Part shown: positions 1-64,000 of the stretch, piece by piece
Layout: each line of letters starts with the position of its first letter
How positions within the stretch are numbered: position 1 is the first letter of the stretch
Source of the DNA: Flavivirga amylovorans
GTDB lineage: Bacteria > Bacteroidota > Bacteroidia > Flavobacteriales > Flavobacteriaceae
NCBI RefSeq assembly: GCF_030540875.1
Contig: NZ_JAUOEM010000003.1
Span: 62,001 to 126,000, forward strand
DNA: 64,000 bases
Direction: 5' to 3'
Notes under the pieces: generated by a model
Seen by the model: only the letters and a program-made list of their open reading frames with translations
Told to the model about the DNA's origin: nothing
The model's database searches: none
Program-made: the position numbers and the translations under genes

Positions 1-9
1 TCAAGAAAT

Positions 10-1218
10 ATGGCTCAAAACATTGAGAAATTAATAGTAAAGTATCTAACTAATTCAGCAACTTCAACGGATTTAGATACGCTTTCTGAATGGGTTGAAA
101 AGCGAACAAACAGACCTCTATTTAAAGAGTACATACAAACACATGTAGCGATTAACCATAACATGAATGAACCAGAAACCAAAAAAGTTATTGATCAATT
201 CTTAAGTAGAATAAGGAAAGAAAGATCTTTGGGGTATAAAATTAGAAAACAACCTATTTATAGATATATGGCAGCAGCATCTATAGCAATTTTAATTGCA
301 GCTGGACTATGGTTCACAAAGTTGGGTAATACTACAGAACCACAATTTATAGAACCAATTATAGTAAATAACCAAATCCAAACAGGTACCGATAAAGCAA
401 CCCTAACATTGGAGGGTGGGGAACAAATAGCATTAGCCAAGGGTGCTTTGTTCCAAACACAAAATGCCACCAGTAACGGCGAAGAAATCATTTACAACGA
501 TGCTTCTAAAAGCCAGCAGCCAGCAGCCAATAGCAATATTGCCTACAACTACCTAACAATCCCTAGAGGTGGTCAATTCCAACTAACCCTTTCAGATGGG
601 ACACAAGTGTGGTTAAATTCAGAAAGTCGATTAAAATATCCAGTAGCATTTAATAAGGGAGAAACAAGGCAAGTAGAACTGGTATACGGCGAAGCCTATT
701 TCGATGTATCACCAAGTACAGAACATGGAGGAGCATCTTTTAAAGTGATTTCTCCCAACAACCAACAACCAACAACTAGCAACCAAATAATAGAAGTACT
801 AGGTACCGAGTTCAATATCAAAGGATATAAAGATGAGACTAATGTGTACACTACGTTAGTAGAAGGAAAAGTGACTATTTATGCCGAGAACCAAAACAAA
901 ATATTAGCACCTAATCAGCAATCAAATTTAGATACTACAACTAATGATCTATCAATTAGTAACGTCAATGTAAAAGGAGAGATTGCTTGGGTAAATGGTG
1001 AATTCATAATACAAGGTAAAACCCTAAAAGAGATCATAAAAGTATTGTCACGTTGGTACGATATGGATGTAACCTTTGCTAATAGAGATTTAGAAGAAGC
1101 AAGGTTTGTTGGGATATTACGTAAAGATCAAAATATCGTAGACATACTAAACATGATCAAAAATTTCGGAGTCATAAACACTTACGAAATCAATAATAAA
1201 ACGATAACACTCAAATAA
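10..1218 (+). CDS. FecR-type anti-sigma factor, locus A
   Basis: Inner-membrane anti-sigma factor that would hold an ECF sigma factor inactive until a signal arrives from the SusC partner. The N-terminal ~80 residues are the cytoplasmic sigma-binding part. A hydrophobic helix at about residues 86-103 crosses the membrane. A periplasmic FecR domain follows (about 180-310, with TIPRGGQFQLTLSDG and VYGEAYFDVSPS). The C-terminal ~75 residues match the DUF4974/STN-like tail of Bacteroidota FecR proteins and end in NNKTITLK. The ATG at 10 fits the starts of the paralogues at 21351 and 33026. The matching sigma gene should lie just left of the window. The central and terminal parts are nearly identical to the three other FecR genes here, which suggests gene conversion. 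Family assignment is secure; its pairing with the SusC at 1670 is inferred from gene order. Confidence 0.93.
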   Translation: MAQNIEKLIVKYLTNSATSTDLDTLSEWVEKRTNRPLFKEYIQTHVAINHNMNEPETKKVIDQFLSRIRKERSLGYKIRKQPIYRYMAAASIAILIAAGLWFTKLGNTTEPQFIEPIIVNNQIQTGTDKATLTLEGGEQIALAKGALFQTQNATSNGEEIIYNDASKSQQPAANSNIAYNYLTIPRGGQFQLTLSDGTQVWLNSESRLKYPVAFNKGETRQVELVYGEAYFDVSPSTEHGGASFKVISPNNQQPTTSNQIIEVLGTEFNIKGYKDETNVYTTLVEGKVTIYAENQNKILAPNQQSNLDTTTNDLSISNVNVKGEIAWVNGEFIIQGKTLKEIIKVLSRWYDMDVTFANRDLEEARFVGILRKDQNIVDILNMIKNFGVINTYEINNKTITLK

Positions 1219-1220
1219 AT

Positions 1221-1281
1221 TGTCATTGCGAGAAGCGCAGCAAGCTTGTATTGAGCATAGCCGAAATATGGCAATCTTATG
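1221..1281. repeat. Flavobacterial GTCATTGCGAG-type intergenic repeat
   Basis: Directly after the FecR stop lies GTCATTGCGAGAAGCGCAGC, with a matching GGCAATCTTAT end about 45 bases later. This is the form of a palindromic repeat scattered between genes in many Flavobacteriaceae. It has no reading frame of its own. The rest of the 450-base gap holds two copies of the susC leader stem-loop and AT-rich sequence. Confidence 0.6.
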
Positions 1282-1304
1282 AATATAAACTAGAAACAAA
1301 AAAA

Positions 1305-1349
1305 GAGAGCGAAGTTCAAACATTTCGACGTGAATAAACTTAACTCCCT
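1305..1349 (+). promoter_or_regulatory. Upstream degenerate copy of the susC leader stem-loop
   Basis: This stretch runs GAGAGCGAAGTTC ... AAACTTAACTCCCT. It resembles the locus B copy at 11403-11448 (GGGAGCGAAGTTCAACC ... AACTCCGTCCCT) more than the second copy in its own locus. The inner arms AAGTT and AACTT pair. It lies about 320 bases before the susC start, unlike the other copies, so it may be a displaced or decayed duplicate. Confidence 0.45.
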
Positions 1350-1570
1350 AAAACATGAAAATTAAACGAATGTTTAATCTAATTACATGCCCGAACGTAA
1401 AAATAGTCCACTGGATCGATACAGGTGACTTACAGATGTGCTATTTAGTTTAAAGCAAGATGAAAGCGAAAACCAAATATGTTAATATATTAAATATTAG
1501 AAATAACAATTAATCTAAAGTTTAACAAACACTAAAACAGTATGAACAAATAAATACATTTTAAAAAAGA

Positions 1571-1617
1571 AGGGGAACAAGGTTTAAACCCGCAAAAGTT
1601 CAAAAACCACGTCCCCT
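1571..1617 (+). promoter_or_regulatory. susC leader stem-loop, locus A
   Basis: The outer arms GGGGA and TCCCC pair, and inside them GGTTT pairs with AAACC, around an A-rich loop containing GCAAAAGTTCA. The element ends 52 bases before the susC ATG. The same two-stem arrangement, with compensatory changes in the inner stem and nearly the same spacing, lies before the susC genes at 11497, 22887 and 34593. It is probably an element of the 5' untranslated RNA. Its function is unknown. Confidence 0.6.
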
Positions 1618-1669
1618 CGATAACATTATTAATTAATTAAAAATTAACTAACTAATAACACGCAAATTT

Positions 1670-4600
1670 ATGGAAATTAAATCAATTAAAATCCATGCAG
1701 TCCCTATGAAAATAGAGATCGGCAAAAGGATATTATTAATGATTATGAGAACATTCATTTTCTTACTTTGTACAACAGTTTTCAGTTTAAATACCGAAAT
1801 AGGATTGGCACAAGAAAAAGTCACAATCGATATTGATAAAGAAGTTACAATCGATGAGGTGTTCCAAATTATTATGGACCAAACTAAATTCAACTTTTTA
1901 TATCCCGAAAACTTGTTTAAGGATATGCCCAAAGTACAACTAAAAAAAGGAGTAATAAGGGCAGATAGACTCATTAGTAAAAGCATAGCATCAGGAAAGT
2001 TTAATGTAATACTTACAGAAAACAATAACATTCTTATAAAAAAGAAAACTAGGAAACAACAACGCCAAATTACAGGAAAAGTTACTGGAGAAGATGGCAT
2101 GTCACTAGCAGGTGTAACAGTCTTGGTAAAAGGAACTACAAGAGGGGTCTCTACAAATTTTGACGGGCAATACACCATTACAGTAGCAGATATAGCAAAC
2201 GTTTTAATGTTTTCTTCTATTGGTTATGCCTCTCAGGAAATCACCGTTGGTAATCAAAACACGATAGATGTGGTAATGAAAGAAGAGATTAGTGAACTTG
2301 ATGTTGTAGAGATTAATGCGGGGTATTATAAAACTTCTCAACGCAAAGCAACAGGTAATATCTCTAGAGTAGAATCAAAGGATATAGAACTACAACCAAT
2401 ATCCAACCCATTACAAGCTATACAAGGAAGAATTGCTGGAGTTTCGATAACTCAAGTCTCGGGTGTAGCTGGAGGAAGGGTAGATATTCAAATAAGAGGT
2501 CGTAATAGTTTGAGAGAGGATGGCAACAACCCCTTATATGTCATAGATGGTGTACCATACCCTTCTAATACTTTATTAGATGGAAATCAAGTTGGTATTG
2601 GTGGTACGAATCAAACTGGTAGCCCATTATCTTATATTAATCCAAACGATATAGAATCATTTCAAATATTAAAAGATGCCGATGCTACAGCAATATATGG
2701 CTCCCTGGGAGCTAATGGAGTGGTGTTGATAACAACCAAAAAAGGAACAAAGGGAAAAACTAGTGTAAGTATTAATTTAGCTTCAGGTTTTTCAACGGCA
2801 AGCAAAAAATTAGACCTTTTAAATACTGAACAATATTTAGAAATGCGTTTTGAAGGTAATCCAAATGCTGTTGTCTTTCCACCTTTCTTACAAGAACGTT
2901 TTTTTCCAGATTTATATCTATGGGATCAAAATAGAGAAACTGATTGGCAAGATGAGCTTTTAGGGGGGACAGCAGAACAAACAACGGCTAATATTTCAGT
3001 TTCAGGAGGCAATGAGAAAACTCAATTCAATTTTGGAGCTGGTTATTTTAAGGAAACCACAATATTCCCTACAGATGAAGGTTTTAAGAGAATTTCAAGT
3101 TTGCTAAGTGTAAATCATACGTCCTTAAATAATAAATTTAATGCACACGCTTCTTTAAGTTTTTCTAATACAAAAAATACACTTCCTAGTGCTGACCTAG
3201 CGAGATCTGCATTGACAACAGCACCTAACGCACCAGCATTATATGACGAAAATGGTGAAATTAATTGGGAAAATGGTTTCGATAATCCTATAGCATTACT
3301 TCACAGAGAATATAGTGACGAAACTCAAAATATTATTTTAAATACAAATCTCAATTATGAAATTTTCAAAAACTTAAAATTAGGAGTCTCATTTGGCTAT
3401 AATTCCCAGCATACAAATGCAAATCAAATAACACCTTTAAATACGATCAATCCAACTTTTAGATCATCTTTTGGTAGGGAAAGTAGTTTTGTTAAAGGTG
3501 AATTCAAATCCTGGTTGATGGAACCAAAATTAGAGTTTAATAAGACGTATAACAAATTAAAACTATCGACGTTAATTGGTATGACTTTCCGAGAGGATAT
3601 TCTTCAATCTGAAAGCACAAATGCCACAGGATTTAGTAGCGACTTATTTCTTTTAAACTCGAGCGCTGCTTCGGTATTAGAAGTTAGAGGGACTTCTTTT
3701 TCACAATATAGATATAATGCAATATATGGAAGAGTTAATTTAGATTGGGCAGACAAATACATTTTAAATTTAACTGTTCGTAGAGATGGCTCATCAAGGT
3801 TTGGCCCTAACAAGAGATTTGGAAATTTTGGTGCAGTGGGTGCGGCTTGGTTATTTTCAAGAGAAAATCTTTTAAACGATTCCTCATGGTTAAGTTTTGG
3901 AAAACTTCGTGCGAGCTATGGTATTACCGGTAATGATCAAATTCCTGACTATGGTTATTTAGATTCGTTCGCTTTTTCAAATTTGCCTTATAATAACGTT
4001 GTTGGCTTTGAGGTGTCAAGATTGGCAAATAATAATTATTCATGGGAGTCTGTTAAAAAAATTGAAGTTGGTCTAGAGTTTGGCTTGTTTAAAGACAAAA
4101 TATATACAAATATAAATTGGTACAGTAATCGTGCTACTGATCAGTTAGTTGGACTCCCGTTATCCCAAGTAACGGGGGATAACAATATCCAATTTAATAT
4201 ACCTACTGTAGTAGAAAACCGAGGGTTGGAGTTAGTTATCAACACAACAAATATTAACACTAAAAATTTTAAATGGAATACAAATTTTAATTTAACCGTT
4301 CCTCAAAACGAGCTTTTAGAATTCGATGACATTGAAAAATTCCCTTTCTTTAATAATAAATGGGTTGTTGGCGAGTCTATTAATGGTGGTATTGGTACAG
4401 TTATTAATAGTGGAAAAGTTTTTGAATTTATTGGATTAAATAGCGATACTGGCGATTATGAATTTACAGATTATAACAATGATGGTAGTATAACTGTTGA
4501 GGATCGTCAAAAATATGTAGAGATTGGTCAAAAATATTTTGGTGGTATTCAAAATACCATTACTTACAAAGGATTTGAGTTAGATTTTTTGTTCCAGTTT

Positions 4601-4999
4601 GTTAAACAAAAAGGGTATGATGTATATTTTCCATTTAGCTCACCAGGTGCTTTTGCCCCAATATCTAATCAACCCGTACAAGTATTAGACCGTTGGCAAC
4701 AATCAGGAGACCTAGCAACGTTTCAAAGATTTGGATCATCTGCCTTGTATAATAGGTATATATCTTCTGATGCTATTATTACAGATACTTCTTTTATTAG
4801 ATTGAATAACTTATCACTTTCTTATAATTTATCAAATGAAATTTTGGAAAAACTAAAATTACAGAGGATAAAGGTTTATGCGCAAGGGCAGAATTTGTTC
4901 ACTATTACAAATTATAAAGGATTAAATCCAGAAATAGGAGGAATAGCATTTTCCCCTCCTTTACGCACTATATCTTTAGGAATGGAAATAACTTTTTAA
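1670..4999 (+). CDS. SusC/RagA-type TonB-dependent transporter with STN domain, locus A
   Basis: Outer-membrane channel that imports a substrate captured by its SusD partner, using TonB energy. A long N-terminus and signal peptide (cleavage near residue 48, LAQ) are followed by an STN domain (about 50-125), a carboxypeptidase-regulatory-like domain (about 135-215, starting QRQITGKVTGEDG), a plug (about 225-345, with the typical LKDADATAIYGSLGANGVV) and a beta-barrel to residue 1109. The STN domain marks it as a transducer able to contact the FecR at 10. The start is chosen because ATGGAAATTAAA and the 20 bases before it are conserved in all four paralogues. Plug and barrel are closest to the locus D copy (SLG form of the plug motif). 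The next gene, susD, begins 7 bases downstream. The substrate cannot be read from the sequence. Confidence 0.95.
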   Translation: MEIKSIKIHAVPMKIEIGKRILLMIMRTFIFLLCTTVFSLNTEIGLAQEKVTIDIDKEVTIDEVFQIIMDQTKFNFLYPENLFKDMPKVQLKKGVIRADRLISKSIASGKFNVILTENNNILIKKKTRKQQRQITGKVTGEDGMSLAGVTVLVKGTTRGVSTNFDGQYTITVADIANVLMFSSIGYASQEITVGNQNTIDVVMKEEISELDVVEINAGYYKTSQRKATGNISRVESKDIELQPISNPLQAIQGRIAGVSITQVSGVAGGRVDIQIRGRNSLREDGNNPLYVIDGVPYPSNTLLDGNQVGIGGTNQTGSPLSYINPNDIESFQILKDADATAIYGSLGANGVVLITTKKGTKGKTSVSINLASGFSTASKKLDLLNTEQYLEMRFEGNPNAVVFPPFLQERFFPDLYLWDQNRETDWQDELLGGTAEQTTANISVSGGNEKTQFNFGAGYFKETTIFPTDEGFKRISSLLSVNHTSLNNKFNAHASLSFSNTKNTLPSADLARSALTTAPNAPALYDENGEINWENGFDNPIALLHREYSDETQNIILNTNLNYEIFKNLKLGVSFGYNSQHTNANQITPLNTINPTFRSSFGRESSFVKGEFKSWLMEPKLEFNKTYNKLKLSTLIGMTFREDILQSESTNATGFSSDLFLLNSSAASVLEVRGTSFSQYRYNAIYGRVNLDWADKYILNLTVRRDGSSRFGPNKRFGNFGAVGAAWLFSRENLLNDSSWLSFGKLRASYGITGNDQIPDYGYLDSFAFSNLPYNNVVGFEVSRLANNNYSWESVKKIEVGLEFGLFKDKIYTNINWYSNRATDQLVGLPLSQVTGDNNIQFNIPTVVENRGLELVINTTNINTKNFKWNTNFNLTVPQNELLEFDDIEKFPFFNNKWVVGESINGGIGTVINSGKVFEFIGLNSDTGDYEFTDYNNDGSITVEDRQKYVEIGQKYFGGIQNTITYKGFELDFLFQFVKQKGYDVYFPFSSPGAFAPISNQPVQVLDRWQQSGDLATFQRFGSSALYNRYISSDAIITDTSFIRLNNLSLSYNLSNEILEKLKLQRIKVYAQGQNLFTITNYKGLNPEIGGIAFSPPLRTISLGMEITF

Positions 5000-5006
5000 A
5001 AACAAA

Positions 5007-6455
5007 ATGATGAAGAATATTAAAAACGATATAAAAAGAGGTTTGCAAAAAGTTATATTTGCAAATTCACACTCAAAATTAGCTTTAATTTTAATACTAT
5101 TTATTTCATTTATAACTTCTTGTGAGGATTTTGTTGAAATAGATGCGCCACGCAATGAAATTGTAAGAGAAACTGCAATAGTAGATGATGAAACGGCAAT
5201 TGCAGCTGTAAGTGGTATTTATAGTAAAATGATGTCAGGGTCATCTTTTAATCTACCTACTGGTGGTCTTGAAAGACTTATGGGTTTATATTCAGATGAG
5301 TTCTTAAGTGCATCAATAGATGAAAATATCTTTGAATATGTAGAAAGTAACTTGATTGCTTCCAATAATAATTCTGGTGGATTTTGGGGAACATCATTTG
5401 AAGTTTTGTTAAATATAAACTCACTTATTGAAATACTTCAAGATAATGAAAATGTTACTCAAGGGACTAAAAATCAAATTATTGGAGAGGCTAAATTTTT
5501 ACGAGCTTTTTATCATTTCTACTTAACTAACCTTTATGGTCCAATCCCAATTGTTACCTCATCAAATGTTGAGTTAAACAATACCATTTCTCGTAGTTCC
5601 GAAGAAGCTGTCTATAATCAAATAACATTAGATTTAACAGAGGCTTTAGAATTAATGGCAAATAATTTCGATTTTATTAGTGGCAAAAGAATACGCCCTA
5701 ACAGAGATGCAGCTATCGCTCTATTGGCTAGAGTGTATTTGTATGCGGGTGATTGGCAAAAGGCAGAGGATAATGCTACGCTATTAATTAACAACAATTT
5801 GTATAATCTAGAATCAGATTTAAATAACACATTTTTAGCCACAAGTAATGAAGCCATTTGGCAATTACAGCCTGTGTTACCAGATATGTTGGTTCCTCAA
5901 GCCAAATTCTTATTGCTAACCACTGCTCCAACAGGTAATAACATTTTTTTTAGAGAAACTTTTCACGATGAGTTCGAAATTAATGATCAAAGATTTACAA
6001 ACTGGGTTGGGCTATTTTCAGATGTTACTACAGGAGCGGATTATTATTTTTCATTTAAGTATAAAAACAATGCAAATGTCACAAACACGACACAAGAATA
6101 TCTAATTATGTTTAGGCTGGCAGAGCAATATTTAATTCGTGCAGAGGCGAGAGCACAGTTAGGAGATATCTCAGGTTCACAATCCGATTTAAATGTCATT
6201 AGAGGTCGTGCCAGTTTAAACGATACATCAGCAGTAACGGCTAATGATTTATTAGATGATATTTTCCAAGAACGGCAATTAGAATTGTTTGCAGAATGGG
6301 GGCATCGTTGGTTTGATATGAAAAGGACAGGGCGAGCTGATGAAATTTTAAGCCCATTAAAAACAACATGGAAATCAACAAACATAATATTACCAATTCC
6401 AGAGATTGAAATTACTAACAATCCTAACTTATTACCACAAAATTCTGGATATTAA
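5007..6455 (+). CDS. RagB/SusD-type surface lipoprotein, locus A
   Basis: Substrate-binding lid of the SusC channel encoded directly upstream. A hydrophobic signal ends in the lipobox FITSC, so the mature protein starts at Cys and is exported to the cell surface. The SusD fold is recognisable from the early helices (AAVSGIYSKM), the TPR-like LIRAEARAQLGD segment, the ERQLELFAEWGHRWFDMKRT motif and the usual ending NPNLLPQNSGY. The length of 482 aa is normal for the family. It is closest to the locus D SusD. No sugar specificity can be assigned, and no glycoside hydrolase lies nearby. Confidence 0.94.
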   Translation: MMKNIKNDIKRGLQKVIFANSHSKLALILILFISFITSCEDFVEIDAPRNEIVRETAIVDDETAIAAVSGIYSKMMSGSSFNLPTGGLERLMGLYSDEFLSASIDENIFEYVESNLIASNNNSGGFWGTSFEVLLNINSLIEILQDNENVTQGTKNQIIGEAKFLRAFYHFYLTNLYGPIPIVTSSNVELNNTISRSSEEAVYNQITLDLTEALELMANNFDFISGKRIRPNRDAAIALLARVYLYAGDWQKAEDNATLLINNNLYNLESDLNNTFLATSNEAIWQLQPVLPDMLVPQAKFLLLTTAPTGNNIFFRETFHDEFEINDQRFTNWVGLFSDVTTGADYYFSFKYKNNANVTNTTQEYLIMFRLAEQYLIRAEARAQLGDISGSQSDLNVIRGRASLNDTSAVTANDLLDDIFQERQLELFAEWGHRWFDMKRTGRADEILSPLKTTWKSTNIILPIPEIEITNNPNLLPQNSGY

Positions 6456-6475
6456 AACTAAATAAGTATAGATAT

Positions 6476-6497
6476 ATCCCTCTGTTAATAGAGGGAT
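6476..6497. repeat. Hairpin between susD and the TlpA-like gene, locus A
   Basis: ATCCCTCT and AGAGGGAT form a perfect 8-bp stem around GTTAA. There is no T-tract, so it is not a normal terminator. Loci B and D have unrelated hairpins at the same place. It may protect the abundant susCD message or weaken read-through. Confidence 0.5.
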
Positions 6498-6564
6498 TAT
6501 CCAATTAGAAATTATTCTCAACAAGTAAAAATCACATTACTTTTAATTTTAATAATATCAGATA

Positions 6565-8139
6565 ATGTTAAAAAATCATGTTATGAAGAAAAAAAAATAT
6601 AAAATAGCAACAATTATTTTACTGTTTGCTCTATCAATATGTCTTAAAGTTTCAGGCCAAAAAGTAGAGTTAAAAGTTGGCGATAAAGCTCCTCCAATAA
6701 ATGTATTCAAGTGGTTAAAGGGTAATGAAGTTAAAGAGTTTCAAAAAGGGAAAGTTTACATGGTAGAGTTTAGCGCTACTTGGTGTGTGCCCTGTAAAAA
6801 AGTCATTCCACACTTATCAACCTTGTCCAATATGTATAAAAACGAGGCTGAAGTATTAAGTTTTTATGTAATGGAAATGAATACAGAGCCATTAGACACT
6901 AAACAACCTAAGTATGTTCAAAAAGTTGAAAACTTTATCAAAAAACAAGGTAATAATATTCAATACAACATAGCAGTTGACACACCTGATAGTTTTATGC
7001 AAAGTAATTGGTTAAGACCAGCAGGAATATCTGGAGTTCCACATGCTTTTATTGTAGACAAAGAGGGCTATATAGCGTGGATAGATGTTAGTACTGCAGG
7101 TAAGGGGTTAGGTGCCTTGAAGCAAGCTATGGATTATGCATTATCATATGATTACAAATTAAATCATATGATAAATCAGGCTAAACAGCGAGAAGCAATT
7201 GAGGCTAAATTTAATCCAAATACTGTATTAGCTGATAAAATTAAAGAGGATGAAGAACAATTTTTGTTTCGTTCAGCAATTAAGAAATCAAACAAAAATG
7301 TTCCTGTTGCTCAAAACATGCATTTTGATACAAGACCTTGGCATGATAGTTCATTACCAGAAAAATATAGACGCGAAAAGGGTAAAATGAAATGGTTTAA
7401 TATGTTGCCCATAGATTTATATCGTTTAGCCTATGGAGATACTTTACCCTGTATCCTACCTGATCACAGACGTCCAGAACATCATGGTAAGTTTTTTTCA
7501 AAAGTGCATCCATATGCAGGAGGTACTGTTTATGGTGAGATCTGGCATACACCAATTTTGGAAGTGGAAAACCCTAAATTAGTTGGAGAAACAATTTGGA
7601 AAAACCGAAAGTTTAAATCTGCAGACAACAAGTATCATTATAGTATTCAAGTTCCTAAAGAACAAGCAAATGTGAAATTTTTGCAACAGACAATGCAAAA
7701 TGATTTGAAGAATTATTTTGGATATGATGTATCGGTTCAAATCAGAGAAATGCCATGCTGGAAAATAAAAATAAAAGATAAAGCAATTGTAAGACAAAAT
7801 TTGAGAACAAAAACAATTGGCCAGAACTGGAGATATGACTACAAAGACGGTGAGATTAATTATAATAATACTACAATTGAATCTTTAGTTTATGTATTAG
7901 CTTTTAATTTTGGTTATAGAACTTCTGATTATGGACTTATAGATCTTGAAGACCAAGCACCGTTTATTGATGAAACAGGTATAGATTATGAAATTGACCT
8001 ATTCATCCCTAAACAGGCAAAAACAAGTTTTCAGGCATTCAATACTTACTTAGAAAGTATTGGCTTGTATCTAGAAAAGTCCACAAAGCACATGAAGGTC
8101 ATTGTAATTAGAGATAGTGAACGAACCCTTAACCAGTAG
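6565..8139 (+). CDS. TlpA-like thioredoxin fused to a DUF3738-like domain, locus A
   Basis: Predicted periplasmic thiol-disulfide protein. After a signal peptide come GDKAPPINV, typical of AhpC/TlpA folds, the active site WCVPC (Cys74, Cys77) and a cis-proline loop SGVPHAFIVDKEG. The thioredoxin part ends near residue 190. The C-terminal half has YHYSIQVPKEQ, FGYDVSVQIREMPCWKI, FIDETG and GLYLEKSTKHMKVIVIRD. This pattern resembles DUF3738, known from acidobacterial proteins and from Bacteroidota TlpA fusions; I assign it from memory of the motif. A second ATG at 6583 (MKKKKYK) may be the real start, since it gives a normal signal peptide. The DsbD-alpha gene begins 2 bases after the stop, so the two are surely co-expressed. 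This locus has no cargo gene between them. Confidence 0.85.
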   Translation: MLKNHVMKKKKYKIATIILLFALSICLKVSGQKVELKVGDKAPPINVFKWLKGNEVKEFQKGKVYMVEFSATWCVPCKKVIPHLSTLSNMYKNEAEVLSFYVMEMNTEPLDTKQPKYVQKVENFIKKQGNNIQYNIAVDTPDSFMQSNWLRPAGISGVPHAFIVDKEGYIAWIDVSTAGKGLGALKQAMDYALSYDYKLNHMINQAKQREAIEAKFNPNTVLADKIKEDEEQFLFRSAIKKSNKNVPVAQNMHFDTRPWHDSSLPEKYRREKGKMKWFNMLPIDLYRLAYGDTLPCILPDHRRPEHHGKFFSKVHPYAGGTVYGEIWHTPILEVENPKLVGETIWKNRKFKSADNKYHYSIQVPKEQANVKFLQQTMQNDLKNYFGYDVSVQIREMPCWKIKIKDKAIVRQNLRTKTIGQNWRYDYKDGEINYNNTTIESLVYVLAFNFGYRTSDYGLIDLEDQAPFIDETGIDYEIDLFIPKQAKTSFQAFNTYLESIGLYLEKSTKHMKVIVIRDSERTLNQ

Positions 8140-8141
8140 TT

Positions 8142-8612
8142 ATGAAGGTAAAAAAAACAATGCTTCTATATGCTTTATTTGTATTAAGTATAACCTACTT
8201 ACAGGCCCAAATCCTAGAACCAGCCAAATGGTCATATACAATTCAGGAAAATTCAAGCCAAGAGTTAGAATTAACGTTTAAGGTGAGCCTGGATGATACT
8301 TGGTACGTATATGCAACAGACCAAAACCCAGATTTAGGACCTATTCCAACAACAATAAACTTAGAAGGTTCAGGTTTTAAAATTATAGGAGAACCAAAAC
8401 CAATAAAAGTAAAAACCAAATACGATGAAATTTGGGAAGGAGATACTCGGGTTATTACAGAGTCAGGTGGTGGTTTTACACAACGCATCAAAGTTTTAGA
8501 ACCTAATCCTAAAATAAAGGCAACCATAAACTACACAGTGTGCTCCATGGAAACAGGCCAATGTGTATTCGGTGAGCAAGAGTTTGATATTAATCTTAAT
8601 CAGAGCAAATAA
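8142..8612 (+). CDS. Stand-alone DsbD-alpha-like periplasmic protein, locus A
   Basis: A 156-aa secreted protein with a signal peptide ending near AQ. The body (LEPAKW, LDDTWYVYATDQNPDLGPIPT, WEGDTRVITESGGGFTQRI) matches the N-terminal immunoglobulin-like domain of DsbD, which passes electrons to periplasmic thiol proteins. The redox pair is Cys134 and Cys141 in YTVCSMETGQCVFGEQEF, spaced C-x6-C; E. coli DsbD has C-x5-C. There is no DsbD membrane part and no second thioredoxin domain, so it must receive electrons from elsewhere or act as a shuttle or chaperone. The partner is most likely the TlpA-like protein encoded 2 bases upstream. The C-terminal 35 residues are identical or nearly so in all four loci. 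Confidence 0.85.
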   Translation: MKVKKTMLLYALFVLSITYLQAQILEPAKWSYTIQENSSQELELTFKVSLDDTWYVYATDQNPDLGPIPTTINLEGSGFKIIGEPKPIKVKTKYDEIWEGDTRVITESGGGFTQRIKVLEPNPKIKATINYTVCSMETGQCVFGEQEFDINLNQSK

Positions 8613-8815
8613 AAAATGTCTACTCGGAAACGGTTATTGTTCATGAACTGTTTATAGCTTGGTTTTATTAGTTGAAGCCCCGTTCTCTTTTAGACCAAAA
8701 ACATAAAGGTCAAAATAATACGCCCTTCAACTTAAGTTTTTTTTCATTGTAATAGTTGTTTTTTGAATTAGTCACTCATAGCAGATTATTTTGAGTTAAT
8801 TGCGCACGACATCTT
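8613..8815 (+). ncRNA. Conserved 3' element after the DsbD-alpha gene, locus A
   Basis: About 200 bases without a credible reading frame, repeated after each of the four DsbD-alpha genes (19891, 31652, 44735). Long runs are almost unchanged, for example CAACTTAAGTTTTTTTTCAT, TAATAGTTGTTTTTTGAATT and GTCACTCATAGCAGATTATT. A GGAACGG-type arm near the start can pair with CCGTTCCC-type sequence about 70 bases later, perfectly in C and D and with mismatches here. It leads into an intrinsic terminator. It could be a 3' untranslated region released as a small RNA, or simply duplicated sequence. Confidence 0.5.
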
Positions 8816-8849
8816 CTTTAGTTATTTAGAGATAGGTGTCGTGTTTTTT
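8803..8849 (+). terminator. Intrinsic terminator of locus A
   Basis: CACGACATC (8805-8813) pairs with GGTGTCGTG (8835-8843), with one G-T pair, and is followed directly by six T. Equivalent hairpins end loci B and C. Confidence 0.85.
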
Positions 8850-8855
8850 GTTGTC

Positions 8856-9055
8856 ATCCTGAACTTGCCAGTGCTGAACTTGTTTCAGTATTTCAGGATC
8901 TCATCATGTCACTTCGAGACCTTAGAAAAAAAATTTATAAAGCGTATGAAATGACGTTATCGGATGTCAGAAGGAGGAACAACTGAAGAATCTCTAGAAA
9001 TTTATCCAAAGATTCTTCGCTTTAGCCTGTCTTGAGCGAAGTCGAAAGGCTCTGA
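8856..9055. repeat. Cluster of flavobacterial intergenic repeats between loci A and B
   Basis: The stretch holds TGTCATCCTGAACTTG, TTTCAGGATCTCATC, GAAGAATCTC/AGATTCTTCGC and CCTGTCTTGAGCGAAGTCGAAAGG-type pieces (the last at 9026-9049). These are fragments of repeats common between genes in this family. A related GAGCGAAGTCGAAGG copy follows dnaK at 54534. No gene is visible here. Confidence 0.6.
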
Positions 9056-9155
9056 CAAATAGCTTTAAATTAACCACTTATAAAATAACGTCAATGGTAG
9101 TATCTCGCTGTTTTGTAAGATGTATCGAGACCAATTTCATAAGATAACCAGCATA

Positions 9156-9327
9156 CTATTCTGTTTTTTGTCTAATGCCTGATGGATCAAAGACAAGTAG
9201 CTTTTGCACAGCAGTCATGGAGTAAATACCTTTTCCAATACTACCCAAATAAGTAACTGGAGCAGCACTGAACTTACAACAAAAAGACGGATAATTTAAA
9301 CCTAAGTAATAACATAACTACCATAAA
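9156..9327 (-). pseudogene. Possible decayed coding remnant
   Basis: On the minus strand an open frame of about 57 codons without a start ends in a TAG at 9156-9158. It reads YLGSIGKGIYSMTAVQ and KLLVFDPSGIRQKTE near its end. The composition looks protein-like, but I recognise no family, and an upstream stop cuts it off. The rest of the gap up to 9477 is AT-rich, with no further feature visible. Confidence 0.2.
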
Positions 9328-9477
9328 GTACAAACATAGGTTAGTATGAAATCCTATATGAAAAGTAATCAGATTAAACCTACAAGATATATAAACAGCA
9401 TCAATCTGTATGGGTAATTCATATTAATTTGTTTAATTTACAACGTGTAAATTGTTTATTAATAACATTATTTTTTT

Positions 9478-10017
9478 TTGAAAGCTAATAGCAAAGTGCT
9501 TCCTAAAAGCGATTTAAGAAAAACTTTCGATACATATTACGATGCACTCGTACAATATGCAAATCGCTTTTTGGTGTCAAAAGACGAATGCGAAGATCTC
9601 ATACAAGATATTTTTGTCGACCTATGGGAAAAAGAAAACACGTTTCCAGACGAGCCATCATTAAGAGCATATCTATATAAAGCCGCTCGAAATAAATGTT
9701 ATAATGTTATTAAGCACAATAAGGTAAAAAATAAATATGCTGCTAGCACCATTCAAGAGTTAGAAGACGATAATTTATTCCTTAAGCAAATCCTTGAAGA
9801 AGAAATCGTAAGGCAATTGCATAAAGCCATAGACGTCCTTCCAGAGCGTAAAAAAGAAATTATCAAGTTAAGTCTTAAAGGGATAAAAAATAATGAAATT
9901 GCAGAGACCCTAGGTATAAAATTACAAACCGTAAAAACGTTAAAATCGCAATCTTATAAAATTTTAAGAGACCAGTTTAAAGATTTAAGCACAATAATTT
10001 ACTTCTTATTAGCATAA
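9478..10017 (+). CDS. ECF sigma factor, locus B
   Basis: Extracytoplasmic-function sigma factor of the FecI-like Bacteroidota type, 179 aa. Region 2 is seen in FDTYYDALVQYANRF and DECEDLIQDIFVDLWE, region 4 in LPERKKEIIKLSLKG and NNEIAETLGIKLQTVKTLKS. No ATG lies near the N-terminus. TTG at 9478 gives a start of normal length and is the best choice. Unlike the sigma genes of loci C and D it is transcribed in the same direction as its FecR gene, and its sequence is clearly different from theirs. It would direct RNA polymerase to the locus B operon when the FecR at 10135 releases it. Confidence 0.92.
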   Translation: MKANSKVLPKSDLRKTFDTYYDALVQYANRFLVSKDECEDLIQDIFVDLWEKENTFPDEPSLRAYLYKAARNKCYNVIKHNKVKNKYAASTIQELEDDNLFLKQILEEEIVRQLHKAIDVLPERKKEIIKLSLKGIKNNEIAETLGIKLQTVKTLKSQSYKILRDQFKDLSTIIYFLLA

Positions 10018-10134
10018 CAACAGGCTTTATCTCATAGTCTTTTAACAATAATTTTACCATTTCTTAAAAAAAGTATAAACTTTAGTAGTACCTTTTTAAT
10101 TAATAGTTGTTCTATACATAAATGCACCAATATA

Positions 10135-11298
10135 ATGAACGATATTTTTCACATATCAAAGCTAGTAATCAAAAAGAAGTTAAAGGTTTTAACCGATGCC
10201 GAGAAATCGCAATTAAAGCAATTTAAGAGAAACTATCCATTTTCTAAAGGCATTAATTTCGAATATATAACTCAAAGAATATCAGAGCACATAGCATTAG
10301 ATAAACAAAAAGCTTGGGAGGCGGTAGTTATAAAAGCACAGCAAGGACAAAACACACCAGTGATTCCTATCTACAGAAAGCCTTGGTTTAAATACACAGC
10401 TGCAGCATCAGTAGTATTCGTTTTGGCACTAACGGTATTCTTAAATAAAGATAACAACCAACAACAATTTACAGAGCCTATCATAGTGAACAACCAAATA
10501 GAGAAAGGAACCGACAAGGCAACCCTTACGTTGGAGAATGGAGAACAAGTTACTTTAACTAAAGGCGATACCTACCAAACACAAGATGCTACCAGTAACG
10601 GAGAAGAGATCATTTACGATAGTAGCAGTACTTCAAGCGAATTAGTCTATAACCATCTAACAATCCCTAGAGGGGGGCAATTCCATTTAATCCTTTCAGA
10701 TGGTACACAGGTATGGTTAAATTCCGAGAGCCAATTAAAATACCCGGTAGCATTTAATAAGGGAGAAACAAGGCAAGTAGAGCTGGTATATGGGGAAGCC
10801 TATTTCGATGTGTCACCAAGTACCAATCACAATGGTGCCGACTTCAAAGTATATCATAAAGATCAGGAGGTGCAGGTGCTAGGTACCGAGTTTAACATTA
10901 AGGCATATAAAGATGAGGTTAATGTATATACCACATTAGTAGAAGGTAAGGTGGCTGTTAGTTATTTAGATCAAAGTCAAAATTTAAACCCAGGGCAACA
11001 AGCCGCTTTATATACAGTACAAAACAAACTGGAGATAAGTAATGTAAATGCAATTCGCGAAATCGCTTGGATAAATGGGGAGTTCATGCTAGAACATAAA
11101 ACATTAACAGAGATTATGCAAGTATTATCGCGGTGGTACGATATGGATGTAATCTTCGAGACAGAAAAATTAAGAGATGTGCGCTTTGTAGGAGTTCTAG
11201 GTAAAGATCAAAGCATTATCGAAATACTTGAAACAATCAAAAATTTCGGAGTCATAACTAATTACGAAATCAATAATAAAACCATAACACTCAAATAA
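10135..11298 (+). CDS. FecR-type anti-sigma factor, locus B
   Basis: Anti-sigma factor of 387 aa. The N-terminal cytoplasmic part (to about residue 85) is unrelated to that of the other three FecR proteins, which fits the different sigma factor it must bind. After the membrane helix (about 86-103) it becomes nearly identical to them: TDKATLTLENGEQ, TIPRGGQFHLILSDGTQVW, VYGEAYFDVSPS and the terminal DUF4974-like region ending NNKTITLK. The gene sits 117 bases after the sigma stop and 198 bases before susC. Confidence 0.93.
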   Translation: MNDIFHISKLVIKKKLKVLTDAEKSQLKQFKRNYPFSKGINFEYITQRISEHIALDKQKAWEAVVIKAQQGQNTPVIPIYRKPWFKYTAAASVVFVLALTVFLNKDNNQQQFTEPIIVNNQIEKGTDKATLTLENGEQVTLTKGDTYQTQDATSNGEEIIYDSSSTSSELVYNHLTIPRGGQFHLILSDGTQVWLNSESQLKYPVAFNKGETRQVELVYGEAYFDVSPSTNHNGADFKVYHKDQEVQVLGTEFNIKAYKDEVNVYTTLVEGKVAVSYLDQSQNLNPGQQAALYTVQNKLEISNVNAIREIAWINGEFMLEHKTLTEIMQVLSRWYDMDVIFETEKLRDVRFVGVLGKDQSIIEILETIKNFGVITNYEINNKTITLK

Positions 11299-11302
11299 GT
11301 GA

Positions 11303-11372
11303 AACTCAACATTGAAGTCCGAAGGAAAATTCAATGTTGTAAGTTGAACTTATCCCGACGAATATCGGTATC
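11303..11372. repeat. Hairpin block after fecR, locus B
   Basis: CAACATTGAA and TTCAATGTTG pair perfectly around a short loop. They are followed by an imperfect TCCCGAC/ATCGGTA hairpin. The same ~90-base block, almost unchanged, follows the FecR gene of locus C at 22535-22610 but is absent from A and D. It has no T-tract and may be an attenuator or an RNA-processing site between fecR and susC. Confidence 0.5.
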
Positions 11373-11402
11373 TATAAAAAAGTATTAAAAAAACATAAAA
11401 AA

Positions 11403-11448
11403 AGGGAGCGAAGTTCAACCATTTCGACGTGACAGAAACTCCGTCCCT
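11403..11448 (+). promoter_or_regulatory. susC leader stem-loop, locus B
   Basis: The outer arms GGGA and TCCC pair. The inner stem is AGTT with AACT, where loci C and D have GTTT with AAAC, so the pairing is kept although the bases differ. It ends 48 bases before the susC start. Confidence 0.6.
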
Positions 11449-11496
11449 AATACCAATTTAATTAAAACTAATGTCTAACTAAATCAATACAAATTT

Positions 11497-14400
11497 ATGG
11501 AAATTAAATTAACTGTGGTTCATTCCTTTTTTAGGAAACGGACTCTAATGATGCTCATGAGAACATTTATTTTCTTATTCTGCACAACGGTCTTCAGTTT
11601 AAACACTGATATTACCAATGCACAAGAAAAAATCAAAATCGATCAAGACAAAGTCATGACCGTCGATGAGGTGTTCGATATGATTATAGACCAAACCAAA
11701 TACCGTTTTATGTATCCTGAAGATTTATTCAAGGGTATCCCTAATGTACAGCTCAAAAAAGGAGTACTAAGCGTTGGCAAGCTACTCCAAAAAACATTAC
11801 CTAAAGGCAAATTCAATGTCATTTTAGGTGTAGATAACAGGATAACTATAAAAGAGAGGTCTCTAATCATACAACGCCAAGTCACTGGCAAAGTCACTGG
11901 AGAAGATGGCATACCCTTAGCAGGAGTAACGGTCTTGGTAAAGGGAACAACAAGAGGAGTCTCTACAGATTTTGATGGTCAATATGGAATTGTAATAGTA
12001 GATGACTCCAATGTACTTATTTTCTCTTCTATTGGTTATGCAACCCAAGAGATTGCGGTAGGAACACAGTCAACTATTAATGTGATGTTGAAAGAGGAGG
12101 TAAGTCAATTGGATGCAATTGAAATTAATGCGGGTTACTATAAAACTTCTAAAAGACAAGCAACAGGAAACATTTCGCGTATTACATCAAAAGATATAGA
12201 AAACCAACCCGTAAATAATCCGTTAGTAGCTATTCAAGGCCAGATAGCAGGATTACAAATCCAACAAACTTCAGGTACACCTGGTGCGGGTATTAATGTC
12301 AATATTCGTGGATTAAATAGTTTAAATAATGGCCAATTACTTAATGACGGAGAGACAAGCTTACCAAATGCTAATAGACCTTTTTACATTGTAGATGGAG
12401 TTCCATTTATATCCGAATCAATAAACTCTGGATTTCTTCCATTAGGCGGTGGCAATCCTCTAGTTTCAATTTCACCTTCAGATATTGAAAGTATTGAGGT
12501 GTTAAAAGATGCTGATGCTACTGCTATATATGGATCAAGAGGAGCTAATGGTGTAATATTAATTACAACGAAAAAAGGTGAAACAGGAAAAACAAACGTT
12601 ACTTTAGACTATTCCCATGGACTCGTTCAAGTCAATAACAGGGTAGATTTATTAAATACACAACAGTATATAGAAATGCGTAGTGAAGCCTTTAATAATG
12701 ATGTTTTCACACCTAATGAAAACAATGCTCCAGATTTATTGTTATGGAATCAAAATAGGTATACCGATTGGCAAGAAGAATTATTGAGTGGGACTGGAGA
12801 ACAGACTAATACATCAGCATCAATTTCAGGCGGTAATTTAAACACGAATTTTGTGTTACGTTTTAATGCCATAAAACAGACTAATGTTTTTAATTATGAT
12901 GATTCTGCATTTAAATCAGGTTCAGGACATTTAAGTATTAATCATAATTCTTCGAATGGTCGATTTAATGTGGTTTTTTCATCAACTTATTCTTCAATAG
13001 AAAACCAACAGAATGCTACAGATATAACCAATCAAGCTTTAACACTGGCACCTAATGCACCTGCTTTATTTGATGAAAATGGTAATTTGAATTGGGAAAA
13101 CAATTTTAGAAACCCAATTGGCTTCATAAGAGAAAAATATACTAATAAAACTCATCTTTTTAACATGAACATAACCCCTTCATATAAAATAGTTAAGGGA
13201 TTGAGATTAAAAACTGCGTTTGGGTTTAATAATACACAAGTTGATGAAACTCAAATAAGGCCACTTTCATCAAAGCCACCAGAAGAGCAATTTGGCGACA
13301 ATAGAATAGCCGATAGTAGAAATAATACATGGATAGTTGAGCCTCAATTAGATTTTTCTACATCTATTGGCGAATTAGGAGAAATATCGATTCTGTTAGG
13401 AGCAACATTTCAAAAATCAACAATTGAAGGAAAAACACTTTTTGGTAGAGAATATACTTCAGATGCCTTAATTAATGATATTCAGGCTGCTGGAGATATA
13501 ACTGTACCTTCAACAAGATTTAGTGAATATAAATATAATGCGGTTTATGCCCGAGTAAATTATAATTATGACGGGAAATATGTTTTAAATTTAACAGGAA
13601 GAAGAGATGGCTCAAGTAGGTTCGGTCCAGGTAAACAGTTTGGAAATTTTGGTGCGCTTGGTGCAGCATGGTTATTTTCCGAAGAGAAATTTTTTAAAAG
13701 TTCTTCTTGGTTAAATTTAGGTAAACTTCGTGGTAGTTATGGTGTGACAGGTAATGATCAAATTAATGATTATGGTTTCTTAAACACTTTCAGAACAGTA
13801 AATGCTTATAATAACACTTCTTCTTTGGAACTTGCCAGAGCTAGTAATCCGAATTATTCATGGGAAACCACTAAAAAATTAGAATTTGCTTTAGAGTTAG
13901 GGTTTTTTAGCAATCGCTTAAACCTTGAAACAAGTTGGTATCGTAATCGTACATCAGACATGCTAATTGGTAGACCGTTACCAGGAACTACAGGTTTCTC
14001 ATCACTGCAATTTAACTTGCCTGCAACTATTGAAAATAGAGGATGGGAGTTTACATTAAATTCAACAAATATTTCGAATAGAAACCTCAAATGGCTAACA
14101 TCTGCAAATTTTACTTTCTTCGATAATGAGTTGTTAGAATTTTCAGAAATAGAAAAGTTCCCTGGTTTTAATGATACATATGTGATTGGAGAATCAATAT
14201 TTGGTGCAAAACAATTCAAAACATTGGGAGTAGATTCTCAAACTGGAGAATATCTTTTTGAAGATTTCAATAATGATAGCGAAATTGATAGACTTGACAG
14301 ACAAGATTATGTTGAATTAAAGCAAGACTTTTACGGAGGTATCACTAATAGTCTTAACTATAAAGGCTTTCATCTAAACATATTTTTTCAATTTGTTAAA

Positions 14401-14793
14401 CAGAATGGTATAGCGTTTTCTTCAGAGTTTGGTCAACCTGGTGCACAAAGCAATCAATTTATAGAGGTTTTGGATAGATGGCAGAATCAAGGAGATAATG
14501 TCAGTTTTAAATCTTATAGTGTTTCATCTTTAGGAAGAACAAATTATGGAAGATACCGTACTTCTAGTGACGCCATCGTCGATGCATCCTATATCCGTTT
14601 AAAAAATTTATCACTATCGTGGTCATTGCCTAGTAGATTAACAGATAAGTTACATTTAGGAGGTGCAAAAATATTCATCCAAGGTCAAAATTTGTTAACC
14701 ATTACACCTTACAAAGGGTTGGATCCAGAAACTCGGGGTACTGGATTACCTCCAGCTAGAATTATTACAACGGGTTTACAATTAACATTTTAA
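11497..14793 (+). CDS. SusC/RagA-type TonB-dependent transporter with STN domain, locus B
   Basis: Outer-membrane importer of 1,098 aa. A signal peptide ends at about TNAQ, then come the STN domain (VMTVDEVFDMIIDQTKYRFMYP), the carboxypeptidase-regulatory-like domain (QRQVTGKVTGEDGIPLAG), the plug (LKDADATAIYGSRGANGVI) and the barrel. The plug carries the SRG form and the GQIAGLQIQQTSG segment that it shares with locus C, which places it in a B/C subgroup. The ATG start is supported by the shared leader CAAATTTATGGAAATTAAA. susD begins 13 bases after the stop. The STN domain implies that it signals to the FecR at 10135. Confidence 0.95.
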   Translation: MEIKLTVVHSFFRKRTLMMLMRTFIFLFCTTVFSLNTDITNAQEKIKIDQDKVMTVDEVFDMIIDQTKYRFMYPEDLFKGIPNVQLKKGVLSVGKLLQKTLPKGKFNVILGVDNRITIKERSLIIQRQVTGKVTGEDGIPLAGVTVLVKGTTRGVSTDFDGQYGIVIVDDSNVLIFSSIGYATQEIAVGTQSTINVMLKEEVSQLDAIEINAGYYKTSKRQATGNISRITSKDIENQPVNNPLVAIQGQIAGLQIQQTSGTPGAGINVNIRGLNSLNNGQLLNDGETSLPNANRPFYIVDGVPFISESINSGFLPLGGGNPLVSISPSDIESIEVLKDADATAIYGSRGANGVILITTKKGETGKTNVTLDYSHGLVQVNNRVDLLNTQQYIEMRSEAFNNDVFTPNENNAPDLLLWNQNRYTDWQEELLSGTGEQTNTSASISGGNLNTNFVLRFNAIKQTNVFNYDDSAFKSGSGHLSINHNSSNGRFNVVFSSTYSSIENQQNATDITNQALTLAPNAPALFDENGNLNWENNFRNPIGFIREKYTNKTHLFNMNITPSYKIVKGLRLKTAFGFNNTQVDETQIRPLSSKPPEEQFGDNRIADSRNNTWIVEPQLDFSTSIGELGEISILLGATFQKSTIEGKTLFGREYTSDALINDIQAAGDITVPSTRFSEYKYNAVYARVNYNYDGKYVLNLTGRRDGSSRFGPGKQFGNFGALGAAWLFSEEKFFKSSSWLNLGKLRGSYGVTGNDQINDYGFLNTFRTVNAYNNTSSLELARASNPNYSWETTKKLEFALELGFFSNRLNLETSWYRNRTSDMLIGRPLPGTTGFSSLQFNLPATIENRGWEFTLNSTNISNRNLKWLTSANFTFFDNELLEFSEIEKFPGFNDTYVIGESIFGAKQFKTLGVDSQTGEYLFEDFNNDSEIDRLDRQDYVELKQDFYGGITNSLNYKGFHLNIFFQFVKQNGIAFSSEFGQPGAQSNQFIEVLDRWQNQGDNVSFKSYSVSSLGRTNYGRYRTSSDAIVDASYIRLKNLSLSWSLPSRLTDKLHLGGAKIFIQGQNLLTITPYKGLDPETRGTGLPPARIITTGLQLTF

Positions 14794-14806
14794 TAAAAGT
14801 TTAATC

Positions 14807-16249
14807 ATGAAATATTTAGTAAAAAATAAGAACAATTATTTAAAACTTAATATAAGTTGCAGTTTACTGGTTTTTTTAACGGTAATTACATTTCTTTCTT
14901 GTGAAGATTTTGTCGATATCGATGCGCCAAAAGATCAAGTGGTAACAGAAGAGGTGTTTAGTACTGATGAAACTGTGACAGCTGCTATAAGTGGAGTTTA
15001 TAGCTTAATGACTTCTAATTTTGATAATATTTTTAACACAAGTTTAGAAGTATATACAGGAATCGCATCTGATGAATTTACCAATCACAATACTGCCATT
15101 TCACAAGAACAGTATTATACAAATGAATTGCAGTCAGATAATACTCTATTGTACACACAATTTTGGGGAATCCCTTATAACGTTATCGCTAACGTAAATG
15201 TAATAGCGGAAAATTTAGAAAACAACACAAATGTTAGTGCCGAATTACGTGATCAAGTTTTAGGTGAGGCATTATTTGTAAGAGCATTTACTCACTTTTA
15301 TTTGACAAATTTGTTCGGTGATATACCATATGTTGATACATCTGATGTCGAAATTAATGCTTCAATTTCTAGATCTTCTCAAAGTGAAGTCTATAATTTT
15401 ATAATAGAGGATTTGCTACGGGCTCAAAATTTAATGATTGATGGATTTGAGTATTCCAGTGAACAAAAAGTACGCCCAAACAAATCTGCTGTTACAGCCT
15501 TTTTAGCAAGAGTGTATTTATATGTTGAAGATTGGGAAAATGCGGAAATCCAAGCCACCAATATAATAAGTCAGTCTGGTGTTTATAATTTGGAAAATAA
15601 TTTAGATAATGTCTTTTTGCCTGATAGTAATGAGGTAATATGGCAGCTAAAATCTGTTTTTTTTGAAAATAGAACAAGGCAGGGTGATATTTTTGTACTG
15701 GGCTTTCCACCCGGTAACTTTTTATTTACAACATCTTTGTCTCATTCATTAGTCAATGCTTTCGAGTTAGGTGATAGTCGCAGATCTCAATGGGTAGGGT
15801 TATTAGATTTTGGTTTTGCATCTTGGCATTATCCTTTTAAATACAAGAATGGTATTTTTAATCAACCAAATGCTGCAGAATATTCTGTTGTATTGAGATT
15901 AGCGGAGCAATTTTTAATAAGAGCAGAAGCTAGAGCTCAACAAGGAGATCAGGCAGGTGCTGTTTCGGATCTTGATGAGATACGTAATAGAGCTAACTTA
16001 CCTTTAATTCAAGTTACAAATCCTGGTATATCACTTCCAAATTTGCTGTTAGCTATTGAACAAGAGAGACGTGTGGAACTTTTTGCAGAATTTGGTCATC
16101 GCTGGTTGGATTTAAAACGTACTAGTCGTATCGATGAAGTTTTAGGAGCAATTAAGACTAATTGGGAATCAACAGATGCATTTTTTCCTATACCTGAACA
16201 AGAAATTATAAATAACCCTAATCTATTACCACAAAACGAGGGGTATTAG
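14807..16249 (+). CDS. RagB/SusD-type surface lipoprotein, locus B
   Basis: Partner of the SusC upstream, 480 aa. The signal sequence ends in the lipobox TFLSC followed by EDFVDIDAPKDQV. SusD landmarks are AAISGVYSLM, LIRAEARAQQGDQAG, ERRVELFAEFGHRWLDLKRT and the ending NPNLLPQNEGY. It is most like the locus C SusD. It caps the SusC channel at the cell surface and binds the imported ligand, whose nature is unknown. Confidence 0.94.
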   Translation: MKYLVKNKNNYLKLNISCSLLVFLTVITFLSCEDFVDIDAPKDQVVTEEVFSTDETVTAAISGVYSLMTSNFDNIFNTSLEVYTGIASDEFTNHNTAISQEQYYTNELQSDNTLLYTQFWGIPYNVIANVNVIAENLENNTNVSAELRDQVLGEALFVRAFTHFYLTNLFGDIPYVDTSDVEINASISRSSQSEVYNFIIEDLLRAQNLMIDGFEYSSEQKVRPNKSAVTAFLARVYLYVEDWENAEIQATNIISQSGVYNLENNLDNVFLPDSNEVIWQLKSVFFENRTRQGDIFVLGFPPGNFLFTTSLSHSLVNAFELGDSRRSQWVGLLDFGFASWHYPFKYKNGIFNQPNAAEYSVVLRLAEQFLIRAEARAQQGDQAGAVSDLDEIRNRANLPLIQVTNPGISLPNLLLAIEQERRVELFAEFGHRWLDLKRTSRIDEVLGAIKTNWESTDAFFPIPEQEIINNPNLLPQNEGY

Positions 16250-16277
16250 GTAGTTATTTCATTTTACATACAAGTTT

Positions 16278-16327
16278 AGGTTAACCTTCCTTTATAATAG
16301 ACTAATTCCAAAAAGAAAGGTTAGCCT
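16278..16327. repeat. Hairpin between susD and the TlpA-like gene, locus B
   Basis: AGGTTAACCTTCCTTT pairs imperfectly with AAAGAAAGGTTAGCCT, giving a stem of about 17 bp with a G-T pair and one mismatch, around an 18-base loop. No run of T follows. It occupies the same position as the hairpins at 6476 and 39343 but is unrelated in sequence. Confidence 0.5.
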
Positions 16328-16380
16328 AGTTGTAAGTGATTTTTAATTAATTAAGTTTTTATAAACGAAATTATACTCAA

Positions 16381-17922
16381 ATGAATTGTGATAAATATAA
16401 TATAACAAGCAGATTTAGTAATACTAGTTTTTTTCTTCTATTAATATCAATGTTATTATTTAGTTTTAAATCTAATGCCCAGCAGGAATATTTAAAAATA
16501 GGAGATAAAGCACCACCTATTAATGTACATTCTTGGCTGAAAAACAAACCTATTACTGAATTTCAAAGAGGGAAAGCCTATATAGTAGAATTTGGTGCCA
16601 CTTGGTGCAGAGGCTGTACAGAAATGATTCCTTATTTAACACATTTCTCAGATAAGTATTCTGAAGAGTTAGAAGTTATGGGGGTATTTGTTAAGGAAAC
16701 AAATATGATTCCTGAAACGGTACCTAATAAAAAACCAAAGTACATAGATCGGGTAAATCAGTATATCGAAAGGCAAGGAGATAGAATGCAATATAGTGTT
16801 GCTGTAGACGGTCCTGAAAAGTATATGGAAAACTACTGGATCAATGCTAGCGGGTTTTCTGGTCTTCCAAAAACATTTATCATCGATAAAGAGGGTTATA
16901 TTGCCGCAATGGGAATTATGCAACCAAAAACTATAGATAGTATAATCTCTCAAATTACACTAGATAAATACAATAGAGAAACTGTAATGAAAAAAGCATC
17001 AAAAGTCCAGGCAATGCCTTTTGATAGTAATAAATTATTGTACTTAGATAATAATGGAGGAGAAAATCCACATTTCGAGTTTAGGTCAGTATTAGCTAAA
17101 AGTAAAGGTGAGATCATTGCAGGTAATATTCCTTACGTCACTAGTAATGTTTGGATGTCTGAGGATAACGAGAGTTTAAAAGGAAGAGTGCAAGCTATTA
17201 ATGTTCCTCTTGAACAGTTATACTATTTAGCTTATGCAGATACATTGCGTAATGTTATGAATACTAGATTATATGGTACTAATAAGTACTTTGATACTAT
17301 AGTTAATCCCTATCGTAAATCATCATATGGCAAATACTGGCAGAAACCTATCCTTGAAGTTACAGATAAATCTTTATTTATTTGGGATAAGAATAACTAC
17401 AATAGCCCAAAAAATAAATGGCATTATAGTTTAAAGGTTCCTAAAGAAAAAAATACCGCTAGATTTTTACAAAAAGTGATGCGAAGTGATTTGCGAAATT
17501 ATTTTGGTTATGATGTGACTGTTGAAACGAGGGAAATGCCTTGTTGGTATTTAAAGGCAGAATTTGGTGCTGCTCAAAACTTAAAAACTAAAACCCCTGG
17601 TAGGGATTATGAATCTACTTCAATATCCAAAACAAGTTATAAATTCACTAATGCGGAAATCAGGGACATACTCTCTAGGTTTTACTTTAGTTATCATAAT
17701 AACAAGAAGAGTAACCCAGAAATGTATATGGTACCATTTATTGATGCTACGGCTATAACTACAGAGATTGATTATGACATTACGAGTGAGGAATTTCAAA
17801 ATTTTAAAAAAGATTTTAATTCGGCAAAAGCTTATATAAAGAGATTTGGATTATATCTTGAAAAAGGCACTAAAACCATGAAAGTAGTAGTAATTAGAGA
17901 CCCTAAAGAACTAGATAAATAG
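16381..17922 (+). CDS. TlpA-like thioredoxin fused to a DUF3738-like domain, locus B
   Basis: Secreted thiol-disulfide protein of 513 aa. A signal peptide (FLLLISMLLFSFKSNAQ) precedes GDKAPPINVHSW. The active site is WCRGC (Cys76, Cys79), with Arg-Gly between the cysteines, and the cis-proline loop is SGLPKTFIIDKEG. The C-terminal half carries the DUF3738-like pattern WHYSLKVPKEKN, FGYDVTVETREMPCWYL and GLYLEKGTKTMKVVVIRDP. Its middle part (YRKSSYGKYWQKPILEV) is closest to locus C. The subtilase gene starts 1 base after the stop, so these are translated from one message. Confidence 0.85.
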   Translation: MNCDKYNITSRFSNTSFFLLLISMLLFSFKSNAQQEYLKIGDKAPPINVHSWLKNKPITEFQRGKAYIVEFGATWCRGCTEMIPYLTHFSDKYSEELEVMGVFVKETNMIPETVPNKKPKYIDRVNQYIERQGDRMQYSVAVDGPEKYMENYWINASGFSGLPKTFIIDKEGYIAAMGIMQPKTIDSIISQITLDKYNRETVMKKASKVQAMPFDSNKLLYLDNNGGENPHFEFRSVLAKSKGEIIAGNIPYVTSNVWMSEDNESLKGRVQAINVPLEQLYYLAYADTLRNVMNTRLYGTNKYFDTIVNPYRKSSYGKYWQKPILEVTDKSLFIWDKNNYNSPKNKWHYSLKVPKEKNTARFLQKVMRSDLRNYFGYDVTVETREMPCWYLKAEFGAAQNLKTKTPGRDYESTSISKTSYKFTNAEIRDILSRFYFSYHNNKKSNPEMYMVPFIDATAITTEIDYDITSEEFQNFKKDFNSAKAYIKRFGLYLEKGTKTMKVVVIRDPKELDK

Positions 17923-17923
17923 T

Positions 17924-19423
17924 ATGAACAATAGATTTAATATATGTGCTGTTGTTGCAACTTGTTACTTTCTATTACTTGCCACTGGTTGTAAAACGAT
18001 ACAGTCCACAACAAGTAATTTAGTACCTACCCCAATAGTTAACAATGGAGCATTAACTTTTAAACAAACTGCTCTACCAGAAGATGTATTGCCAATATGG
18101 TCATACTTGGATCTTGTTTCAGATTCCATTTCGGGAATGAGTTTGGATAAAGCAAAACAAATTGTAGCAAATAAAAAGGTTAAGCCACTAATAGTAGCGG
18201 TTATAGATTCGGGTACAGACTTAGAACACGAAGTATTACAAGGTTTGGTATGGAGCAATCCAAAAGAGGTAGTAGGAAACCAAAAGGACGATGATAGTAA
18301 CGGCTATATAGACGATATCAATGGTTGGAACTTTTTAGCAGACGCCTATGGCGCACCATTGGCGATCACGCGTTTAGTAGCTAAATGTGAAGAATTGTGC
18401 ACAGAAGAAAATAGAAAAGATACATTTTGTAGCCGATGTGAACCACTGCAAAAGGAGTATGACGTAGCTTCAGAAAAAGCCAGTGAGGCTTATTCAAATA
18501 CTGTTCATTGGTATAATGAAGCTACGACTTCAGAGGCACATAAATTAGCCTATGATCATATTCTGGCATTAAACCAGTATCATTATAACCCTTTGTATAA
18601 CCCAAGAGAAATAATTGGAGATAACGTAAACGATTTAAATGATAAGTACTATGGAAATAACAGTGTATTACCGCAGGAAAAAAGTGAAACTCACGGTACA
18701 CATGTAGCTGGTATCGCCGTAAAAATAACAAGGCAATTTACCGATGCAATTAAATATTTACCAATTCGTGCGATCCCTAATGGTGACGAATACGATAAAG
18801 ACGTAGCGTTGGCCATCCGATATGCAGTAGATAGTGGAGCTAAAGTCATTAACATGAGCTTTGGTAAAGCCTATTCAGAACATCCAGACTGGGTACAAGA
18901 GGCGATAAAATATGCTGCATCCAAAGATGTACTAATGGTTCATGCAGCTGGAAATAATTCAAAAAACATAGATGAGTCGAAAGTATTTCCTAACGATCAG
19001 AATGCCAATGACAATGAGATAGCCGATAACATGATTACCGTTGGTGCCATTACTAGGTATTTTAACGAAGCTTTAGTATCGGAGTTCTCCAATTATGGAG
19101 AAAAGAATGTGGACATTTTTGCACCGGGGTCAAAAATCTATTCCGCATTACCAAATAACGAATACGGTTATCAACAAGGTACATCTATGGCGGCTCCAGC
19201 TGTGGCTGCAGTAGCAGGATTGGTACGCTCGTATTATCCAAAGCTATCCGCAAGTCAGGTAAAACACATTCTTATGAATTCTGGTATTGAAGTCCCCTTT
19301 GAAGTTTATGTTCCAGGAAAACCAGGTGAGAAACAACCCTTTTCAGAACTCTGTAAATCGGGTCGTATTTTAAATGCTTACAATGCCCTATTAATGGCAG
19401 AAAAAATGTCAAAAAATAAATAG
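17924..19423 (+). CDS. Subtilisin-like (S8) serine protease lipoprotein with four-cysteine insert, cargo of locus B
   Basis: Subtilase of 499 aa exported as a lipoprotein (lipobox LLLATGC, Cys23). The catalytic triad is Asp95 (VIDSGTD), His257 (HGTHVAG) and Ser421 (GTSMAAP), with oxyanion Asn344 (AAGNN). Between Asp and His is a long insertion of about 110 residues that carries four cysteines, Cys155, Cys159, Cys169 and Cys172 (C-x3-C-x9-C-x2-C). These could form disulfides and so be a target of the neighbouring redox proteins; this is inference. The gene is packed between the TlpA-like gene (1-base gap) and the DsbD-alpha gene (2-base gap). It may process a peptide imported by the SusCD pair or mature a surface protein. 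It has no type IX secretion domain at its C-terminus. Confidence 0.92.
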   Translation: MNNRFNICAVVATCYFLLLATGCKTIQSTTSNLVPTPIVNNGALTFKQTALPEDVLPIWSYLDLVSDSISGMSLDKAKQIVANKKVKPLIVAVIDSGTDLEHEVLQGLVWSNPKEVVGNQKDDDSNGYIDDINGWNFLADAYGAPLAITRLVAKCEELCTEENRKDTFCSRCEPLQKEYDVASEKASEAYSNTVHWYNEATTSEAHKLAYDHILALNQYHYNPLYNPREIIGDNVNDLNDKYYGNNSVLPQEKSETHGTHVAGIAVKITRQFTDAIKYLPIRAIPNGDEYDKDVALAIRYAVDSGAKVINMSFGKAYSEHPDWVQEAIKYAASKDVLMVHAAGNNSKNIDESKVFPNDQNANDNEIADNMITVGAITRYFNEALVSEFSNYGEKNVDIFAPGSKIYSALPNNEYGYQQGTSMAAPAVAAVAGLVRSYYPKLSASQVKHILMNSGIEVPFEVYVPGKPGEKQPFSELCKSGRILNAYNALLMAEKMSKNK

Positions 19424-19425
19424 AA

Positions 19426-19890
19426 ATGAAAAGAAAGAATTTGATAATGCTGTTAATAGTGATTTGTTCCTTCAGTATAAAAGCACAAATCCTAGAACCT
19501 GCCAAATGGTTTTATACGGTTCAGGAAAACTCAAATCAAGAGTTAGAATTAACGTTTAAGGTGAATCTGGATGATACTTGGTACGTATACGCCACAGATC
19601 AAAACCCAGATTTAGGCCCTATACCAACATCACTTGAGTTAAAAGGCGAAGGCTTTAAAACAATAGGAGAACCAAAACCAATAAAAGTAAAAATCAAATA
19701 CGATGCCATTTGGGAAGGAGACACCCGTGTTATTACAGAGTCAGGTGGTGGTTTTACACAACGCATTAAAGTTTTAGAACCTAACCCTAAAATAAAGGCA
19801 ACCATAAACTACACAGTCTGTTCCATGGAAACAGGCCAATGTGTATTCGGTGAGCAAGAATTTGATATTAATCTTAATCAGAGCAAATAA
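19426..19890 (+). CDS. Stand-alone DsbD-alpha-like periplasmic protein, locus B
   Basis: A 154-aa secreted protein, almost identical from residue 22 onward to the locus A copy: LDDTWYVYATDQNPDLGPIP, TRVITESGGGFTQRIKVLEP and the C-x6-C pair in VCSMETGQCVFGEQEF. It has only a signal peptide and the single redox domain. It is the last gene of the operon, 2 bases after the subtilase. It is expected to exchange electrons with the TlpA-like protein at 16381 and possibly with the cysteine insert of the subtilase. Confidence 0.85.
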   Translation: MKRKNLIMLLIVICSFSIKAQILEPAKWFYTVQENSNQELELTFKVNLDDTWYVYATDQNPDLGPIPTSLELKGEGFKTIGEPKPIKVKIKYDAIWEGDTRVITESGGGFTQRIKVLEPNPKIKATINYTVCSMETGQCVFGEQEFDINLNQSK

Positions 19891-20090
19891 AAAATGTCTA
19901 CTCGGAAACGGTTATTGTTCATGAACTGTTTATAGCTTATTTTTTTAGTTGAAGCTCCCGTTCCCTTTTAGGCCAAAAGTAGTAATACCAAAATAATACG
20001 CCCTACAACTTAAGTTTTTTTCATTCTAATAGTTGTTTTTTTGAATTAGTCACTCATAGCAGATTATTTTGAGTTAGTTGCGCACGACAT
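19891..20090 (+). ncRNA. Conserved 3' element after the DsbD-alpha gene, locus B
   Basis: Second copy of the element at 8613. The first 60 bases match locus A almost exactly (TGTCTACTCGGAAACGGTTA, TTCATGAACTGTTTATAGCT), while the last 110 match locus C. It ends in the terminator at 20082. The mosaic match is what recombination between loci would leave. Confidence 0.5.
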
Positions 20091-20121
20091 CTCGTTTTAC
20101 TACTTGGTGTTGTGCTTTTTT
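20082..20121 (+). terminator. Intrinsic terminator of locus B
   Basis: GCACGACATC pairs with GGTGTTGTGC through ten positions, two of them G-T, and six T follow. It matches the terminator of locus A in place and sequence. Confidence 0.82.
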
Positions 20122-20321
20122 GTTGTCCGCCAGACCCAATAGAATAACACTTCAAATCCAAAATATTAAATTTACAATACCTCAAGTATTTAAAGGGAGC
20201 ATATACTGCATGCCTTACACCGCTAAAATAGCACGACCAACAATGGTCAAAAAGATTAAAATAAGGTGAGTTCGATTTAACTTAAATTATTTAACTTCAT
20301 TGTAAGGTTTTGTTTGTATTT

Positions 20322-20405
20322 AAAAACACCCTCCTTAATCCTCCCTCGAGGGAGGAATCTCACTCGGTAAAATTGTCCCCTTGAGGGGACTTAGGGGTGT
20401 TTTTC
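20322..20405. repeat. Palindromic three-arm block, copy 1
   Basis: The outer arms AAAAACACC and GGTGTTTTT enclose two perfect hairpins, TCCTCCCTCGAGGGAGGA and GTCCCCTTGAGGGGAC. The layout could fold as a three-way junction on either strand. A near-identical copy is at 32102-32186. It may also act as a bidirectional terminator, since T-runs end it on both strands. Confidence 0.6.
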
Positions 20406-20528
20406 TGTAACTAATTGAAAATCAATAACTATTAAGTCGAATTCACCTTTAAAATAGAACTACAGTAAAATGTAATTAATGTAAGTAAGGTCTATAGAAG
20501 CTAATTTTTAGTCCTCTAAAAAGAAATC

Positions 20529-20570
20529 TTAAACAGATTTAGATAATTTTCCTGAACCAAACAACAAAAA
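20529..20570 (-). pseudogene. Relic of a sigma-factor 3' end
   Basis: Read on the minus strand, these bases encode FLLFGSGKLSKSV and a stop. This closely matches the end of the intact sigma factor of locus D (FLLFGSRKLSRSV, stop at 32309). The rest of that gene is missing. A different sigma gene, ending KKLTH, starts 75 bases further on at 20645. A D-type sigma gene once stood here and was replaced or lost. Confidence 0.75.
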
Positions 20571-20644
20571 TACGACCGAGATCGGAATGTAACGATTTAC
20601 ATTTCGAGTGAGGTGCGAGTTGATGTGGCTGGAGAGTAGTTCTT

Positions 20645-21235
20645 TTAATGAGTTAGTTTTTTGCTAAATAGTAGAAACAATAAACTTTCCATCCTATCGC
20701 CCAATTTTTCACGCATAATTTCAAAGGCTCGAGCCATATGCATTTCAACAGTTCTAACGGCAATTTTGTTATGTTCAGCAATCTCGTTATAAGTCAAACC
20801 TTCCAGTTTGCTCATAACAAAAACAGCTTTACATTTAGGAGGCAAATTTTGTATTTCACTTTTTACCAGTTCAATCAATCGGGTAATTTCAGTGACATCC
20901 TTCTCTTGGGTAATGGCATTGAGCTGCTTAATATGCTCCTCTTCAAGAGACGTTAACAGTTTATTTTTTCTATACTGGTCAATAAACTCATGATAAACAG
21001 AACGGTACAGATAATTATTTATAGAATAATTTGTTTTCAATTTTTTGTGCATTTCCCAAATCCTTAAAAAAACATTTTGCACAATATCTTGGGCAGTGTA
21101 GGGGTCATTGGTAAGATTGGTAGCATAAACACAAAGTTTATCGTAGTGGGTATCCATAATATAAGCAAAAGCATTAGCGTCACCTTTTTTAAGGTGTTTT
21201 AAGAGGGTTTCATTATTTAAATACCTGTTTTTCAA
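20645..21235 (-). CDS. ECF sigma factor, locus C
   Basis: ECF sigma factor of 196 aa, transcribed away from its FecR gene. Region 2 is seen in FAYIMDTHYDKLCVYATNL and AQDIVQNVFLRIWE, region 4 in LPPKCKAVFVMSKLEGL, TYNEIAEHNKIAVRTVEMHM and RAFEIMREKL. It is a close relative of the locus D sigma (same N-terminal LLKHLKKGDANAFAY pattern) but not of the locus B sigma. The 115-base divergent region to the FecR gene at 21351 should carry the control sites for both. Confidence 0.93.
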   Translation of the reverse strand: MKNRYLNNETLLKHLKKGDANAFAYIMDTHYDKLCVYATNLTNDPYTAQDIVQNVFLRIWEMHKKLKTNYSINNYLYRSVYHEFIDQYRKNKLLTSLEEEHIKQLNAITQEKDVTEITRLIELVKSEIQNLPPKCKAVFVMSKLEGLTYNEIAEHNKIAVRTVEMHMARAFEIMREKLGDRMESLLFLLFSKKLTH

Positions 21236-21350
21236 TAGTAAATTGTATTAAATCAATTTAAAATTTATGTAAACTTAAGTAAAAAAATATTCAAAAAAAC
21301 ATGTGGGGTTTAAAATATCATCCGTATTAATAGTATAAGCTTAGACAAAA

Positions 21351-22532
21351 ATGAAGAAAGACATAAAAAATATTTGTGTTAAATATTTGATGAATGAGGC
21401 CAATGCGCAAGAGTTGGAAAACCTAGAGGCTTGGTTAAAAAAGGGGAAGAACAAGGAGACTTTTGCTACTTATATTAAGATCAACTACGCCATGGACGTA
21501 AATATGAATCCGTTTGATAAGGAAACCGCTAAAAAGGAGTATTTAGAAAGAATCTGGAAAGACAAGCGCTCCCATAAAAAACTAAGACGCATCAAAACCT
21601 TTAGTTACGCAGCAGCATCCATAGTCGTTTTAATAGCGGCGAGCTTTTGGTTCACAAAGATGGGTAATACTATTATAGAACCACAATTTACGGAACCAAT
21701 CATAGTAAACAACCAAATCCAAACAGGAACAGACAAAGCAACTTTAACATTAGAGAATGGTGAGCAGATAGCGTTAACCAAGGGTGCTTCGTTCCAAACA
21801 CAAAATGCCACTAGTAATGGTGAAGAAATCGTCTATATAACAGCCAACAGTCAACAGCCAATAGTTAAAGACAGCGTATCCCACAACACTTTAACAATCC
21901 CTAGAGGCGGTCAGTTCCAGTTAACCCTTACAGATGGTACACAAGTATGGTTAAATTCAGAAAGTCAATTAAAATATCCAGTAGTATTTAATAAGGGAGA
22001 AACAAGGCAAGTAGAGCTGGTTTATGGAGAAGCTTATTTTGATGTGTCACCAAGTAACAATCATAAAGGGGCAGACTTTAAAGTATATCACAAACAACAA
22101 GAAGTTCAAGTCTTAGGTACTGAGTTCAATATAAAAGCTTACAAGGATGAGACAAATGTGTATACTACATTAGTAGAAGGAAAAGTATCTGTAACAACAG
22201 GAAGTAAAACTAAAATACTCTTGCCAGCTCAACAATCCAATTTAGATATAGTGGTCAATAGTTTAGGAATAGCAAATGTAGAAGTCTATGATATAGTATC
22301 TTGGAAGGAAGGCATCTTTAGTTTTGAGCGTAAACCTTTAAAAGAAATAATGACCACCCTATCACGCTGGTATGATATGGATGTGATATTTGCTAATAAA
22401 GACCTTGAAACTATACGCTTTATGGGCTCTCTAAATAAAGGGCAGAATATTGTAGATGTATTAAACGATATCAAAAATTTCGGAGTCATTAACACTTACG
22501 AAATCAATAATAAAACCATAACACTTAAATAA
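21351..22532 (+). CDS. FecR-type anti-sigma factor, locus C
   Basis: Anti-sigma factor of 393 aa. The cytoplasmic N-terminus (KYLMNEANAQELENLEAWLK) resembles loci A and D. A membrane helix lies at about residues 85-102. The FecR core (TIPRGGQFQLTLTDGTQVW, VYGEAYFDVSPS, VLGTEFNIKAYKDETNVYTT) and the DUF4974-like end (RWYDMDVIFANKDLE, NNKTITLK) follow. It pairs by position with the divergent sigma factor at 20645 and the SusC at 22887. Confidence 0.93.
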   Translation: MKKDIKNICVKYLMNEANAQELENLEAWLKKGKNKETFATYIKINYAMDVNMNPFDKETAKKEYLERIWKDKRSHKKLRRIKTFSYAAASIVVLIAASFWFTKMGNTIIEPQFTEPIIVNNQIQTGTDKATLTLENGEQIALTKGASFQTQNATSNGEEIVYITANSQQPIVKDSVSHNTLTIPRGGQFQLTLTDGTQVWLNSESQLKYPVVFNKGETRQVELVYGEAYFDVSPSNNHKGADFKVYHKQQEVQVLGTEFNIKAYKDETNVYTTLVEGKVSVTTGSKTKILLPAQQSNLDIVVNSLGIANVEVYDIVSWKEGIFSFERKPLKEIMTTLSRWYDMDVIFANKDLETIRFMGSLNKGQNIVDVLNDIKNFGVINTYEINNKTITLK

Positions 22533-22534
22533 GT

Positions 22535-22610
22535 GAAACTCAACATTGAAGTCCGCAGGAAAATTCAATGTTGTAAGTTGAACTTATCCCGATGAATATC
22601 GGGAACTAAA
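22535..22610. repeat. Hairpin block after fecR, locus C
   Basis: Copy of the locus B block at 11303. CAACATTGAA pairs with TTCAATGTTG, and here the second hairpin TCCCGAT/ATCGGGA is perfect. The gap to susC (22533-22886) also holds extra inserted repeats at 22700-22780 and the leader stem-loop. Confidence 0.5.
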
Positions 22611-22699
22611 AAAAGTATTAAATATCAATAACAATAAAGTATAACTAACAAAAAACCTAAAACAATATGAAATAACACTACCAAACAAAAAAATGGGGC

Positions 22700-22780
22700 G
22701 GAGCTTAAAAAATATCCAGTGGATATTTTTGGCGAACCTGTCTACCGACAGGTAGGCGAGCCAGAATACGCGCAGGCCTC
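22700..22780. repeat. Inserted hairpins in the fecR-susC gap, locus C
   Basis: AAAAATATCC and GGATATTTTT form a perfect 10-bp stem around AGT, followed by CCTGTC/GACAGG (GAACCTGTCTACCGACAGGT) of the kind of palindrome often repeated in flavobacterial genomes. Loci A, B and D lack this block, so it entered locus C after the duplication. Confidence 0.5.
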
Positions 22781-22788
22781 TAAAGTAA

Positions 22789-22835
22789 AGGGAACAATGT
22801 TTAAACCCGGAAAAGTTCAAAAACAATGTCCCCCT
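22789..22835 (+). promoter_or_regulatory. susC leader stem-loop, locus C
   Basis: GGGA pairs with TCCC outside and GTTT with AAAC inside, around CCCGGAAAAGTTCAA, almost the loop sequence of locus A. It ends 51 bases before the susC ATG. Confidence 0.6.
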
Positions 22836-22886
22836 ATAGCATTATTAACTAATTAAATGATTAACTAACTAATAACACGCAAATTT

Positions 22887-25800
22887 ATGGAAATTAAACA
22901 AACCAAAGCTTGGTTTGTCCCGACATTTATCGTCGGGATCCCAAGGAGGATACTCTTAATAATGATGAGAACATTCATTTTCTTACTCTGTTCAACACTT
23001 ATGGCGCTTTCACCAGGGAATTCATTTTCTCAGGAAAAGGTCAAGATTAATGCAGATAAACAAATCTCGGTCGATGAGGTTTTTAAACTCATAAAAACCC
23101 AAACCAAATACACGTTTATATATCCCGAAAGTTTATTTGAGGATGCCCCAAAAGTAGAGTTAAAAAAGGGAGTTTTAAGTGTGGGCAAGCTACTCCAAAA
23201 AACATTACCAAAAGGAAAATTCAATGTCATTTTAGGAGCCGATAACAGGATAACTATTAAACAAAAATCCCAATCTCAACAACGCCAAATCACGGGTAAA
23301 GTAACGGGAGAAGATGGCATGCCACTAGCTGGAGTAACAGTTTTGGTAAAGGGCACAACTAGAGGTGTGGCAACCAACTTTGATGGGCAATACACCGTTA
23401 CAGTGATTGATAATTCTAATGTTATAATATTCTCTTATGTAGGTTATACAATTCAAGAAATCACTGTAGGTAAACAAACTAAGATAGATATTGTAATGAA
23501 AGAAGAGGTCAGTGAACTTGATGAAGTAGTTGTAAGTACAGGTTATTGGAAAGAATCAAAAAAAGTATCTACTTCCAGTATTGGTAAGATTGAAGCCAAA
23601 ACGATTGAGCAGCAGCCCATAGTAAACCCTATTATGGCACTTCAAGGACAAATTGCAGGAGTGCAGATTAATCAAACCTCTGGTGTGCCAGGTACAGCAA
23701 TAGATATTAATATCCGGGGATTAAATAGTTTAAATAATGGGCAAGACGATCGTCCAAACGCCAACTTACCCTTTTATGTGATTGATGGCGTGCCCTTTCC
23801 CTCCTCTTCACCAAGCTCTCTACAAGGAATATTTTCAAATAGCAATCCATTAGCAAACATACGTCCTGATGATATTGAAAGTATTGAGGTCTTAAAAGAT
23901 GCAGATGCTACAGCCATTTATGGCTCGCGTGGTGCCAATGGGGTTATTTTAATTACTACCAAAAAAGGGAAACCAGGAAAAATGAAAATTGATTTGGATG
24001 TGTCACGAGGCTTTGGCACAACCAATTCCAGAGTAGATTTATTAAATACAGCGCAATATCTTGAACTCCGTAGAGAAGCCTTTGCCAATGATGGACTAAC
24101 ACCAACTGAAACCAATGCTCCAGATTTAATGCTTTGGGATCAAAATCGCTATACGGATTGGCAAAAAGAATTGTTAGGTGGTACTGCAGAACAAGCTAAT
24201 ACAAGTGTCTCATTTTCTGGAGGTACGGAACAGACCCAATATCTAATTCGAGGAAATTTTATAAGGCAAACCAATGTGTTTAATTATGATGACTCAGAGT
24301 TTAAATCAGGATCTGGTCATTTTAATTTAAACCATACCTCAAAAGACAGCCGTTTTAATATTAATTTATCAGCAACCTATACCATAACAGATAATATACA
24401 GAATTCATTTGATTTAGTAGGAGATGCTTTACGTTTAGCACCCAATGCACCTAGGTTATTTGATGACAATGGAAACATCAATTTTGCAGATAGTTTTGAT
24501 AATCCCTTAAGTAATTTAGAGAGGACTAATATTCTGCAAAGTAATAATCTGGTTTCTAACCTTAACCTAAATTATGAATTTACCAGAGGTTTAAGCTTTA
24601 AAGCCTTATTAGGTTTTAACAATATTACTTCAGATCAATCTTCAATTAATCCTTTATCCTCTCGCTCAATTAGCAATCAGGGTACTGGTGCGTCTTCTTT
24701 AAAAGAGAATTCAGGGGTTGAATCTTATATTATTGAGCCTCAACTTGAATTTACGCATAAACTCGGAAAGGGAGGAATTAATGTACTCTTGGGAGCCACA
24801 TTTCAAGAATCTACTAGCGAGACTTTAAGTATTGGCGGATTTGGATATGATTCAGATGCACTACTGGGTAACTTACAAGCTGCGCCTAATACTTCAATAT
24901 TTAATGATGCATATTCGGAATACCGTTATAATGCGATATATGCACGTTTAAATTATAACTGGCAAAGGAAATATATTTTAAATTTAACAGGAAGGCGAGA
25001 TGGATCTTCTCGCTTTGGTCCCAATAAGCGATTTGGGAATTTTGGAGCTATTGGTGTAGCCTGGGTGTTTTCAGAAGAAACCTTTATAAGAGATAAAAAC
25101 TCTTTTATTAGCTTCGGGAAGCTTAGAGCTAGTTATGGATTAACTGGAAATGATCAAATAGGAGATTACGGGTTTCTAAGTTCATACTCAGTTGGTGATG
25201 AAGATGGATACAACGGTAGTACAGCGTTGATAATTACACGAGCTGCAAATCCAAGTTTTTCTTGGGAAACCAATAAGAAATTGGAAGTTGGTCTAGAGTT
25301 GGGATTACTTAAAAATTCTATTAATGCAGAAATCAGTATGTTTCGCAACCGCTCGTCAAATCAATTGATAGGTCGACCATTATCTGCAGTGACTGGTTTT
25401 AATACGGTACAGTTTAACTTACCAGCTTTGGTTGAGAATCGCGGTGTGGAGATTACATTAAATACTACCAATATAACCACGGATGATTTTAATTGGAGTA
25501 CATCAATTAATTTTACAAGTTATCGGAACGAGCTCGTGGAATTTCCAAATATTGAAGATTTTTCAGCATTTGACAACCGCTATGTGGTAGGCGAATCCAT
25601 TTTTGGGAGCAAACAATTTAAAACATTAGGAGTAAACCCAGAAACAGGAATTTTCGATTTTGTAGATTACAATAACGATGGCCTTATTACAGCATCAGAT
25701 AGTCAGGACTTTGTGGATCAAGCACAAGACTTTTTTGGAGGCATTAGCAATAGTATACGTTTTAAAGGCTTTCAATTAGATTTTTTATTCCGTTTTGCTA

Positions 25801-26195
25801 AACAAGAAGCCACAGACTTTAAGTTTATTACGTCATCAGGAGGTTTTAATCTAAGTCCAATATCTATATATTCACAAGATCGTTGGCAAAACCCTGGTGA
25901 CACAGCGATTATAGGAAGAGCAACAACACTAAGTAACACCAATGGTAGTGGTACTGTCTCAGGCTCTAATTCTTCTAGAGTTGATGCCTCTTTTATACGT
26001 CTTCAAAATGTGTCTTTAGCTTGGTACTTTCCAGAGGCTATATTAAATAACCTAAAACTAGAGCAAGCAAGACTATATTTTCAAGGACAAAATTTATGGA
26101 CCATTACTAAATTTGATGGTTTGGATCCTGAAACAGGTAATCGCAGTTTACCCCCTTTAGAATTTTTAACCTTTGGATTACAACTAACCTTTTAA
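22887..26195 (+). CDS. SusC/RagA-type TonB-dependent transporter with STN domain, locus C
   Basis: Outer-membrane importer of 1,102 aa with signal peptide, STN domain (QISVDEVFKLIKTQTKYTFIYP), carboxypeptidase-regulatory-like domain (QRQITGKVTGEDGMPLAG), plug (LKDADATAIYGSRGANGVI) and barrel. The plug and barrel group with locus B. The linker before the plug reads SELDEVVVSTGYWKESKK rather than the EINAGYYKTS found in A, B and D. The N-terminus contains a perfect GC-rich hairpin in the coding DNA at 22918-22938 (residues about 11-18, VPTFIVGI), where the other copies have unrelated residues. susD follows after 10 bases. Confidence 0.95.
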   Translation: MEIKQTKAWFVPTFIVGIPRRILLIMMRTFIFLLCSTLMALSPGNSFSQEKVKINADKQISVDEVFKLIKTQTKYTFIYPESLFEDAPKVELKKGVLSVGKLLQKTLPKGKFNVILGADNRITIKQKSQSQQRQITGKVTGEDGMPLAGVTVLVKGTTRGVATNFDGQYTVTVIDNSNVIIFSYVGYTIQEITVGKQTKIDIVMKEEVSELDEVVVSTGYWKESKKVSTSSIGKIEAKTIEQQPIVNPIMALQGQIAGVQINQTSGVPGTAIDINIRGLNSLNNGQDDRPNANLPFYVIDGVPFPSSSPSSLQGIFSNSNPLANIRPDDIESIEVLKDADATAIYGSRGANGVILITTKKGKPGKMKIDLDVSRGFGTTNSRVDLLNTAQYLELRREAFANDGLTPTETNAPDLMLWDQNRYTDWQKELLGGTAEQANTSVSFSGGTEQTQYLIRGNFIRQTNVFNYDDSEFKSGSGHFNLNHTSKDSRFNINLSATYTITDNIQNSFDLVGDALRLAPNAPRLFDDNGNINFADSFDNPLSNLERTNILQSNNLVSNLNLNYEFTRGLSFKALLGFNNITSDQSSINPLSSRSISNQGTGASSLKENSGVESYIIEPQLEFTHKLGKGGINVLLGATFQESTSETLSIGGFGYDSDALLGNLQAAPNTSIFNDAYSEYRYNAIYARLNYNWQRKYILNLTGRRDGSSRFGPNKRFGNFGAIGVAWVFSEETFIRDKNSFISFGKLRASYGLTGNDQIGDYGFLSSYSVGDEDGYNGSTALIITRAANPSFSWETNKKLEVGLELGLLKNSINAEISMFRNRSSNQLIGRPLSAVTGFNTVQFNLPALVENRGVEITLNTTNITTDDFNWSTSINFTSYRNELVEFPNIEDFSAFDNRYVVGESIFGSKQFKTLGVNPETGIFDFVDYNNDGLITASDSQDFVDQAQDFFGGISNSIRFKGFQLDFLFRFAKQEATDFKFITSSGGFNLSPISIYSQDRWQNPGDTAIIGRATTLSNTNGSGTVSGSNSSRVDASFIRLQNVSLAWYFPEAILNNLKLEQARLYFQGQNLWTITKFDGLDPETGNRSLPPLEFLTFGLQLTF
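22918..22938. repeat. Palindromic repeat inside the susC coding sequence, locus C
   Basis: TCCCGAC and GTCGGGA pair perfectly around ATTTATC. This is the form of a flavobacterial intergenic palindrome, yet here it lies in frame near codons 11-18. It is preceded by another palindrome, AAACCAAAGCTTGGTTT (22900-22916). It may fold in the message close to the start codon. Confidence 0.65.
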
Positions 26196-26205
26196 AAAAA
26201 TAATT

Positions 26206-27618
26206 ATGAGAAATAGATTTATATATTGCTTTGAAAATATTACTCTTTTATTCATATTAAATATCACATTTTTTGGTTGTGAGGATTATATAGAAATTGA
26301 TCCGCCGCAAACAGAAATAGTCTCTGAAATTATTTTTTCGGATGATATTTCAGCGACTTTTGCCATGAATGGGGTTTATGTGTTAATGAGAAATAATGAT
26401 GCGATCTTTAATTCTGGACTGGAGATTTTTACGGGATTAACATCAGATGAGTTGAATAATGAATCCTCAAGCATAATAGACTATATAGAGTTTAATGCTA
26501 ATGAAATACAACCCGATAATACCAGTATCTTTAACCGTTTTTGGCAAAACGCATACCAGATTATCAACAACGCCAATGGTATTATTGAAGGTGTTATTGA
26601 TAATGATCAATTGACACCCGAAGTACGTGACCAGCTATTAGGTGAAGCCTTATTTATTAGAGCTTACACTCATTTTTATTTAGTAAACTTGTTTGATGAG
26701 GTGCCTTTTGTAGAAACAACTGACTTGGAAGTCAATGCCAATACCTCAAAGCAATCTGTAACCAACATTTATAATCGTTTAATAGAAGATTTAATTCAAG
26801 CCAAAACCTTGATGGCAGATGGCTTTGAGTTTGCAGGTGGAACCCGTGTACGTGCCAATAAAGATGCAGCCACCGCTTTATTGGCACGCATTTATTTATA
26901 TACAGAGAATTGGGTTTTAGCCGAACAGAATGCTACGCAAGTTATAAATACAGGTTTGTTTGGTTTAGAGACAGATCTGAACAATGTATTTATAGCGACT
27001 TCTAACGAAGCCATTTGGCAATTGGGGTCTGAAGATGATGGACAAACAAGATTGGGGTTGATTTTTCCAATTACTATTTTTGGAGCAGGTAACTTTGTAA
27101 ATTTGGGAGCCACATCTTTAACGGATGAATTTTTAATGGCGTTTGAGGAAAACGATTTAAGATTTCAAAATTGGATTGGCGCAAATTCAAGTAATCAAAG
27201 TTACCCGGTCAAATATAAAAACTCGACAAGTCTGTCTATTGGTAACACGGGAATACCCGAAAATATTATCTTGTTACGCTTAGCCGAACAATATTTAATA
27301 AGAGCTGAGGCACTAGCTCAACAAAATGATATTACGGGCGCACAAGCAGATATCAATGCCATTCGTAATCGTGCTGGGTTATCAGATACTACTGCAAACA
27401 CACAGCAAACCATATTGGACGCCATAATGCAAGAACGTCGTATTGAACTCTTTGCAGAAGGTGGCCACCGTTGGTTAGATTTGATTAGAACAGAGAAAGC
27501 TACGGAGGTATTGAGTCCCTTAAAGCCTCTTTGGGATAACACAGATGTATTTTGGCCTATCCCAGAGATAGAACTTTTGAATAATTCAAATTTAGAACCA
27601 CAAAACCCAGGCTACTAA
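26206..27618 (+). CDS. RagB/SusD-type surface lipoprotein, locus C
   Basis: Partner of the SusC upstream, 470 aa. The lipobox is TFFGC, followed by EDYIEIDPPQTEI. SusD landmarks are AMNGVYVLM, LIRAEALAQQND, ERRIELFAEGGHRWLDLIRT and the ending NSNLEPQNPGY. It groups with locus B. It should bind ligand at the cell surface; the ligand is unknown. Confidence 0.94.
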   Translation: MRNRFIYCFENITLLFILNITFFGCEDYIEIDPPQTEIVSEIIFSDDISATFAMNGVYVLMRNNDAIFNSGLEIFTGLTSDELNNESSSIIDYIEFNANEIQPDNTSIFNRFWQNAYQIINNANGIIEGVIDNDQLTPEVRDQLLGEALFIRAYTHFYLVNLFDEVPFVETTDLEVNANTSKQSVTNIYNRLIEDLIQAKTLMADGFEFAGGTRVRANKDAATALLARIYLYTENWVLAEQNATQVINTGLFGLETDLNNVFIATSNEAIWQLGSEDDGQTRLGLIFPITIFGAGNFVNLGATSLTDEFLMAFEENDLRFQNWIGANSSNQSYPVKYKNSTSLSIGNTGIPENIILLRLAEQYLIRAEALAQQNDITGAQADINAIRNRAGLSDTTANTQQTILDAIMQERRIELFAEGGHRWLDLIRTEKATEVLSPLKPLWDNTDVFWPIPEIELLNNSNLEPQNPGY

Positions 27619-27636
27619 TTTTTTATTTCTAAACAA

Positions 27637-27695
27637 GTGTCATTGCAACCTTTTTTATGCTCTTTAGAAGCAGAGAAGTAAAGCAATCCTATTAT
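27637..27695. repeat. Degenerate GTCATTGC-type repeat, locus C
   Basis: GTGTCATTGCAACC and AAAGCAATCC, about 40 bases apart, are the ends of the same repeat type as at 1221. It sits between susD and the TlpA-like gene, where the other loci have hairpins. Confidence 0.45.
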
Positions 27696-27711
27696 ATAAA
27701 CACGTTGAATA

Positions 27712-29295
27712 ATGATACATATTACGAATTATCTAAAAAGAAAACAATTATTATCGTTGATCTTATTGTTTTGCTGTACAGGTCTAATAGCCCAAAAATC
27801 TTCTCTAGAACTGGGTTATCCAGCACCACCTTTAAAGCCCTATGAATGGATTAAAGGCAAGCCTATTATGGAGTTCAAAAAAGGCACGGTCTATGTGGTG
27901 GAAATGGGTGCTACTTGGTGTAAGCCTTGTGGGGAAGTCATTTCCAAATTGACCAAATTAGCAAAAACATATCAAGGAAAAGTTGAGGTTATTGGTGTGT
28001 TTGTTCAAGAAGTTAATAGAGAACCCTTGGATATCAAAAGTCCACAATACGTCGAACGAGTAAAAGATTATGTCCATAAAAAAGGTGATCAGATGAACTA
28101 TAGTGTCGCCGTGGATGATCCTCAAAAAACCATTGAAAAAGTCTGGATTGATGGGTACGGAAAAAGCAGAGGTGTACCACAAACCTTTGTGATTGATAAA
28201 AAAGGAAGACTAGTTAGTCATTTTAATGGTCTTGATGAAACAAGATTGATAAATACTATAGAAAGCTTGTTGGATGATAGCTTTTCACTGGAAAAAGAGA
28301 TAAAAGAAAAAGAGAAAGCAGCTAAAGGTATCTTAAAATTCAATATTAAGAAGCCTCTTTATATAGATAACAATGGTGGAGAAGATGAAGATTTCATGTT
28401 TCGATCCATTATAGGTAAATATCCTGAAAATATCAGAGCCACCAGTCCAGTCTATTATGTAAGAAGTTTTAAGGCGTTGAATGAAGTACGTCCGAAAAAT
28501 GAAACAGAGAAAAAAGAGGTCGAAGACTTTAAATTATCACGCCAAGGTAGAATCTTTGGTTTAGGGGCACCCTTATCCAATTTATATTACGCTGCTTACG
28601 CAGATACCTTATCTAATAGTGCAAATGTCCGTCATCCTTTTACAAAGGAATGGCCAGATTTAGACTCGTTATGGTGGTTTAAAAAATCCTATGGCAAATA
28701 TTGGCCAAAACCTGTTTTAGAAGTAAAAGATACATTGCCATTTGAGTTTGATTCGAAGTCCACTAAAAACAGATGGAATTACGAATTGAAAGTACCTGAT
28801 AGAAAAAAGGCAACAGCTGCTTATTTGCAACGCTTAATGCGTGAGGATTTGCAACGATACTTTGGGTATAACGCAATTGTAGAAACTAGGGATATGCCTG
28901 TTTGGTATTTAAAGTCAAAGCCAATAGCAAAAAATATATTGAAGTCGAAAAAACTAAACGCTAAATATAACCAAAAGGATATTACCAATAAGTATGGCGG
29001 GTTTACAAGAGAGTATAGGAATGCGGATATTAGAGATGTTATTTACATATTATGTGATTACTTGAATAATGGTTATAATATATGGCTAAAAGGAAATATT
29101 GACGAACCCTTTATAAATAAAACAGATATTAAAGATGGTGATTTTATAGATTTTGATATAGCGGATAACGAATTGAAGTATTTTGAAAATATGAATTTAG
29201 AAAAAGTACAAGAGTACCTAAATAAGATTGGCTTGTATCTAGAAAAAGGTACGCAACCTATGAAAGTAGTAGTCATTAGAGATCCTAAAGAATAA
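27712..29295 (+). CDS. TlpA-like thioredoxin fused to a DUF3738-like domain, locus C
   Basis: Secreted thiol-disulfide protein of 527 aa. The signal peptide (LLSLILLFCCTGLIAQ) is followed by a thioredoxin domain with active site WCKPC (Cys70, Cys73) and cis-proline loop RGVPQTFVIDKKG. The C-terminal half has WNYELKVPDRKK, FGYNAIVETRDMPVWYL and GLYLEKGTQPMKVVVIRDP, the DUF3738-like pattern. A charged stretch at about residues 190-205 (KEIKEKEKAAK) links the halves. The phosphatase gene starts 1 base after the stop. Confidence 0.85.
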   Translation: MIHITNYLKRKQLLSLILLFCCTGLIAQKSSLELGYPAPPLKPYEWIKGKPIMEFKKGTVYVVEMGATWCKPCGEVISKLTKLAKTYQGKVEVIGVFVQEVNREPLDIKSPQYVERVKDYVHKKGDQMNYSVAVDDPQKTIEKVWIDGYGKSRGVPQTFVIDKKGRLVSHFNGLDETRLINTIESLLDDSFSLEKEIKEKEKAAKGILKFNIKKPLYIDNNGGEDEDFMFRSIIGKYPENIRATSPVYYVRSFKALNEVRPKNETEKKEVEDFKLSRQGRIFGLGAPLSNLYYAAYADTLSNSANVRHPFTKEWPDLDSLWWFKKSYGKYWPKPVLEVKDTLPFEFDSKSTKNRWNYELKVPDRKKATAAYLQRLMREDLQRYFGYNAIVETRDMPVWYLKSKPIAKNILKSKKLNAKYNQKDITNKYGGFTREYRNADIRDVIYILCDYLNNGYNIWLKGNIDEPFINKTDIKDGDFIDFDIADNELKYFENMNLEKVQEYLNKIGLYLEKGTQPMKVVVIRDPKE

Positions 29296-29296
29296 T

Positions 29297-30382
29297 ATGA
29301 TGAGATCCATTATAAAATTTATATGTATTACTTTTTTAGTACAAAACCTAATTGCTCAAAATGTTGTTTCTGATGGTCCTTATTTGTTTAACGAAGACGG
29401 CAAACAAATGATCTATTCTATTATTGATGGTCAACTTAGTAAAGAGACATTACCAGAAAACCGAATAATGACAAGTTTTCAGGTTGCTACCGACATAAAG
29501 GGAGAGAGTTTTCAGGTATGGTTAAAACCTGGATTGTCCTATGAACTGGCAACTTACCATATGCCTAATAAACTAGTAGCCATTTCCGATATTGAGGGCA
29601 ACTTTGCACCATTACGTTTACTATTGCAGTCTACTGGAGTTATCGACAATGATCTAAAATGGAGTTTTGGTTCTGGCCATCTAGTTTTAACTGGCGATTT
29701 CTTTGACCGCGGCAACCAAGTAACTGAAGTGCTATGGCTTATCTATAAACTAGAATGGGAAGCACAAGAAGCTGGTGGACACGTCCACTTTATCTTGGGC
29801 AATCATGAGATCATGAACCTAAGGGGCGATCTTCGATATGTCCACGACAAATACCAACAGTCTGCAAAATTAATGGGTAAAGAACTCATAGACTTGTATG
29901 GTGCTAATACAGAGCTGGGGCAATGGCTACGCACCAAGAACATTGCAGAAAAAATTGGTAACCATTTGTTTGTCCATGGAGGTATTTCTGAGACTATAAA
30001 CAAATTAGATGTTTCCTTAATGTCTATGAGTAATTTGGCACGTCCATTTTACGATAGGGAAACAGGATATGACAAAATAGAAGAAATACTCTTATCTGGT
30101 CAAGGACCATTATGGTATCGTAGGTATTACAATACTTACAAGGGTAAACCAATTACTGAAGACATTATTGATTGCACATTAAAAAAATTCGAAGTCTCTA
30201 AAATCATTACCGGTCATACGGTAATAGACAAAGGAGAAAAAATAACCACACATTATAGCGGTAAGGTTATCAATATAGATACCCATCACGCTGCTGGAAA
30301 ATCGGAGGCTCTTTTAATTCAGAGCGGTAACTATTATAGACTGAATATCAACGGCGAAAAGCAAGCACTATTCAAAAAATAA
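29297..30382 (+). CDS. Calcineurin-like metallophosphatase, secreted, cargo of locus C
   Basis: Metal-dependent phosphoesterase of 361 aa with a signal peptide (FICITFLVQNLIAQ). Motifs in order are SDIEGN (Asp98), GDFFDRG (133-139), GNHE (168-171), HGG (227-229) and TGHTV. These match the bacterial PPP-like group, related to Shewanella-type phosphatases. The first motif has Glu100 where the usual GDxHG has His. The substrate could be a phosphoprotein or a small phosphoester in the periplasm. It shares the operon with the SusCD and redox genes; its role there is unknown. Confidence 0.87.
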   Translation: MMRSIIKFICITFLVQNLIAQNVVSDGPYLFNEDGKQMIYSIIDGQLSKETLPENRIMTSFQVATDIKGESFQVWLKPGLSYELATYHMPNKLVAISDIEGNFAPLRLLLQSTGVIDNDLKWSFGSGHLVLTGDFFDRGNQVTEVLWLIYKLEWEAQEAGGHVHFILGNHEIMNLRGDLRYVHDKYQQSAKLMGKELIDLYGANTELGQWLRTKNIAEKIGNHLFVHGGISETINKLDVSLMSMSNLARPFYDRETGYDKIEEILLSGQGPLWYRRYYNTYKGKPITEDIIDCTLKKFEVSKIITGHTVIDKGEKITTHYSGKVINIDTHHAAGKSEALLIQSGNYYRLNINGEKQALFKK

Positions 30383-30411
30383 AACATTCAAATCATTAAA
30401 AAATTAAAATT

Positions 30412-31152
30412 ATGAAATCATTTAATATACTAATTATTCTACTTCTTATTTGTAGTATCTGTTTTGTCTCTTGTGAGACTAGTGATGATAGCGAATTTCC
30501 ACAAGCTGCATCACTAAAAGTAGTTCACGCCATTAATGGTGCGCCAGGCATTTATGTTGAAAATTCTATGAGCGAAGACACGCCTTTTACCAATTTACCA
30601 ACCTTGGATTTTTCTGAATTTAGAAGGTTTACCTTGCCCGCAAGGGAATCTATAGACATAGATGTTATTTTTGAAACGGATACAACGAGTCAGGTAGCCT
30701 CGGAACAGTTCAATTTGGGAGCAGGTAAAATCCAAACTTATTTTTTATATGGCGATGAAGCTAACGTGTCTTCAACATTGGTCGAGGATATTGGCCTAAG
30801 AACAATTACAGATAGTACCAATGTAGTTCGTTTTGTAAACCTAACCAAAGATGTTAATACATTTAGTGTTGATGCTGGCGGTATAGATAATCTAGTCTCA
30901 AGCATTGAGATAGCTGAAGCTTCAGAATTTGTTACGATAGATGCTACATTAGAAAATTTGGAATATACCTTTTCTTTCAAAGATGAACAGGGTAACGAAT
31001 TATCAAATTTCTTTTACAGACAATGGTTCTTTTTTCCAGGCTTTGGTGCTTTTGTGCAATCATTTCAGGATACAATAACATTTGCACTTGTTGGAGCTTT
31101 GGATGATGGGCAAGGAAACAATACTCTTAATGTGATACAGATAGATCAGTAG
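30412..31152 (+). CDS. DUF4397 lipoprotein, cargo of locus C
   Basis: A 246-aa lipoprotein: the signal ends at FVSC, followed by an acidic ETSDDSEF linker. The start of the mature part, ASLKVVHAINGAPGIYVEN, matches the DUF4397 pattern of extracellular beta-rich domains. No catalytic residues can be named. It is the only gene in this locus with wider spacing (29 bases before, 40 after), but it is still in line with the operon. It may be a surface-binding or scaffold protein. Confidence 0.78.
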   Translation: MKSFNILIILLLICSICFVSCETSDDSEFPQAASLKVVHAINGAPGIYVENSMSEDTPFTNLPTLDFSEFRRFTLPARESIDIDVIFETDTTSQVASEQFNLGAGKIQTYFLYGDEANVSSTLVEDIGLRTITDSTNVVRFVNLTKDVNTFSVDAGGIDNLVSSIEIAEASEFVTIDATLENLEYTFSFKDEQGNELSNFFYRQWFFFPGFGAFVQSFQDTITFALVGALDDGQGNNTLNVIQIDQ

Positions 31153-31192
31153 TGGAGTAATTACTGCAAAGAAATAATAGTAAAAATAACTC

Positions 31193-31651
31193 ATGAAATA
31201 TATTTTAACCTATCTAATAGCATTATTTCTGTTATCAGTTAGCAATGCCCAAATACTGAATCCCGCTGATTGGACATACCAATTATCAAAAGAAGATCAC
31301 GAACTGGAACTGCAATTTAAAGTAAAGTTAGACGATACATGGTACGTATATGCCACAGACCAAGATCCAGATCTAGGGCCAATACCAACATCACTGGAGT
31401 TAAAAGGAGAAGGCTTTAAAAAAGTAGGTGCGCCAAAACCCATTAAAGTAAAAACCAAATACGATGCCATTTGGGAGGGAGACACACGTTTAATCACAGA
31501 GTCAGGTGGCGGTTTTACTCAGCGTATTAAACTCTTAGAAGCTAATCCTAAAATTAATGCAACTATAAACTACACGGTCTGTTCCATGAAAACAGGCCAA
31601 TGTGTATTCGGTGAGCAAGAATTTAATATCAAATTAAATCAGAGCAAATAA
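31193..31651 (+). CDS. Stand-alone DsbD-alpha-like periplasmic protein, locus C
   Basis: A 152-aa secreted protein with signal peptide (LIALFLLSVSNAQ) and the single DsbD-alpha-like domain: LDDTWYVYATDQDPDLGPIP, TRLITESGGGFTQRIKLLE and the cysteine pair in VCSMKTGQCVFGEQEF. It is the most divergent of the four in its first half but nearly identical at the end. It closes the operon. Confidence 0.85.
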   Translation: MKYILTYLIALFLLSVSNAQILNPADWTYQLSKEDHELELQFKVKLDDTWYVYATDQDPDLGPIPTSLELKGEGFKKVGAPKPIKVKTKYDAIWEGDTRLITESGGGFTQRIKLLEANPKINATINYTVCSMKTGQCVFGEQEFNIKLNQSK

Positions 31652-31860
31652 AACGTCTAGTTGGGAACGGTAATAGTTTAGTTTATAGAAGTAAGTAGTT
31701 ATGAACTGTATATAGCTTAGTTTTATTTAGTTGAAGCCCGTTCCCTTTTAGGCTAATAATAGTAACACCAAAATAATACGCCCTACAACTTAAGTTTTTT
31801 TCATTGTAATAGTTGTTTTTTTGAATTAGTCACTCATAGCAGATTATTTTGAGTTAGTTG
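31652..31860 (+). ncRNA. Conserved 3' element after the DsbD-alpha gene, locus C
   Basis: Third copy of the element. GGGAACGG near its start pairs perfectly with CCGTTCCC about 75 bases on. The first part (TCTAGTTGGGAACGGT, TAGAAGTAAGTAGT) matches locus D, the later part matches locus B. It runs into the terminator at 31862. Confidence 0.5.
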
Positions 31861-31861
31861 C

Positions 31862-31901
31862 GCACGACATCTCGTTTGACTACTTGGTGTTGTGCTTTTT
31901 T
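31862..31901 (+). terminator. Intrinsic terminator of locus C
   Basis: GCACGACATC pairs with GGTGTTGTGC and is followed by six T, as at 20082. Confidence 0.82.
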
Positions 31902-32101
31902 GTTGTCCGCCAGACCCAATAGAATAACACTTCAAATCCAAAATATTAAATTTACAATACCTCAAGTATTTAAAGGGAGCATATACAGCATACCTTACAC
32001 CGCTAAAATAGCACGACCAACAATGGTCAAAAAGATTAAAATAACGTGAGTTCGATTTAACTTAAATTATTTAACTTCATTGTAAGGTTCTGTTTGTATT
32101 T

Positions 32102-32186
32102 AAAAACACCCTCCTTAATCCTCCCTCGAGGGAGGAATCTCACTCGGTAAAATTGTCCCCTTGAGGGGATTTAGGGGTGTTTTTTA
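32102..32186. repeat. Palindromic three-arm block, copy 2
   Basis: Same structure as at 20322: outer arms AAAAACACC/GGTGTTTTTT and inner hairpins TCCTCCCTCGAGGGAGGA and GTCCCCTTGAGGGGAT. It lies between the locus C terminator and the tail-to-tail sigma gene, where a terminator active from both sides would make sense. Confidence 0.6.
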
Positions 32187-32308
32187 TGTAACTAATTGAA
32201 AATCAATGACTATTAAGTCGAATTCACCTTTAAAATAGAACTACAGTAAAACGTAATAATGTAAGTAAGATCTATAGAAGCTAATTTTTAGTCCTCTAAA
32301 AAGAAATC

Positions 32309-32908
32309 TTAAACAGATCTAGACAATTTTCTTGAACCAAACAACAAAAACAAAATAGCATGCATTTTATCACCAACCTTTTCTCGTATTAAGGTAAATG
32401 CTTTACTCATTTGGTTCTCTACGGTTCTAAAAGAAATGCCTAAATGCTCAGCAATTTCAGCATAAGTCAAGCCTTCGTGTTTGGCCAGAGTAAATACCGA
32501 TTTGCATTTAGGGGGTAAGTTTTGTATTTCTTGTTTTACAAGAGCAATTAATTTGGGCAGCTCATTAGTGTCTTCTTCCTCAAGAATAGTATTAAGCGTG
32601 CTAATATATTCTTTCTCTAAACTTAACAGATTCTTCTTTTTACGGTGTTGGTTGATAAACTCATTATACACAGATTGATAGAGATAGCTTTTTAAAGAAT
32701 AAATATCCTTAAGCTTTTGGCGCCGTTCCCAAACCATCATAAATATATTTTGTACAATATCTTCAGCTAGGTAAACATCACGACAAAGACTTTTTACATA
32801 AACACAAAGCTTTTGGTGGTAAGTATCCATCAAATAAGCATAAGCATTTTCATCACCCTGCTTCAAGTGAGTAATAAGTATTTTGTTATTAGAATAATCT
32901 GGATGCAC
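32309..32908 (-). CDS. ECF sigma factor, locus D
   Basis: ECF sigma factor of 199 aa, divergent from its FecR gene. Region 2 is seen in YAYLMDTYHQKLCVYVKSL and AEDIVQNIFMMVWE, region 4 in LPPKCKSVFTLAKHEGL, TYAEIAEHLGISFRTVENQM and KAFTLIREKV. It is a sister of the locus C sigma. Its 3' end (FLLFGSRKLSRSV) is the intact form of the relic at 20529. Confidence 0.93.
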   Translation of the reverse strand: MHPDYSNNKILITHLKQGDENAYAYLMDTYHQKLCVYVKSLCRDVYLAEDIVQNIFMMVWERRQKLKDIYSLKSYLYQSVYNEFINQHRKKKNLLSLEKEYISTLNTILEEEDTNELPKLIALVKQEIQNLPPKCKSVFTLAKHEGLTYAEIAEHLGISFRTVENQMSKAFTLIREKVGDKMHAILFLLFGSRKLSRSV

Positions 32909-33025
32909 CTATTAAGATGTATTAAAATTACTTTATTAAACTGTAAAATTAAGTAAATATTTTTTAGTGGATTTTGTGGGTGGTTACATTTGGGAAACGT
33001 AATAGTAACAAAGCGCCTGTTTAAA

Positions 33026-34186
33026 ATGAATCAAAATATCGAAAAAATATTGACTAAATTCTTGATGAATGCCGCCAATATAGACGAATTAGAAATACTA
33101 GCTAATTGGTTAAAAAAGGACGAGCATAAACAAATTTTCAAGAGTTATATAAAGACCAACTATGCTATGGATATTAATACCAACGAGTTTGATACCGAAA
33201 ATGCTAAAAAAGAATATTTACGAAAAATTAGGTTGTCCAAAAAAACAACTTATAAATTTAAGATATATAAAGTCCTTAAATATGCAGCTGCAGCTGTCAT
33301 TATTTTTGGTATGGGCTATTTCTTTCAGCAAAAGGGAAATACGGGTTCTATAGAAATCACTGAACCAATCATTGTCAATAACCAAATAGAAACTGGGACC
33401 GACAAAGCAACCTTAACGTTGGAGAATGGAGATCGGATAGCTTTAGTAAAAGGCGATACCTACCAAACGCAAAATGTTACCAGTAACGGAGAAAAAGTCA
33501 TTTATAATAGTAGCAATACTTCACGCGAATTAGTCTATAACCATCTTACAATTCCTAGAGGGGGTCAGTTCCAATTAACCCTTTCAGATGGTACCAAAGT
33601 GTGGTTAAATTCCGAAAGTCAATTAAAATACCCCGTAGCATTTAATGAGGGCGAAACAAGGGAAGTAGAGCTGGTTTATGGAGAAGCATATTTTGATGTG
33701 TCACCAAGTTCAGAACATGAAGGCGCAAAGTTTAAGGTGTTTAATAACAGCCAAGAAGTAGAAGTATTAGGCACCGAGTTCAATATTAAAGCCTATAAAG
33801 ATGAAACCAATATTTACACCACATTGGTAGAAGGCAAGGTTGAGGTAACAGCAGGTAATACTGTCAAGATACTGTCACAATCCCAACAAACCAATTTAAA
33901 TATCGTAACCAAAAATGTGAGCGTACAAGAGGTAAGTGTTCGTTCTCAAATATCATGGAAAGAAGGTTTGTATATGTTCAAGGACAAATCATTAAAAGAG
34001 ATCATGACTACCCTATCACGTTGGTACGATATGGAGGTTGTCTTTGCAGATGAGAATTTAGAAGGTATACCATTCAACGGAGCATTATATAAAGACCAAA
34101 GTATCATAGATATCTTAAACGATATCAAAAATTTCGGAGTCATCAAAAACTACGAAATCAATAACAAAACTATAACACTTAAGTGA
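33026..34186 (+). CDS. FecR-type anti-sigma factor, locus D
   Basis: Anti-sigma factor of 386 aa. I start it at ATG 33026 (MNQNIEKILTKFLMN), which aligns with MAQNIEKLIVKYLTN of locus A, rather than at the in-frame TTG at 32990. The membrane helix is at about residues 84-100. The FecR core (TIPRGGQFQLTLSDGTKVW, VYGEAYFDVSPS) and DUF4974-like end (RWYDMEVVFADENLEG, NNKTITLK) are present. It pairs with the divergent sigma at 32309 and the SusC at 34593. Confidence 0.92.
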   Translation: MNQNIEKILTKFLMNAANIDELEILANWLKKDEHKQIFKSYIKTNYAMDINTNEFDTENAKKEYLRKIRLSKKTTYKFKIYKVLKYAAAAVIIFGMGYFFQQKGNTGSIEITEPIIVNNQIETGTDKATLTLENGDRIALVKGDTYQTQNVTSNGEKVIYNSSNTSRELVYNHLTIPRGGQFQLTLSDGTKVWLNSESQLKYPVAFNEGETREVELVYGEAYFDVSPSSEHEGAKFKVFNNSQEVEVLGTEFNIKAYKDETNIYTTLVEGKVEVTAGNTVKILSQSQQTNLNIVTKNVSVQEVSVRSQISWKEGLYMFKDKSLKEIMTTLSRWYDMEVVFADENLEGIPFNGALYKDQSIIDILNDIKNFGVIKNYEINNKTITLK

Positions 34187-34247
34187 TGAAAACGAAATCA
34201 TTAATTGAAGGCAAACGGCCTCAATATTAATTCAGTAGTAAAATCAA

Positions 34248-34319
34248 ATTACTGATTAGATAGGGCAGAGGAGCATCGCCGAAGCGCAGCGGTTGCGATG
34301 CACATGAAAAATCAGTAAT
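34248..34319. repeat. Nested inverted repeats in the fecR-susC gap, locus D
   Basis: ATTACTGATT and AATCAGTAAT pair perfectly over 72 bases and enclose a second hairpin, GCATCGC/GCGATGC. The other loci lack it, so it looks like a small palindromic insert. The rest of 34187-34592 is AT-rich and carries the leader stem-loop. Confidence 0.5.
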
Positions 34320-34497
34320 GCTGATTTTCAAAGAATTAATATGCAGCCTAGATTTTTTGAATACTTTTTCATCAATGGAAAAAGTATTAGATGTGAATAA
34401 AGCTTTAAAACAGTATAAATTAATTAATAAAAAAGATAAAGACTTAAAGCAATTAACTAAACCTAAAACAATATGAAATAACACTACGAAACAAAAA

Positions 34498-34541
34498 AAG
34501 GGAGAAAAGTTTATCCGTCGAAAGTCAAACCTTATCCCCCT
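34498..34541 (+). promoter_or_regulatory. susC leader stem-loop, locus D
   Basis: GGGA pairs with TCCC outside and GTTT with AAAC inside, around ATCCGTCGAAAGTC. It ends 51 bases before the susC ATG, the same distance as in locus C. Confidence 0.6.
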
Positions 34542-34592
34542 ATAGCATTATTAACTAATTAAATTTTAACTAACTAATAACACAGCAAATTT

Positions 34593-37500
34593 ATGGAAAT
34601 TAAATCAATTAAAATCCATGCAATTCCTATGAAAATAGGAATCAGCAAACGGATACTCTTAATGATGATGAGAACATTCATTTTCTTACTATGCACAACG
34701 GTTTTCAGTTTAAATACTGATATCACGAACGCACAAGAAAAGGTCAAAATAGATCGGGATAAGGTCATGACCGTCGATGAAGTCTTCGATATGATTATTG
34801 ACCAAACAAAATACAGCTTTCTATATCCAACCAATTTATTTGAGAATACCCCAAATGTAGAAGTGAAAAAAGGTGTGATGAGCGTTGGTAAACTCTTACA
34901 ACAAACACTGCCCAAAGGCAAATTCAATGTCATCTTAGGAGCCGATAACAGAATTACTATTAAACAGAAATCCCAATCTCAACAGCGTCAAATCACAGGT
35001 AAGGTTACTGGAGAAGATGGCATGCCACTAGCTGGAGTAACAGTAATTGTAAAAGGGACTCAACGAGGAGTAGCAACCGACTTCGATGGGCAATACACTA
35101 TTACTGTCATTGACAATTCTAATGTCCTAATGTTTTCATCTATCGGATACGCAAGTCAAGAAATTACAGTAGGAAATCAAAAAACTATAGATGTTGTATT
35201 AAAGGAAGAGATAAGCGAATTAGATGTTATCGAGATTAACGCTGGTTACTACAAAACCTCTCAACGAAAAGCAACAGGTAATATTTCTAGGGTAGAAGCG
35301 AAAGATATCGAGTTACAGCCAGTTACAAATCCATTACAGGCAGTACAAGGAAGAATGAGTGGGGTATCCATTGTACAAAATACTGGTGTTCCTGGAGGTG
35401 GTATTAGTATCCAGATTCGTGGTAGAAACAGCTTACGTAGAGATGGTAATGATGCCTTATATGTAATTGATGGTGTGCCTTATCCAATAAGGGGATTTAC
35501 AAATGGGTCTATTGGAAGTGCTCTAAGCGCAGGAAACCCACTTGCATTCATAAATCCCAATGATATAGAATCTTTTCAAGTTTTAAAAGATGCGGATGCC
35601 ACTGCTATTTATGGTTCTTTAGGAGCTAATGGTGTTGTTCTAATAACAACGAAAAAAGGAAAAGTAGGCAGAACCTCAGTTAGTGCAAATATAACTACTG
35701 GTTTTGGTGAAGTCAGTAAAAAACTAGATTTGTTAAATACAGAACAATACTTAGAAATGCGTTTAGAAGGGAATCCAAATTTACCTAATTTCCCACCATT
35801 TATTCAAGAACGATTTGCACCAGATGTTTTTGTCTGGGATCAAAGCAGGTATACAGATTGGCAAGAGGAGTTAATTGGCGGTACTGCTATGCAAACAAAT
35901 GCAAACGTTTCTGTTTCCGGTGGTAATGAAAACACTCAATTTAATTTCTCAACAGGTTATTTTAAAGAAACTACGGTGTTTCCTACAGATGAAGGTTTTA
36001 GAAGGGTTTCGGGCTTATTAAATGTAGTTCATACTTCTAACAACAATAGATTTAATATAAATGCATCAGTAAAGTATTCTAATAGTAGAAATGCATTGCC
36101 TGTTATTGATTTAACGAGAACAGCAGTAACGTTACCACCTAATGCACCTGAATTATACGATGCTAATGGAGGCATTAATTGGGAGAATAATTCATTTAAT
36201 AACCCATTAGCGTTTCTTGAAGGAGATTATAATGATCAAACAGAGAGTATAATAGCAAATGCAGATTTAGGATATCAACTGTTTAACGGTTTTAAAGTAA
36301 AAGCATCAATAGGTTACAATTTTCTAGATTTTAATGGTAATAGTATTCGTCCTTTATCGGCCATAAGACCAGATAGTAGATTATTTTCACAAAGAAGTAG
36401 TCGGTTTAATCAAGGAAATAATAAATTCTGGATATTTGAACCTCAATTAGAATATAATAAGAATTTCGGGAAGCTAAGATTAACTACGTTATTTGGGACT
36501 ACTTTTCGAGAAGATATTAGAGAAACAACGGATATAAGAGCCGAAGGGTTTTCAAGAGATGAATTTTTACTTAATGTTGACGCAGCTACATCAACAGAGG
36601 TGTCTTCAACGTATACACAATATAAATATAATGCTTTTTTTGCCAGAATTAATCTAGACTGGGGAAATAAGTATTTGTTAAATTTAACGGCTCGTAGAGA
36701 TGGTTCTTCACGTTTTGGTCCAAATAAAAAGTTTGGAAATTTCGGAGCAATTGGTGGAGCATGGATTTTTACAGAAGAAGATTTTACTAAAAATATTTCT
36801 TGGTTAACTTTTGGGAAGTTTCGTGGGAGTTATGGAATTACAGGAAATGACCAAATCGGAGATTATAATTTTTTAGACACTTATTCATTTGTTGATAATC
36901 CATATAATAACATTACTGGTTTTAATGTTACGCGATTGGCTAATCCAGATTTTTCATGGGAATCAGTAAAAAAGTTAGAGTTTGGTTTAGAATTAGGATT
37001 CTTTAATGAAAAAATATTAACAAATATTAGTTGGTATCAAAACAGGGCGTCAGATCAGTTGATTGGTCTACCCTTATCTACTGTAACTGGTGCTAGCTCT
37101 TTACAATTTAATTTGCCAACAGTTGTAGAAAACACGGGGCTAGAAATAGAACTTAGTACAGCTAACATAAATAACAAAAATTTTAATTGGTCAACCAACT
37201 TTAACTTAACCATTCCAAGAAACAAGTTACTTGAGTTTCAAAATATCGAGGATTTTCCAACTTTTGATAATGTATGGGTAGTAGGCGAATCAATTAATGG
37301 AAATAGTGGTAAGTATTTTGAGTTTATGGGTATAAATGATAATAATGGAACTTATGACTTTACAGATTTTGACAATAATGGTTCAATAAGTGAAACTGAT
37401 AACCAGAAATATATTGAAGTCGGTCAGAAGTATTTTGGTGGAATTCAAAACATTATTAGTTATAAAGGCTTTACTTTGGATTTTTTGTTTCAGTTTGTAA

Positions 37501-37895
37501 AACAGACTGGACGTGATGTGTATTTTGGATTTGCCTCCCCAGGTGCTCTTACAGCAAGCAATCAACCAGCACAGGTTATAGATCGCTGGCAACAAGCGGG
37601 TGATCTAGCAAGGTTTCAAAAATATGGAAATAACAGCAATTATTTTCGTTATATACAATCAGATGCCATTATAACAGATACTTCATTCATTCGTTTAAAT
37701 AATCTTTCATTATCATATAGTCTACCTAATACGGTATTGGAAACTCTAAAGATGCAAAATTTAAGGGTGTTTGTACAGGGGCAAAATTTGTTTACTATTA
37801 CAGATTTTAAAGGATTAAACCCTGAAGTAGGCGGTTCTTCTGTCGCTTTACCTCCTTTACGTATAATAAGTTTAGGACTAGATTTATCATTTTAA
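34593..37895 (+). CDS. SusC/RagA-type TonB-dependent transporter with STN domain, locus D (mosaic)
   Basis: Outer-membrane importer of 1,100 aa with signal peptide, STN domain, carboxypeptidase-regulatory-like domain, plug (LKDADATAIYGSLGANGVV) and barrel. It is a mosaic of its paralogues. The first ~25 residues (MEIKSIKIHAIPMKI) follow locus A, the signal peptide end and early STN (DITNAQEKVKIDRDKVMTVD) follow locus B, the late STN and next domain (ADNRITIKQKSQSQQRQITG) follow locus C, and the plug and barrel follow locus A again. It should signal to the FecR at 33026. susD starts 11 bases after the stop. Confidence 0.95.
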   Translation: MEIKSIKIHAIPMKIGISKRILLMMMRTFIFLLCTTVFSLNTDITNAQEKVKIDRDKVMTVDEVFDMIIDQTKYSFLYPTNLFENTPNVEVKKGVMSVGKLLQQTLPKGKFNVILGADNRITIKQKSQSQQRQITGKVTGEDGMPLAGVTVIVKGTQRGVATDFDGQYTITVIDNSNVLMFSSIGYASQEITVGNQKTIDVVLKEEISELDVIEINAGYYKTSQRKATGNISRVEAKDIELQPVTNPLQAVQGRMSGVSIVQNTGVPGGGISIQIRGRNSLRRDGNDALYVIDGVPYPIRGFTNGSIGSALSAGNPLAFINPNDIESFQVLKDADATAIYGSLGANGVVLITTKKGKVGRTSVSANITTGFGEVSKKLDLLNTEQYLEMRLEGNPNLPNFPPFIQERFAPDVFVWDQSRYTDWQEELIGGTAMQTNANVSVSGGNENTQFNFSTGYFKETTVFPTDEGFRRVSGLLNVVHTSNNNRFNINASVKYSNSRNALPVIDLTRTAVTLPPNAPELYDANGGINWENNSFNNPLAFLEGDYNDQTESIIANADLGYQLFNGFKVKASIGYNFLDFNGNSIRPLSAIRPDSRLFSQRSSRFNQGNNKFWIFEPQLEYNKNFGKLRLTTLFGTTFREDIRETTDIRAEGFSRDEFLLNVDAATSTEVSSTYTQYKYNAFFARINLDWGNKYLLNLTARRDGSSRFGPNKKFGNFGAIGGAWIFTEEDFTKNISWLTFGKFRGSYGITGNDQIGDYNFLDTYSFVDNPYNNITGFNVTRLANPDFSWESVKKLEFGLELGFFNEKILTNISWYQNRASDQLIGLPLSTVTGASSLQFNLPTVVENTGLEIELSTANINNKNFNWSTNFNLTIPRNKLLEFQNIEDFPTFDNVWVVGESINGNSGKYFEFMGINDNNGTYDFTDFDNNGSISETDNQKYIEVGQKYFGGIQNIISYKGFTLDFLFQFVKQTGRDVYFGFASPGALTASNQPAQVIDRWQQAGDLARFQKYGNNSNYFRYIQSDAIITDTSFIRLNNLSLSYSLPNTVLETLKMQNLRVFVQGQNLFTITDFKGLNPEVGGSSVALPPLRIISLGLDLSF

Positions 37896-37906
37896 AAAAA
37901 CAAATT

Positions 37907-39319
37907 ATGAATAATAAAATATATAAGTTAAATACATGCTTAATATGCATATTAATAGGAACTTTATTGTGGAGTTGCGAAGATTTTGTTGAAGTCGATG
38001 CACCAAGAAATGAAATCATAAGAGAAACAGCTATTACCGATGATGAGTCAGCGGTTGCAGCCATAAGTGGTATTTATAGTGAATTTGAATCAAACGGAAG
38101 CTTTACAAATAGTGATTTAGATAGACTTATGGGACTGTATTCAGATGAACTATTAGCTTCACCAAATAGTGAAACTGAACTTGAATATTTTCAAAGCAAT
38201 CTAACTGTAGAAAACGGTCATTCAGATATTTTTTGGTCTAGTAGCTTTAATTCTTTGCTAAATATCAACTCCCTTTTAGAGATATTAGAGGATAATAACC
38301 AAGTAACTCAAGAATTAAAAAATCAAATTGAAGGAGAGGCTAAGTTCCTACGTGCATTTAGTCATTTTTATTTAACAAATTTATTTGGTAGGTCTCCTAT
38401 TATCACATCATCAGATGTAGTAACAAATAATACCATTTCGCGGAGTGATGAACAGATGGTATATCAGCAAATCATTTTAGATTTGGAAGATGCTATCGGT
38501 TTAATGGCAGCCGATTTCAGTTTTATAGAAGGTAAAAGAATTCGTCCAAATAGAGATGCAGCCATAGCTTTGTTAGCGAGAACATATTTGTACATTGAAG
38601 ATTGGGAAAAAGCTGAAGAACAAGCAACACTTTTGATAAATAATAATTTATACACTCTAGAAACTGATTTAAATGATGTGTTTTTAGCTGCAAATGATGA
38701 GGCCATTTGGCAAATTGAACCCTCTCAAATAAGTACAAACTTTACTGTACTACAGGCGAATAGATTTGTTATTCAACAAACAGCAATAGGCCTTGGTAGT
38801 CGCTCCGTTTTTAGAAATGAACTTATCAATTCTTTTGAAGTTGGAGATAGAAGGTTTACAGATTGGGTAGGTAGTTTTAATGACCCTGGAACAGGAATAA
38901 ATTATTATTTTCCTTATAAATATAAAAATGTTACGAACAATATAGTTAGAGATCAAGAATATTTATCGGTTTTCCGTTTAGCCGAACAGTATTTAATCAG
39001 AGCTGAAGCTCGAGCCAAACAAGGTAATATAATAGGTGCTCAATCAGATGTTAACAGCATTCGGAATAGGGCAGGTTTAGCAAATACTACTGCAAATACC
39101 CAAGTAGATCTATTGATGGCAGTGGAACAAGAGCGAAAAGTTGAGTTGTTTACAGAATTTGCTCATAGATGGCTTGATATTAAGCGTACAGGTAAGGCGG
39201 ATGCAGTTTTAAGTCCTATTAAAACCGATAGTTGGAGGTCAACAAATACACTTCTTCCTATTTCATTATCAGAAATTGAAATTAATCCCAATTTATTACC
39301 TCAAAATCAAGGATACTAA
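37907..39319 (+). CDS. RagB/SusD-type surface lipoprotein, locus D
   Basis: Partner of the SusC upstream, 470 aa. The lipobox is TLLWSC, then EDFVEVDAPRNEI. SusD landmarks are AAISGIYSEF, LIRAEARAKQGN, ERKVELFTEFAHRWLDIKRT and the ending NPNLLPQNQGY. It groups with locus A, in step with the SusC barrels. Confidence 0.94.
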   Translation: MNNKIYKLNTCLICILIGTLLWSCEDFVEVDAPRNEIIRETAITDDESAVAAISGIYSEFESNGSFTNSDLDRLMGLYSDELLASPNSETELEYFQSNLTVENGHSDIFWSSSFNSLLNINSLLEILEDNNQVTQELKNQIEGEAKFLRAFSHFYLTNLFGRSPIITSSDVVTNNTISRSDEQMVYQQIILDLEDAIGLMAADFSFIEGKRIRPNRDAAIALLARTYLYIEDWEKAEEQATLLINNNLYTLETDLNDVFLAANDEAIWQIEPSQISTNFTVLQANRFVIQQTAIGLGSRSVFRNELINSFEVGDRRFTDWVGSFNDPGTGINYYFPYKYKNVTNNIVRDQEYLSVFRLAEQYLIRAEARAKQGNIIGAQSDVNSIRNRAGLANTTANTQVDLLMAVEQERKVELFTEFAHRWLDIKRTGKADAVLSPIKTDSWRSTNTLLPISLSEIEINPNLLPQNQGY

Positions 39320-39342
39320 GATCAACTAATATTTTAAACAAA

Positions 39343-39363
39343 CCCCTCCTGCTAGAGGAGGGG
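39343..39363. repeat. Hairpin between susD and the TlpA-like gene, locus D
   Basis: CCCCTCCT pairs perfectly with AGGAGGGG (read across 39356-39363 as AGGAGGGG) around GCTAG. The stem is GC-rich in an AT-rich context, and no T-run follows. It sits in the same place as the hairpins of loci A and B. Confidence 0.55.
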
Positions 39364-39433
39364 GTATCCAATCATGTAAGGTGTTAAATATCTCTACATA
39401 GAATACTTATAATTCAATATAAAAAATAAACAT

Positions 39434-40990
39434 ATGAAAAGAGTCAATATTTACAAAGAAATCGTAATAATGTTCATGATTTTAATGTGCGGTTTTTGTA
39501 CAGATGCTCAAGGGCAACAACCTACCTTGAAAGTAGGCGATAAGGCACCCGAAATATCTATTTTTAAGTGGATCAAAGGCAATGAGGTCAAAAATTTTGA
39601 AAAAGGTAAGGTGTATGTATTGGAATTTGGAGCTACTTGGTGTACTGGCTGTATAAAAATGATTCCTTTTTTATCATATTTGGCAGAAAAGTATAAAGAC
39701 GAGGTAGAGGTGCTTGACTTTTTTGTGATGGAAGCCAATAATGAACCCATAGGAACTAAAAATCCAAACTACGTGCAACGTGTAGAACGCTTTGTTACAA
39801 AAAAAACAGATGAAATAAGCTATAGAGTAGCTGTGGATACAGAAGATGAGCGTATGCGGAATGATTGGTTAAAAGCTGCTGGACTATCTGGATTACCTCA
39901 GTCTTTCGTAATTGATAAAAATGGATTTATTGCTTGGATTGGAATAGGGAAAAAGAGTCTAGAAGAAGCGGTTAAATTTGCTTCATCCAAAGATTATCAA
40001 CTAAAAAAAGCCATTGAGAATTATAAAATAGAGCAAAACCGTATTGTAAAAATTGATATGGATAAACCTTTATTTGTCCATGAAGGTAAAGGTGATAATA
40101 ATGACTTTATGTACAGGTCGGTTTTAAAAAAAGCAAAATCAATCCTACCAGTAGAGAACCAGGAGTATTACTTATATACTCGTACTTGGTTCGACAAAAA
40201 GACTCAAAACGATTCATCTTTAAGCCGTCCAGGATTAGCGCAATGGGTCAATATGGAACCTATTGATTTGTATAGAATAGCTTATGGAGACACCTTAATC
40301 AATCAAGCAATGCCTTTCAGACACCCGTTTAAAAAAAAACAAATCTGGGTGGATGAATGGTCTCCATTTTTTAAATCAGCTTATGGAATGTCTTGGCATA
40401 CACCCATTATAGAAGTTAAAACCAATCCAGAATTAGTCGGCACTGACCTTTGGAAAAACAAAAACTTTAAGTCGGTCAAAAATAAATACCATTATAGTGT
40501 GCAAGTACCAGAAGAAAAGGCATCGGGTCTATTTGTACAAGAGGTCATGCAACGTGACTTAAAAAACTATTTTGGGTATGATGTTTCTGTAGAAATAAGA
40601 GAGATGCCCATATGGAAATTAAAAGCAACCCCAAATGCTATGGGGTTGTTAAAAACTAAAACACCAAATCAGAAATATAGAGAGGAATTTCCTGCAGATG
40701 GGTCATGGAATTATAAAAATGCCATTATGAGAGACATGGTTCGTTTACTTGGAAACTCACTTTTTGGTTGTCGTCAATATAGTCAAGGTCGAATCAAGGT
40801 ACAGGAAGAAGTTCCATTTATTGATGAAACTGGTTTCGGAGATTATCACATAGATTTTGAGGCTACTGAAGCTGACAGAAAATCATTTAATAGCTATGGT
40901 AAATATCTAGAATCAAAAGGTCTTTATTTAGAAAAATCTACCAAGCCTATGAAAGTTATAATTATCAGAGACCCAAAAAGTAGATTATAA
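39434..40990 (+). CDS. TlpA-like thioredoxin fused to a DUF3738-like domain, locus D
   Basis: Secreted thiol-disulfide protein of 518 aa. The signal peptide (IVIMFMILMCGFCTDAQG) precedes GDKAPEISIFKW. The active site is WCTGC (Cys70, Cys73) and the cis-proline loop SGLPQSFVIDKNG. The DUF3738-like half has YHYSVQVPEEKA, FGYDVSVEIREMPIWKL, FIDETG and GLYLEKSTKPMKVIIIRDP. Outside the active site it is closest to locus A (VNMEPIDLYRIAYGDTL). The ABC ATPase gene begins 23 bases downstream. Confidence 0.85.
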   Translation: MKRVNIYKEIVIMFMILMCGFCTDAQGQQPTLKVGDKAPEISIFKWIKGNEVKNFEKGKVYVLEFGATWCTGCIKMIPFLSYLAEKYKDEVEVLDFFVMEANNEPIGTKNPNYVQRVERFVTKKTDEISYRVAVDTEDERMRNDWLKAAGLSGLPQSFVIDKNGFIAWIGIGKKSLEEAVKFASSKDYQLKKAIENYKIEQNRIVKIDMDKPLFVHEGKGDNNDFMYRSVLKKAKSILPVENQEYYLYTRTWFDKKTQNDSSLSRPGLAQWVNMEPIDLYRIAYGDTLINQAMPFRHPFKKKQIWVDEWSPFFKSAYGMSWHTPIIEVKTNPELVGTDLWKNKNFKSVKNKYHYSVQVPEEKASGLFVQEVMQRDLKNYFGYDVSVEIREMPIWKLKATPNAMGLLKTKTPNQKYREEFPADGSWNYKNAIMRDMVRLLGNSLFGCRQYSQGRIKVQEEVPFIDETGFGDYHIDFEATEADRKSFNSYGKYLESKGLYLEKSTKPMKVIIIRDPKSRL

Positions 40991-41013
40991 ATTAGTTTTG
41001 CTTAATAAATATT

Positions 41014-41937
41014 ATGGTAAATAGCATATTAAAAGTACAGAACCTCACACACTATTATGGAAATAAAGTTGCAGTTAACGATATATCATTAGAAATTAAG
41101 AGTAATGGAGTACTTGGTTTATTGGGATCTAATGGTGCAGGTAAATCTACTACTATAAATATTTTGTGCGGTGTTTTAAGCCCTACAAAAGGAGATGTTT
41201 TTATTAATGGAATTAATATTCGCAATAATCAAATAGCAAGTAAAAAATTAATAGGGTTTTTACCTCAAAAGGCACCATTGTATTTTGATTTAACAGTTAA
41301 TGAATATTTAGAGTATTGCGCTAAAATAAGACTAATACCAAATGTAAAAATTAGAAATGCTGTAGAAAGAGTAAAGCAGTTATGTAATATATCTCACTTC
41401 AGTAAAGCTCTAATACGCAGTTTGTCTGGTGGCTATCAACAAAGAGTTGGTATTGCACAAGCTATTATTCACGATCCAAAATTAGTAGTTTTTGATGAGC
41501 CTACAAATGGTCTAGATCCAGTACAGGTACTTGAAGTTAGGAAACTTATTCAGACTATAAGTAAAGATAGGGCTGTTTTGTTGTCTACTCATATTCTTTC
41601 AGAAGTACAAGCCACTTGTTCTAATATCATTATGATTGAAAAGGGAAATAAGGTGTTTTCTGGTAGTATAGAAGATTTTAATAATTATGTAGCGCCCAAT
41701 ACTTTATCCATAAAAATGATATTACCTCCAGAATTAGAGGAGTTTCTTCTAATATGTGGTGTTGAAGAGGTAGATTTTAAAAATGAAATAATTCTTGTTA
41801 AAACCAATGACATTATAAAAACTTCAAAAGCGATTATTGAGAGAAGTATTAAAAGTAATTGGGGGCTAATAGAGATTTTTCCATTAAAAAATTCATTAGA
41901 TGATGTATTTGCAGAGTTATCTTCATCAATAAATTAA
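41014..41937 (+). CDS. ABC transporter ATPase (GldA/CcmA-like), cargo of locus D
   Basis: Cytoplasmic ATPase of 307 aa that would power the permease encoded 8 bases downstream. It has a Walker A GSNGAGKST, a Q-loop LPQKAPLYFDLT, signature LSGGYQQRVGIAQA, Walker B LVVFDEPTNGLDP and switch His in STHILSE. The group is the drug/ABC-2 family that includes the gliding protein GldA. The full gliding genes are not here, so I do not name it gldA. Confidence 0.92.
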   Translation: MVNSILKVQNLTHYYGNKVAVNDISLEIKSNGVLGLLGSNGAGKSTTINILCGVLSPTKGDVFINGINIRNNQIASKKLIGFLPQKAPLYFDLTVNEYLEYCAKIRLIPNVKIRNAVERVKQLCNISHFSKALIRSLSGGYQQRVGIAQAIIHDPKLVVFDEPTNGLDPVQVLEVRKLIQTISKDRAVLLSTHILSEVQATCSNIIMIEKGNKVFSGSIEDFNNYVAPNTLSIKMILPPELEEFLLICGVEEVDFKNEIILVKTNDIIKTSKAIIERSIKSNWGLIEIFPLKNSLDDVFAELSSSIN

Positions 41938-41945
41938 GACAAATT

Positions 41946-44252
41946 ATGATTATAATAAAAATAGCATTACTTGAATTAAGGAAGTTCTTTTATTCACCAA
42001 TAGCTTGGTTGTTAGCAATTATATTCATTGTTCAAGCTGGAGTTTCATTTATTGATTTGTTAGAGACCTACGAAAGTTACCTCCAAAGAGGCACTTACCA
42101 AATTACAGATTTAACTTATAGAATTTTCTCTAACGAGCTAGCGTTATTCAATAATATTGTAAAAAATGCATTCATATATATCCCTCTTTTAACAATGGGT
42201 ATTATTAGTAATGAATTAAATACTGGTTCAATAAAGTTATTATTTTCATCTCCAATCTCAATTAAACAAATTGTTCTTGGTAAATATTTAGCCTTGTTAT
42301 GCTATTGCTTAATGCTATTAGGTCTTCTTTTTTTGGTCAGCATTATTGGTATTTACTCAATACAGTTTGCTGATGTAGGGTTAATAATTTCAGGGTTATT
42401 AGGAATATATTTCCTTTTGGCAACCTATACAGCTATTGGTCTATTTATTTCAAGTTTATCTTCTTATCAAGTAGTAACGGCTATAATAACATTTGGTGTT
42501 ATAGCTTTTCTAAATATTGTAGGCGTTACTTGGCAGGAAACACCTGTAATTAACGAAATTAATTACTGGCTTTCTATACCTGAAAGAACAGAACAACTAA
42601 TAAATGGTCTAATGACTAGTGAAGGCATTTTTTATTTTATAATAATCATAGTAATGTTTTTAGTCCTTACTATTTTAAGGTTGTCATTTAAAAAGAATGA
42701 CAAACCTTGGTATTATAAGTCGTCACTATACTTGTGTACTATAGTTTTGTCATTTGGGTTAGGTCACTTAACAAGCAAGCCAGAAAACAAGTTTTATTGG
42801 GATATGTCGAGAAATAAAAGAAATACTCTTTCTAATGAATCATTAGAAATTGTTAAACAATTAAAAGATCGCCCTTTAAAGATGGTATCCTTTGTAAATC
42901 TATTTAGTGAAAATACAATTATTAGTGGTCTTCCAAGACACCATAATAGAAATGCCAGATGGTTTGAGAAATTTACTAGATTTTTACCTCAATTAGAAAT
43001 GGAGTATGTGTATTTCTATGATATTATTTCAAATGCAAATGATAGTATATTTGAAAAGTATCCAGATCATTCATTAGAGGAAATTGCAAGAATTTATGCT
43101 AAATCATATGGTTTAAATTTTGAAGATGTTTTAGGACCTTCTGAAATCAAAAAATTAATAGATTTAAGTGATGAAGATAATGAGTACGTAAGAATGTTTC
43201 AATTAAACAATGATGTAAGATCTTTTGTTCGCATATTTTATGACACACAACATTTTCCATTAGAAGCAGAAAATGCAGCATCCTTAAAACAACTGTTGGG
43301 CAATGAGGTTAAAGTAAAGTTTATTCAGGGGCATCTTGAACGCGGATTTAACGAATTTGATTCAGGTTACGGTCATATGATAAAGGGTTCCAAACAAAGA
43401 AGCTCATTAAGAAATGCAGGTTTTAAATTTGGTTTAACTTATTTAGAAAGAGACACCTTAAATATAAATCATGACATTCTTGTATGGGCAGCTCCTAATG
43501 ATTCTCTATCAGAAAAAGAGCTTAATCTATTTAGAAAATATATTAATGATGGCGGGAACGCATTATTTTTAATAGAGCCAAAAAGAAGCAGTCAGAATAT
43601 CGAATCCATTAATAGTTTGCTAGGTGTAAATTTTAAATCAAAAATAATAAGACAGGATATTAAAGATATGGAAGACGGTTTTGTTATTGGTAAGGTAACA
43701 GAAGCCGGTAAGCATTTAAATAAAAATAATGGTTATAGACAATCACCAAATCATTTAGCTAATGATAAAGAACTTACATTCAACGGTGCTCTTGGTTTAT
43801 ATCTGTTAGATGAAAATAATTTTAAGGTAACATCTGTTATAGAAACTACTAGTTCAACTTATACAATTGTAGATAGCACTCAAACCCCTATTGATAAACC
43901 AATACCATTGGTTATTGCTCTCGAGAGAACTGTAAATCAAAAGAAACAAAAGATTATGATTGCAGGCGATGCTGACTTCTTAAGTAATAGAGAATTAAGA
44001 AGTAGAGTTGGTGTGGGTATAAGAATGGCTTTTAATAGGGGTTATATAAAAGACATATTTAGATGGTTGTCAGATGGGGTATATCCAATAGATACATTTA
44101 ATAACAGACTTAAAAATTTCAAGGATTCAGATACAAAATTCAATGTAAATAGTCAACAAATAAAAGTATTAAATCTATTGTTAGTCGTTGTGATTCCATC
44201 AATTATTTTCTTAATTGGCTCAATAATATTAATTATAAGAAAGAAGAGATGA
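41946..44252 (+). CDS. Fused ABC-2 permease and GldG-like protein, cargo of locus D
   Basis: Inner-membrane protein of 768 aa. Residues about 1-260 contain six or so hydrophobic helices of an ABC-2 permease like GldF (ELNTGSIKLLFSSPIS marks the usual loop). Then comes a GldG/ABC-auxiliary domain with a large soluble part (KRNTLSNESLEIVKQLKDRP at its start) and a final helix near residues 740-762. In Flavobacterium, GldF and GldG are separate proteins, so this is a fusion. It overlaps the DsbD-alpha gene by 4 bases. It could export a product of the locus or take over a ligand brought in by SusCD. Confidence 0.85.
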   Translation: MIIIKIALLELRKFFYSPIAWLLAIIFIVQAGVSFIDLLETYESYLQRGTYQITDLTYRIFSNELALFNNIVKNAFIYIPLLTMGIISNELNTGSIKLLFSSPISIKQIVLGKYLALLCYCLMLLGLLFLVSIIGIYSIQFADVGLIISGLLGIYFLLATYTAIGLFISSLSSYQVVTAIITFGVIAFLNIVGVTWQETPVINEINYWLSIPERTEQLINGLMTSEGIFYFIIIIVMFLVLTILRLSFKKNDKPWYYKSSLYLCTIVLSFGLGHLTSKPENKFYWDMSRNKRNTLSNESLEIVKQLKDRPLKMVSFVNLFSENTIISGLPRHHNRNARWFEKFTRFLPQLEMEYVYFYDIISNANDSIFEKYPDHSLEEIARIYAKSYGLNFEDVLGPSEIKKLIDLSDEDNEYVRMFQLNNDVRSFVRIFYDTQHFPLEAENAASLKQLLGNEVKVKFIQGHLERGFNEFDSGYGHMIKGSKQRSSLRNAGFKFGLTYLERDTLNINHDILVWAAPNDSLSEKELNLFRKYINDGGNALFLIEPKRSSQNIESINSLLGVNFKSKIIRQDIKDMEDGFVIGKVTEAGKHLNKNNGYRQSPNHLANDKELTFNGALGLYLLDENNFKVTSVIETTSSTYTIVDSTQTPIDKPIPLVIALERTVNQKKQKIMIAGDADFLSNRELRSRVGVGIRMAFNRGYIKDIFRWLSDGVYPIDTFNNRLKNFKDSDTKFNVNSQQIKVLNLLLVVVIPSIIFLIGSIILIIRKKR

Positions 44253-44734
44253 AAAGAAAATTCATTAAAAAATTAATAGTACTATGTGTATCTATTATGA
44301 TGGTTTTAGGTCTTAACGCTCAAAGTTTGGTATCCGCCCACTGGTCATTAGAAAAATCAATAACCCTTATAGAGCCAGGGCAAGAGCTAGAACTAACGTT
44401 TAAGGTGAATCTGGATGATACGTGGTACATATACGCCACAGACCAAGATCCAGACTTAGGACCAATACCAACGTCTGTAACGCTAGAGGGTCAAGGTTTC
44501 AAATTAATAGGAAATCCAAAACCAATAAAAGCAAAAACCAAATACGATGAGGTCTGGGAAGGCGATACACGAGTAATCACAGAATCAGGTGGTGGTTTTA
44601 TACAACGCATCAAAGTTTTAGAACCTAATCCTAAAATAAAGGCAACCATAAACTACACAGTGTGCTCCATGGAAACAGGCCAATGTGTATTCGGTGAGCA
44701 AGAATTTATTATCAAGCTAAATCAGAGCAAATAG
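44249..44734 (+). CDS. Stand-alone DsbD-alpha-like periplasmic protein, locus D
   Basis: A 161-aa secreted protein; its start codon overlaps the permease stop (ATGA), so translation is coupled. It has the signal peptide, LDDTWYIYATDQDPDLGPIP, TRVITESGGGFIQRIKVLEP and the pair in VCSMETGQCVFGEQEF. A few extra residues lie at the N-terminal end of the mature part. It is the last gene of the four-locus array. Confidence 0.85.
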   Translation: MKRKFIKKLIVLCVSIMMVLGLNAQSLVSAHWSLEKSITLIEPGQELELTFKVNLDDTWYIYATDQDPDLGPIPTSVTLEGQGFKLIGNPKPIKAKTKYDEVWEGDTRVITESGGGFIQRIKVLEPNPKIKATINYTVCSMETGQCVFGEQEFIIKLNQSK

Positions 44735-44955
44735 AATGTCTAGTTGGGAACGGTTGTAGTTAAGTTTTATAGAAGTAAGTAGTCATGAACTGTTTATTAT
44801 AGCATAATTTTTTTAATTGAAGAGTCCGTTCCCTCTTAGACCAATAGTAGCAATACCAAAATAATACGCCCTACAACTTAAGTTTTTTTCATTATAATAG
44901 TTGTTTTTTGAATTGGTCACTCATAGCATATTATTTTGGTTTAGCTCGCACGACA
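44735..44955 (+). ncRNA. Conserved 3' element after the DsbD-alpha gene, locus D
   Basis: Fourth copy. GGGAACGG and CCGTTCCC can pair, and the tracts CAACTTAAGTTTTTTTCATT and GGTCACTCATAGCA are kept. It keeps GCACGACATT, the left arm of the terminator, but the right arm is gone, so the duplicated sequence breaks off at about 44,960. From there to 45,139 I see no feature. Confidence 0.5.
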
Positions 44956-45139
44956 TTATTAGTTTCCTTAAAACATGCCATTTATGGTTGTTGGCTATTT
45001 ACAGTAGGAATGGGAGGTATGTTGGGTTTTCCTGCATAATTTTTATAAACGCTTAGGAATTGTATAAAAAGACTACGTTCTTAAATCTTTTTCTTATTTT
45101 TAACCCCTAACTTTATTAACCATATAACCATACTAAAAC

Positions 45140-45673
45140 ATGAAAAAACTAAGTTACATTATTTTGGGACTTATTATCGGAGCTTTACTAACTTATTTCT
45201 TTTGTCCAAGAAATCCTGAATTGGATTCTATGCAAACAAAACTGGAAACAGCAGAAAAATTTGAACTCCCAAAAGGGCTTCTTAAGCAAGATTATGCCAA
45301 GGAATTAAACAATAATTGGACTAAATACAGAAAACCAGCAGTAGACTCTTGTGCAGCAATGGGAGGGCATAAAGAGGACGATCGTTCTGTATGGTGGTCT
45401 TCTAAAGAAATTAGAAATTATATAAAATACGCTAAAAAGCAAGCTGATAGTTTAGATTATAAAATTACTGGCTACCGAGTTTATTTAGGTGTTTATGGAC
45501 AAGAAGCGGGTCCTGAAAAATGTGATTTAACGACTATGTTTCTTGTACCTACAGGCAAAAAAAGACATGCTGAAGCTAGTGTGAGCCCGTTTAACTTTAG
45601 AGGAAATGATCAAGATCTTCCTATTCCTCCTTTAAATAGAGGCGGAGGAGGTTCAGGAGGCTATCCTAACTAA
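45140..45673 (+). CDS. Hypothetical membrane-anchored protein
   Basis: A 177-aa protein with an N-terminal helix (YIILGLIIGALLTYFFC, about residues 5-21) that is a membrane anchor or uncleaved signal. The body is soluble, contains WKYRKPAVDSC-like and CDLTTMFLVPTG segments with three more cysteines, and ends in a Gly-rich tail RGGGGSGGYPN. I do not recognise the family. The next gene starts 7 bases downstream, so it may share an operon with the membrane protein and histidine kinase. Confidence 0.8.
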   Translation: MKKLSYIILGLIIGALLTYFFCPRNPELDSMQTKLETAEKFELPKGLLKQDYAKELNNNWTKYRKPAVDSCAAMGGHKEDDRSVWWSSKEIRNYIKYAKKQADSLDYKITGYRVYLGVYGQEAGPEKCDLTTMFLVPTGKKRHAEASVSPFNFRGNDQDLPIPPLNRGGGGSGGYPN

Positions 45674-45680
45674 TTTTTTT

Positions 45681-46403
45681 GTGGAAGAATTTATTGGAAA
45701 AAATTATCTTTTACTTACAACTATAACTGAATCATTAGCAGCTGTAACTGGTTTGTTGCTTTATAAAAAATACAAACTTACAGCTGCTAAATATTTTATA
45801 TATTTTTTAGTATATCTAACTATTTGTGATTTTGCCAGCTTTTATGCAAGGTATGTATCTCCTGGGAAATTTTTTGATTTTCTTATGGGCACTGTTTTAG
45901 AAAAGAACCATTGGTGGGCAACACTCTATTGGCAAATTGGTGCTATCCTGTTTTTTTCTTTTTATTATCGTAAAATATTAAAAATTAAGGTGTTTAGAGA
46001 GCTTATCAAGCTTTTTACATATGCTTTTTTCTTTTTTTCTATTACTTATATTGTTTTAAACTGGGAAGTGTTTTTTTATAAGTTTTTTCCAGTAATAAAT
46101 ATTATTGGTGCTATTATCATATTGTTGTGTACAGTATTTTATTTCATAGAAGTGTTATTAAGTGATAAAATCTTAACTTTTTACAGATCCATAAATTTCT
46201 ATATTAGTTTTGCAATATTTATCTGGTGGCTCATCATTACACCTTTAGATTTTTACGAAGCTTATTTTGCTTATGAAGCAGGGAACCCCAATCGAGACTG
46301 GAGTTTTATTTTTTTGCAATGGGAAATTTTCTTATTTGCTAATATATTTATGTATTCAACCTTTACATTTGCTTTAATATGGTGCAAACCGGAGAACAAT
46401 TAG
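45681..46403 (+). CDS. Multi-pass membrane protein
   Basis: A 240-aa protein of about seven hydrophobic helices with little between them. The start is GTG at 45681, with no ATG nearby. Its 3' end overlaps the kinase gene by 25 bases. The arrangement suggests a membrane sensor working with the kinase, whose own sensor part is only one helix. The family is not recognised. Confidence 0.8.
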   Translation: MEEFIGKNYLLLTTITESLAAVTGLLLYKKYKLTAAKYFIYFLVYLTICDFASFYARYVSPGKFFDFLMGTVLEKNHWWATLYWQIGAILFFSFYYRKILKIKVFRELIKLFTYAFFFFSITYIVLNWEVFFYKFFPVINIIGAIIILLCTVFYFIEVLLSDKILTFYRSINFYISFAIFIWWLIITPLDFYEAYFAYEAGNPNRDWSFIFLQWEIFLFANIFMYSTFTFALIWCKPENN

Positions 46404-47182
46404 CGAGTACAGCTGCCGAACGCTATCTACTAATATATATGATTACTGTTTTAGTAATTGTTACATTCTTAGTTGTAATCTTTTTTATTGTATTTCAAAA
46501 GAGAAAGAATAAACTACTGTTGGATAAAATCAAGCAGAAACAAGCTTTTGAAGAAGAAATAGCACAGGCACAAACCGAAATACAGGAGCAAACACTCAAA
46601 AATATAGGATGGGAATTACATGATAATGTGGGGCAATTATTATCCTTTGCAAATATGCAGTTAAGTATTTTAAAAATGCAAGTAGCAGATGATATAAAGG
46701 AGAAGTTTAAAGATACGAGCGATGCGCTTAAAAATAGTTTATCTGAAGTACGGGCACTTTCTAAAACATTAAATAATGAGGTTGTTTTAAATATTGGTTT
46801 TGAAAAGTCTATTACCAATGAATTAAATCGACTTAAAAAGATGAAATTCGCTTCTGCTGAGCTTAAAACAGTAGGGGAGAGAATTGACTTTGCAAATAGC
46901 AAACACGAAATCATTATTTTTAGAATCATACAAGAATTTTTGTCTAATTCTGTAAAATATTCTGAAGCTGAAAATCTGGAGATTACTATAGAGTATCAGA
47001 CAAAAAAACTAAAAATAACTGCCAAGGATGATGGTAAAGGATTTGATATGAACGATACAGAAAAAGGATCTGGATTGATAAATATGAAAAGTAGAGCCTT
47101 TTTAATTCATGCAGAATTTAAATTGTCATCTAAGCCAAACAAAGGTGTACAATTAGTATTAGACTATCCAATCGCTAATTAA
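46379..47182 (+). CDS. Sensor histidine kinase (HisKA_3/NarX-like)
   Basis: A 267-aa kinase with one membrane helix (about residues 19-40), a coiled coil (about 42-75), the dimerisation box WELHDNVGQLLS (His81) and a C-terminal ATPase domain (NSVKYSEAE, DDGKGFD, GSGLINM). It has no sensor domain of its own and no response regulator beside it. Its 3' end overlaps the convergent aldehyde dehydrogenase gene by 4 bases. Confidence 0.9.
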   Translation: MVQTGEQLASTAAERYLLIYMITVLVIVTFLVVIFFIVFQKRKNKLLLDKIKQKQAFEEEIAQAQTEIQEQTLKNIGWELHDNVGQLLSFANMQLSILKMQVADDIKEKFKDTSDALKNSLSEVRALSKTLNNEVVLNIGFEKSITNELNRLKKMKFASAELKTVGERIDFANSKHEIIIFRIIQEFLSNSVKYSEAENLEITIEYQTKKLKITAKDDGKGFDMNDTEKGSGLINMKSRAFLIHAEFKLSSKPNKGVQLVLDYPIAN

Positions 47183-48558
47183 GAGAAATATTTAAACATT
47201 TTTTTTAAAAGATTAAACTTTCCCTTGTAGGGTGCATATCTTACACCAGGATCAATCCAATTTCCCCGCTTGGATATGGATTTATTATGAGAAAATGTAT
47301 CGAAGCCAGTTTTTCCATGATAGGCTCCCATACCACTAGCTCCAATACCTCCAAAAGGCAATCTAGAGTTTCCAAAATGAATTAATAAATCATTTACTAC
47401 ACCGCCTCCAAAACTATATTTTTTGATTATTTGCTCAACGAAAATACTATTATTTGAAAATACATAAAAAGCTAAAGGTTTTTCGTAATTCCAAATAATA
47501 TTTTCTATATCCTGGTTATTATTATAAGTTAAAATAGGTAAAACTGGTCCAAAAATCTCCTCGTTCATTATCCTACTATTCAAATTTGGAGAATCAATAA
47601 TTGTAGGTTCTATATAACAATCTTCTATATCCACATGCCCCCCAAAAACTACGTGAACATCTTTCAACATGTCTGCTATTCTTAACACATTTTTCTTATT
47701 GATGATTCTTGGTAGATCGGGAGATTCTTTTGGATTAACACCATACCTTTTAATGATTTCGGTTTTTAAAATATCTATAAAAGCATCTTTAATATTAGAT
47801 TTTATAATGATATAATCTGCAGAAATACATGTTTGTCCGGCATTTAAAAACTTCCCCCAGGATATCCGTCTAGCGACTAGTTTTAGATTAACGGTTTCAT
47901 CAATAATACAAGGAGACTTGCCTCCTAATTCTAAAGTAACTGGAGTTAAATGATTAGCAGCAGCACGAGCAACAATTTTTCCAACAGGAACGCTGCCAGT
48001 AAAAAATATATAGTCCCATTTTTGAATTAATAATTCTGTAGCAGTCTCAACACCGCCTTCAATGGAAGTTGCAACTGTGTTAGGAAATACTTTTTGAATA
48101 ATACTAGTAATGAGTTGTGAAGTGTGCTTAGTTAGTTCGCTAGGTTTTAAAACTACTGTGTTTCCAGCTGCAATGGCCATAACTAAAGGCTCGATTGCTA
48201 ATAAGAAAGGGTAGTTCCAAGGAGCGATAACCAACACATTCCCGTAAGGTTCTTTATAAATATAATCTCGAGATGGAAATGTTAACATTGACGATTTTAC
48301 TCGTTCTGGTTTTGTCCATTTTTTAAGGCTCTTAATGGCTAAATTTAGTTCAGAAATAACTAGACCGAATTCGCTAATAAATGTTTCGAATTCAGGTTTT
48401 TTGAAATCTTTTTTTAAAGCATCGTAAATGGCTTGTTCTCTAGCCATTATTTCTTGTTTTAAAGCCTTTAAAAGAGATACTCTATAAAAAATATCTTTGG
48501 TTTTTTGAGATTTAAAAAAATCTCTCTGCTTGGCAAGTATTTCGGGTATAGTATCCAA
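47179..48558 (-). CDS. Aldehyde dehydrogenase (class 3-like)
   Basis: NAD(P)-dependent oxidation of an aldehyde to an acid, 459 aa. Motifs are PWNYPFLLAIEPLVMAIAAG, FFTGSVPVGK, the catalytic Glu in ELGGKSPC, the nucleophile Cys in NAGQTCISADY, and EEIFGPVLPIL. The length and the hydrophobic C-terminal tail fit the class 3 group (YwdH-like), often acting on fatty or aromatic aldehydes. It is separated by 27 bases from the RluA-type gene upstream on the same strand. Confidence 0.92.
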   Translation of the reverse strand: MDTIPEILAKQRDFFKSQKTKDIFYRVSLLKALKQEIMAREQAIYDALKKDFKKPEFETFISEFGLVISELNLAIKSLKKWTKPERVKSSMLTFPSRDYIYKEPYGNVLVIAPWNYPFLLAIEPLVMAIAAGNTVVLKPSELTKHTSQLITSIIQKVFPNTVATSIEGGVETATELLIQKWDYIFFTGSVPVGKIVARAAANHLTPVTLELGGKSPCIIDETVNLKLVARRISWGKFLNAGQTCISADYIIIKSNIKDAFIDILKTEIIKRYGVNPKESPDLPRIINKKNVLRIADMLKDVHVVFGGHVDIEDCYIEPTIIDSPNLNSRIMNEEIFGPVLPILTYNNNQDIENIIWNYEKPLAFYVFSNNSIFVEQIIKKYSFGGGVVNDLLIHFGNSRLPFGGIGASGMGAYHGKTGFDTFSHNKSISKRGNWIDPGVRYAPYKGKFNLLKKMFKYFS

Positions 48559-48585
48559 AACGTGTTTTTTATAAAGATATTCAAA

Positions 48586-49302
48586 TTATGGGAAACAAGC
48601 ATCCCAGATAGCATCTTTTGGCAGTGGTGTAGAAATAGTTATCGGTTCTTTTTTTACTGGATGGATAAACTCTATATGCCTTGCATGTAAATGGATACTG
48701 GCGTCTTTATTACTTCTATCGAAGCCATATTTTAAATCTCCTTTGATAGGGCATCCAATATTAGATAATTGAGATCGTATTTGGTGATGTCTGCCAGTTT
48801 CTAAATTAATTTCAAGCAAATAATAGTTGTCTAACTTTTTTAATATTTTATAATGAAGGATTGCTTTTTTACTGTCTTTAACCTCTTTTATATATGCGGT
48901 TGATTTATTGTTTTTTGGATTCTTTTTTAACCAATTTATTAAAGAGTCTTCAGTCTTTAAAGGCTTGTTTTTTACAATGGCCCAATATGTTTTTTTTATA
49001 TCTTTTGAAAGGAATAGTTTATTGAGCCTAGGTAATACTTTACTAGTTTTGGCAAATATAACAAGACCAGTTGTTGGTCTGTCTAAACGATGCACAACCC
49101 CTAAGTATACATTTCCGGGTTTGTTGTATTTATCTTTAATATACTCTTTTACGACGTCGCTTAATGGTTTGTCTCCTGTTTTGTCTCCTTGCACAATATC
49201 TCCTGCACGTTTATTTACAACAATGATGTGATTGTCTTCGTAAAGGACTTGTAAATTAGATTTGTTGGAAATAACTTTAGACATGTTGGATGTTTGGATC
49301 AA
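48586..49302 (-). CDS. RluA-family RNA pseudouridine synthase
   Basis: Converts uridine to pseudouridine in RNA, 238 aa. The active site is HRLDRPTTG with the catalytic Asp; NLETGRHHQIRSQL and LHARHIEFIHPV are also typical. There is no S4 domain, so it is of the short kind. The real start may be the second ATG at 49284 (MSKVISNK). The exact RNA target cannot be told. Confidence 0.92.
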   Translation of the reverse strand: MIQTSNMSKVISNKSNLQVLYEDNHIIVVNKRAGDIVQGDKTGDKPLSDVVKEYIKDKYNKPGNVYLGVVHRLDRPTTGLVIFAKTSKVLPRLNKLFLSKDIKKTYWAIVKNKPLKTEDSLINWLKKNPKNNKSTAYIKEVKDSKKAILHYKILKKLDNYYLLEINLETGRHHQIRSQLSNIGCPIKGDLKYGFDRSNKDASIHLHARHIEFIHPVKKEPITISTPLPKDAIWDACFP

Positions 49303-49365
49303 TCGATTATTGGGTTGTTTTTTAGAAAGAAATTTTTAGCCACTAATACACGAATAATTTAATTT

Positions 49366-49409
<44 letters not shown>

Positions 49410-49412
49410 AGA

Positions 49413-50231
49413 TTAATATTGCTCACTATCATTTGGGAAATCGTGAGTTTTCACATCATCGACATATTGAGAAATCGCATTGGTCATATCTTCATATAAA
49501 TTCATATAACGACGTAAAAAACGAGGGTTGAATTCATGAGTCATTCCTAGCATATCGTGTAGTACCAATACTTGGCCATCTACACCATTACCAGCTCCAA
49601 TACCTATGATTGGAATACTCACACTGTCTGCTACTTCCTTAGCTAGTTTGGCAGGTATTTTTTCAAGTACAATTGCAAAACAGCCAATACGTTCAAGCAT
49701 TTTAGCATCCTCAATAAGTCTTTTCGCTTCTTCCTCTTCTTTAGCTCTTACTGTATAAGTTCCAAACTTGTATATAGATTGTGGTGTTAAACCTAAATGT
49801 CCCATCACAGGAATTCCAGCATTTAATATACGTTTAATGGAGTCTTTTATTTCTTTACCGCCTTCTAGTTTAACTGAATGCGCTCCGCTTTCTTTCATAA
49901 TTCTAATCGCAGATCGTAAGGCCTCTTTAGGATCACTTTGGTAGCTTCCAAAAGGTAAATCTACAACAACTAGAGCACGATATATAGCACGAATTACAGA
50001 AGAAGCATGGTATATCATCTGGTCTAAAGTAATGGGCAATGTGGTTTCATGCCCAGCCATGACATTACTGGCAGAATCGCCAACAAGAATAACATCGATA
50101 CCTGCACCATCAACTATTTTTGCCATAGTATAATCGTAAGCAGTTAACATGGATATTTTTTCACCATTAGTTTTCATATCTACTAATGATTTAACTGTTA
50201 TACGCTTATATTCTTTTTTAGCTACAGACAT
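49413..50231 (-). CDS. panB: 3-methyl-2-oxobutanoate hydroxymethyltransferase
   Basis: First step of pantothenate (coenzyme A) synthesis: transfers a hydroxymethyl group from methylene-tetrahydrofolate to 2-oxoisovalerate. The length, 272 aa, is normal. Motifs are [60 protein letters not shown] and [20 protein letters not shown]. It acts in the cytoplasm as a homo-decamer in known family members. Its neighbours are not pantothenate genes. Confidence 0.97.
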
Positions 50232-50350
50232 ATTTTTTCTAATTTTTAAAAAGTATGTAAAAGTAATGAATTAAGTATATATGTTAAACTTTTCTTTAAG
50301 GGGACGCATCATTACGTATCTTATTTTACTTTAGTTAAAATTTAAATATT

Positions 50351-50809
50351 ATGGCACGAACTATATTCTATTTATTTGTTTTAATTACATCTACTATATA
50401 TTCTCAAAGTGATGAGCAAGCTGAAGTAAAAACAGCAGTAGATACCTTTTTTGAAGGATTCCATAAAGGAGATACAACTCTTATGAAATCTGTTATAGCG
50501 GATAAAATAATTATGCAAACAGCTTACAGAAATAAAGAGGGAAAAGATATTTTAGTAACAGGTGAACCTGGAAAACTTATTAATGCCATTGCAAATAGGC
50601 CAGCTGACCAGAAATGGGACGAACGCTTATTGGATTATAGTATTCAAGTAGATGGTAATATGGCTAATGTCTGGACACCTTATGAGTTTTGGTATAATGA
50701 TACATTTAGTCATTGTGGGGTTAATTCATTTCAATTATTCAAGGCTGGAGACCAGTGGAAAATTATTTATTTGATCGATACTCGTAGAAAATCTACTTGT
50801 GATAGGTAG
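50351..50809 (+). CDS. Secreted NTF2-like (SnoaL/DUF4440) protein
   Basis: A 152-aa protein with signal peptide (TIFYLFVLITSTIYS). The mature part, VKTAVDTFFEGFHKGDTTLM and VWTPYEFWYNDTFSHCGVNSFQ-like strands ending in a W-K-I-I-Y core, has the cone-shaped NTF2-like pattern. Many such proteins bind small ligands, and no catalytic site can be named here. It is divergent from panB. Confidence 0.82.
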   Translation: MARTIFYLFVLITSTIYSQSDEQAEVKTAVDTFFEGFHKGDTTLMKSVIADKIIMQTAYRNKEGKDILVTGEPGKLINAIANRPADQKWDERLLDYSIQVDGNMANVWTPYEFWYNDTFSHCGVNSFQLFKAGDQWKIIYLIDTRRKSTCDR

Positions 50810-50931
50810 GTTTTTTTGATATTGGGATATTTTTTCGCAAAGTAGCTAATGAGGAGTTATATGTGTTTTTCTCTCTAAGAAACAGAGCTGCAAAGTTTTT
50901 TTTGATTGAACTCATTTTATTTACTATCGTT

Positions 50932-51017
50932 CTGCGCAAGGGATAGGAAAGGAAAGCCCACAGAGAGGAACGAACGAGGACTTGTATTGTATAGCCCGAC
51001 CTTGTGAGGATGCGCCC
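50932..51017. repeat. GCGCAAGGGATAG-type flavobacterial repeat
   Basis: The stretch begins TGCGCAAGGGATAGG, contains GGAAAGCCCAC, GAGGACTTGTATTG and ATAGCCCGACC, and ends GGATGCGCCC. I know this as a recurring intergenic element in Flavobacteriaceae. Its ends can pair (TGCGC/GCGCA). It lies just past the serine ammonia-lyase stop, between two genes that meet tail to tail. Confidence 0.6.
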
Positions 51018-51028
51018 AAAAAAATAAT

Positions 51029-52450
51029 TTAACAATCAGACATATTTACTCCAACAGCTAAGCCACCTTCAGATGTTTCTTTATATTTTGTGTGCATATC
51101 TTTTGCTGTTTCCCACATAGTAGCGACCACTTTATCTAGAGGGACTTTTGCATTTTTAGGATCAGTATCCAAAGCCATTTCAGCAGCATTTATAGCTTTA
51201 ATAGCCCCCATAGCATTGCGCTCAATACATGGTATTTGTACCAGTCCACCAATAGGGTCGCAGGTTAATCCTAAATGGTGCTCCATAGCAATTTCAGCGG
51301 CTACTAGTACCTGTTCTGGAGTACCTCCTAAAAGTTCACAAAGCGCTCCAGAAGCCATAGCCGATGATACGCCTATCTCTGCTTGGCAGCCTCCCATAGC
51401 AGCACTAATAGTAGCTCCTTTTTTAAAGATGCTGCCTATTTCGCCAGCAACTAATAGAAAACGTTTAATATCTTCAAAGTTAGCGTCATGATTTTCAATG
51501 ACTAAATAGTACAGTAATACAGATGGAATAACTCCGGCACTTCCATTGGTAGGCGCTGTAACAACACGTCCTAAAGAGGCATTAACTTCGTTTACAGCTA
51601 GTGCAAAACAACTAACCCATTTTAATATTTGTCTAAATTTTACTTCGGTATCTCTTATAGCGTATACCCATTCAACTGGATTGGTATAAGGTGTTTGTCC
51701 TTTTAAACTTTCGTGCATGTCGAATGCACGACGTCTTACATTTAAACCTCCGGGAAGATTTCCTTCGGTATGACAACCAATATATATGCATTCAAGCATA
51801 GTGTCCCAAATGCGTTTCAACTCTTTATCTATGTCTTTTTCCGATCGAATTGATTTTTCATTTTCTAAAACAACTTCAGATATAGGTTTATTTAAAACCT
51901 CGCAAAACTTAAGAAGCTCGGTGCCTTTATTAATAGGATATGGGAATGAGCATTTAATTTCAAAATTTTTCTTAGAGTTCTCAAGCGCTTCTTTAACCAC
52001 AAAACCGCCACCAATAGAATAAAAAGTTGACTTAATACTTTTTCCATTTATGTTAGCAGTAAAAGTTAACCCGTTAGAATGAAATGGTAAAAACTCTCTG
52101 TTGAAAATAATATCAGTTTCTGTATTAAACGCTACAGGCTTTTCATTATTAAAGTGTAATATGTTAGTTTTTTTGATTTTAGAAACAATATCGGGAATCG
52201 TTTCTGTAGGAATAATTTCGGGGTCAGAACCGTTTAATCCAAGTATGACAGCATAATCTGTTGCATGTCCTTTTCCTGTTAAGGATAAAGAACCGTAAAG
52301 ATCTACAGATATTTGTTCGACTTTATCAAAATTATTTGAGTCTTTTAGCTCTTTTATCCACCTTTCAGCAGCTCTCCAAGGCCCCAATGTATGCGAACTC
52401 GATGGTCCTATACCAATCTTTAACATATCAAAAACAGAAATACATTCCAT
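51029..52450 (-). CDS. sdaA: L-serine ammonia-lyase, iron-sulfur type, single chain
   Basis: Deaminates L-serine to pyruvate and ammonia with a 4Fe-4S cluster, 473 aa. The beta-like N-terminal half has [16 protein letters not shown], the alpha-like half [15 protein letters not shown], and [18 protein letters not shown]. Cluster cysteines are likely in [18 protein letters not shown] and the terminal region. The single-chain form and length are usual in Bacteroidota and proteobacteria. Confidence 0.95.
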
Positions 52451-52473
52451 GCAACTATATCGTTTTAGTAGAG

Positions 52474-52481
52474 CAAATATA
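52474..52481 (-). promoter_or_regulatory. Promoter -7 box of the L-serine ammonia-lyase gene
   Basis: On the minus strand TATATTTG matches the Bacteroidota -7 consensus TANNTTTG, 23 bases before the ATG. No clear TTTG -33 box is visible, so the call rests on the -7 match alone. Confidence 0.45.
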
Positions 52482-52625
52482 AATTGTTTTGTTACATATA
52501 AAGTTATTCTTTTAAATATATACTAGGGAATGACAGCTTGTCAGTATTTTTCATATGGCATAATGATTGACTATTACAAATCGAGTTTAAAAATAACATT
52601 GAACACAAATAAAGTATAAAATATT

Positions 52626-54533
52626 ATGAGTAAAATTATTGGAATCGATTTAGGAACAACCAACTCTTGCGTTTCTGTAATGGAAGGAAACGAACCTGTT
52701 GTTATCCCAAACGCAGAAGGTAAGCGTACTACACCATCTGTAATTGCTTTTGTAGAAGGAGGGGAGATTAAAGTTGGTGATCCAGCAAAACGTCAAGCAG
52801 TAACAAACCCAACAAAAACAGTTTATTCTATTAAACGTTTTATGGGAAATAAATATTCTGAATCTAAAAAGGAAGCAGAACGTGTACCATATACAGTAGT
52901 AAAAGGTGATAATGATACACCTCGTGTAGATATTGATGGTCGTCTATATACCCCACAAGAATTATCTGCTATGATTCTTCAAAAAATGAAGAAAACCGCT
53001 GAAGATTATTTAGGTACAGATGTAAGTGAAGCTGTCATTACAGTACCAGCTTACTTTAATGATTCACAACGTCAAGCTACTAAAGAAGCAGGAGAAATCG
53101 CAGGTTTAAAAGTTCGTAGAATTATCAACGAACCAACTGCCGCTGCTTTAGCTTATGGTTTAGATAAAAAAGGACAAGACCAAAAAATAGTTGTTTTTGA
53201 TTTTGGAGGAGGAACACATGATGTATCTATTTTAGAATTAGGTGATGGTGTCTTTGAAGTACTTTCTACAGATGGAGATACACATTTAGGTGGTGACGAT
53301 GTAGATGAAAAAATCATCAACTGGTTAGCAGATGAGTTTAACGCTGAAGAAAACATGGATTTACGTAAAGATCCAATGTCTTTACAACGTTTAAAAGAAG
53401 CTGCTGAAAAAGCTAAGATTGAATTATCATCTTCTGCGCAAACAGAAATCAACTTGCCATATATCACAGCGACTGCAAGTGGACCAAAACACTTGGTACG
53501 CACATTAACACGTTCTAAATTTGAGCAATTAATTGACGATTTAGTAAAACGTACTATAGAGCCTTGCGAATCTGCTTTAAAAGCGGCAGGTTTATCTAAA
53601 AGTGATATTGATGAAGTTATATTAGTAGGAGGTTCTACTCGTATTCCTGCAGTACAAGGAGCTGTTGAGAAATTCTTTGGAAAAACACCAAGTAAAGGTG
53701 TAAATCCAGATGAAGTTGTATCATTAGGAGCTGGTATCCAAGGAGGTGTATTAACAGGAGACGTTAAAGATGTATTGCTTTTAGATGTCACACCATTATC
53801 TCTAGGTATAGAAACTATGGGTAATGTATTTACAAAGCTTATTGAAGCTAATACAACAATACCTACTAAGAAGTCACAAGTATTCTCTACAGCGGCAGAT
53901 AATCAACCATCGGTTGAAATCCATGTATTGCAAGGGGAAAGAGCTATGGCTGCAGATAATAAAACAATTGGACGTTTCCACTTAGACGGTATTCCACCAG
54001 CAAGACGAGGAACACCACAAATTGAAGTGACGTTTGATATTGATGCCAATGGTATCATTAAAGTTTCTGCTACGGATAAAGCGACTAATAAATCACAAGA
54101 TATTCGTATTGAAGCATCTTCAGGTTTAACGGAAGAAGAAATCCAAAAGATGAAAGCAGATGCAGAAGCGAATGCAGAGGCAGATGCAAAAGCAGCCGAA
54201 AGTGCTCAGAAATTAAATGAAGCAGATTCTATGATTTTTCAAACGGAAAAACAATTAGAAGAGTTTGGTGATAAATTATCTGACGATAAAAAGAAACCAA
54301 TCGAAGAGGCTTTAGAAGAATTGAAAAAAGCTTACGAAACTAAAGATTTAGAGGTTATTACGCCTGCTTTAGATAAAATAAATGAAGCTTGGAAAGTTGC
54401 TTCAGAAGAAATGTATAAAGCACAAGCTGAAGCCCAAGGAGGTGCACCAGGACCAGATGCTGGAGCTGGAGAACAAACTCAAGCTGAAGAAGGAAGCGAC
54501 GTAGAAGACGTAGACTTCGAAGAAGTCAAGTAG
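52626..54533 (+). CDS. dnaK: Molecular chaperone DnaK (Hsp70)
   Basis: Cytoplasmic ATP-dependent folding chaperone, 635 aa. The ATPase domain starts [18 protein letters not shown] and carries [35 protein letters not shown] and [11 protein letters not shown]; one Thr-Phe position of the usual GGGTFDVS is His here. The substrate domain follows from about residue 385 ([16 protein letters not shown]). The tail is acidic and ends [10 protein letters not shown]. grpE and dnaJ are not adjacent. The stop codon is followed by a repeat that splits a duplicate of the gene's last codons. Confidence 0.98.
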
Positions 54534-54643
54534 CCTGTCCTGAGCGAAGTCGAAGGATAGACTTCGAAGAAGTTAAGTAAGTAGAGAACTAATTTTGTTT
54601 GACAAAATTAAGTGAATCACTTATCCTGAGAGAATTCGAAGGA
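54534..54643. repeat. GAGCGAAGTCGAAGG repeats and duplicated dnaK tail
   Basis: A CCTGTCCTGAGCGAAGTCGA-type repeat (54534-54556) follows the dnaK stop directly. After it, 54557-54580 repeat the end of dnaK: the bases would encode IDFEEVK and a stop. A second, weaker repeat copy (ATCCTGAGAGAATTCGAAGG) lies at about 54620-54643. The repeat seems to have inserted into the end of dnaK with a duplication of about 23 bases. Confidence 0.75.
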
Positions 54644-54663
54644 TCTTAATATAGATTAAAAGT

Positions 54664-54701
54664 AAAGAGGCTGTCTAAAAAGTCAAGACAGCCTCTTTTT
54701 T
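54664..54701 (+). terminator. Intrinsic terminator downstream of dnaK
   Basis: AGAGGCTGTCT pairs perfectly with AGACAGCCTCT (11 bp) around a 9-base loop, followed by six T. It is a strong terminator and would act on dnaK messages. Confidence 0.92.
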
Positions 54702-54812
54702 ATTCGGATAGGTGTCGGAGAGATTTTTCAAATACGCAATTCTCAAGGACTTGAAAAAACTTTTTAGACGCCCTCTTTATTTCGTTTGTTTTTTAATCAC
54801 TTTTAAAACCCA

Positions 54813-54820
54813 TACTTTTG
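54813..54820 (+). promoter_or_regulatory. Promoter -7 box of the rRNA methyltransferase gene
   Basis: TACTTTTG matches TANNTTTG 20 bases before the ATG at 54840. TTTG at 54785 is too far upstream to be a standard -33 box. Confidence 0.4.
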
Positions 54821-54839
54821 AACGCTAGTAAATCACAAT

Positions 54840-56069
54840 ATGTTATTTTCAACTAAAATTCAATCAAATTATAAGCCCAAACGTTTAGCTGTAAAACTAA
54901 ATGCAAAAGGGGAGCAATTTGTCGTAAAAAAGCATCCATGGGTGTTTTCAAATAACATTGTAAAGATTAATGATGATGCTAAAACAGGTGATTTAGCGAT
55001 TGTTTTTAGTAAGAATAAAAATAAAGTCGTTGGTTTAGGCTTGTATGATGCGAATTCGCCCATACGTATAAAAATAATTCATAGTGACGCTTCAAAAGCA
55101 GAAATAAACGCCGATTTTTTTCATCTAAAAATAGAAGAAGCTTATAAAAAACGATTAGAATTATTAAAAACAAATACAACTAGTTATCGTTTATTATTTG
55201 GCGAAAACGATGGTTTTCCTGGGTTAATTGCCGATGTTTACGATACTGTTTTAGTTGTGAAATTATATTCGGAGATTTGGCTACCGTATTTGGAGCCTAT
55301 TTTAAAAAGTTTGCAAATCGTTTCTAATGTAGATACCGTTGTTATTCGTTTAAGTCGTGGACTAGAACAATCAAAAAACCATCAATTAAAAGATGGAGAA
55401 GTCGTTTTCGGAACTTTAGAGAATGAAGTTGTTCAATTTATAGAGCATAATGTAAAGTTTTCAGCGAATGTTATTAAAGGCCATAAGACAGGTTATTTTT
55501 TGGATCACCGGGCAAACCGAAAACAAGTAGGTGAATGGAGTGGAGGAAAAACAGTTTTAGATGTTTTTTCCTATGCAGGAGGTTTTTCTGTACATGCTTT
55601 ATACAATGGAGCTAAATCGGTTACAAGTTTAGATATAAGTAAACAGGCATTAGAAATTGCCTATCAAAATGGAAAACTAAATGATTATTCAGGGAAGCAT
55701 GATACCATTGCTGGAGATGCTTTTGTAGAGCTTAAAAAAATGATCAAAAGCAAACAAACTTTTGATGTCGTGGTTATTGACCCTCCGAGTTTTGCCAAAC
55801 AACAATCTGAAATAGATCTTGCTAAAAGAAAATATGCACAATTAGCTGAATTAGGAATTCAATTAACTGCTAGTAAGGGGCTTTTAGTTTTAGCATCTTG
55901 CTCATCAAGAGTTCTAGCACAGTCATTTTTTGATATTAATCTACAGGTATTAAATAATCAATCACGACCGTTTAATAATATTTTAAATACGTATCACGAT
56001 ATAGATCATCCAATCAGCTTCCCTGAAGGTGCTTATTTAAAATGTGGGTATTATAGATTTTTAAATTAA
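54840..56069 (+). CDS. Class I SAM-dependent rRNA methyltransferase (RlmI-like)
   Basis: Likely 23S rRNA cytosine-5 methyltransferase, 409 aa. The N-terminal PUA domain (about residues 15-95, with KKHPWVFSNNIVKI) binds RNA. The Rossmann methyltransferase part has the SAM motif VLDVFSYAGGFSVHAL, the DISKQALEIA strand and the catalytic DPPSFAKQQ. The ending with the SCSS motif (LVLASCSSRV) supplies the active cysteine. The site and rRNA specificity are inferred from E. coli RlmI. Confidence 0.9.
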   Translation: MLFSTKIQSNYKPKRLAVKLNAKGEQFVVKKHPWVFSNNIVKINDDAKTGDLAIVFSKNKNKVVGLGLYDANSPIRIKIIHSDASKAEINADFFHLKIEEAYKKRLELLKTNTTSYRLLFGENDGFPGLIADVYDTVLVVKLYSEIWLPYLEPILKSLQIVSNVDTVVIRLSRGLEQSKNHQLKDGEVVFGTLENEVVQFIEHNVKFSANVIKGHKTGYFLDHRANRKQVGEWSGGKTVLDVFSYAGGFSVHALYNGAKSVTSLDISKQALEIAYQNGKLNDYSGKHDTIAGDAFVELKKMIKSKQTFDVVVIDPPSFAKQQSEIDLAKRKYAQLAELGIQLTASKGLLVLASCSSRVLAQSFFDINLQVLNNQSRPFNNILNTYHDIDHPISFPEGAYLKCGYYRFLN

Positions 56070-56087
56070 GCCTTAAAGGAACAAGTT

Positions 56088-56615
56088 TTACAGAAAAATT
56101 CCTTTTTCATCGGTTTTTACCATAATAGTTTTGTTGTTGTTTTTTATTTTGACCTTGTATTTCTGAATTAAGGAATCTTTATTATGATCATATCTTATGA
56201 GATAGGTATCTTCAATGATACCCCAATTTGGAAATCGTTTGGAAATCGCTTGCATAACAGCTAATGGTAACTTTACGTTTTTATACTTTTCGTTAGTTCG
56301 TATTATTTTCCCTTTTTTATTATATGCAGCGATTATTATTCCTTCAGGAACAGAAAAAGATATTTCGTAAATATCATCTATTCTATCATAAAGCTTAGAG
56401 AGTTCTTCGTGGTCATAATTTAGAATTTCATCTTCTAATTTTTTGACGCGTTTAGGCGTATGATCTAAATCTGTTACATCCAAATATTTGTAATTCACAG
56501 AAATTACAGTGTTTGGTAGTTCAATTGTTTGAGAATTGATTTGGGTGGTTAATCCAAAAATAAAGAAACCAAATAATATTTTTTTCATGGCTAACAATAT
56601 TAAATTTAATGCCAT
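56088..56615 (-). CDS. Secreted protein with PepSY-like features
   Basis: A 175-aa frame; the likely start is the ATG at 56588 (MKKILFGFFIFGLTTQINS), which gives a proper signal peptide. The mature part has LPLAVMQAISKRFPNWGIIE and DSLIQKYKVKIKNN, the alternation seen in PepSY-like or BLIP-fold periplasmic proteins. Similar flavobacterial proteins are often left as hypothetical. It meets the methyltransferase gene tail to tail and diverges from the nitronate monooxygenase gene. Confidence 0.75.
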   Translation of the reverse strand: MALNLILLAMKKILFGFFIFGLTTQINSQTIELPNTVISVNYKYLDVTDLDHTPKRVKKLEDEILNYDHEELSKLYDRIDDIYEISFSVPEGIIIAAYNKKGKIIRTNEKYKNVKLPLAVMQAISKRFPNWGIIEDTYLIRYDHNKDSLIQKYKVKIKNNNKTIMVKTDEKGIFL

Positions 56616-56625
56616 TAAAATTAAC

Positions 56626-56637
56626 TATGCATGCATA
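56626..56637. promoter_or_regulatory. Possible operator TATGCATGCATA, secreted-protein side
   Basis: A perfect 12-bp palindrome, TATGCATGCATA. The same 12 bases form the centre of the 40-bp palindrome at 56813. It lies just upstream of the divergent gene, so a single regulator could control both. Confidence 0.45.
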
Positions 56638-56812
56638 ATAAAACTATGATAAAAGTCATACTTTCAAATATTTATGCTAAATATTATCTAATAGTTTGAT
56701 TTTCATTCAATGGAATGTTATTGCTAAGGCTATAACATATCTTTTAAAAATTATAGATAACCGTAGTAATGCTTTTAATAAGAAATTAATAAAAAATACT
56801 GTGATTATGTAC

Positions 56813-56852
56813 AAGCATAAATATATTATGCATGCATAATATATTTATGCTT
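56813..56852. promoter_or_regulatory. Perfect 40-bp palindrome, probable operator
   Basis: Every base from 56813 to 56852 pairs with its mirror: the left half runs AAGCATAAATATATTATGCA and the right half is its exact reverse complement. It covers the -33 region and touches the -7 box (56852) of the nitronate monooxygenase promoter, the position expected of a repressor site. No regulator gene is beside it. Confidence 0.7.
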
Positions 56853-56859
56853 ATATTTG
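56852..56859 (+). promoter_or_regulatory. Promoter -7 box of the nitronate monooxygenase gene
   Basis: TATATTTG matches TANNTTTG 22 bases before the ATG at 56882. The 40-bp palindrome lies directly upstream. Confidence 0.6.
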
Positions 56860-56881
56860 TATAGATTAATTTAAAATAGCT

Positions 56882-57829
56882 ATGCAAACTAAATTGACAG
56901 AACTACTTCATATAAAGTATCCCATAATACAAGCCCCAATGTTTTTGGTATCCAATGTTGCTATGGTCACAGAAGCTATGAAAGGCGGTATAGCTGGGTG
57001 TATTCCTGCGTTAAATTACAGAACATTGGAAGAATTACGTTCCGCTATAAAAGAACTAAAAGCAAATAGAGTAGAAGGTGGTTCTTTTGGGTTTAACTTA
57101 ATCGTAAATAAATCAAACGTAAAATATAAAGGCCAATTAGAAGTGATTTGCGAAGAAGGTTGTGATTTTATTATCACATCTTTGGGCAGTCCTGAAGAAA
57201 CAATTAATCAAGCCCATAAAGTAGGGATTAAAGTGTTTTGTGATGTGGTCGATTTAAAATTTGCAAAAAAAGTAGAGCAACTTGGTGCAGATGCTATTAT
57301 CGCTGTAAATAATCAGGCTGGTGGTCATCGAGGTGATAAAACCCCAGAAGACTTGATTAAAGAACTAAGTACAGATTGTAGTATTCCTATAATTTCGGCT
57401 GGCGGTGTTGGTAATAAAGGAGATATTGATACTATGTTAGGTTATGGAGCAGCTGGGGTATCTGTTGGAAGCCCATTTATTGCCTCTATAGAAGCTGGTG
57501 TTACCGAAGAATATAAACAAGCTTGTGTTGATTATGGCGCGAATGATATCGTTATGACTGAACGTATTTCGGGTACCCCATGTACAGTCATAAATACACC
57601 TTATGTTCAAAAAATTGGAACGAAACAAACTTGGTTAGAATCGGTTTTAAATAAAAACAAGAAGCTTAAAAAATGGGTAAAAATGATTCGTTTCTCAATT
57701 GGTATGAACGCTACCAAAAATGCAGCAACCAAAGCAACATATAAAACTGTTTGGGTTGCAGGTCCAAGTATTGAGTATACAAAAGAAATTCTACCAACTA
57801 AAGAAATTGTTAATCGCTTAGTTAATTAA
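56882..57829 (+). CDS. Nitronate monooxygenase (2-nitropropane dioxygenase family)
   Basis: FMN-dependent enzyme of 315 aa that oxidises alkyl nitronates; it probably detoxifies propionate-3-nitronate or related compounds. Motifs are YPIIQAPMFLVSNVAMVTEAM, GFNLIVN, DAIIAVNNQAGGHRGD, PIISAGGVGNKGDI and GAAGVSVGSPFIAS. The operator-like palindrome upstream suggests tight repression. The 3' end overlaps the convergent gene by 8 bases. Confidence 0.9.
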   Translation: MQTKLTELLHIKYPIIQAPMFLVSNVAMVTEAMKGGIAGCIPALNYRTLEELRSAIKELKANRVEGGSFGFNLIVNKSNVKYKGQLEVICEEGCDFIITSLGSPEETINQAHKVGIKVFCDVVDLKFAKKVEQLGADAIIAVNNQAGGHRGDKTPEDLIKELSTDCSIPIISAGGVGNKGDIDTMLGYGAAGVSVGSPFIASIEAGVTEEYKQACVDYGANDIVMTERISGTPCTVINTPYVQKIGTKQTWLESVLNKNKKLKKWVKMIRFSIGMNATKNAATKATYKTVWVAGPSIEYTKEILPTKEIVNRLVN

Positions 57830-58181
57830 CCAAAGCGATTTTAGCTTTCTTTTTTTTGTTCTTGTTCTTTCCAACAAATAAGTTCAATGTTGTACTAACT
57901 GTTAAACCTCCAACGGTTGTAGCAATAGCCTCTCCCGTATCAAACCTTTCATTTTGTATACCACCATCGTAAACCTCTTTAGCCAAACCTGCTAATGCAG
58001 AAGCTCCTAAACTATACCAAAAGGCTTTTTTCTTATTTTTTGTTGTAGTATAAACTATAGTATAAGTAGTAGCCGATATTAATGCACCAGCCCCTAGATG
58101 TAACTTGTCATCTGCCGAAATAAATTGTGCACTGCATAATCCTGTAAAACAGAAGATTAAAATGGTAATTAGAGTTTTCAT
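57822..58181 (-). CDS. Small YfiM/DUF2279-like membrane protein
   Basis: A 119-aa protein with signal peptide (ITILIFCFTGLCSAQ). The motif DDKLHLGAGALISATTY followed by AGLAKEVYDGG and a last hydrophobic stretch is the pattern of YfiM/DUF2279-like proteins of unknown role. The C-terminus is very Lys-rich (KNKNKKKKAK). The gene runs against the nitronate monooxygenase gene. Confidence 0.75.
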   Translation of the reverse strand: MKTLITILIFCFTGLCSAQFISADDKLHLGAGALISATTYTIVYTTTKNKKKAFWYSLGASALAGLAKEVYDGGIQNERFDTGEAIATTVGGLTVSTTLNLFVGKNKNKKKKAKIALVN

Positions 58182-58301
58182 TAAATTATTAGTGTTTGGT
58201 TTGTTGGGTGTAATTTTATATAATATTTACAATAAGGTTAATAAATACTTGTTGAAATACAGTTTTATTTGGTTACAGAGTATTTTTTTTGCCATAATAG
58301 T

Positions 58302-58309
58302 TACTTTTG
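58302..58309 (+). promoter_or_regulatory. Promoter -7 box of the PPOX-like gene
   Basis: TACTTTTG matches TANNTTTG 24 bases before the ATG at 58334. No standard -33 box is visible. Confidence 0.4.
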
Positions 58310-58333
58310 ATAATCATATTCTAATCCATTATT

Positions 58334-58939
58334 ATGCAAATTAAAACAGAATCACAGCTTCGTGAATTATATGGTTTTCCTAAAGGAAGAGCCAAAGAAA
58401 AAGTACTCTCTAGTTTAGAAAAGCATGCCATTCGCTTTATTGAAACGTCACCATTTCTGGTTATGTCAACATGCGATAATGAGGGCAAATTAGATGCGTC
58501 TCCAAGAGGCGGTACTTCTGGATTTGTAAAAGTAACTAGTAACACAGAAATAGTAATTCCTGATGCTAAAGGAAATAATATTGTTGATAGTATTGGTAAC
58601 ATTATAGAAACAGGTATGGTTGGTCTGTTGTTTGTAATACCAGGATTAGATGAAACACTTCGTATTAACGGCCAGGCTATTGTTAGTACAGATGCTAAAC
58701 ATTTAGAATTATTTACTTCAGAAAAAAACCTTCCAAAAGCATGCATAGTTATTACTATACAAGAAGTGTTTTTACATTGTGCAAAAGCCTTTATGCGTTC
58801 TAAGTTATGGGAAGAAGGATCAAAGATTGATAGAAACTCATTTCCAACTATGGGGAAAATGTTAAAAGATCAGCTAGGATCTGATGAAGCTCCAGAATCC
58901 AGAGAAGATATGGTTGAACGCTATAAAAAAGACTTATAA
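58334..58939 (+). CDS. Pyridoxamine 5'-phosphate oxidase-like flavoprotein (MSMEG_1061 type)
   Basis: FMN- or F420-binding split-barrel protein of 201 aa. FIETSPFLVMSTCDNEGKLDASPRGG, GNNIVDSIGNIIETGMVGLLF and ETLRINGQA are typical of the MSMEG_1061-like branch, whose reaction is unknown. A truncated aldo/keto reductase lies 6 bases after the stop. Confidence 0.87.
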   Translation: MQIKTESQLRELYGFPKGRAKEKVLSSLEKHAIRFIETSPFLVMSTCDNEGKLDASPRGGTSGFVKVTSNTEIVIPDAKGNNIVDSIGNIIETGMVGLLFVIPGLDETLRINGQAIVSTDAKHLELFTSEKNLPKACIVITIQEVFLHCAKAFMRSKLWEEGSKIDRNSFPTMGKMLKDQLGSDEAPESREDMVERYKKDL

Positions 58940-58945
58940 ATTCAA

Positions 58946-59173
58946 TTTATAAAAAACATATTGCCAGAAGGGCTATCCATGGTAGAATTGGCTTTGCGTT
59001 GGATTTTAGATCACCCGTCTGTAAGTTGTGTTATTCCGGGAGCTAGTTCTACAAAACACGTTTTATCAAATACAAGTGTTTCCAATTTTAAACCATTGTC
59101 TGAAGACACCCATCGATTATTATCAAATCTGTATTTAAAAGAGATCCATCAGTGCATCCGTGGATCTTATTAA
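58946..59173 (+). pseudogene. C-terminal relic of an aldo/keto reductase
   Basis: The open frame reads KNILPEGLSMVELALRWILD, then HPSVSCVIPGASS and STKHVLSNTSVSNFKPLSED. This is the last ~70 residues of an aldo/keto reductase, including the PGASS segment near the cofactor site. The whole front, with the catalytic Tyr, is missing, and no start codon fits. The break is a few bases after the PPOX-like stop, so a deletion probably joined the two. Confidence 0.85.
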
Positions 59174-59185
59174 TTATAAAAATGA

Positions 59186-59193
59186 TATATTTG
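59186..59193 (+). promoter_or_regulatory. Promoter -7 box of the riboswitch transcript
   Basis: TATATTTG matches TANNTTTG and ends 8 bases before the first paired base of the riboswitch, the place expected for its transcription start. This suggests that the riboswitch is still transcribed. Confidence 0.55.
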
Positions 59194-59200
59194 AGTATTA

Positions 59201-59308
59201 TTTAAAGGTTTAGCTAACGCTGAATAATAAGGAATTGTGTTAAAATCACAAGCTGTCGCGCAACTGTATGTAATATAAAATATTACAAGCCAGATACTTC
59301 CCTTTAAA
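59201..59308 (+). promoter_or_regulatory. Cobalamin (vitamin B12) riboswitch
   Basis: The core has the cobalamin signatures: AATAAGGAATTGTG, AAAATCACAAGCTGTC, GCGCAACTGTA and AGCCAGATAC. The arms fit: TTTAAAGG (59201-59208) pairs with CCTTTAAA (59301-59308) as P1, TTGTG with CACAA, and GTAATAT with ATATTAC. Such a riboswitch normally turns off a B12 transporter or synthesis gene when B12 is bound. Here the first gene behind it is a PAS-domain protein at 59366, with no B12 gene in sight. Confidence 0.87.
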
Positions 59309-59365
59309 AAATGACAAACGTGCTTTCGCGATTTAAAGCCAAGTCAAGACACATACGTTTCCAAC

Positions 59366-59926
59366 ATGCTAAATGTAATTAGTTTATTGTTGGGGTCTTG
59401 CTTCTTTTTATCTCTGCACATAAATACAGAAGCAATGAAAATGAAATCAAACACATTACAGGGGCCATTAAAATGCTGGGATATTTACTCAATGCATCTA
59501 GCAAAACAAGCCTTAAATTTTAATAAGCAAAACGATATTGAAATTTTAAAAGCTTATAAAATGAAATTTGATTGGTCTTTTGATATTGAAGCCGTACTTG
59601 CCAAAAGTGAGTTTGAAGCGTTAATTCTTACCGATTTAATGCAGGAAATACAATGGGTAAACGGTGGGTTTACAAAAATGACAGGCTATTCTTTTAAATA
59701 TGTAAAAGGAAAGAAACCTAATTTTTTACAAGGTAAAAATACATCTCCCAAAACGTTAAATAATATACGTAACTATTTAAAAAGTGGTGTTCATTTTAAA
59801 GAAAATATCGTTAACTACAGAAGAAATGGTGAGATGTATAATTGTAATATTGAAGTCTATCCACTAAAAGATGGTAATAATATAATTACACACCTTTTAG
59901 CTTTAGAAAAAGAGGTTAAACTATAA
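59366..59926 (+). CDS. PAS domain protein (LOV-like, no photoactive cysteine)
   Basis: A single-PAS protein of 186 aa as read; the true start may be ATG 59435 (MKMKSNTLQG), since the first 23 residues look like a stray signal peptide. The PAS part (about residues 85-180) has LMQEIQWVNGGFTKMTGYS, KGKKPNFLQG, FKENIVNYRRNGEMYNCNIEV and LKDGNNIITHLL. The GKKPNFLQ box lines up with the LOV motif GxNCRFLQ but has Pro118 in place of the Cys, so flavin photochemistry is unlikely. It has no output domain. It lies directly behind the cobalamin riboswitch. Confidence 0.85.
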   Translation: MLNVISLLLGSCFFLSLHINTEAMKMKSNTLQGPLKCWDIYSMHLAKQALNFNKQNDIEILKAYKMKFDWSFDIEAVLAKSEFEALILTDLMQEIQWVNGGFTKMTGYSFKYVKGKKPNFLQGKNTSPKTLNNIRNYLKSGVHFKENIVNYRRNGEMYNCNIEVYPLKDGNNIITHLLALEKEVKL

Positions 59927-59934
59927 GTCTATAC

Positions 59935-60858
59935 TTATTTTATTGGTATATAAAATTCGGTTTTTAGTTTATGCGGCTCAACACGTTCTGGGTTACTTAT
60001 ATATTTTTCTCTAACAACGTCATCACGTAATTCATAATCGTTATTTAGTAACCATTCATTAAAAATGTAATTGTATACTTCTTGAAAAAAATCATAACTA
60101 CCTTGATATAAAAAGATAGCAAACTTACCACCTTTAAGTATTTTAGTGCCAATATCTCCAGAGGCTTGGGCATCTTTGCGTATAACTAAACAAGAATCAT
60201 ATCTAATTTTATCTTCGTCTGTTACTTTTGGGTCATCATAAGGCAAACCTAGGTGTTCTATTCCTGCTGTAAATAGCTTTTGTTCTTTTACTAGACCCCA
60301 AAGCTTTTTCCAGGCTCCCATATAATCTAATGTTTTATAGGGACCTTGCATGCGCAGGTAGATACATTTTTTGTCTTCTATATCTAGAATTTTAGGTTTT
60401 TTAATGTTTAAACTTTGACTTTTTTCAATGTTGGATGTTGTTTCCATAATGTTCGATTTTTTAATTGTGAAAAATTTGTTTTTGCGATACGCAGTTGGAG
60501 ATACTCCAAAATGATTTTTAAACCTTTTAGATAATGATGAAGGTGTTTCAAAACCAACATTATAAGCAATGCTTTCAATATCTAAAGACGTATAACGAAT
60601 CATTTTAGCAGCTGTTTCTACACGTGTTCTAGAAATGTATGCTCCAATGGGTTCTCCTAAAAGCGCTCTACTAATACGATGAAAATGAAACGGCGAAAAA
60701 TGTGAGATCTCGGCCAGCGTTTTTATGTCTATTTTACTATCTAGGTTATTGTGAATATATTCTACAATAATATTTAGTTTTTGTTCGTAAAAAGCCTTGT
60801 TCGTTTGTTTCCGTGTCATTTTTAAAGTATTGATATTGCAAATGTATTCACAAATCAA
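59935..60858 (-). CDS. AraC-family regulator with GyrI-like effector domain
   Basis: Transcription factor of 307 aa. The DNA-binding double helix-turn-helix is N-terminal (TLAEISHFSPFHFHRISRAL, ESIAYNVGFETPSSLSKRFK, FGVSPTAYR). The C-terminal ~155 residues form a GyrI-like small-molecule domain (CIYLRMQGPYKTLDYMGAWK, FAIFLYQGSYDFFQEVYNYI). The likely start is ATG 60819 (MTRKQTNK). SbmC- or Rob-like family members respond to hydrophobic compounds. The target is not visible. Confidence 0.9.
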   Translation of the reverse strand: MICEYICNINTLKMTRKQTNKAFYEQKLNIIVEYIHNNLDSKIDIKTLAEISHFSPFHFHRISRALLGEPIGAYISRTRVETAAKMIRYTSLDIESIAYNVGFETPSSLSKRFKNHFGVSPTAYRKNKFFTIKKSNIMETTSNIEKSQSLNIKKPKILDIEDKKCIYLRMQGPYKTLDYMGAWKKLWGLVKEQKLFTAGIEHLGLPYDDPKVTDEDKIRYDSCLVIRKDAQASGDIGTKILKGGKFAIFLYQGSYDFFQEVYNYIFNEWLLNNDYELRDDVVREKYISNPERVEPHKLKTEFYIPIK

Positions 60859-60894
60859 TGTACAAACTTTTCCAAACTTGCTGAGTTATTATAA

Positions 60895-61056
60895 TGAACT
60901 CATTTAGACTTTTTCAATTTGCTAAAAAATGGCTGTTTTCAGCGCTGTTTTTGTCTTTTTTTCCTTCCGTAGCTCTGCTATGCAACTCAAAAAAGTCTTC
61001 AACATAGGCAAAAACTTCTAATTTTCGCTTAAATCCAAAAAGCCTAAATGAGTTCA
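60895..61056. mobile_element. Small element with 20-bp terminal inverted repeats
   Basis: The ends are TGAACTCATTTAGACTTTTT (60895-60914) and its near-perfect reverse complement at 61037-61056 (19 of 20 match). The 162-bp body has no transposase. It looks like a non-autonomous miniature element or a repeat unit. A 49-codon frame fills it on the minus strand. Confidence 0.6.
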
Positions 61057-61063
61057 ATGTCAT
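60914..61063 (-). CDS. Short open frame filling the inverted-repeat element
   Basis: An ATG frame of 49 codons ends inside the left repeat and begins just outside the right one. It reads MTLNSFRLFGFKRKLEVFAY and VEDFFELHSRATEGKKDKNS. It looks protein-like and its start and stop coincide with the ends of the element. I recognise no domain. It may be translated, or only a chance frame in a repeat. From 61064 to 61387 I see only AT-rich sequence. Confidence 0.35.
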   Translation of the reverse strand: MTLNSFRLFGFKRKLEVFAYVEDFFELHSRATEGKKDKNSAENSHFLAN

Positions 61064-61387
61064 AATCATATAAAATAAAAATTAATCATTTATTATGTAA
61101 CGTATAAGGCATATTGGTCGTCATACTTTAAAATGTTTAATATTTAAATGGAATCATTGTAAAATTTAAATCTTATGATTTCTTAAAACGAACATGGAAA
61201 CCTAAGCTTTTTCAATATGTAAATTATGTGAAAAGTTTGTGAAAGTTTATAATTTCATTATTACTTAAGTAAAGGAAATTCTAAGTTTGTTTATGTAAAG
61301 TGATCTCATGTTAAGGTGTTATCAGTCAAACCATTTATTAGAACATAATAATCTAAAATTTAAGCAAATCAATCAAAATTCAAACTT

Positions 61388-63151
61388 ATGAAGTCAATGT
61401 CAAATTACTTTTTACACAAAACAGGGTTTTTAGTACTTTTTTTATTATTAATGAGCAGTGTGTGCTTTGCACAATCCAAAGTAGAGCAAATAGATAAACT
61501 TATAACTGCCTATACAGAATATGGTAAGTTTAATGGTTCTGTATTAGTATCAGATCATGGTAAGGTTATTTATAAAAAAGGATTTGGTATGGCAAATATG
61601 GAATGGGATATTCCAAACCAAACCAATACAAAACACCGTTTAGGGTCTATTACTAAACAGTTTACAGCGATGCTTATATTACAATTGGCAGCAGACGGAA
61701 AATTAGACTTACAAGCTCCAATCACTAAATACCTTCCAGATTACCCAAAAGAAACTGGAGACAAAATAACGACCCACCATTTACTAACACATACATCTGG
61801 AATACCAAACTACACAGCATTTCCTAAGTTTTTTCAAGAAGAAAGCCGTAATTCATATACACCAGATGAGTTTGTGAAAAAGTTTGCAGATAAAGCGTTG
61901 GAGTTTACACCGGGCGAAAAATTTAATTATAGCAATTCAGGATATTTTCTTCTTGGTGTTCTTGTTGAAAAATTATCTGGTAAAACTTATGAACAAATGC
62001 TTCATGATAAAATTTTCACACCATTAAGCATGAATGAATCTGGTTACGATAATCATGGTGAAATTTTAAAAAATAGGGCTACAGGTTACGAAAAAAGAGG
62101 TGGTAAGTTTATAAATTCAAATTATTTAGACATGTCTATTCCATATGCTGCAGGCTCCATGTATTCAACTGTGGAAGATTTATATAAATGGGATCAAGCA
62201 CTATATACCAATACGATATTGTCAAAAGAATACATGGATTTATATTTTAAACCTTATATCTCTGCTTTTGGAAACAGTCATTATGCCTATGGTTGGGGTG
62301 TTGGCTATAATAAAATCGGTAAGTCTTCCGATAGTATATACACCATAGGTCATGGCGGTGGTATTAATGGATTTAATACCAATATTTCCAGAGCACCGTC
62401 TGATAAATCTTTGGTTGTACTTTTAAATAATACAGGACGTGCACCACTTAATCAAATGACCAGAGCTATTAGGGGTATTATATATGGTAAGGATTATAAA
62501 ATGCCTAAAAAATCGGTAGCCAATGAGGTATTAGCCGTTATAGAAAACAAAGGTGTTGATGCAGGAATTGCACATTATAATACCATAAAGGATTCTAAAG
62601 ATTATGATTTAAGAGAAAATGAAATGAATGGCATTGGTTACCAACTTATGGGGTCTGGTAAGGTGGATGAAGCAGTAAAAGTGTTTAAGCTAAATGTTGA
62701 GGCATTCCCAAAATCATCAAATGTTTATGATAGCTATGGAGAAGCACTTATGAATTCAGGAAAGAACGATTTGGCTATTGAGAATTATAAGAAATCTGTT
62801 GAGATAAACCCTAATAATTTAGCAGGTATTGAGGCTTTAAAAAAATTAGGAGCAGATGTAAGCGATATAGAAAAAGAAGTCGTTGTACCGGATGATATTT
62901 TGGAAACCTATGTAGGTAAGTTTGAACTCATGCCTAGTTTTATTATTACTATAACAAAAGAAGGCAGTCAATTAAAAGCACAGGCCACAGGACAAGCAAA
63001 ATTTGATATATTTCCTAAATCTGAAAATGTATTCTATTTAAAAGTGGTGAATGCACAATTGACTTTTAATAAGAATGAAGCTGATAAAGTAGATAGTGCA
63101 ACATTATTACAAAACGGACAAGAAGTAACTGGTAAACGTATTGAAGAATAA
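61388..63151 (+). CDS. Serine hydrolase of the beta-lactamase/AmpC-like family with TPR
   Basis: Secreted protein of 587 aa with signal peptide (LVLFLLLMSSVCFAQ). The class C-like active site is SITK (Ser, Lys), YSNSG (Tyr) and HGGGINGF. Substrates could be peptides, esters or D-amino-acid peptides; beta-lactam resistance should not be assumed. From about residue 370 come two or three TPR-like helices (KVFKLNVEAFPKSSNVYDSY, NPNNLAGIEALKKLG) and a C-terminal beta domain like DUF3471 (YVGKFELMPSFIITITKEGS). This layout is common in Bacteroidota. Confidence 0.92.
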   Translation: MKSMSNYFLHKTGFLVLFLLLMSSVCFAQSKVEQIDKLITAYTEYGKFNGSVLVSDHGKVIYKKGFGMANMEWDIPNQTNTKHRLGSITKQFTAMLILQLAADGKLDLQAPITKYLPDYPKETGDKITTHHLLTHTSGIPNYTAFPKFFQEESRNSYTPDEFVKKFADKALEFTPGEKFNYSNSGYFLLGVLVEKLSGKTYEQMLHDKIFTPLSMNESGYDNHGEILKNRATGYEKRGGKFINSNYLDMSIPYAAGSMYSTVEDLYKWDQALYTNTILSKEYMDLYFKPYISAFGNSHYAYGWGVGYNKIGKSSDSIYTIGHGGGINGFNTNISRAPSDKSLVVLLNNTGRAPLNQMTRAIRGIIYGKDYKMPKKSVANEVLAVIENKGVDAGIAHYNTIKDSKDYDLRENEMNGIGYQLMGSGKVDEAVKVFKLNVEAFPKSSNVYDSYGEALMNSGKNDLAIENYKKSVEINPNNLAGIEALKKLGADVSDIEKEVVVPDDILETYVGKFELMPSFIITITKEGSQLKAQATGQAKFDIFPKSENVFYLKVVNAQLTFNKNEADKVDSATLLQNGQEVTGKRIEE

Positions 63152-63236
63152 TAATTATGTAAACTTAATTTATTATTTGTTGAGATTAGATAAACACTTT
63201 TCATGTATTACCTACTTACTAGAGCATACGTTTTTT

Positions 63237-63311
63237 GTCATTACTGTCTTTCAGCTTAGCCTGTTTTGGGCAGAGTCATAAGCTTTAATGATAAACTACA
63301 GCAGGAATGAC
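63237..63311. repeat. GTCATTCCTGC-type palindromic repeat
   Basis: GTCATTACTGT at 63237 and ACAGCAGGAATGAC at 63298-63311 are its inverted ends, with a degenerate AGCCTGTTTTGGGCAGAGTC between them. It is related to the repeats at 8856 and 54534. It lies between two tail-to-tail genes. Confidence 0.5.
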
Positions 63312-63314
63312 AAT

Positions 63315-63950
63315 TTAAACTAAATCATTTATAATATCTACATTAACTTCATGTACACCTTCAAAGGGGATGATGTTTACATGACTTCCAAATAATTCAA
63401 TGGCTCTTTTAGTTTCAAGTGCCATACGGTCTTTACTTAAAAAAGTATCATTAGTTCCATAGACTAGTGATACTTTAGCTTTTAAAAATTTTAAATCATC
63501 AACAATTAATTCTTTAGGAATACCTCCAGAATGTAGTATTAATTGATCGCATTGTAATTTTCTTTTAACTACATAACGTGCCGCAATACTCACACCTTGC
63601 GAATACCCAAAAACGATTAGTTTTTTATCTTTTGGAATATTTTCAGCTTCTAGAACAGCATCTAAATAGCTTAAGATATTCTTGGTCTCTGCTATTGTAT
63701 TTTCTTTAGTTAACCAACTAGCACCAACATGTTTAAACTTAGAACCTAAATAATATTTGCTACTTGCCTGCGGTGCGATAATATAATTCTCTTCAGCATT
63801 TATTTGTTTAAAATATTTTAAAAAATAACGGCTCAGATATCCCATACCATGGCATACCAGCCAAACATGTTTTGTTTTACTGCTTAATATATTTAAAGTA
63901 GAATACGTATTTGTTGTTTGATATGATATTTCTTTTTCGCTAGAATTCAT
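63315..63950 (-). CDS. Alpha/beta hydrolase (carboxylesterase/phospholipase-like)
   Basis: Esterase of 211 aa without a signal peptide. It has VWLVCHGMGYLSRYFL near the start (oxyanion region), the nucleophile elbow VFGYSQGVSIAA, the acid in YGTNDTF and the catalytic His in FEGVHEV. The fold and length match the serine esterase/phospholipase group that includes YpfH-like carboxylesterases. The substrate is unknown. The start at 63950 is the only ATG that keeps the first strand. Confidence 0.87.
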   Translation of the reverse strand: MNSSEKEISYQTTNTYSTLNILSSKTKHVWLVCHGMGYLSRYFLKYFKQINAEENYIIAPQASSKYYLGSKFKHVGASWLTKENTIAETKNILSYLDAVLEAENIPKDKKLIVFGYSQGVSIAARYVVKRKLQCDQLILHSGGIPKELIVDDLKFLKAKVSLVYGTNDTFLSKDRMALETKRAIELFGSHVNIIPFEGVHEVNVDIINDLV

Positions 63951-64000
63951 TTGTTAAACTGGTTTTGTACTTTTGTTTCGTCATTAAAAATAAATTATTA

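What the first reader, a model, noticed from the sequence alone, without database searches (positions are those of the whole stretch)
10..44734. Four tandem sigma/FecR/SusCD/TlpA/DsbD-alpha loci with a variable cargo slot
Seen: the same gene order occurs four times head to tail, with constant genes on both sides of a slot that holds nothing (A), a subtilase (B), a phosphatase plus DUF4397 lipoprotein (C) or an ABC ATPase plus GldF/G-like permease (D). Known: SusCD pairs import ligands, STN-FecR-sigma chains sense them, and TlpA and DsbD-alpha handle thiols. Inferred: this is one system in which an outer-membrane importer and a periplasmic redox pair serve exchangeable effector enzymes. No carbohydrate-active enzyme is present, so the ligand is probably not a glycan. 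I know of no description of this architecture.
Basis: partly seen in the sequence, partly recalled or inferred. Interest (0 to 1): 0.82.

Follow-up and report, generated by a model that had tools for sequence, protein, structure and literature searches.

The report
Peptide-import operons with swappable enzyme slot
This bacterium carries five neighbouring copies of a regulated outer-membrane import operon with its own disulfide-handling proteins and a changing processing enzyme; relatives of these operons elsewhere sit beside genes for tiny secreted cysteine-paired peptides, so the operons probably take in and dismantle such peptides, an apparently undescribed system.

Summary
The array is not one tandem duplication: the SusD tree puts A, D and Z together, B beside a subtilase locus of another family, C beside a Croceivirga locus. 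DsbD-alpha plus about 0.5 kb of non-coding spacer is homogenised between copies while SusC, SusD and TlpA are saturated at fourfold sites, so this block looks like the recombination joint. The slot idea holds with limits: cargo follows SusD lineage but was swapped (15 changes; minimum 8; shuffled 31).

The new link lies outside the window. Relatives sit convergently beside a DUF6520 peptide, an unnamed membrane protein ('P352') and MauE. All 25 examined P352 genes, found without reference to SusCD, face a SusD within 8 kb; the gene after SusD is usually a TlpA-like thioredoxin or an S9, M16, Met-zincin or amidohydrolase enzyme. DUF6520 peptides carry an even cysteine number in 71 of 76 cases. 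The window SusDs fall inside this clade, but the window has no such peptide. Best reading: sigma/FecR-controlled importers for disulfide-bonded peptides, with periplasmic reduction and variable processing. Ligand unproven.

The parts
10..1218 (+). Locus A: FecR anti-sigma (FecR + FecR_C)
   Evidence: Pfam E 8e-15 and 3e-15; its divergent sigma gene is outside the window at C7:61273-61872
1670..4999 (+). Locus A: SusC/RagA transporter with STN-like N-terminus
   Evidence: Plug and CarbopepD_reg_2; STN only E 0.087
5007..6455 (+). Locus A: SusD
   Evidence: PF14322 and PF07980
6565..8139 (+). Locus A: TlpA-like thioredoxin (CVPC) + DUF3738-like domain
8142..8612 (+). Locus A: free DsbD-alpha domain, signal peptide, C-x6-C
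   Evidence: PF11412 E 7e-6; alignment
8205..8855 (.). Homogenised DsbD-alpha/spacer repeat, copy A
   Evidence: 89% to copy B over 654 bp
9478..10017 (+). Locus B: ECF sigma (distinct lineage and orientation)
10135..11298 (+). Locus B: FecR
   Evidence: FecR 1e-16, FecR_C 3e-16
11497..14793 (+). Locus B: SusC/RagA
   Evidence: TIGR04056 717 bits, cut-off 368
14807..16249 (+). Locus B: SusD
   Evidence: tree sister of L140
16381..17922 (+). Locus B: TlpA (CRGC) + DUF3738-like
   Evidence: model m8c04831cc603 pLDDT 90.5
17924..19423 (+). Locus B cargo: S8 subtilase lipoprotein, Asp/His/Ser motifs present
   Evidence: PF00082 E 4e-45; motifs read
19426..19890 (+). Locus B: DsbD-alpha
   Evidence: PF11412 E 5e-6
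19483..20570 (.). Homogenised repeat, copy B
   Evidence: 90% to copy C over 1040 bp, mostly non-coding
20645..21235 (-). Locus C: ECF sigma, divergent
21351..22532 (+). Locus C: FecR
   Evidence: 62-66% to the other window FecRs over the best stretch
22887..26195 (+). Locus C: SusC
   Evidence: 50-55% to the other window SusCs
26206..27618 (+). Locus C: SusD
27712..29295 (+). Locus C: TlpA (CKPC) + DUF3738-like
29297..30382 (+). Locus C cargo: secreted calcineurin-like (ApaH-like) phosphoesterase
   Evidence: PF00149 E 2e-16
30412..31152 (+). Locus C cargo: DUF4397 lipoprotein
   Evidence: PF14344 E 9e-8
31193..31651 (+). Locus C: DsbD-alpha
   Evidence: PF11412 24.1 bits, just below cut-off 25; 75% to copies A and B
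31298..32350 (.). Homogenised repeat, copy C
32309..32908 (-). Locus D: ECF sigma, divergent
32990..34186 (+). Locus D: FecR
34593..37895 (+). Locus D: SusC
   Evidence: 67% to locus A
37907..39319 (+). Locus D: SusD
   Evidence: 61% to locus A
39434..40990 (+). Locus D: TlpA (CTGC) + DUF3738-like
41014..41937 (+). Locus D cargo: ABC ATPase (GldA-related, not GldA)
   Evidence: PF00005 E 2e-30; GldA model 250 bits, cut-off 403
41946..44252 (+). Locus D cargo: fused GldF/GldG-like permease
   Evidence: PF12679 and PF09822; TIGR03518 below cut-off
44249..44734 (+). Locus D: DsbD-alpha
   Evidence: PF11412 24.8 bits, cut-off 25
44381..44956 (.). Homogenised repeat, copy D
   Evidence: 82% to copies A, B and C over about 580 bp

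Best explanation
Each locus is a ligand-induced outer-membrane importer for small disulfide-containing peptides. SusD captures the peptide and SusC carries it in by TonB power (inferred from family). Uptake is reported through the SusC N-terminus, FecR and the ECF sigma (inferred from family). In the periplasm the TlpA domain reduces the peptide's disulfides; the free DsbD-alpha passes electrons to TlpA from a membrane DsbD encoded elsewhere (C7:240464). A locus-specific enzyme then processes the peptide or a group on it: a subtilase in B, a phosphoesterase plus DUF4397 lipoprotein in C, an ABC transporter in D, nothing in A. The loci belong to a wide Bacteroidota system in which the same SusCD clade is normally convergent with a DUF6520 peptide gene, P352 and MauE. 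In this array the peptide module is absent locally and DsbD-alpha is present instead. The bank grew by joining at least three lineages through the DsbD-alpha/spacer repeat. Shown: anatomy, clade, neighbour association, mosaic, slot exchange. Inferred: ligand, direction of transport, redox direction, signalling.
For: SusD clade: the five window SusDs sit in a 60-row clade (SH-aLRT 100) whose other rows are linked to TlpA, MauE or P352; the single 'background' row in it (L237) proved to have a MauE-like gene and a DUF6520-like peptide gene, and 20 other background SusDs fall outside. WB is sister (100) to L140, which has a subtilase plus MauE, P352 and two DUF6520 peptides. 25 of 25 examined P352 genes face a SusD within 8 kb, all convergent; chance about 1e-16 for 18 of them. 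DUF6520 membership; even cysteine number in 71 of 76. Slot contents are mostly peptidases of unrelated classes or thioredoxins. Thioredoxin fold with CxxC. DsbD-alpha with conserved C-x6-C follows TlpA in L157, L169, L171 and L183; full DsbD in L159 and L185. Mosaic: fourfold identity 0.49-0.78 for DsbD-alpha against 0.23-0.43 for SusC, SusD and TlpA; spacer 80-92%. ABC cargo shared with a distant TlpA.
Against: No DUF6520 peptide gene lies in the window or the fetched flanks (20 kb left, 14 kb right) and the P352 and MauE genes of this genome lie elsewhere, so the ligand is argued from relatives only. DUF6520 could be a component of the machine and not its ligand. Redox direction (reducing or oxidising) is not shown. 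The phosphoesterase and ABC cargo do not fit simple peptide digestion. The STN domain is below the Pfam cut-off. DsbD-alpha and MauE tend to exclude each other only weakly (p 0.026, loci not independent).
Confidence: 0.5

Rival explanations
1. General protein and peptide scavenging: the loci import peptides from any source as nutrient, like RagAB, and the enzymes digest them; DUF6520 peptides in relatives are accessory parts of the transporter or periplasm, not ligands.
For: Slot proteases of several classes; SusC of locus B also matches RagA; protease-associated import is known for Fus/PqqL (PMC6793856).
Against: A general feeder would not need a peptide gene with a conserved leader and variable core (76% against 38%) beside almost every copy, nor five diverged receptors in one array.
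Confidence: 0.27
2. Oxidative folding unit: TlpA and its partners (MauE in relatives, as MauD/MauE in methylamine dehydrogenase) make or proof-read disulfides in exported DUF6520 peptides or in SusCD and cargo proteins; import is secondary.
For: MauE is near most TlpA-DUF3738 loci; even cysteine count in the peptides.
Against: DsbD and DsbD-alpha are reducing in known systems (own knowledge); many MauE/P352/peptide loci have no TlpA but a protease; the window has no peptide to fold.
Confidence: 0.13
3. Metal or thiol cofactor acquisition: a copper- or sulfur-containing ligand is taken up, with thiol proteins and a NosY-like ABC permease handling it.
For: CysK-like enzymes lie beside full DsbD in L159 and L185; the permease of D is PF12679.
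Against: No metal chaperone or metal-site protein in any of the five loci; proteases dominate the slot in relatives.
Confidence: 0.07
4. Ordinary polysaccharide utilisation loci with unusual neighbours.
For: SusC and SusD of locus B match solved SusCD homologues.
Against: No carbohydrate-active enzyme in five of five loci, and none among the slot proteins scanned in relatives.
Confidence: 0.03

Closest known systems
RagAB / SusCD peptide importers (RagA-RagB of Porphyromonas gingivalis; BT2263-BT2264)
   Same: SusC/RagA barrel and SusD lid; peptide ligand proposed here
   Different: Here with TlpA-DUF3738, DsbD-alpha, variable enzyme, sigma/FecR control, and in relatives a DUF6520/MauE/P352 module
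Fus / PqqL-YddB protease-associated import systems (PMC6793856)
   Same: TonB-dependent import coupled to a periplasmic protease in one gene cluster
   Different: SusCD instead of FusA-type barrel; several unrelated protease classes in the slot; disulfide-handling proteins; Bacteroidota
MauD/MauE of methylamine dehydrogenase biogenesis
   Same: TlpA-like thioredoxin together with MauE (relatives of the window loci)
   Different: No methylamine dehydrogenase seen; the window loci have DsbD-alpha and no MauE
DsbD
   Same: Alpha domain with a cysteine pair; full or split DsbD in related loci
   Different: Free-standing alpha domain; C-x6-C spacing; membrane part only in trans in this genome
GldA/GldF/GldG gliding ABC transporter
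   Same: ATPase and fused permease related by sequence
   Different: Below the equivalog cut-offs; belongs to an import operon

Membership tests
SusC/RagA (TIGR04056) | score over curated cut-off | tested here: met
   717 bits, cut-off 368
Polysaccharide utilisation locus | susCD pair with carbohydrate-active enzymes | tested here: not met
   susCD present, no such enzyme in the loci
DUF6520-linked SusCD clade (defined here) | SusD inside the clade | tested here: met
   SH-aLRT 100
DUF6520-linked SusCD clade (defined here) | DUF6520 peptide, P352 and MauE within 8 kb | tested here: not met
   no peptide in window, L004 or L006; MauE and P352 of this genome lie on other contigs
Fus-type protease-associated import | TonB-dependent transporter with periplasmic M16 protease | tested here: not met
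   no M16 protease in the window loci; S8 in B; M16 in relatives L200, L201, L207 and L212
TlpA/ResA thioredoxin | thioredoxin fold with CxxC | tested here: met
   CxxC in all window copies; best PDB match 4nmu E 3e-10, VIA Z 17.8, rmsd 1.9 over 135 residues to 3gl3
DUF3738 (PF12543) | score over cut-off 22 bits | tested here: inconclusive
   22.1-22.4 bits for three copies in six-frame search, 20-21 bits by hmmscan
DsbD N-terminal (PF11412) | score over cut-off 25 and redox cysteine pair | tested here: met
   A 26.5 and B 26.9 over; C 24.1 and D 24.8 just under; cysteine pair invariant
STN signalling domain (PF07660) | score over cut-off 28.4 on SusC N-terminus | tested here: inconclusive
   E 0.02-0.09 in Z and A, none in B, C, D; alignment looks STN-like
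STN signalling domain (PF07660) | DUF3738 module is STN-like | tested here: inconclusive
   VIA best 3ezj GspD N-domain Z 3.8, 75 residues, rmsd 3.3; profile comparison with SusC N-termini shows no similarity
GldA / GldF | score over equivalog cut-off | tested here: not met
   250 of 403 and 87 of 288 bits
Simple tandem duplication | window copies form one clade | tested here: not met
   A, D, Z / B with L140 / C with L013; TlpA tree agrees for A, D, Z and for C, leaves B unresolved

The most novel reading that the evidence does not exclude
DUF6520 genes encode secreted, disulfide-locked peptides with a constant leader and variable core, each taken back or read by its own SusCD, whose entry fires FecR/sigma and whose destruction needs thioredoxin or a protease. 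This would be a peptide signalling or weapon-and-immunity system of Bacteroidota, and the window array a receiver-only bank for peptides made elsewhere or by others.
Probability: 0.22. Interest if true: 0.87.

Novelty: new variant of a known kind. Interest (0 to 1): 0.68.

Why it matters
Many SusCD pairs have no assigned ligand. A large SusD clade that is marked by a nearby small cysteine-paired peptide gene gives a concrete candidate ligand for each member and makes it testable by pull-down. The interchange of S9, M16, Met-zincin, S8, amidohydrolase and thioredoxin genes at one site argues for a shared task (dismantling a disulfide peptide), and DUF6520, DUF3738 and P352 would gain a function. 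The array also shows a way in which such loci may accumulate, by recombination at a shared DsbD-alpha/spacer block.

Tried and rejected
Simple tandem duplication: rejected by the SusD tree, with the TlpA tree in agreement for A, D, Z and C. DUF3738 as an STN-type signalling domain: only a weak structural hit (Z 3.8) and no profile similarity; left open. Foldseek of the DUF3738 module against PDB gave no match under E 0.001, so its fold remains unassigned. Ligand class from the nearest solved SusCD: unhelpful, both RagA and other SusC homologues match. Purifying selection alone as the cause of DsbD-alpha similarity: rejected because non-coding spacer is equally alike and fourfold sites are closer. 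Literature: no paper in the library holds DUF3738, DUF6520 or NVEALA, none holds MauE, TlpA and Flavobacterium together, and only PMC10434189 holds TlpA, SusD, thioredoxin and operon, where TlpA occurs once, in a table of iron-regulated genes. Fisher test of DsbD-alpha against MauE is weak and on related loci.
Full report
1. What is there. The window is contig C7:62001-126000 of a 4.86 Mb draft genome, by its gene content and its relatives a Bacteroidota. Four loci, A to D, carry FecR, SusC, SusD, a TlpA-like thioredoxin with a DUF3738-like C-terminal half, optional cargo, and a free DsbD-alpha domain. Cargo is none in A, an S8 subtilase lipoprotein in B, an ApaH-like phosphoesterase plus DUF4397 lipoprotein in C, and an ABC ATPase plus fused GldF/GldG-like permease in D. 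A fifth locus, Z, lies upstream: DUF4397 cargo and a DsbD-alpha gene with an in-frame loss of about 64 codons. Only these five loci in the genome match the TlpA-DUF3738 profile over most of its length, and none of 11 congeners has one.

2. The array is a mosaic of at least three lineages. In the TlpA tree and the SusD tree A and D are sisters with Z next; C is sister to a Croceivirga locus (L013/L171) that also has phosphoesterase and DUF4397 genes, in another order; B is sister, by SusD, to L140 of a different family, which also carries a subtilase. By contrast DsbD-alpha and the following 0.2-0.7 kb of non-coding DNA are 80-92% alike between loci. Identity at fourfold sites is 0.49-0.78 for DsbD-alpha but 0.23-0.43 for SusC, SusD and TlpA. 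The DsbD-alpha/spacer block has therefore been homogenised and is the likely joint at which loci were added. An ancient tandem family whose members later spread to other lineages is not excluded.

3. The constant core in other genomes. A profile of the TlpA C-terminal half found the family in 7 of 397 genomes of the same family, 8 of 395 of the phylum and 44 of 295 of another family. TlpA is next to SusC/SusD in nearly all fetched loci. DsbD-alpha follows TlpA in L157, L169, L171 and L183; full DsbD adjoins or lies near it in L159 and L185, with a CysK-like enzyme. In L013 the DsbD is split into alpha and beta-gamma genes.

4. The missing partner. Convergent with most of these loci lies a set not seen in the window: a DUF6520 peptide of about 80-100 aa with signal peptide, an unnamed protein of about 355 aa ('P352') and MauE. 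MauE and P352 are one open reading frame in several genomes. Starting from P352 alone, all 25 examined genes face a SusD within 8 kb on the opposite strand; with 3 to 80 SusD per genome the chance for 18 of them is about 1e-16 (two further hits at contig ends were not examined). In one genome with only three SusD genes, two are at such sites. This genome has three such loci elsewhere, on C13 (two) and C1. The window SusDs fall inside the clade of these SusDs, and 20 background SusDs fall outside.

5. The slot. In the clade the gene after SusD is S9 prolyl oligopeptidase (8 loci), M16 (4), Met-zincin DUF4953 (4), amidohydrolase with propeller (1), a differently built TlpA-like protein (2), nothing (L195 and one copy on C13), or TlpA-DUF3738; subtilase follows TlpA in six loci of the SusD tree. 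On the SusD tree the slot needs 15 changes, against a minimum of 8 and 31 when shuffled: inherited with the transporter, but exchanged repeatedly. The ABC pair of D recurs in Polaribacter L169 (53% and 38%) beside a TlpA that is an outgroup.

6. The peptides. Of 76 distinct DUF6520-like peptides, 29 have two, 40 have four and 2 have six cysteines after residue 24; only 5 have an odd number. Among seven from this genome and a congener the first 26 residues are 76% alike and the rest 38%. None is encoded in the window or its fetched flanks.

7. How it probably works. See the best explanation. Steps resting on family knowledge: SusCD import, FecR/sigma signalling, DsbD-alpha to TlpA electron transfer. 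The ligand is inferred from neighbours and clade. The DUF3738-like half has a confident model (pLDDT 93) but no assigned fold.

8. Known or new. SusCD with FecR/sigma is known (own knowledge); protease-linked TonB import is known from Fus and PqqL (PMC6793856). The combination with DUF6520, P352, MauE, TlpA-DUF3738 and DsbD-alpha was not found in the literature that could be searched, which lacks most subscription journals. I rate it a new variant of a known kind.

Noticed in passing
L004:18550-18825 (contig C7:60550-60825): Shortened DsbD-alpha in locus Z: signal peptide and cysteine end kept, about 64 codons lost in frame.
   Followed up: partly
L194 (C13:5000-24900) and L195 (C1:937000-956900) of the same genome: Three DUF6520/P352/MauE sets beside other SusCD pairs, one with Met-zincin, thioredoxin and DUF4397; four DUF6520 paralogues with near-identical leaders on C13.
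   Followed up: partly
L156, L158, L160-L162, L173-L177, L179, L182, L184, L186, L187: A second, distant SusD lineage, mostly with order TlpA-SusC-SusD, also has MauE 5-7 kb away, in many cases with DUF6520-like peptides.
   Followed up: no
L205, L206, L208-L211, L213, L215: MauE and P352 fused in one reading frame of about 500 aa.
   Followed up: no
L152: Six DUF6520-like peptide genes in one 17 kb stretch.
   Followed up: no
L159 and L185: CysK-like PLP enzyme directly after full DsbD in SusCD-TlpA loci, hinting at cysteine in the ligand.
   Followed up: no
window 45140-45673: 177-aa membrane-anchored protein without Pfam match, downstream of locus D.
   Followed up: no
window 61388-63151: Beta-lactamase-fold protein with DUF3471 and TPR, unrelated to the array.
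   Followed up: no
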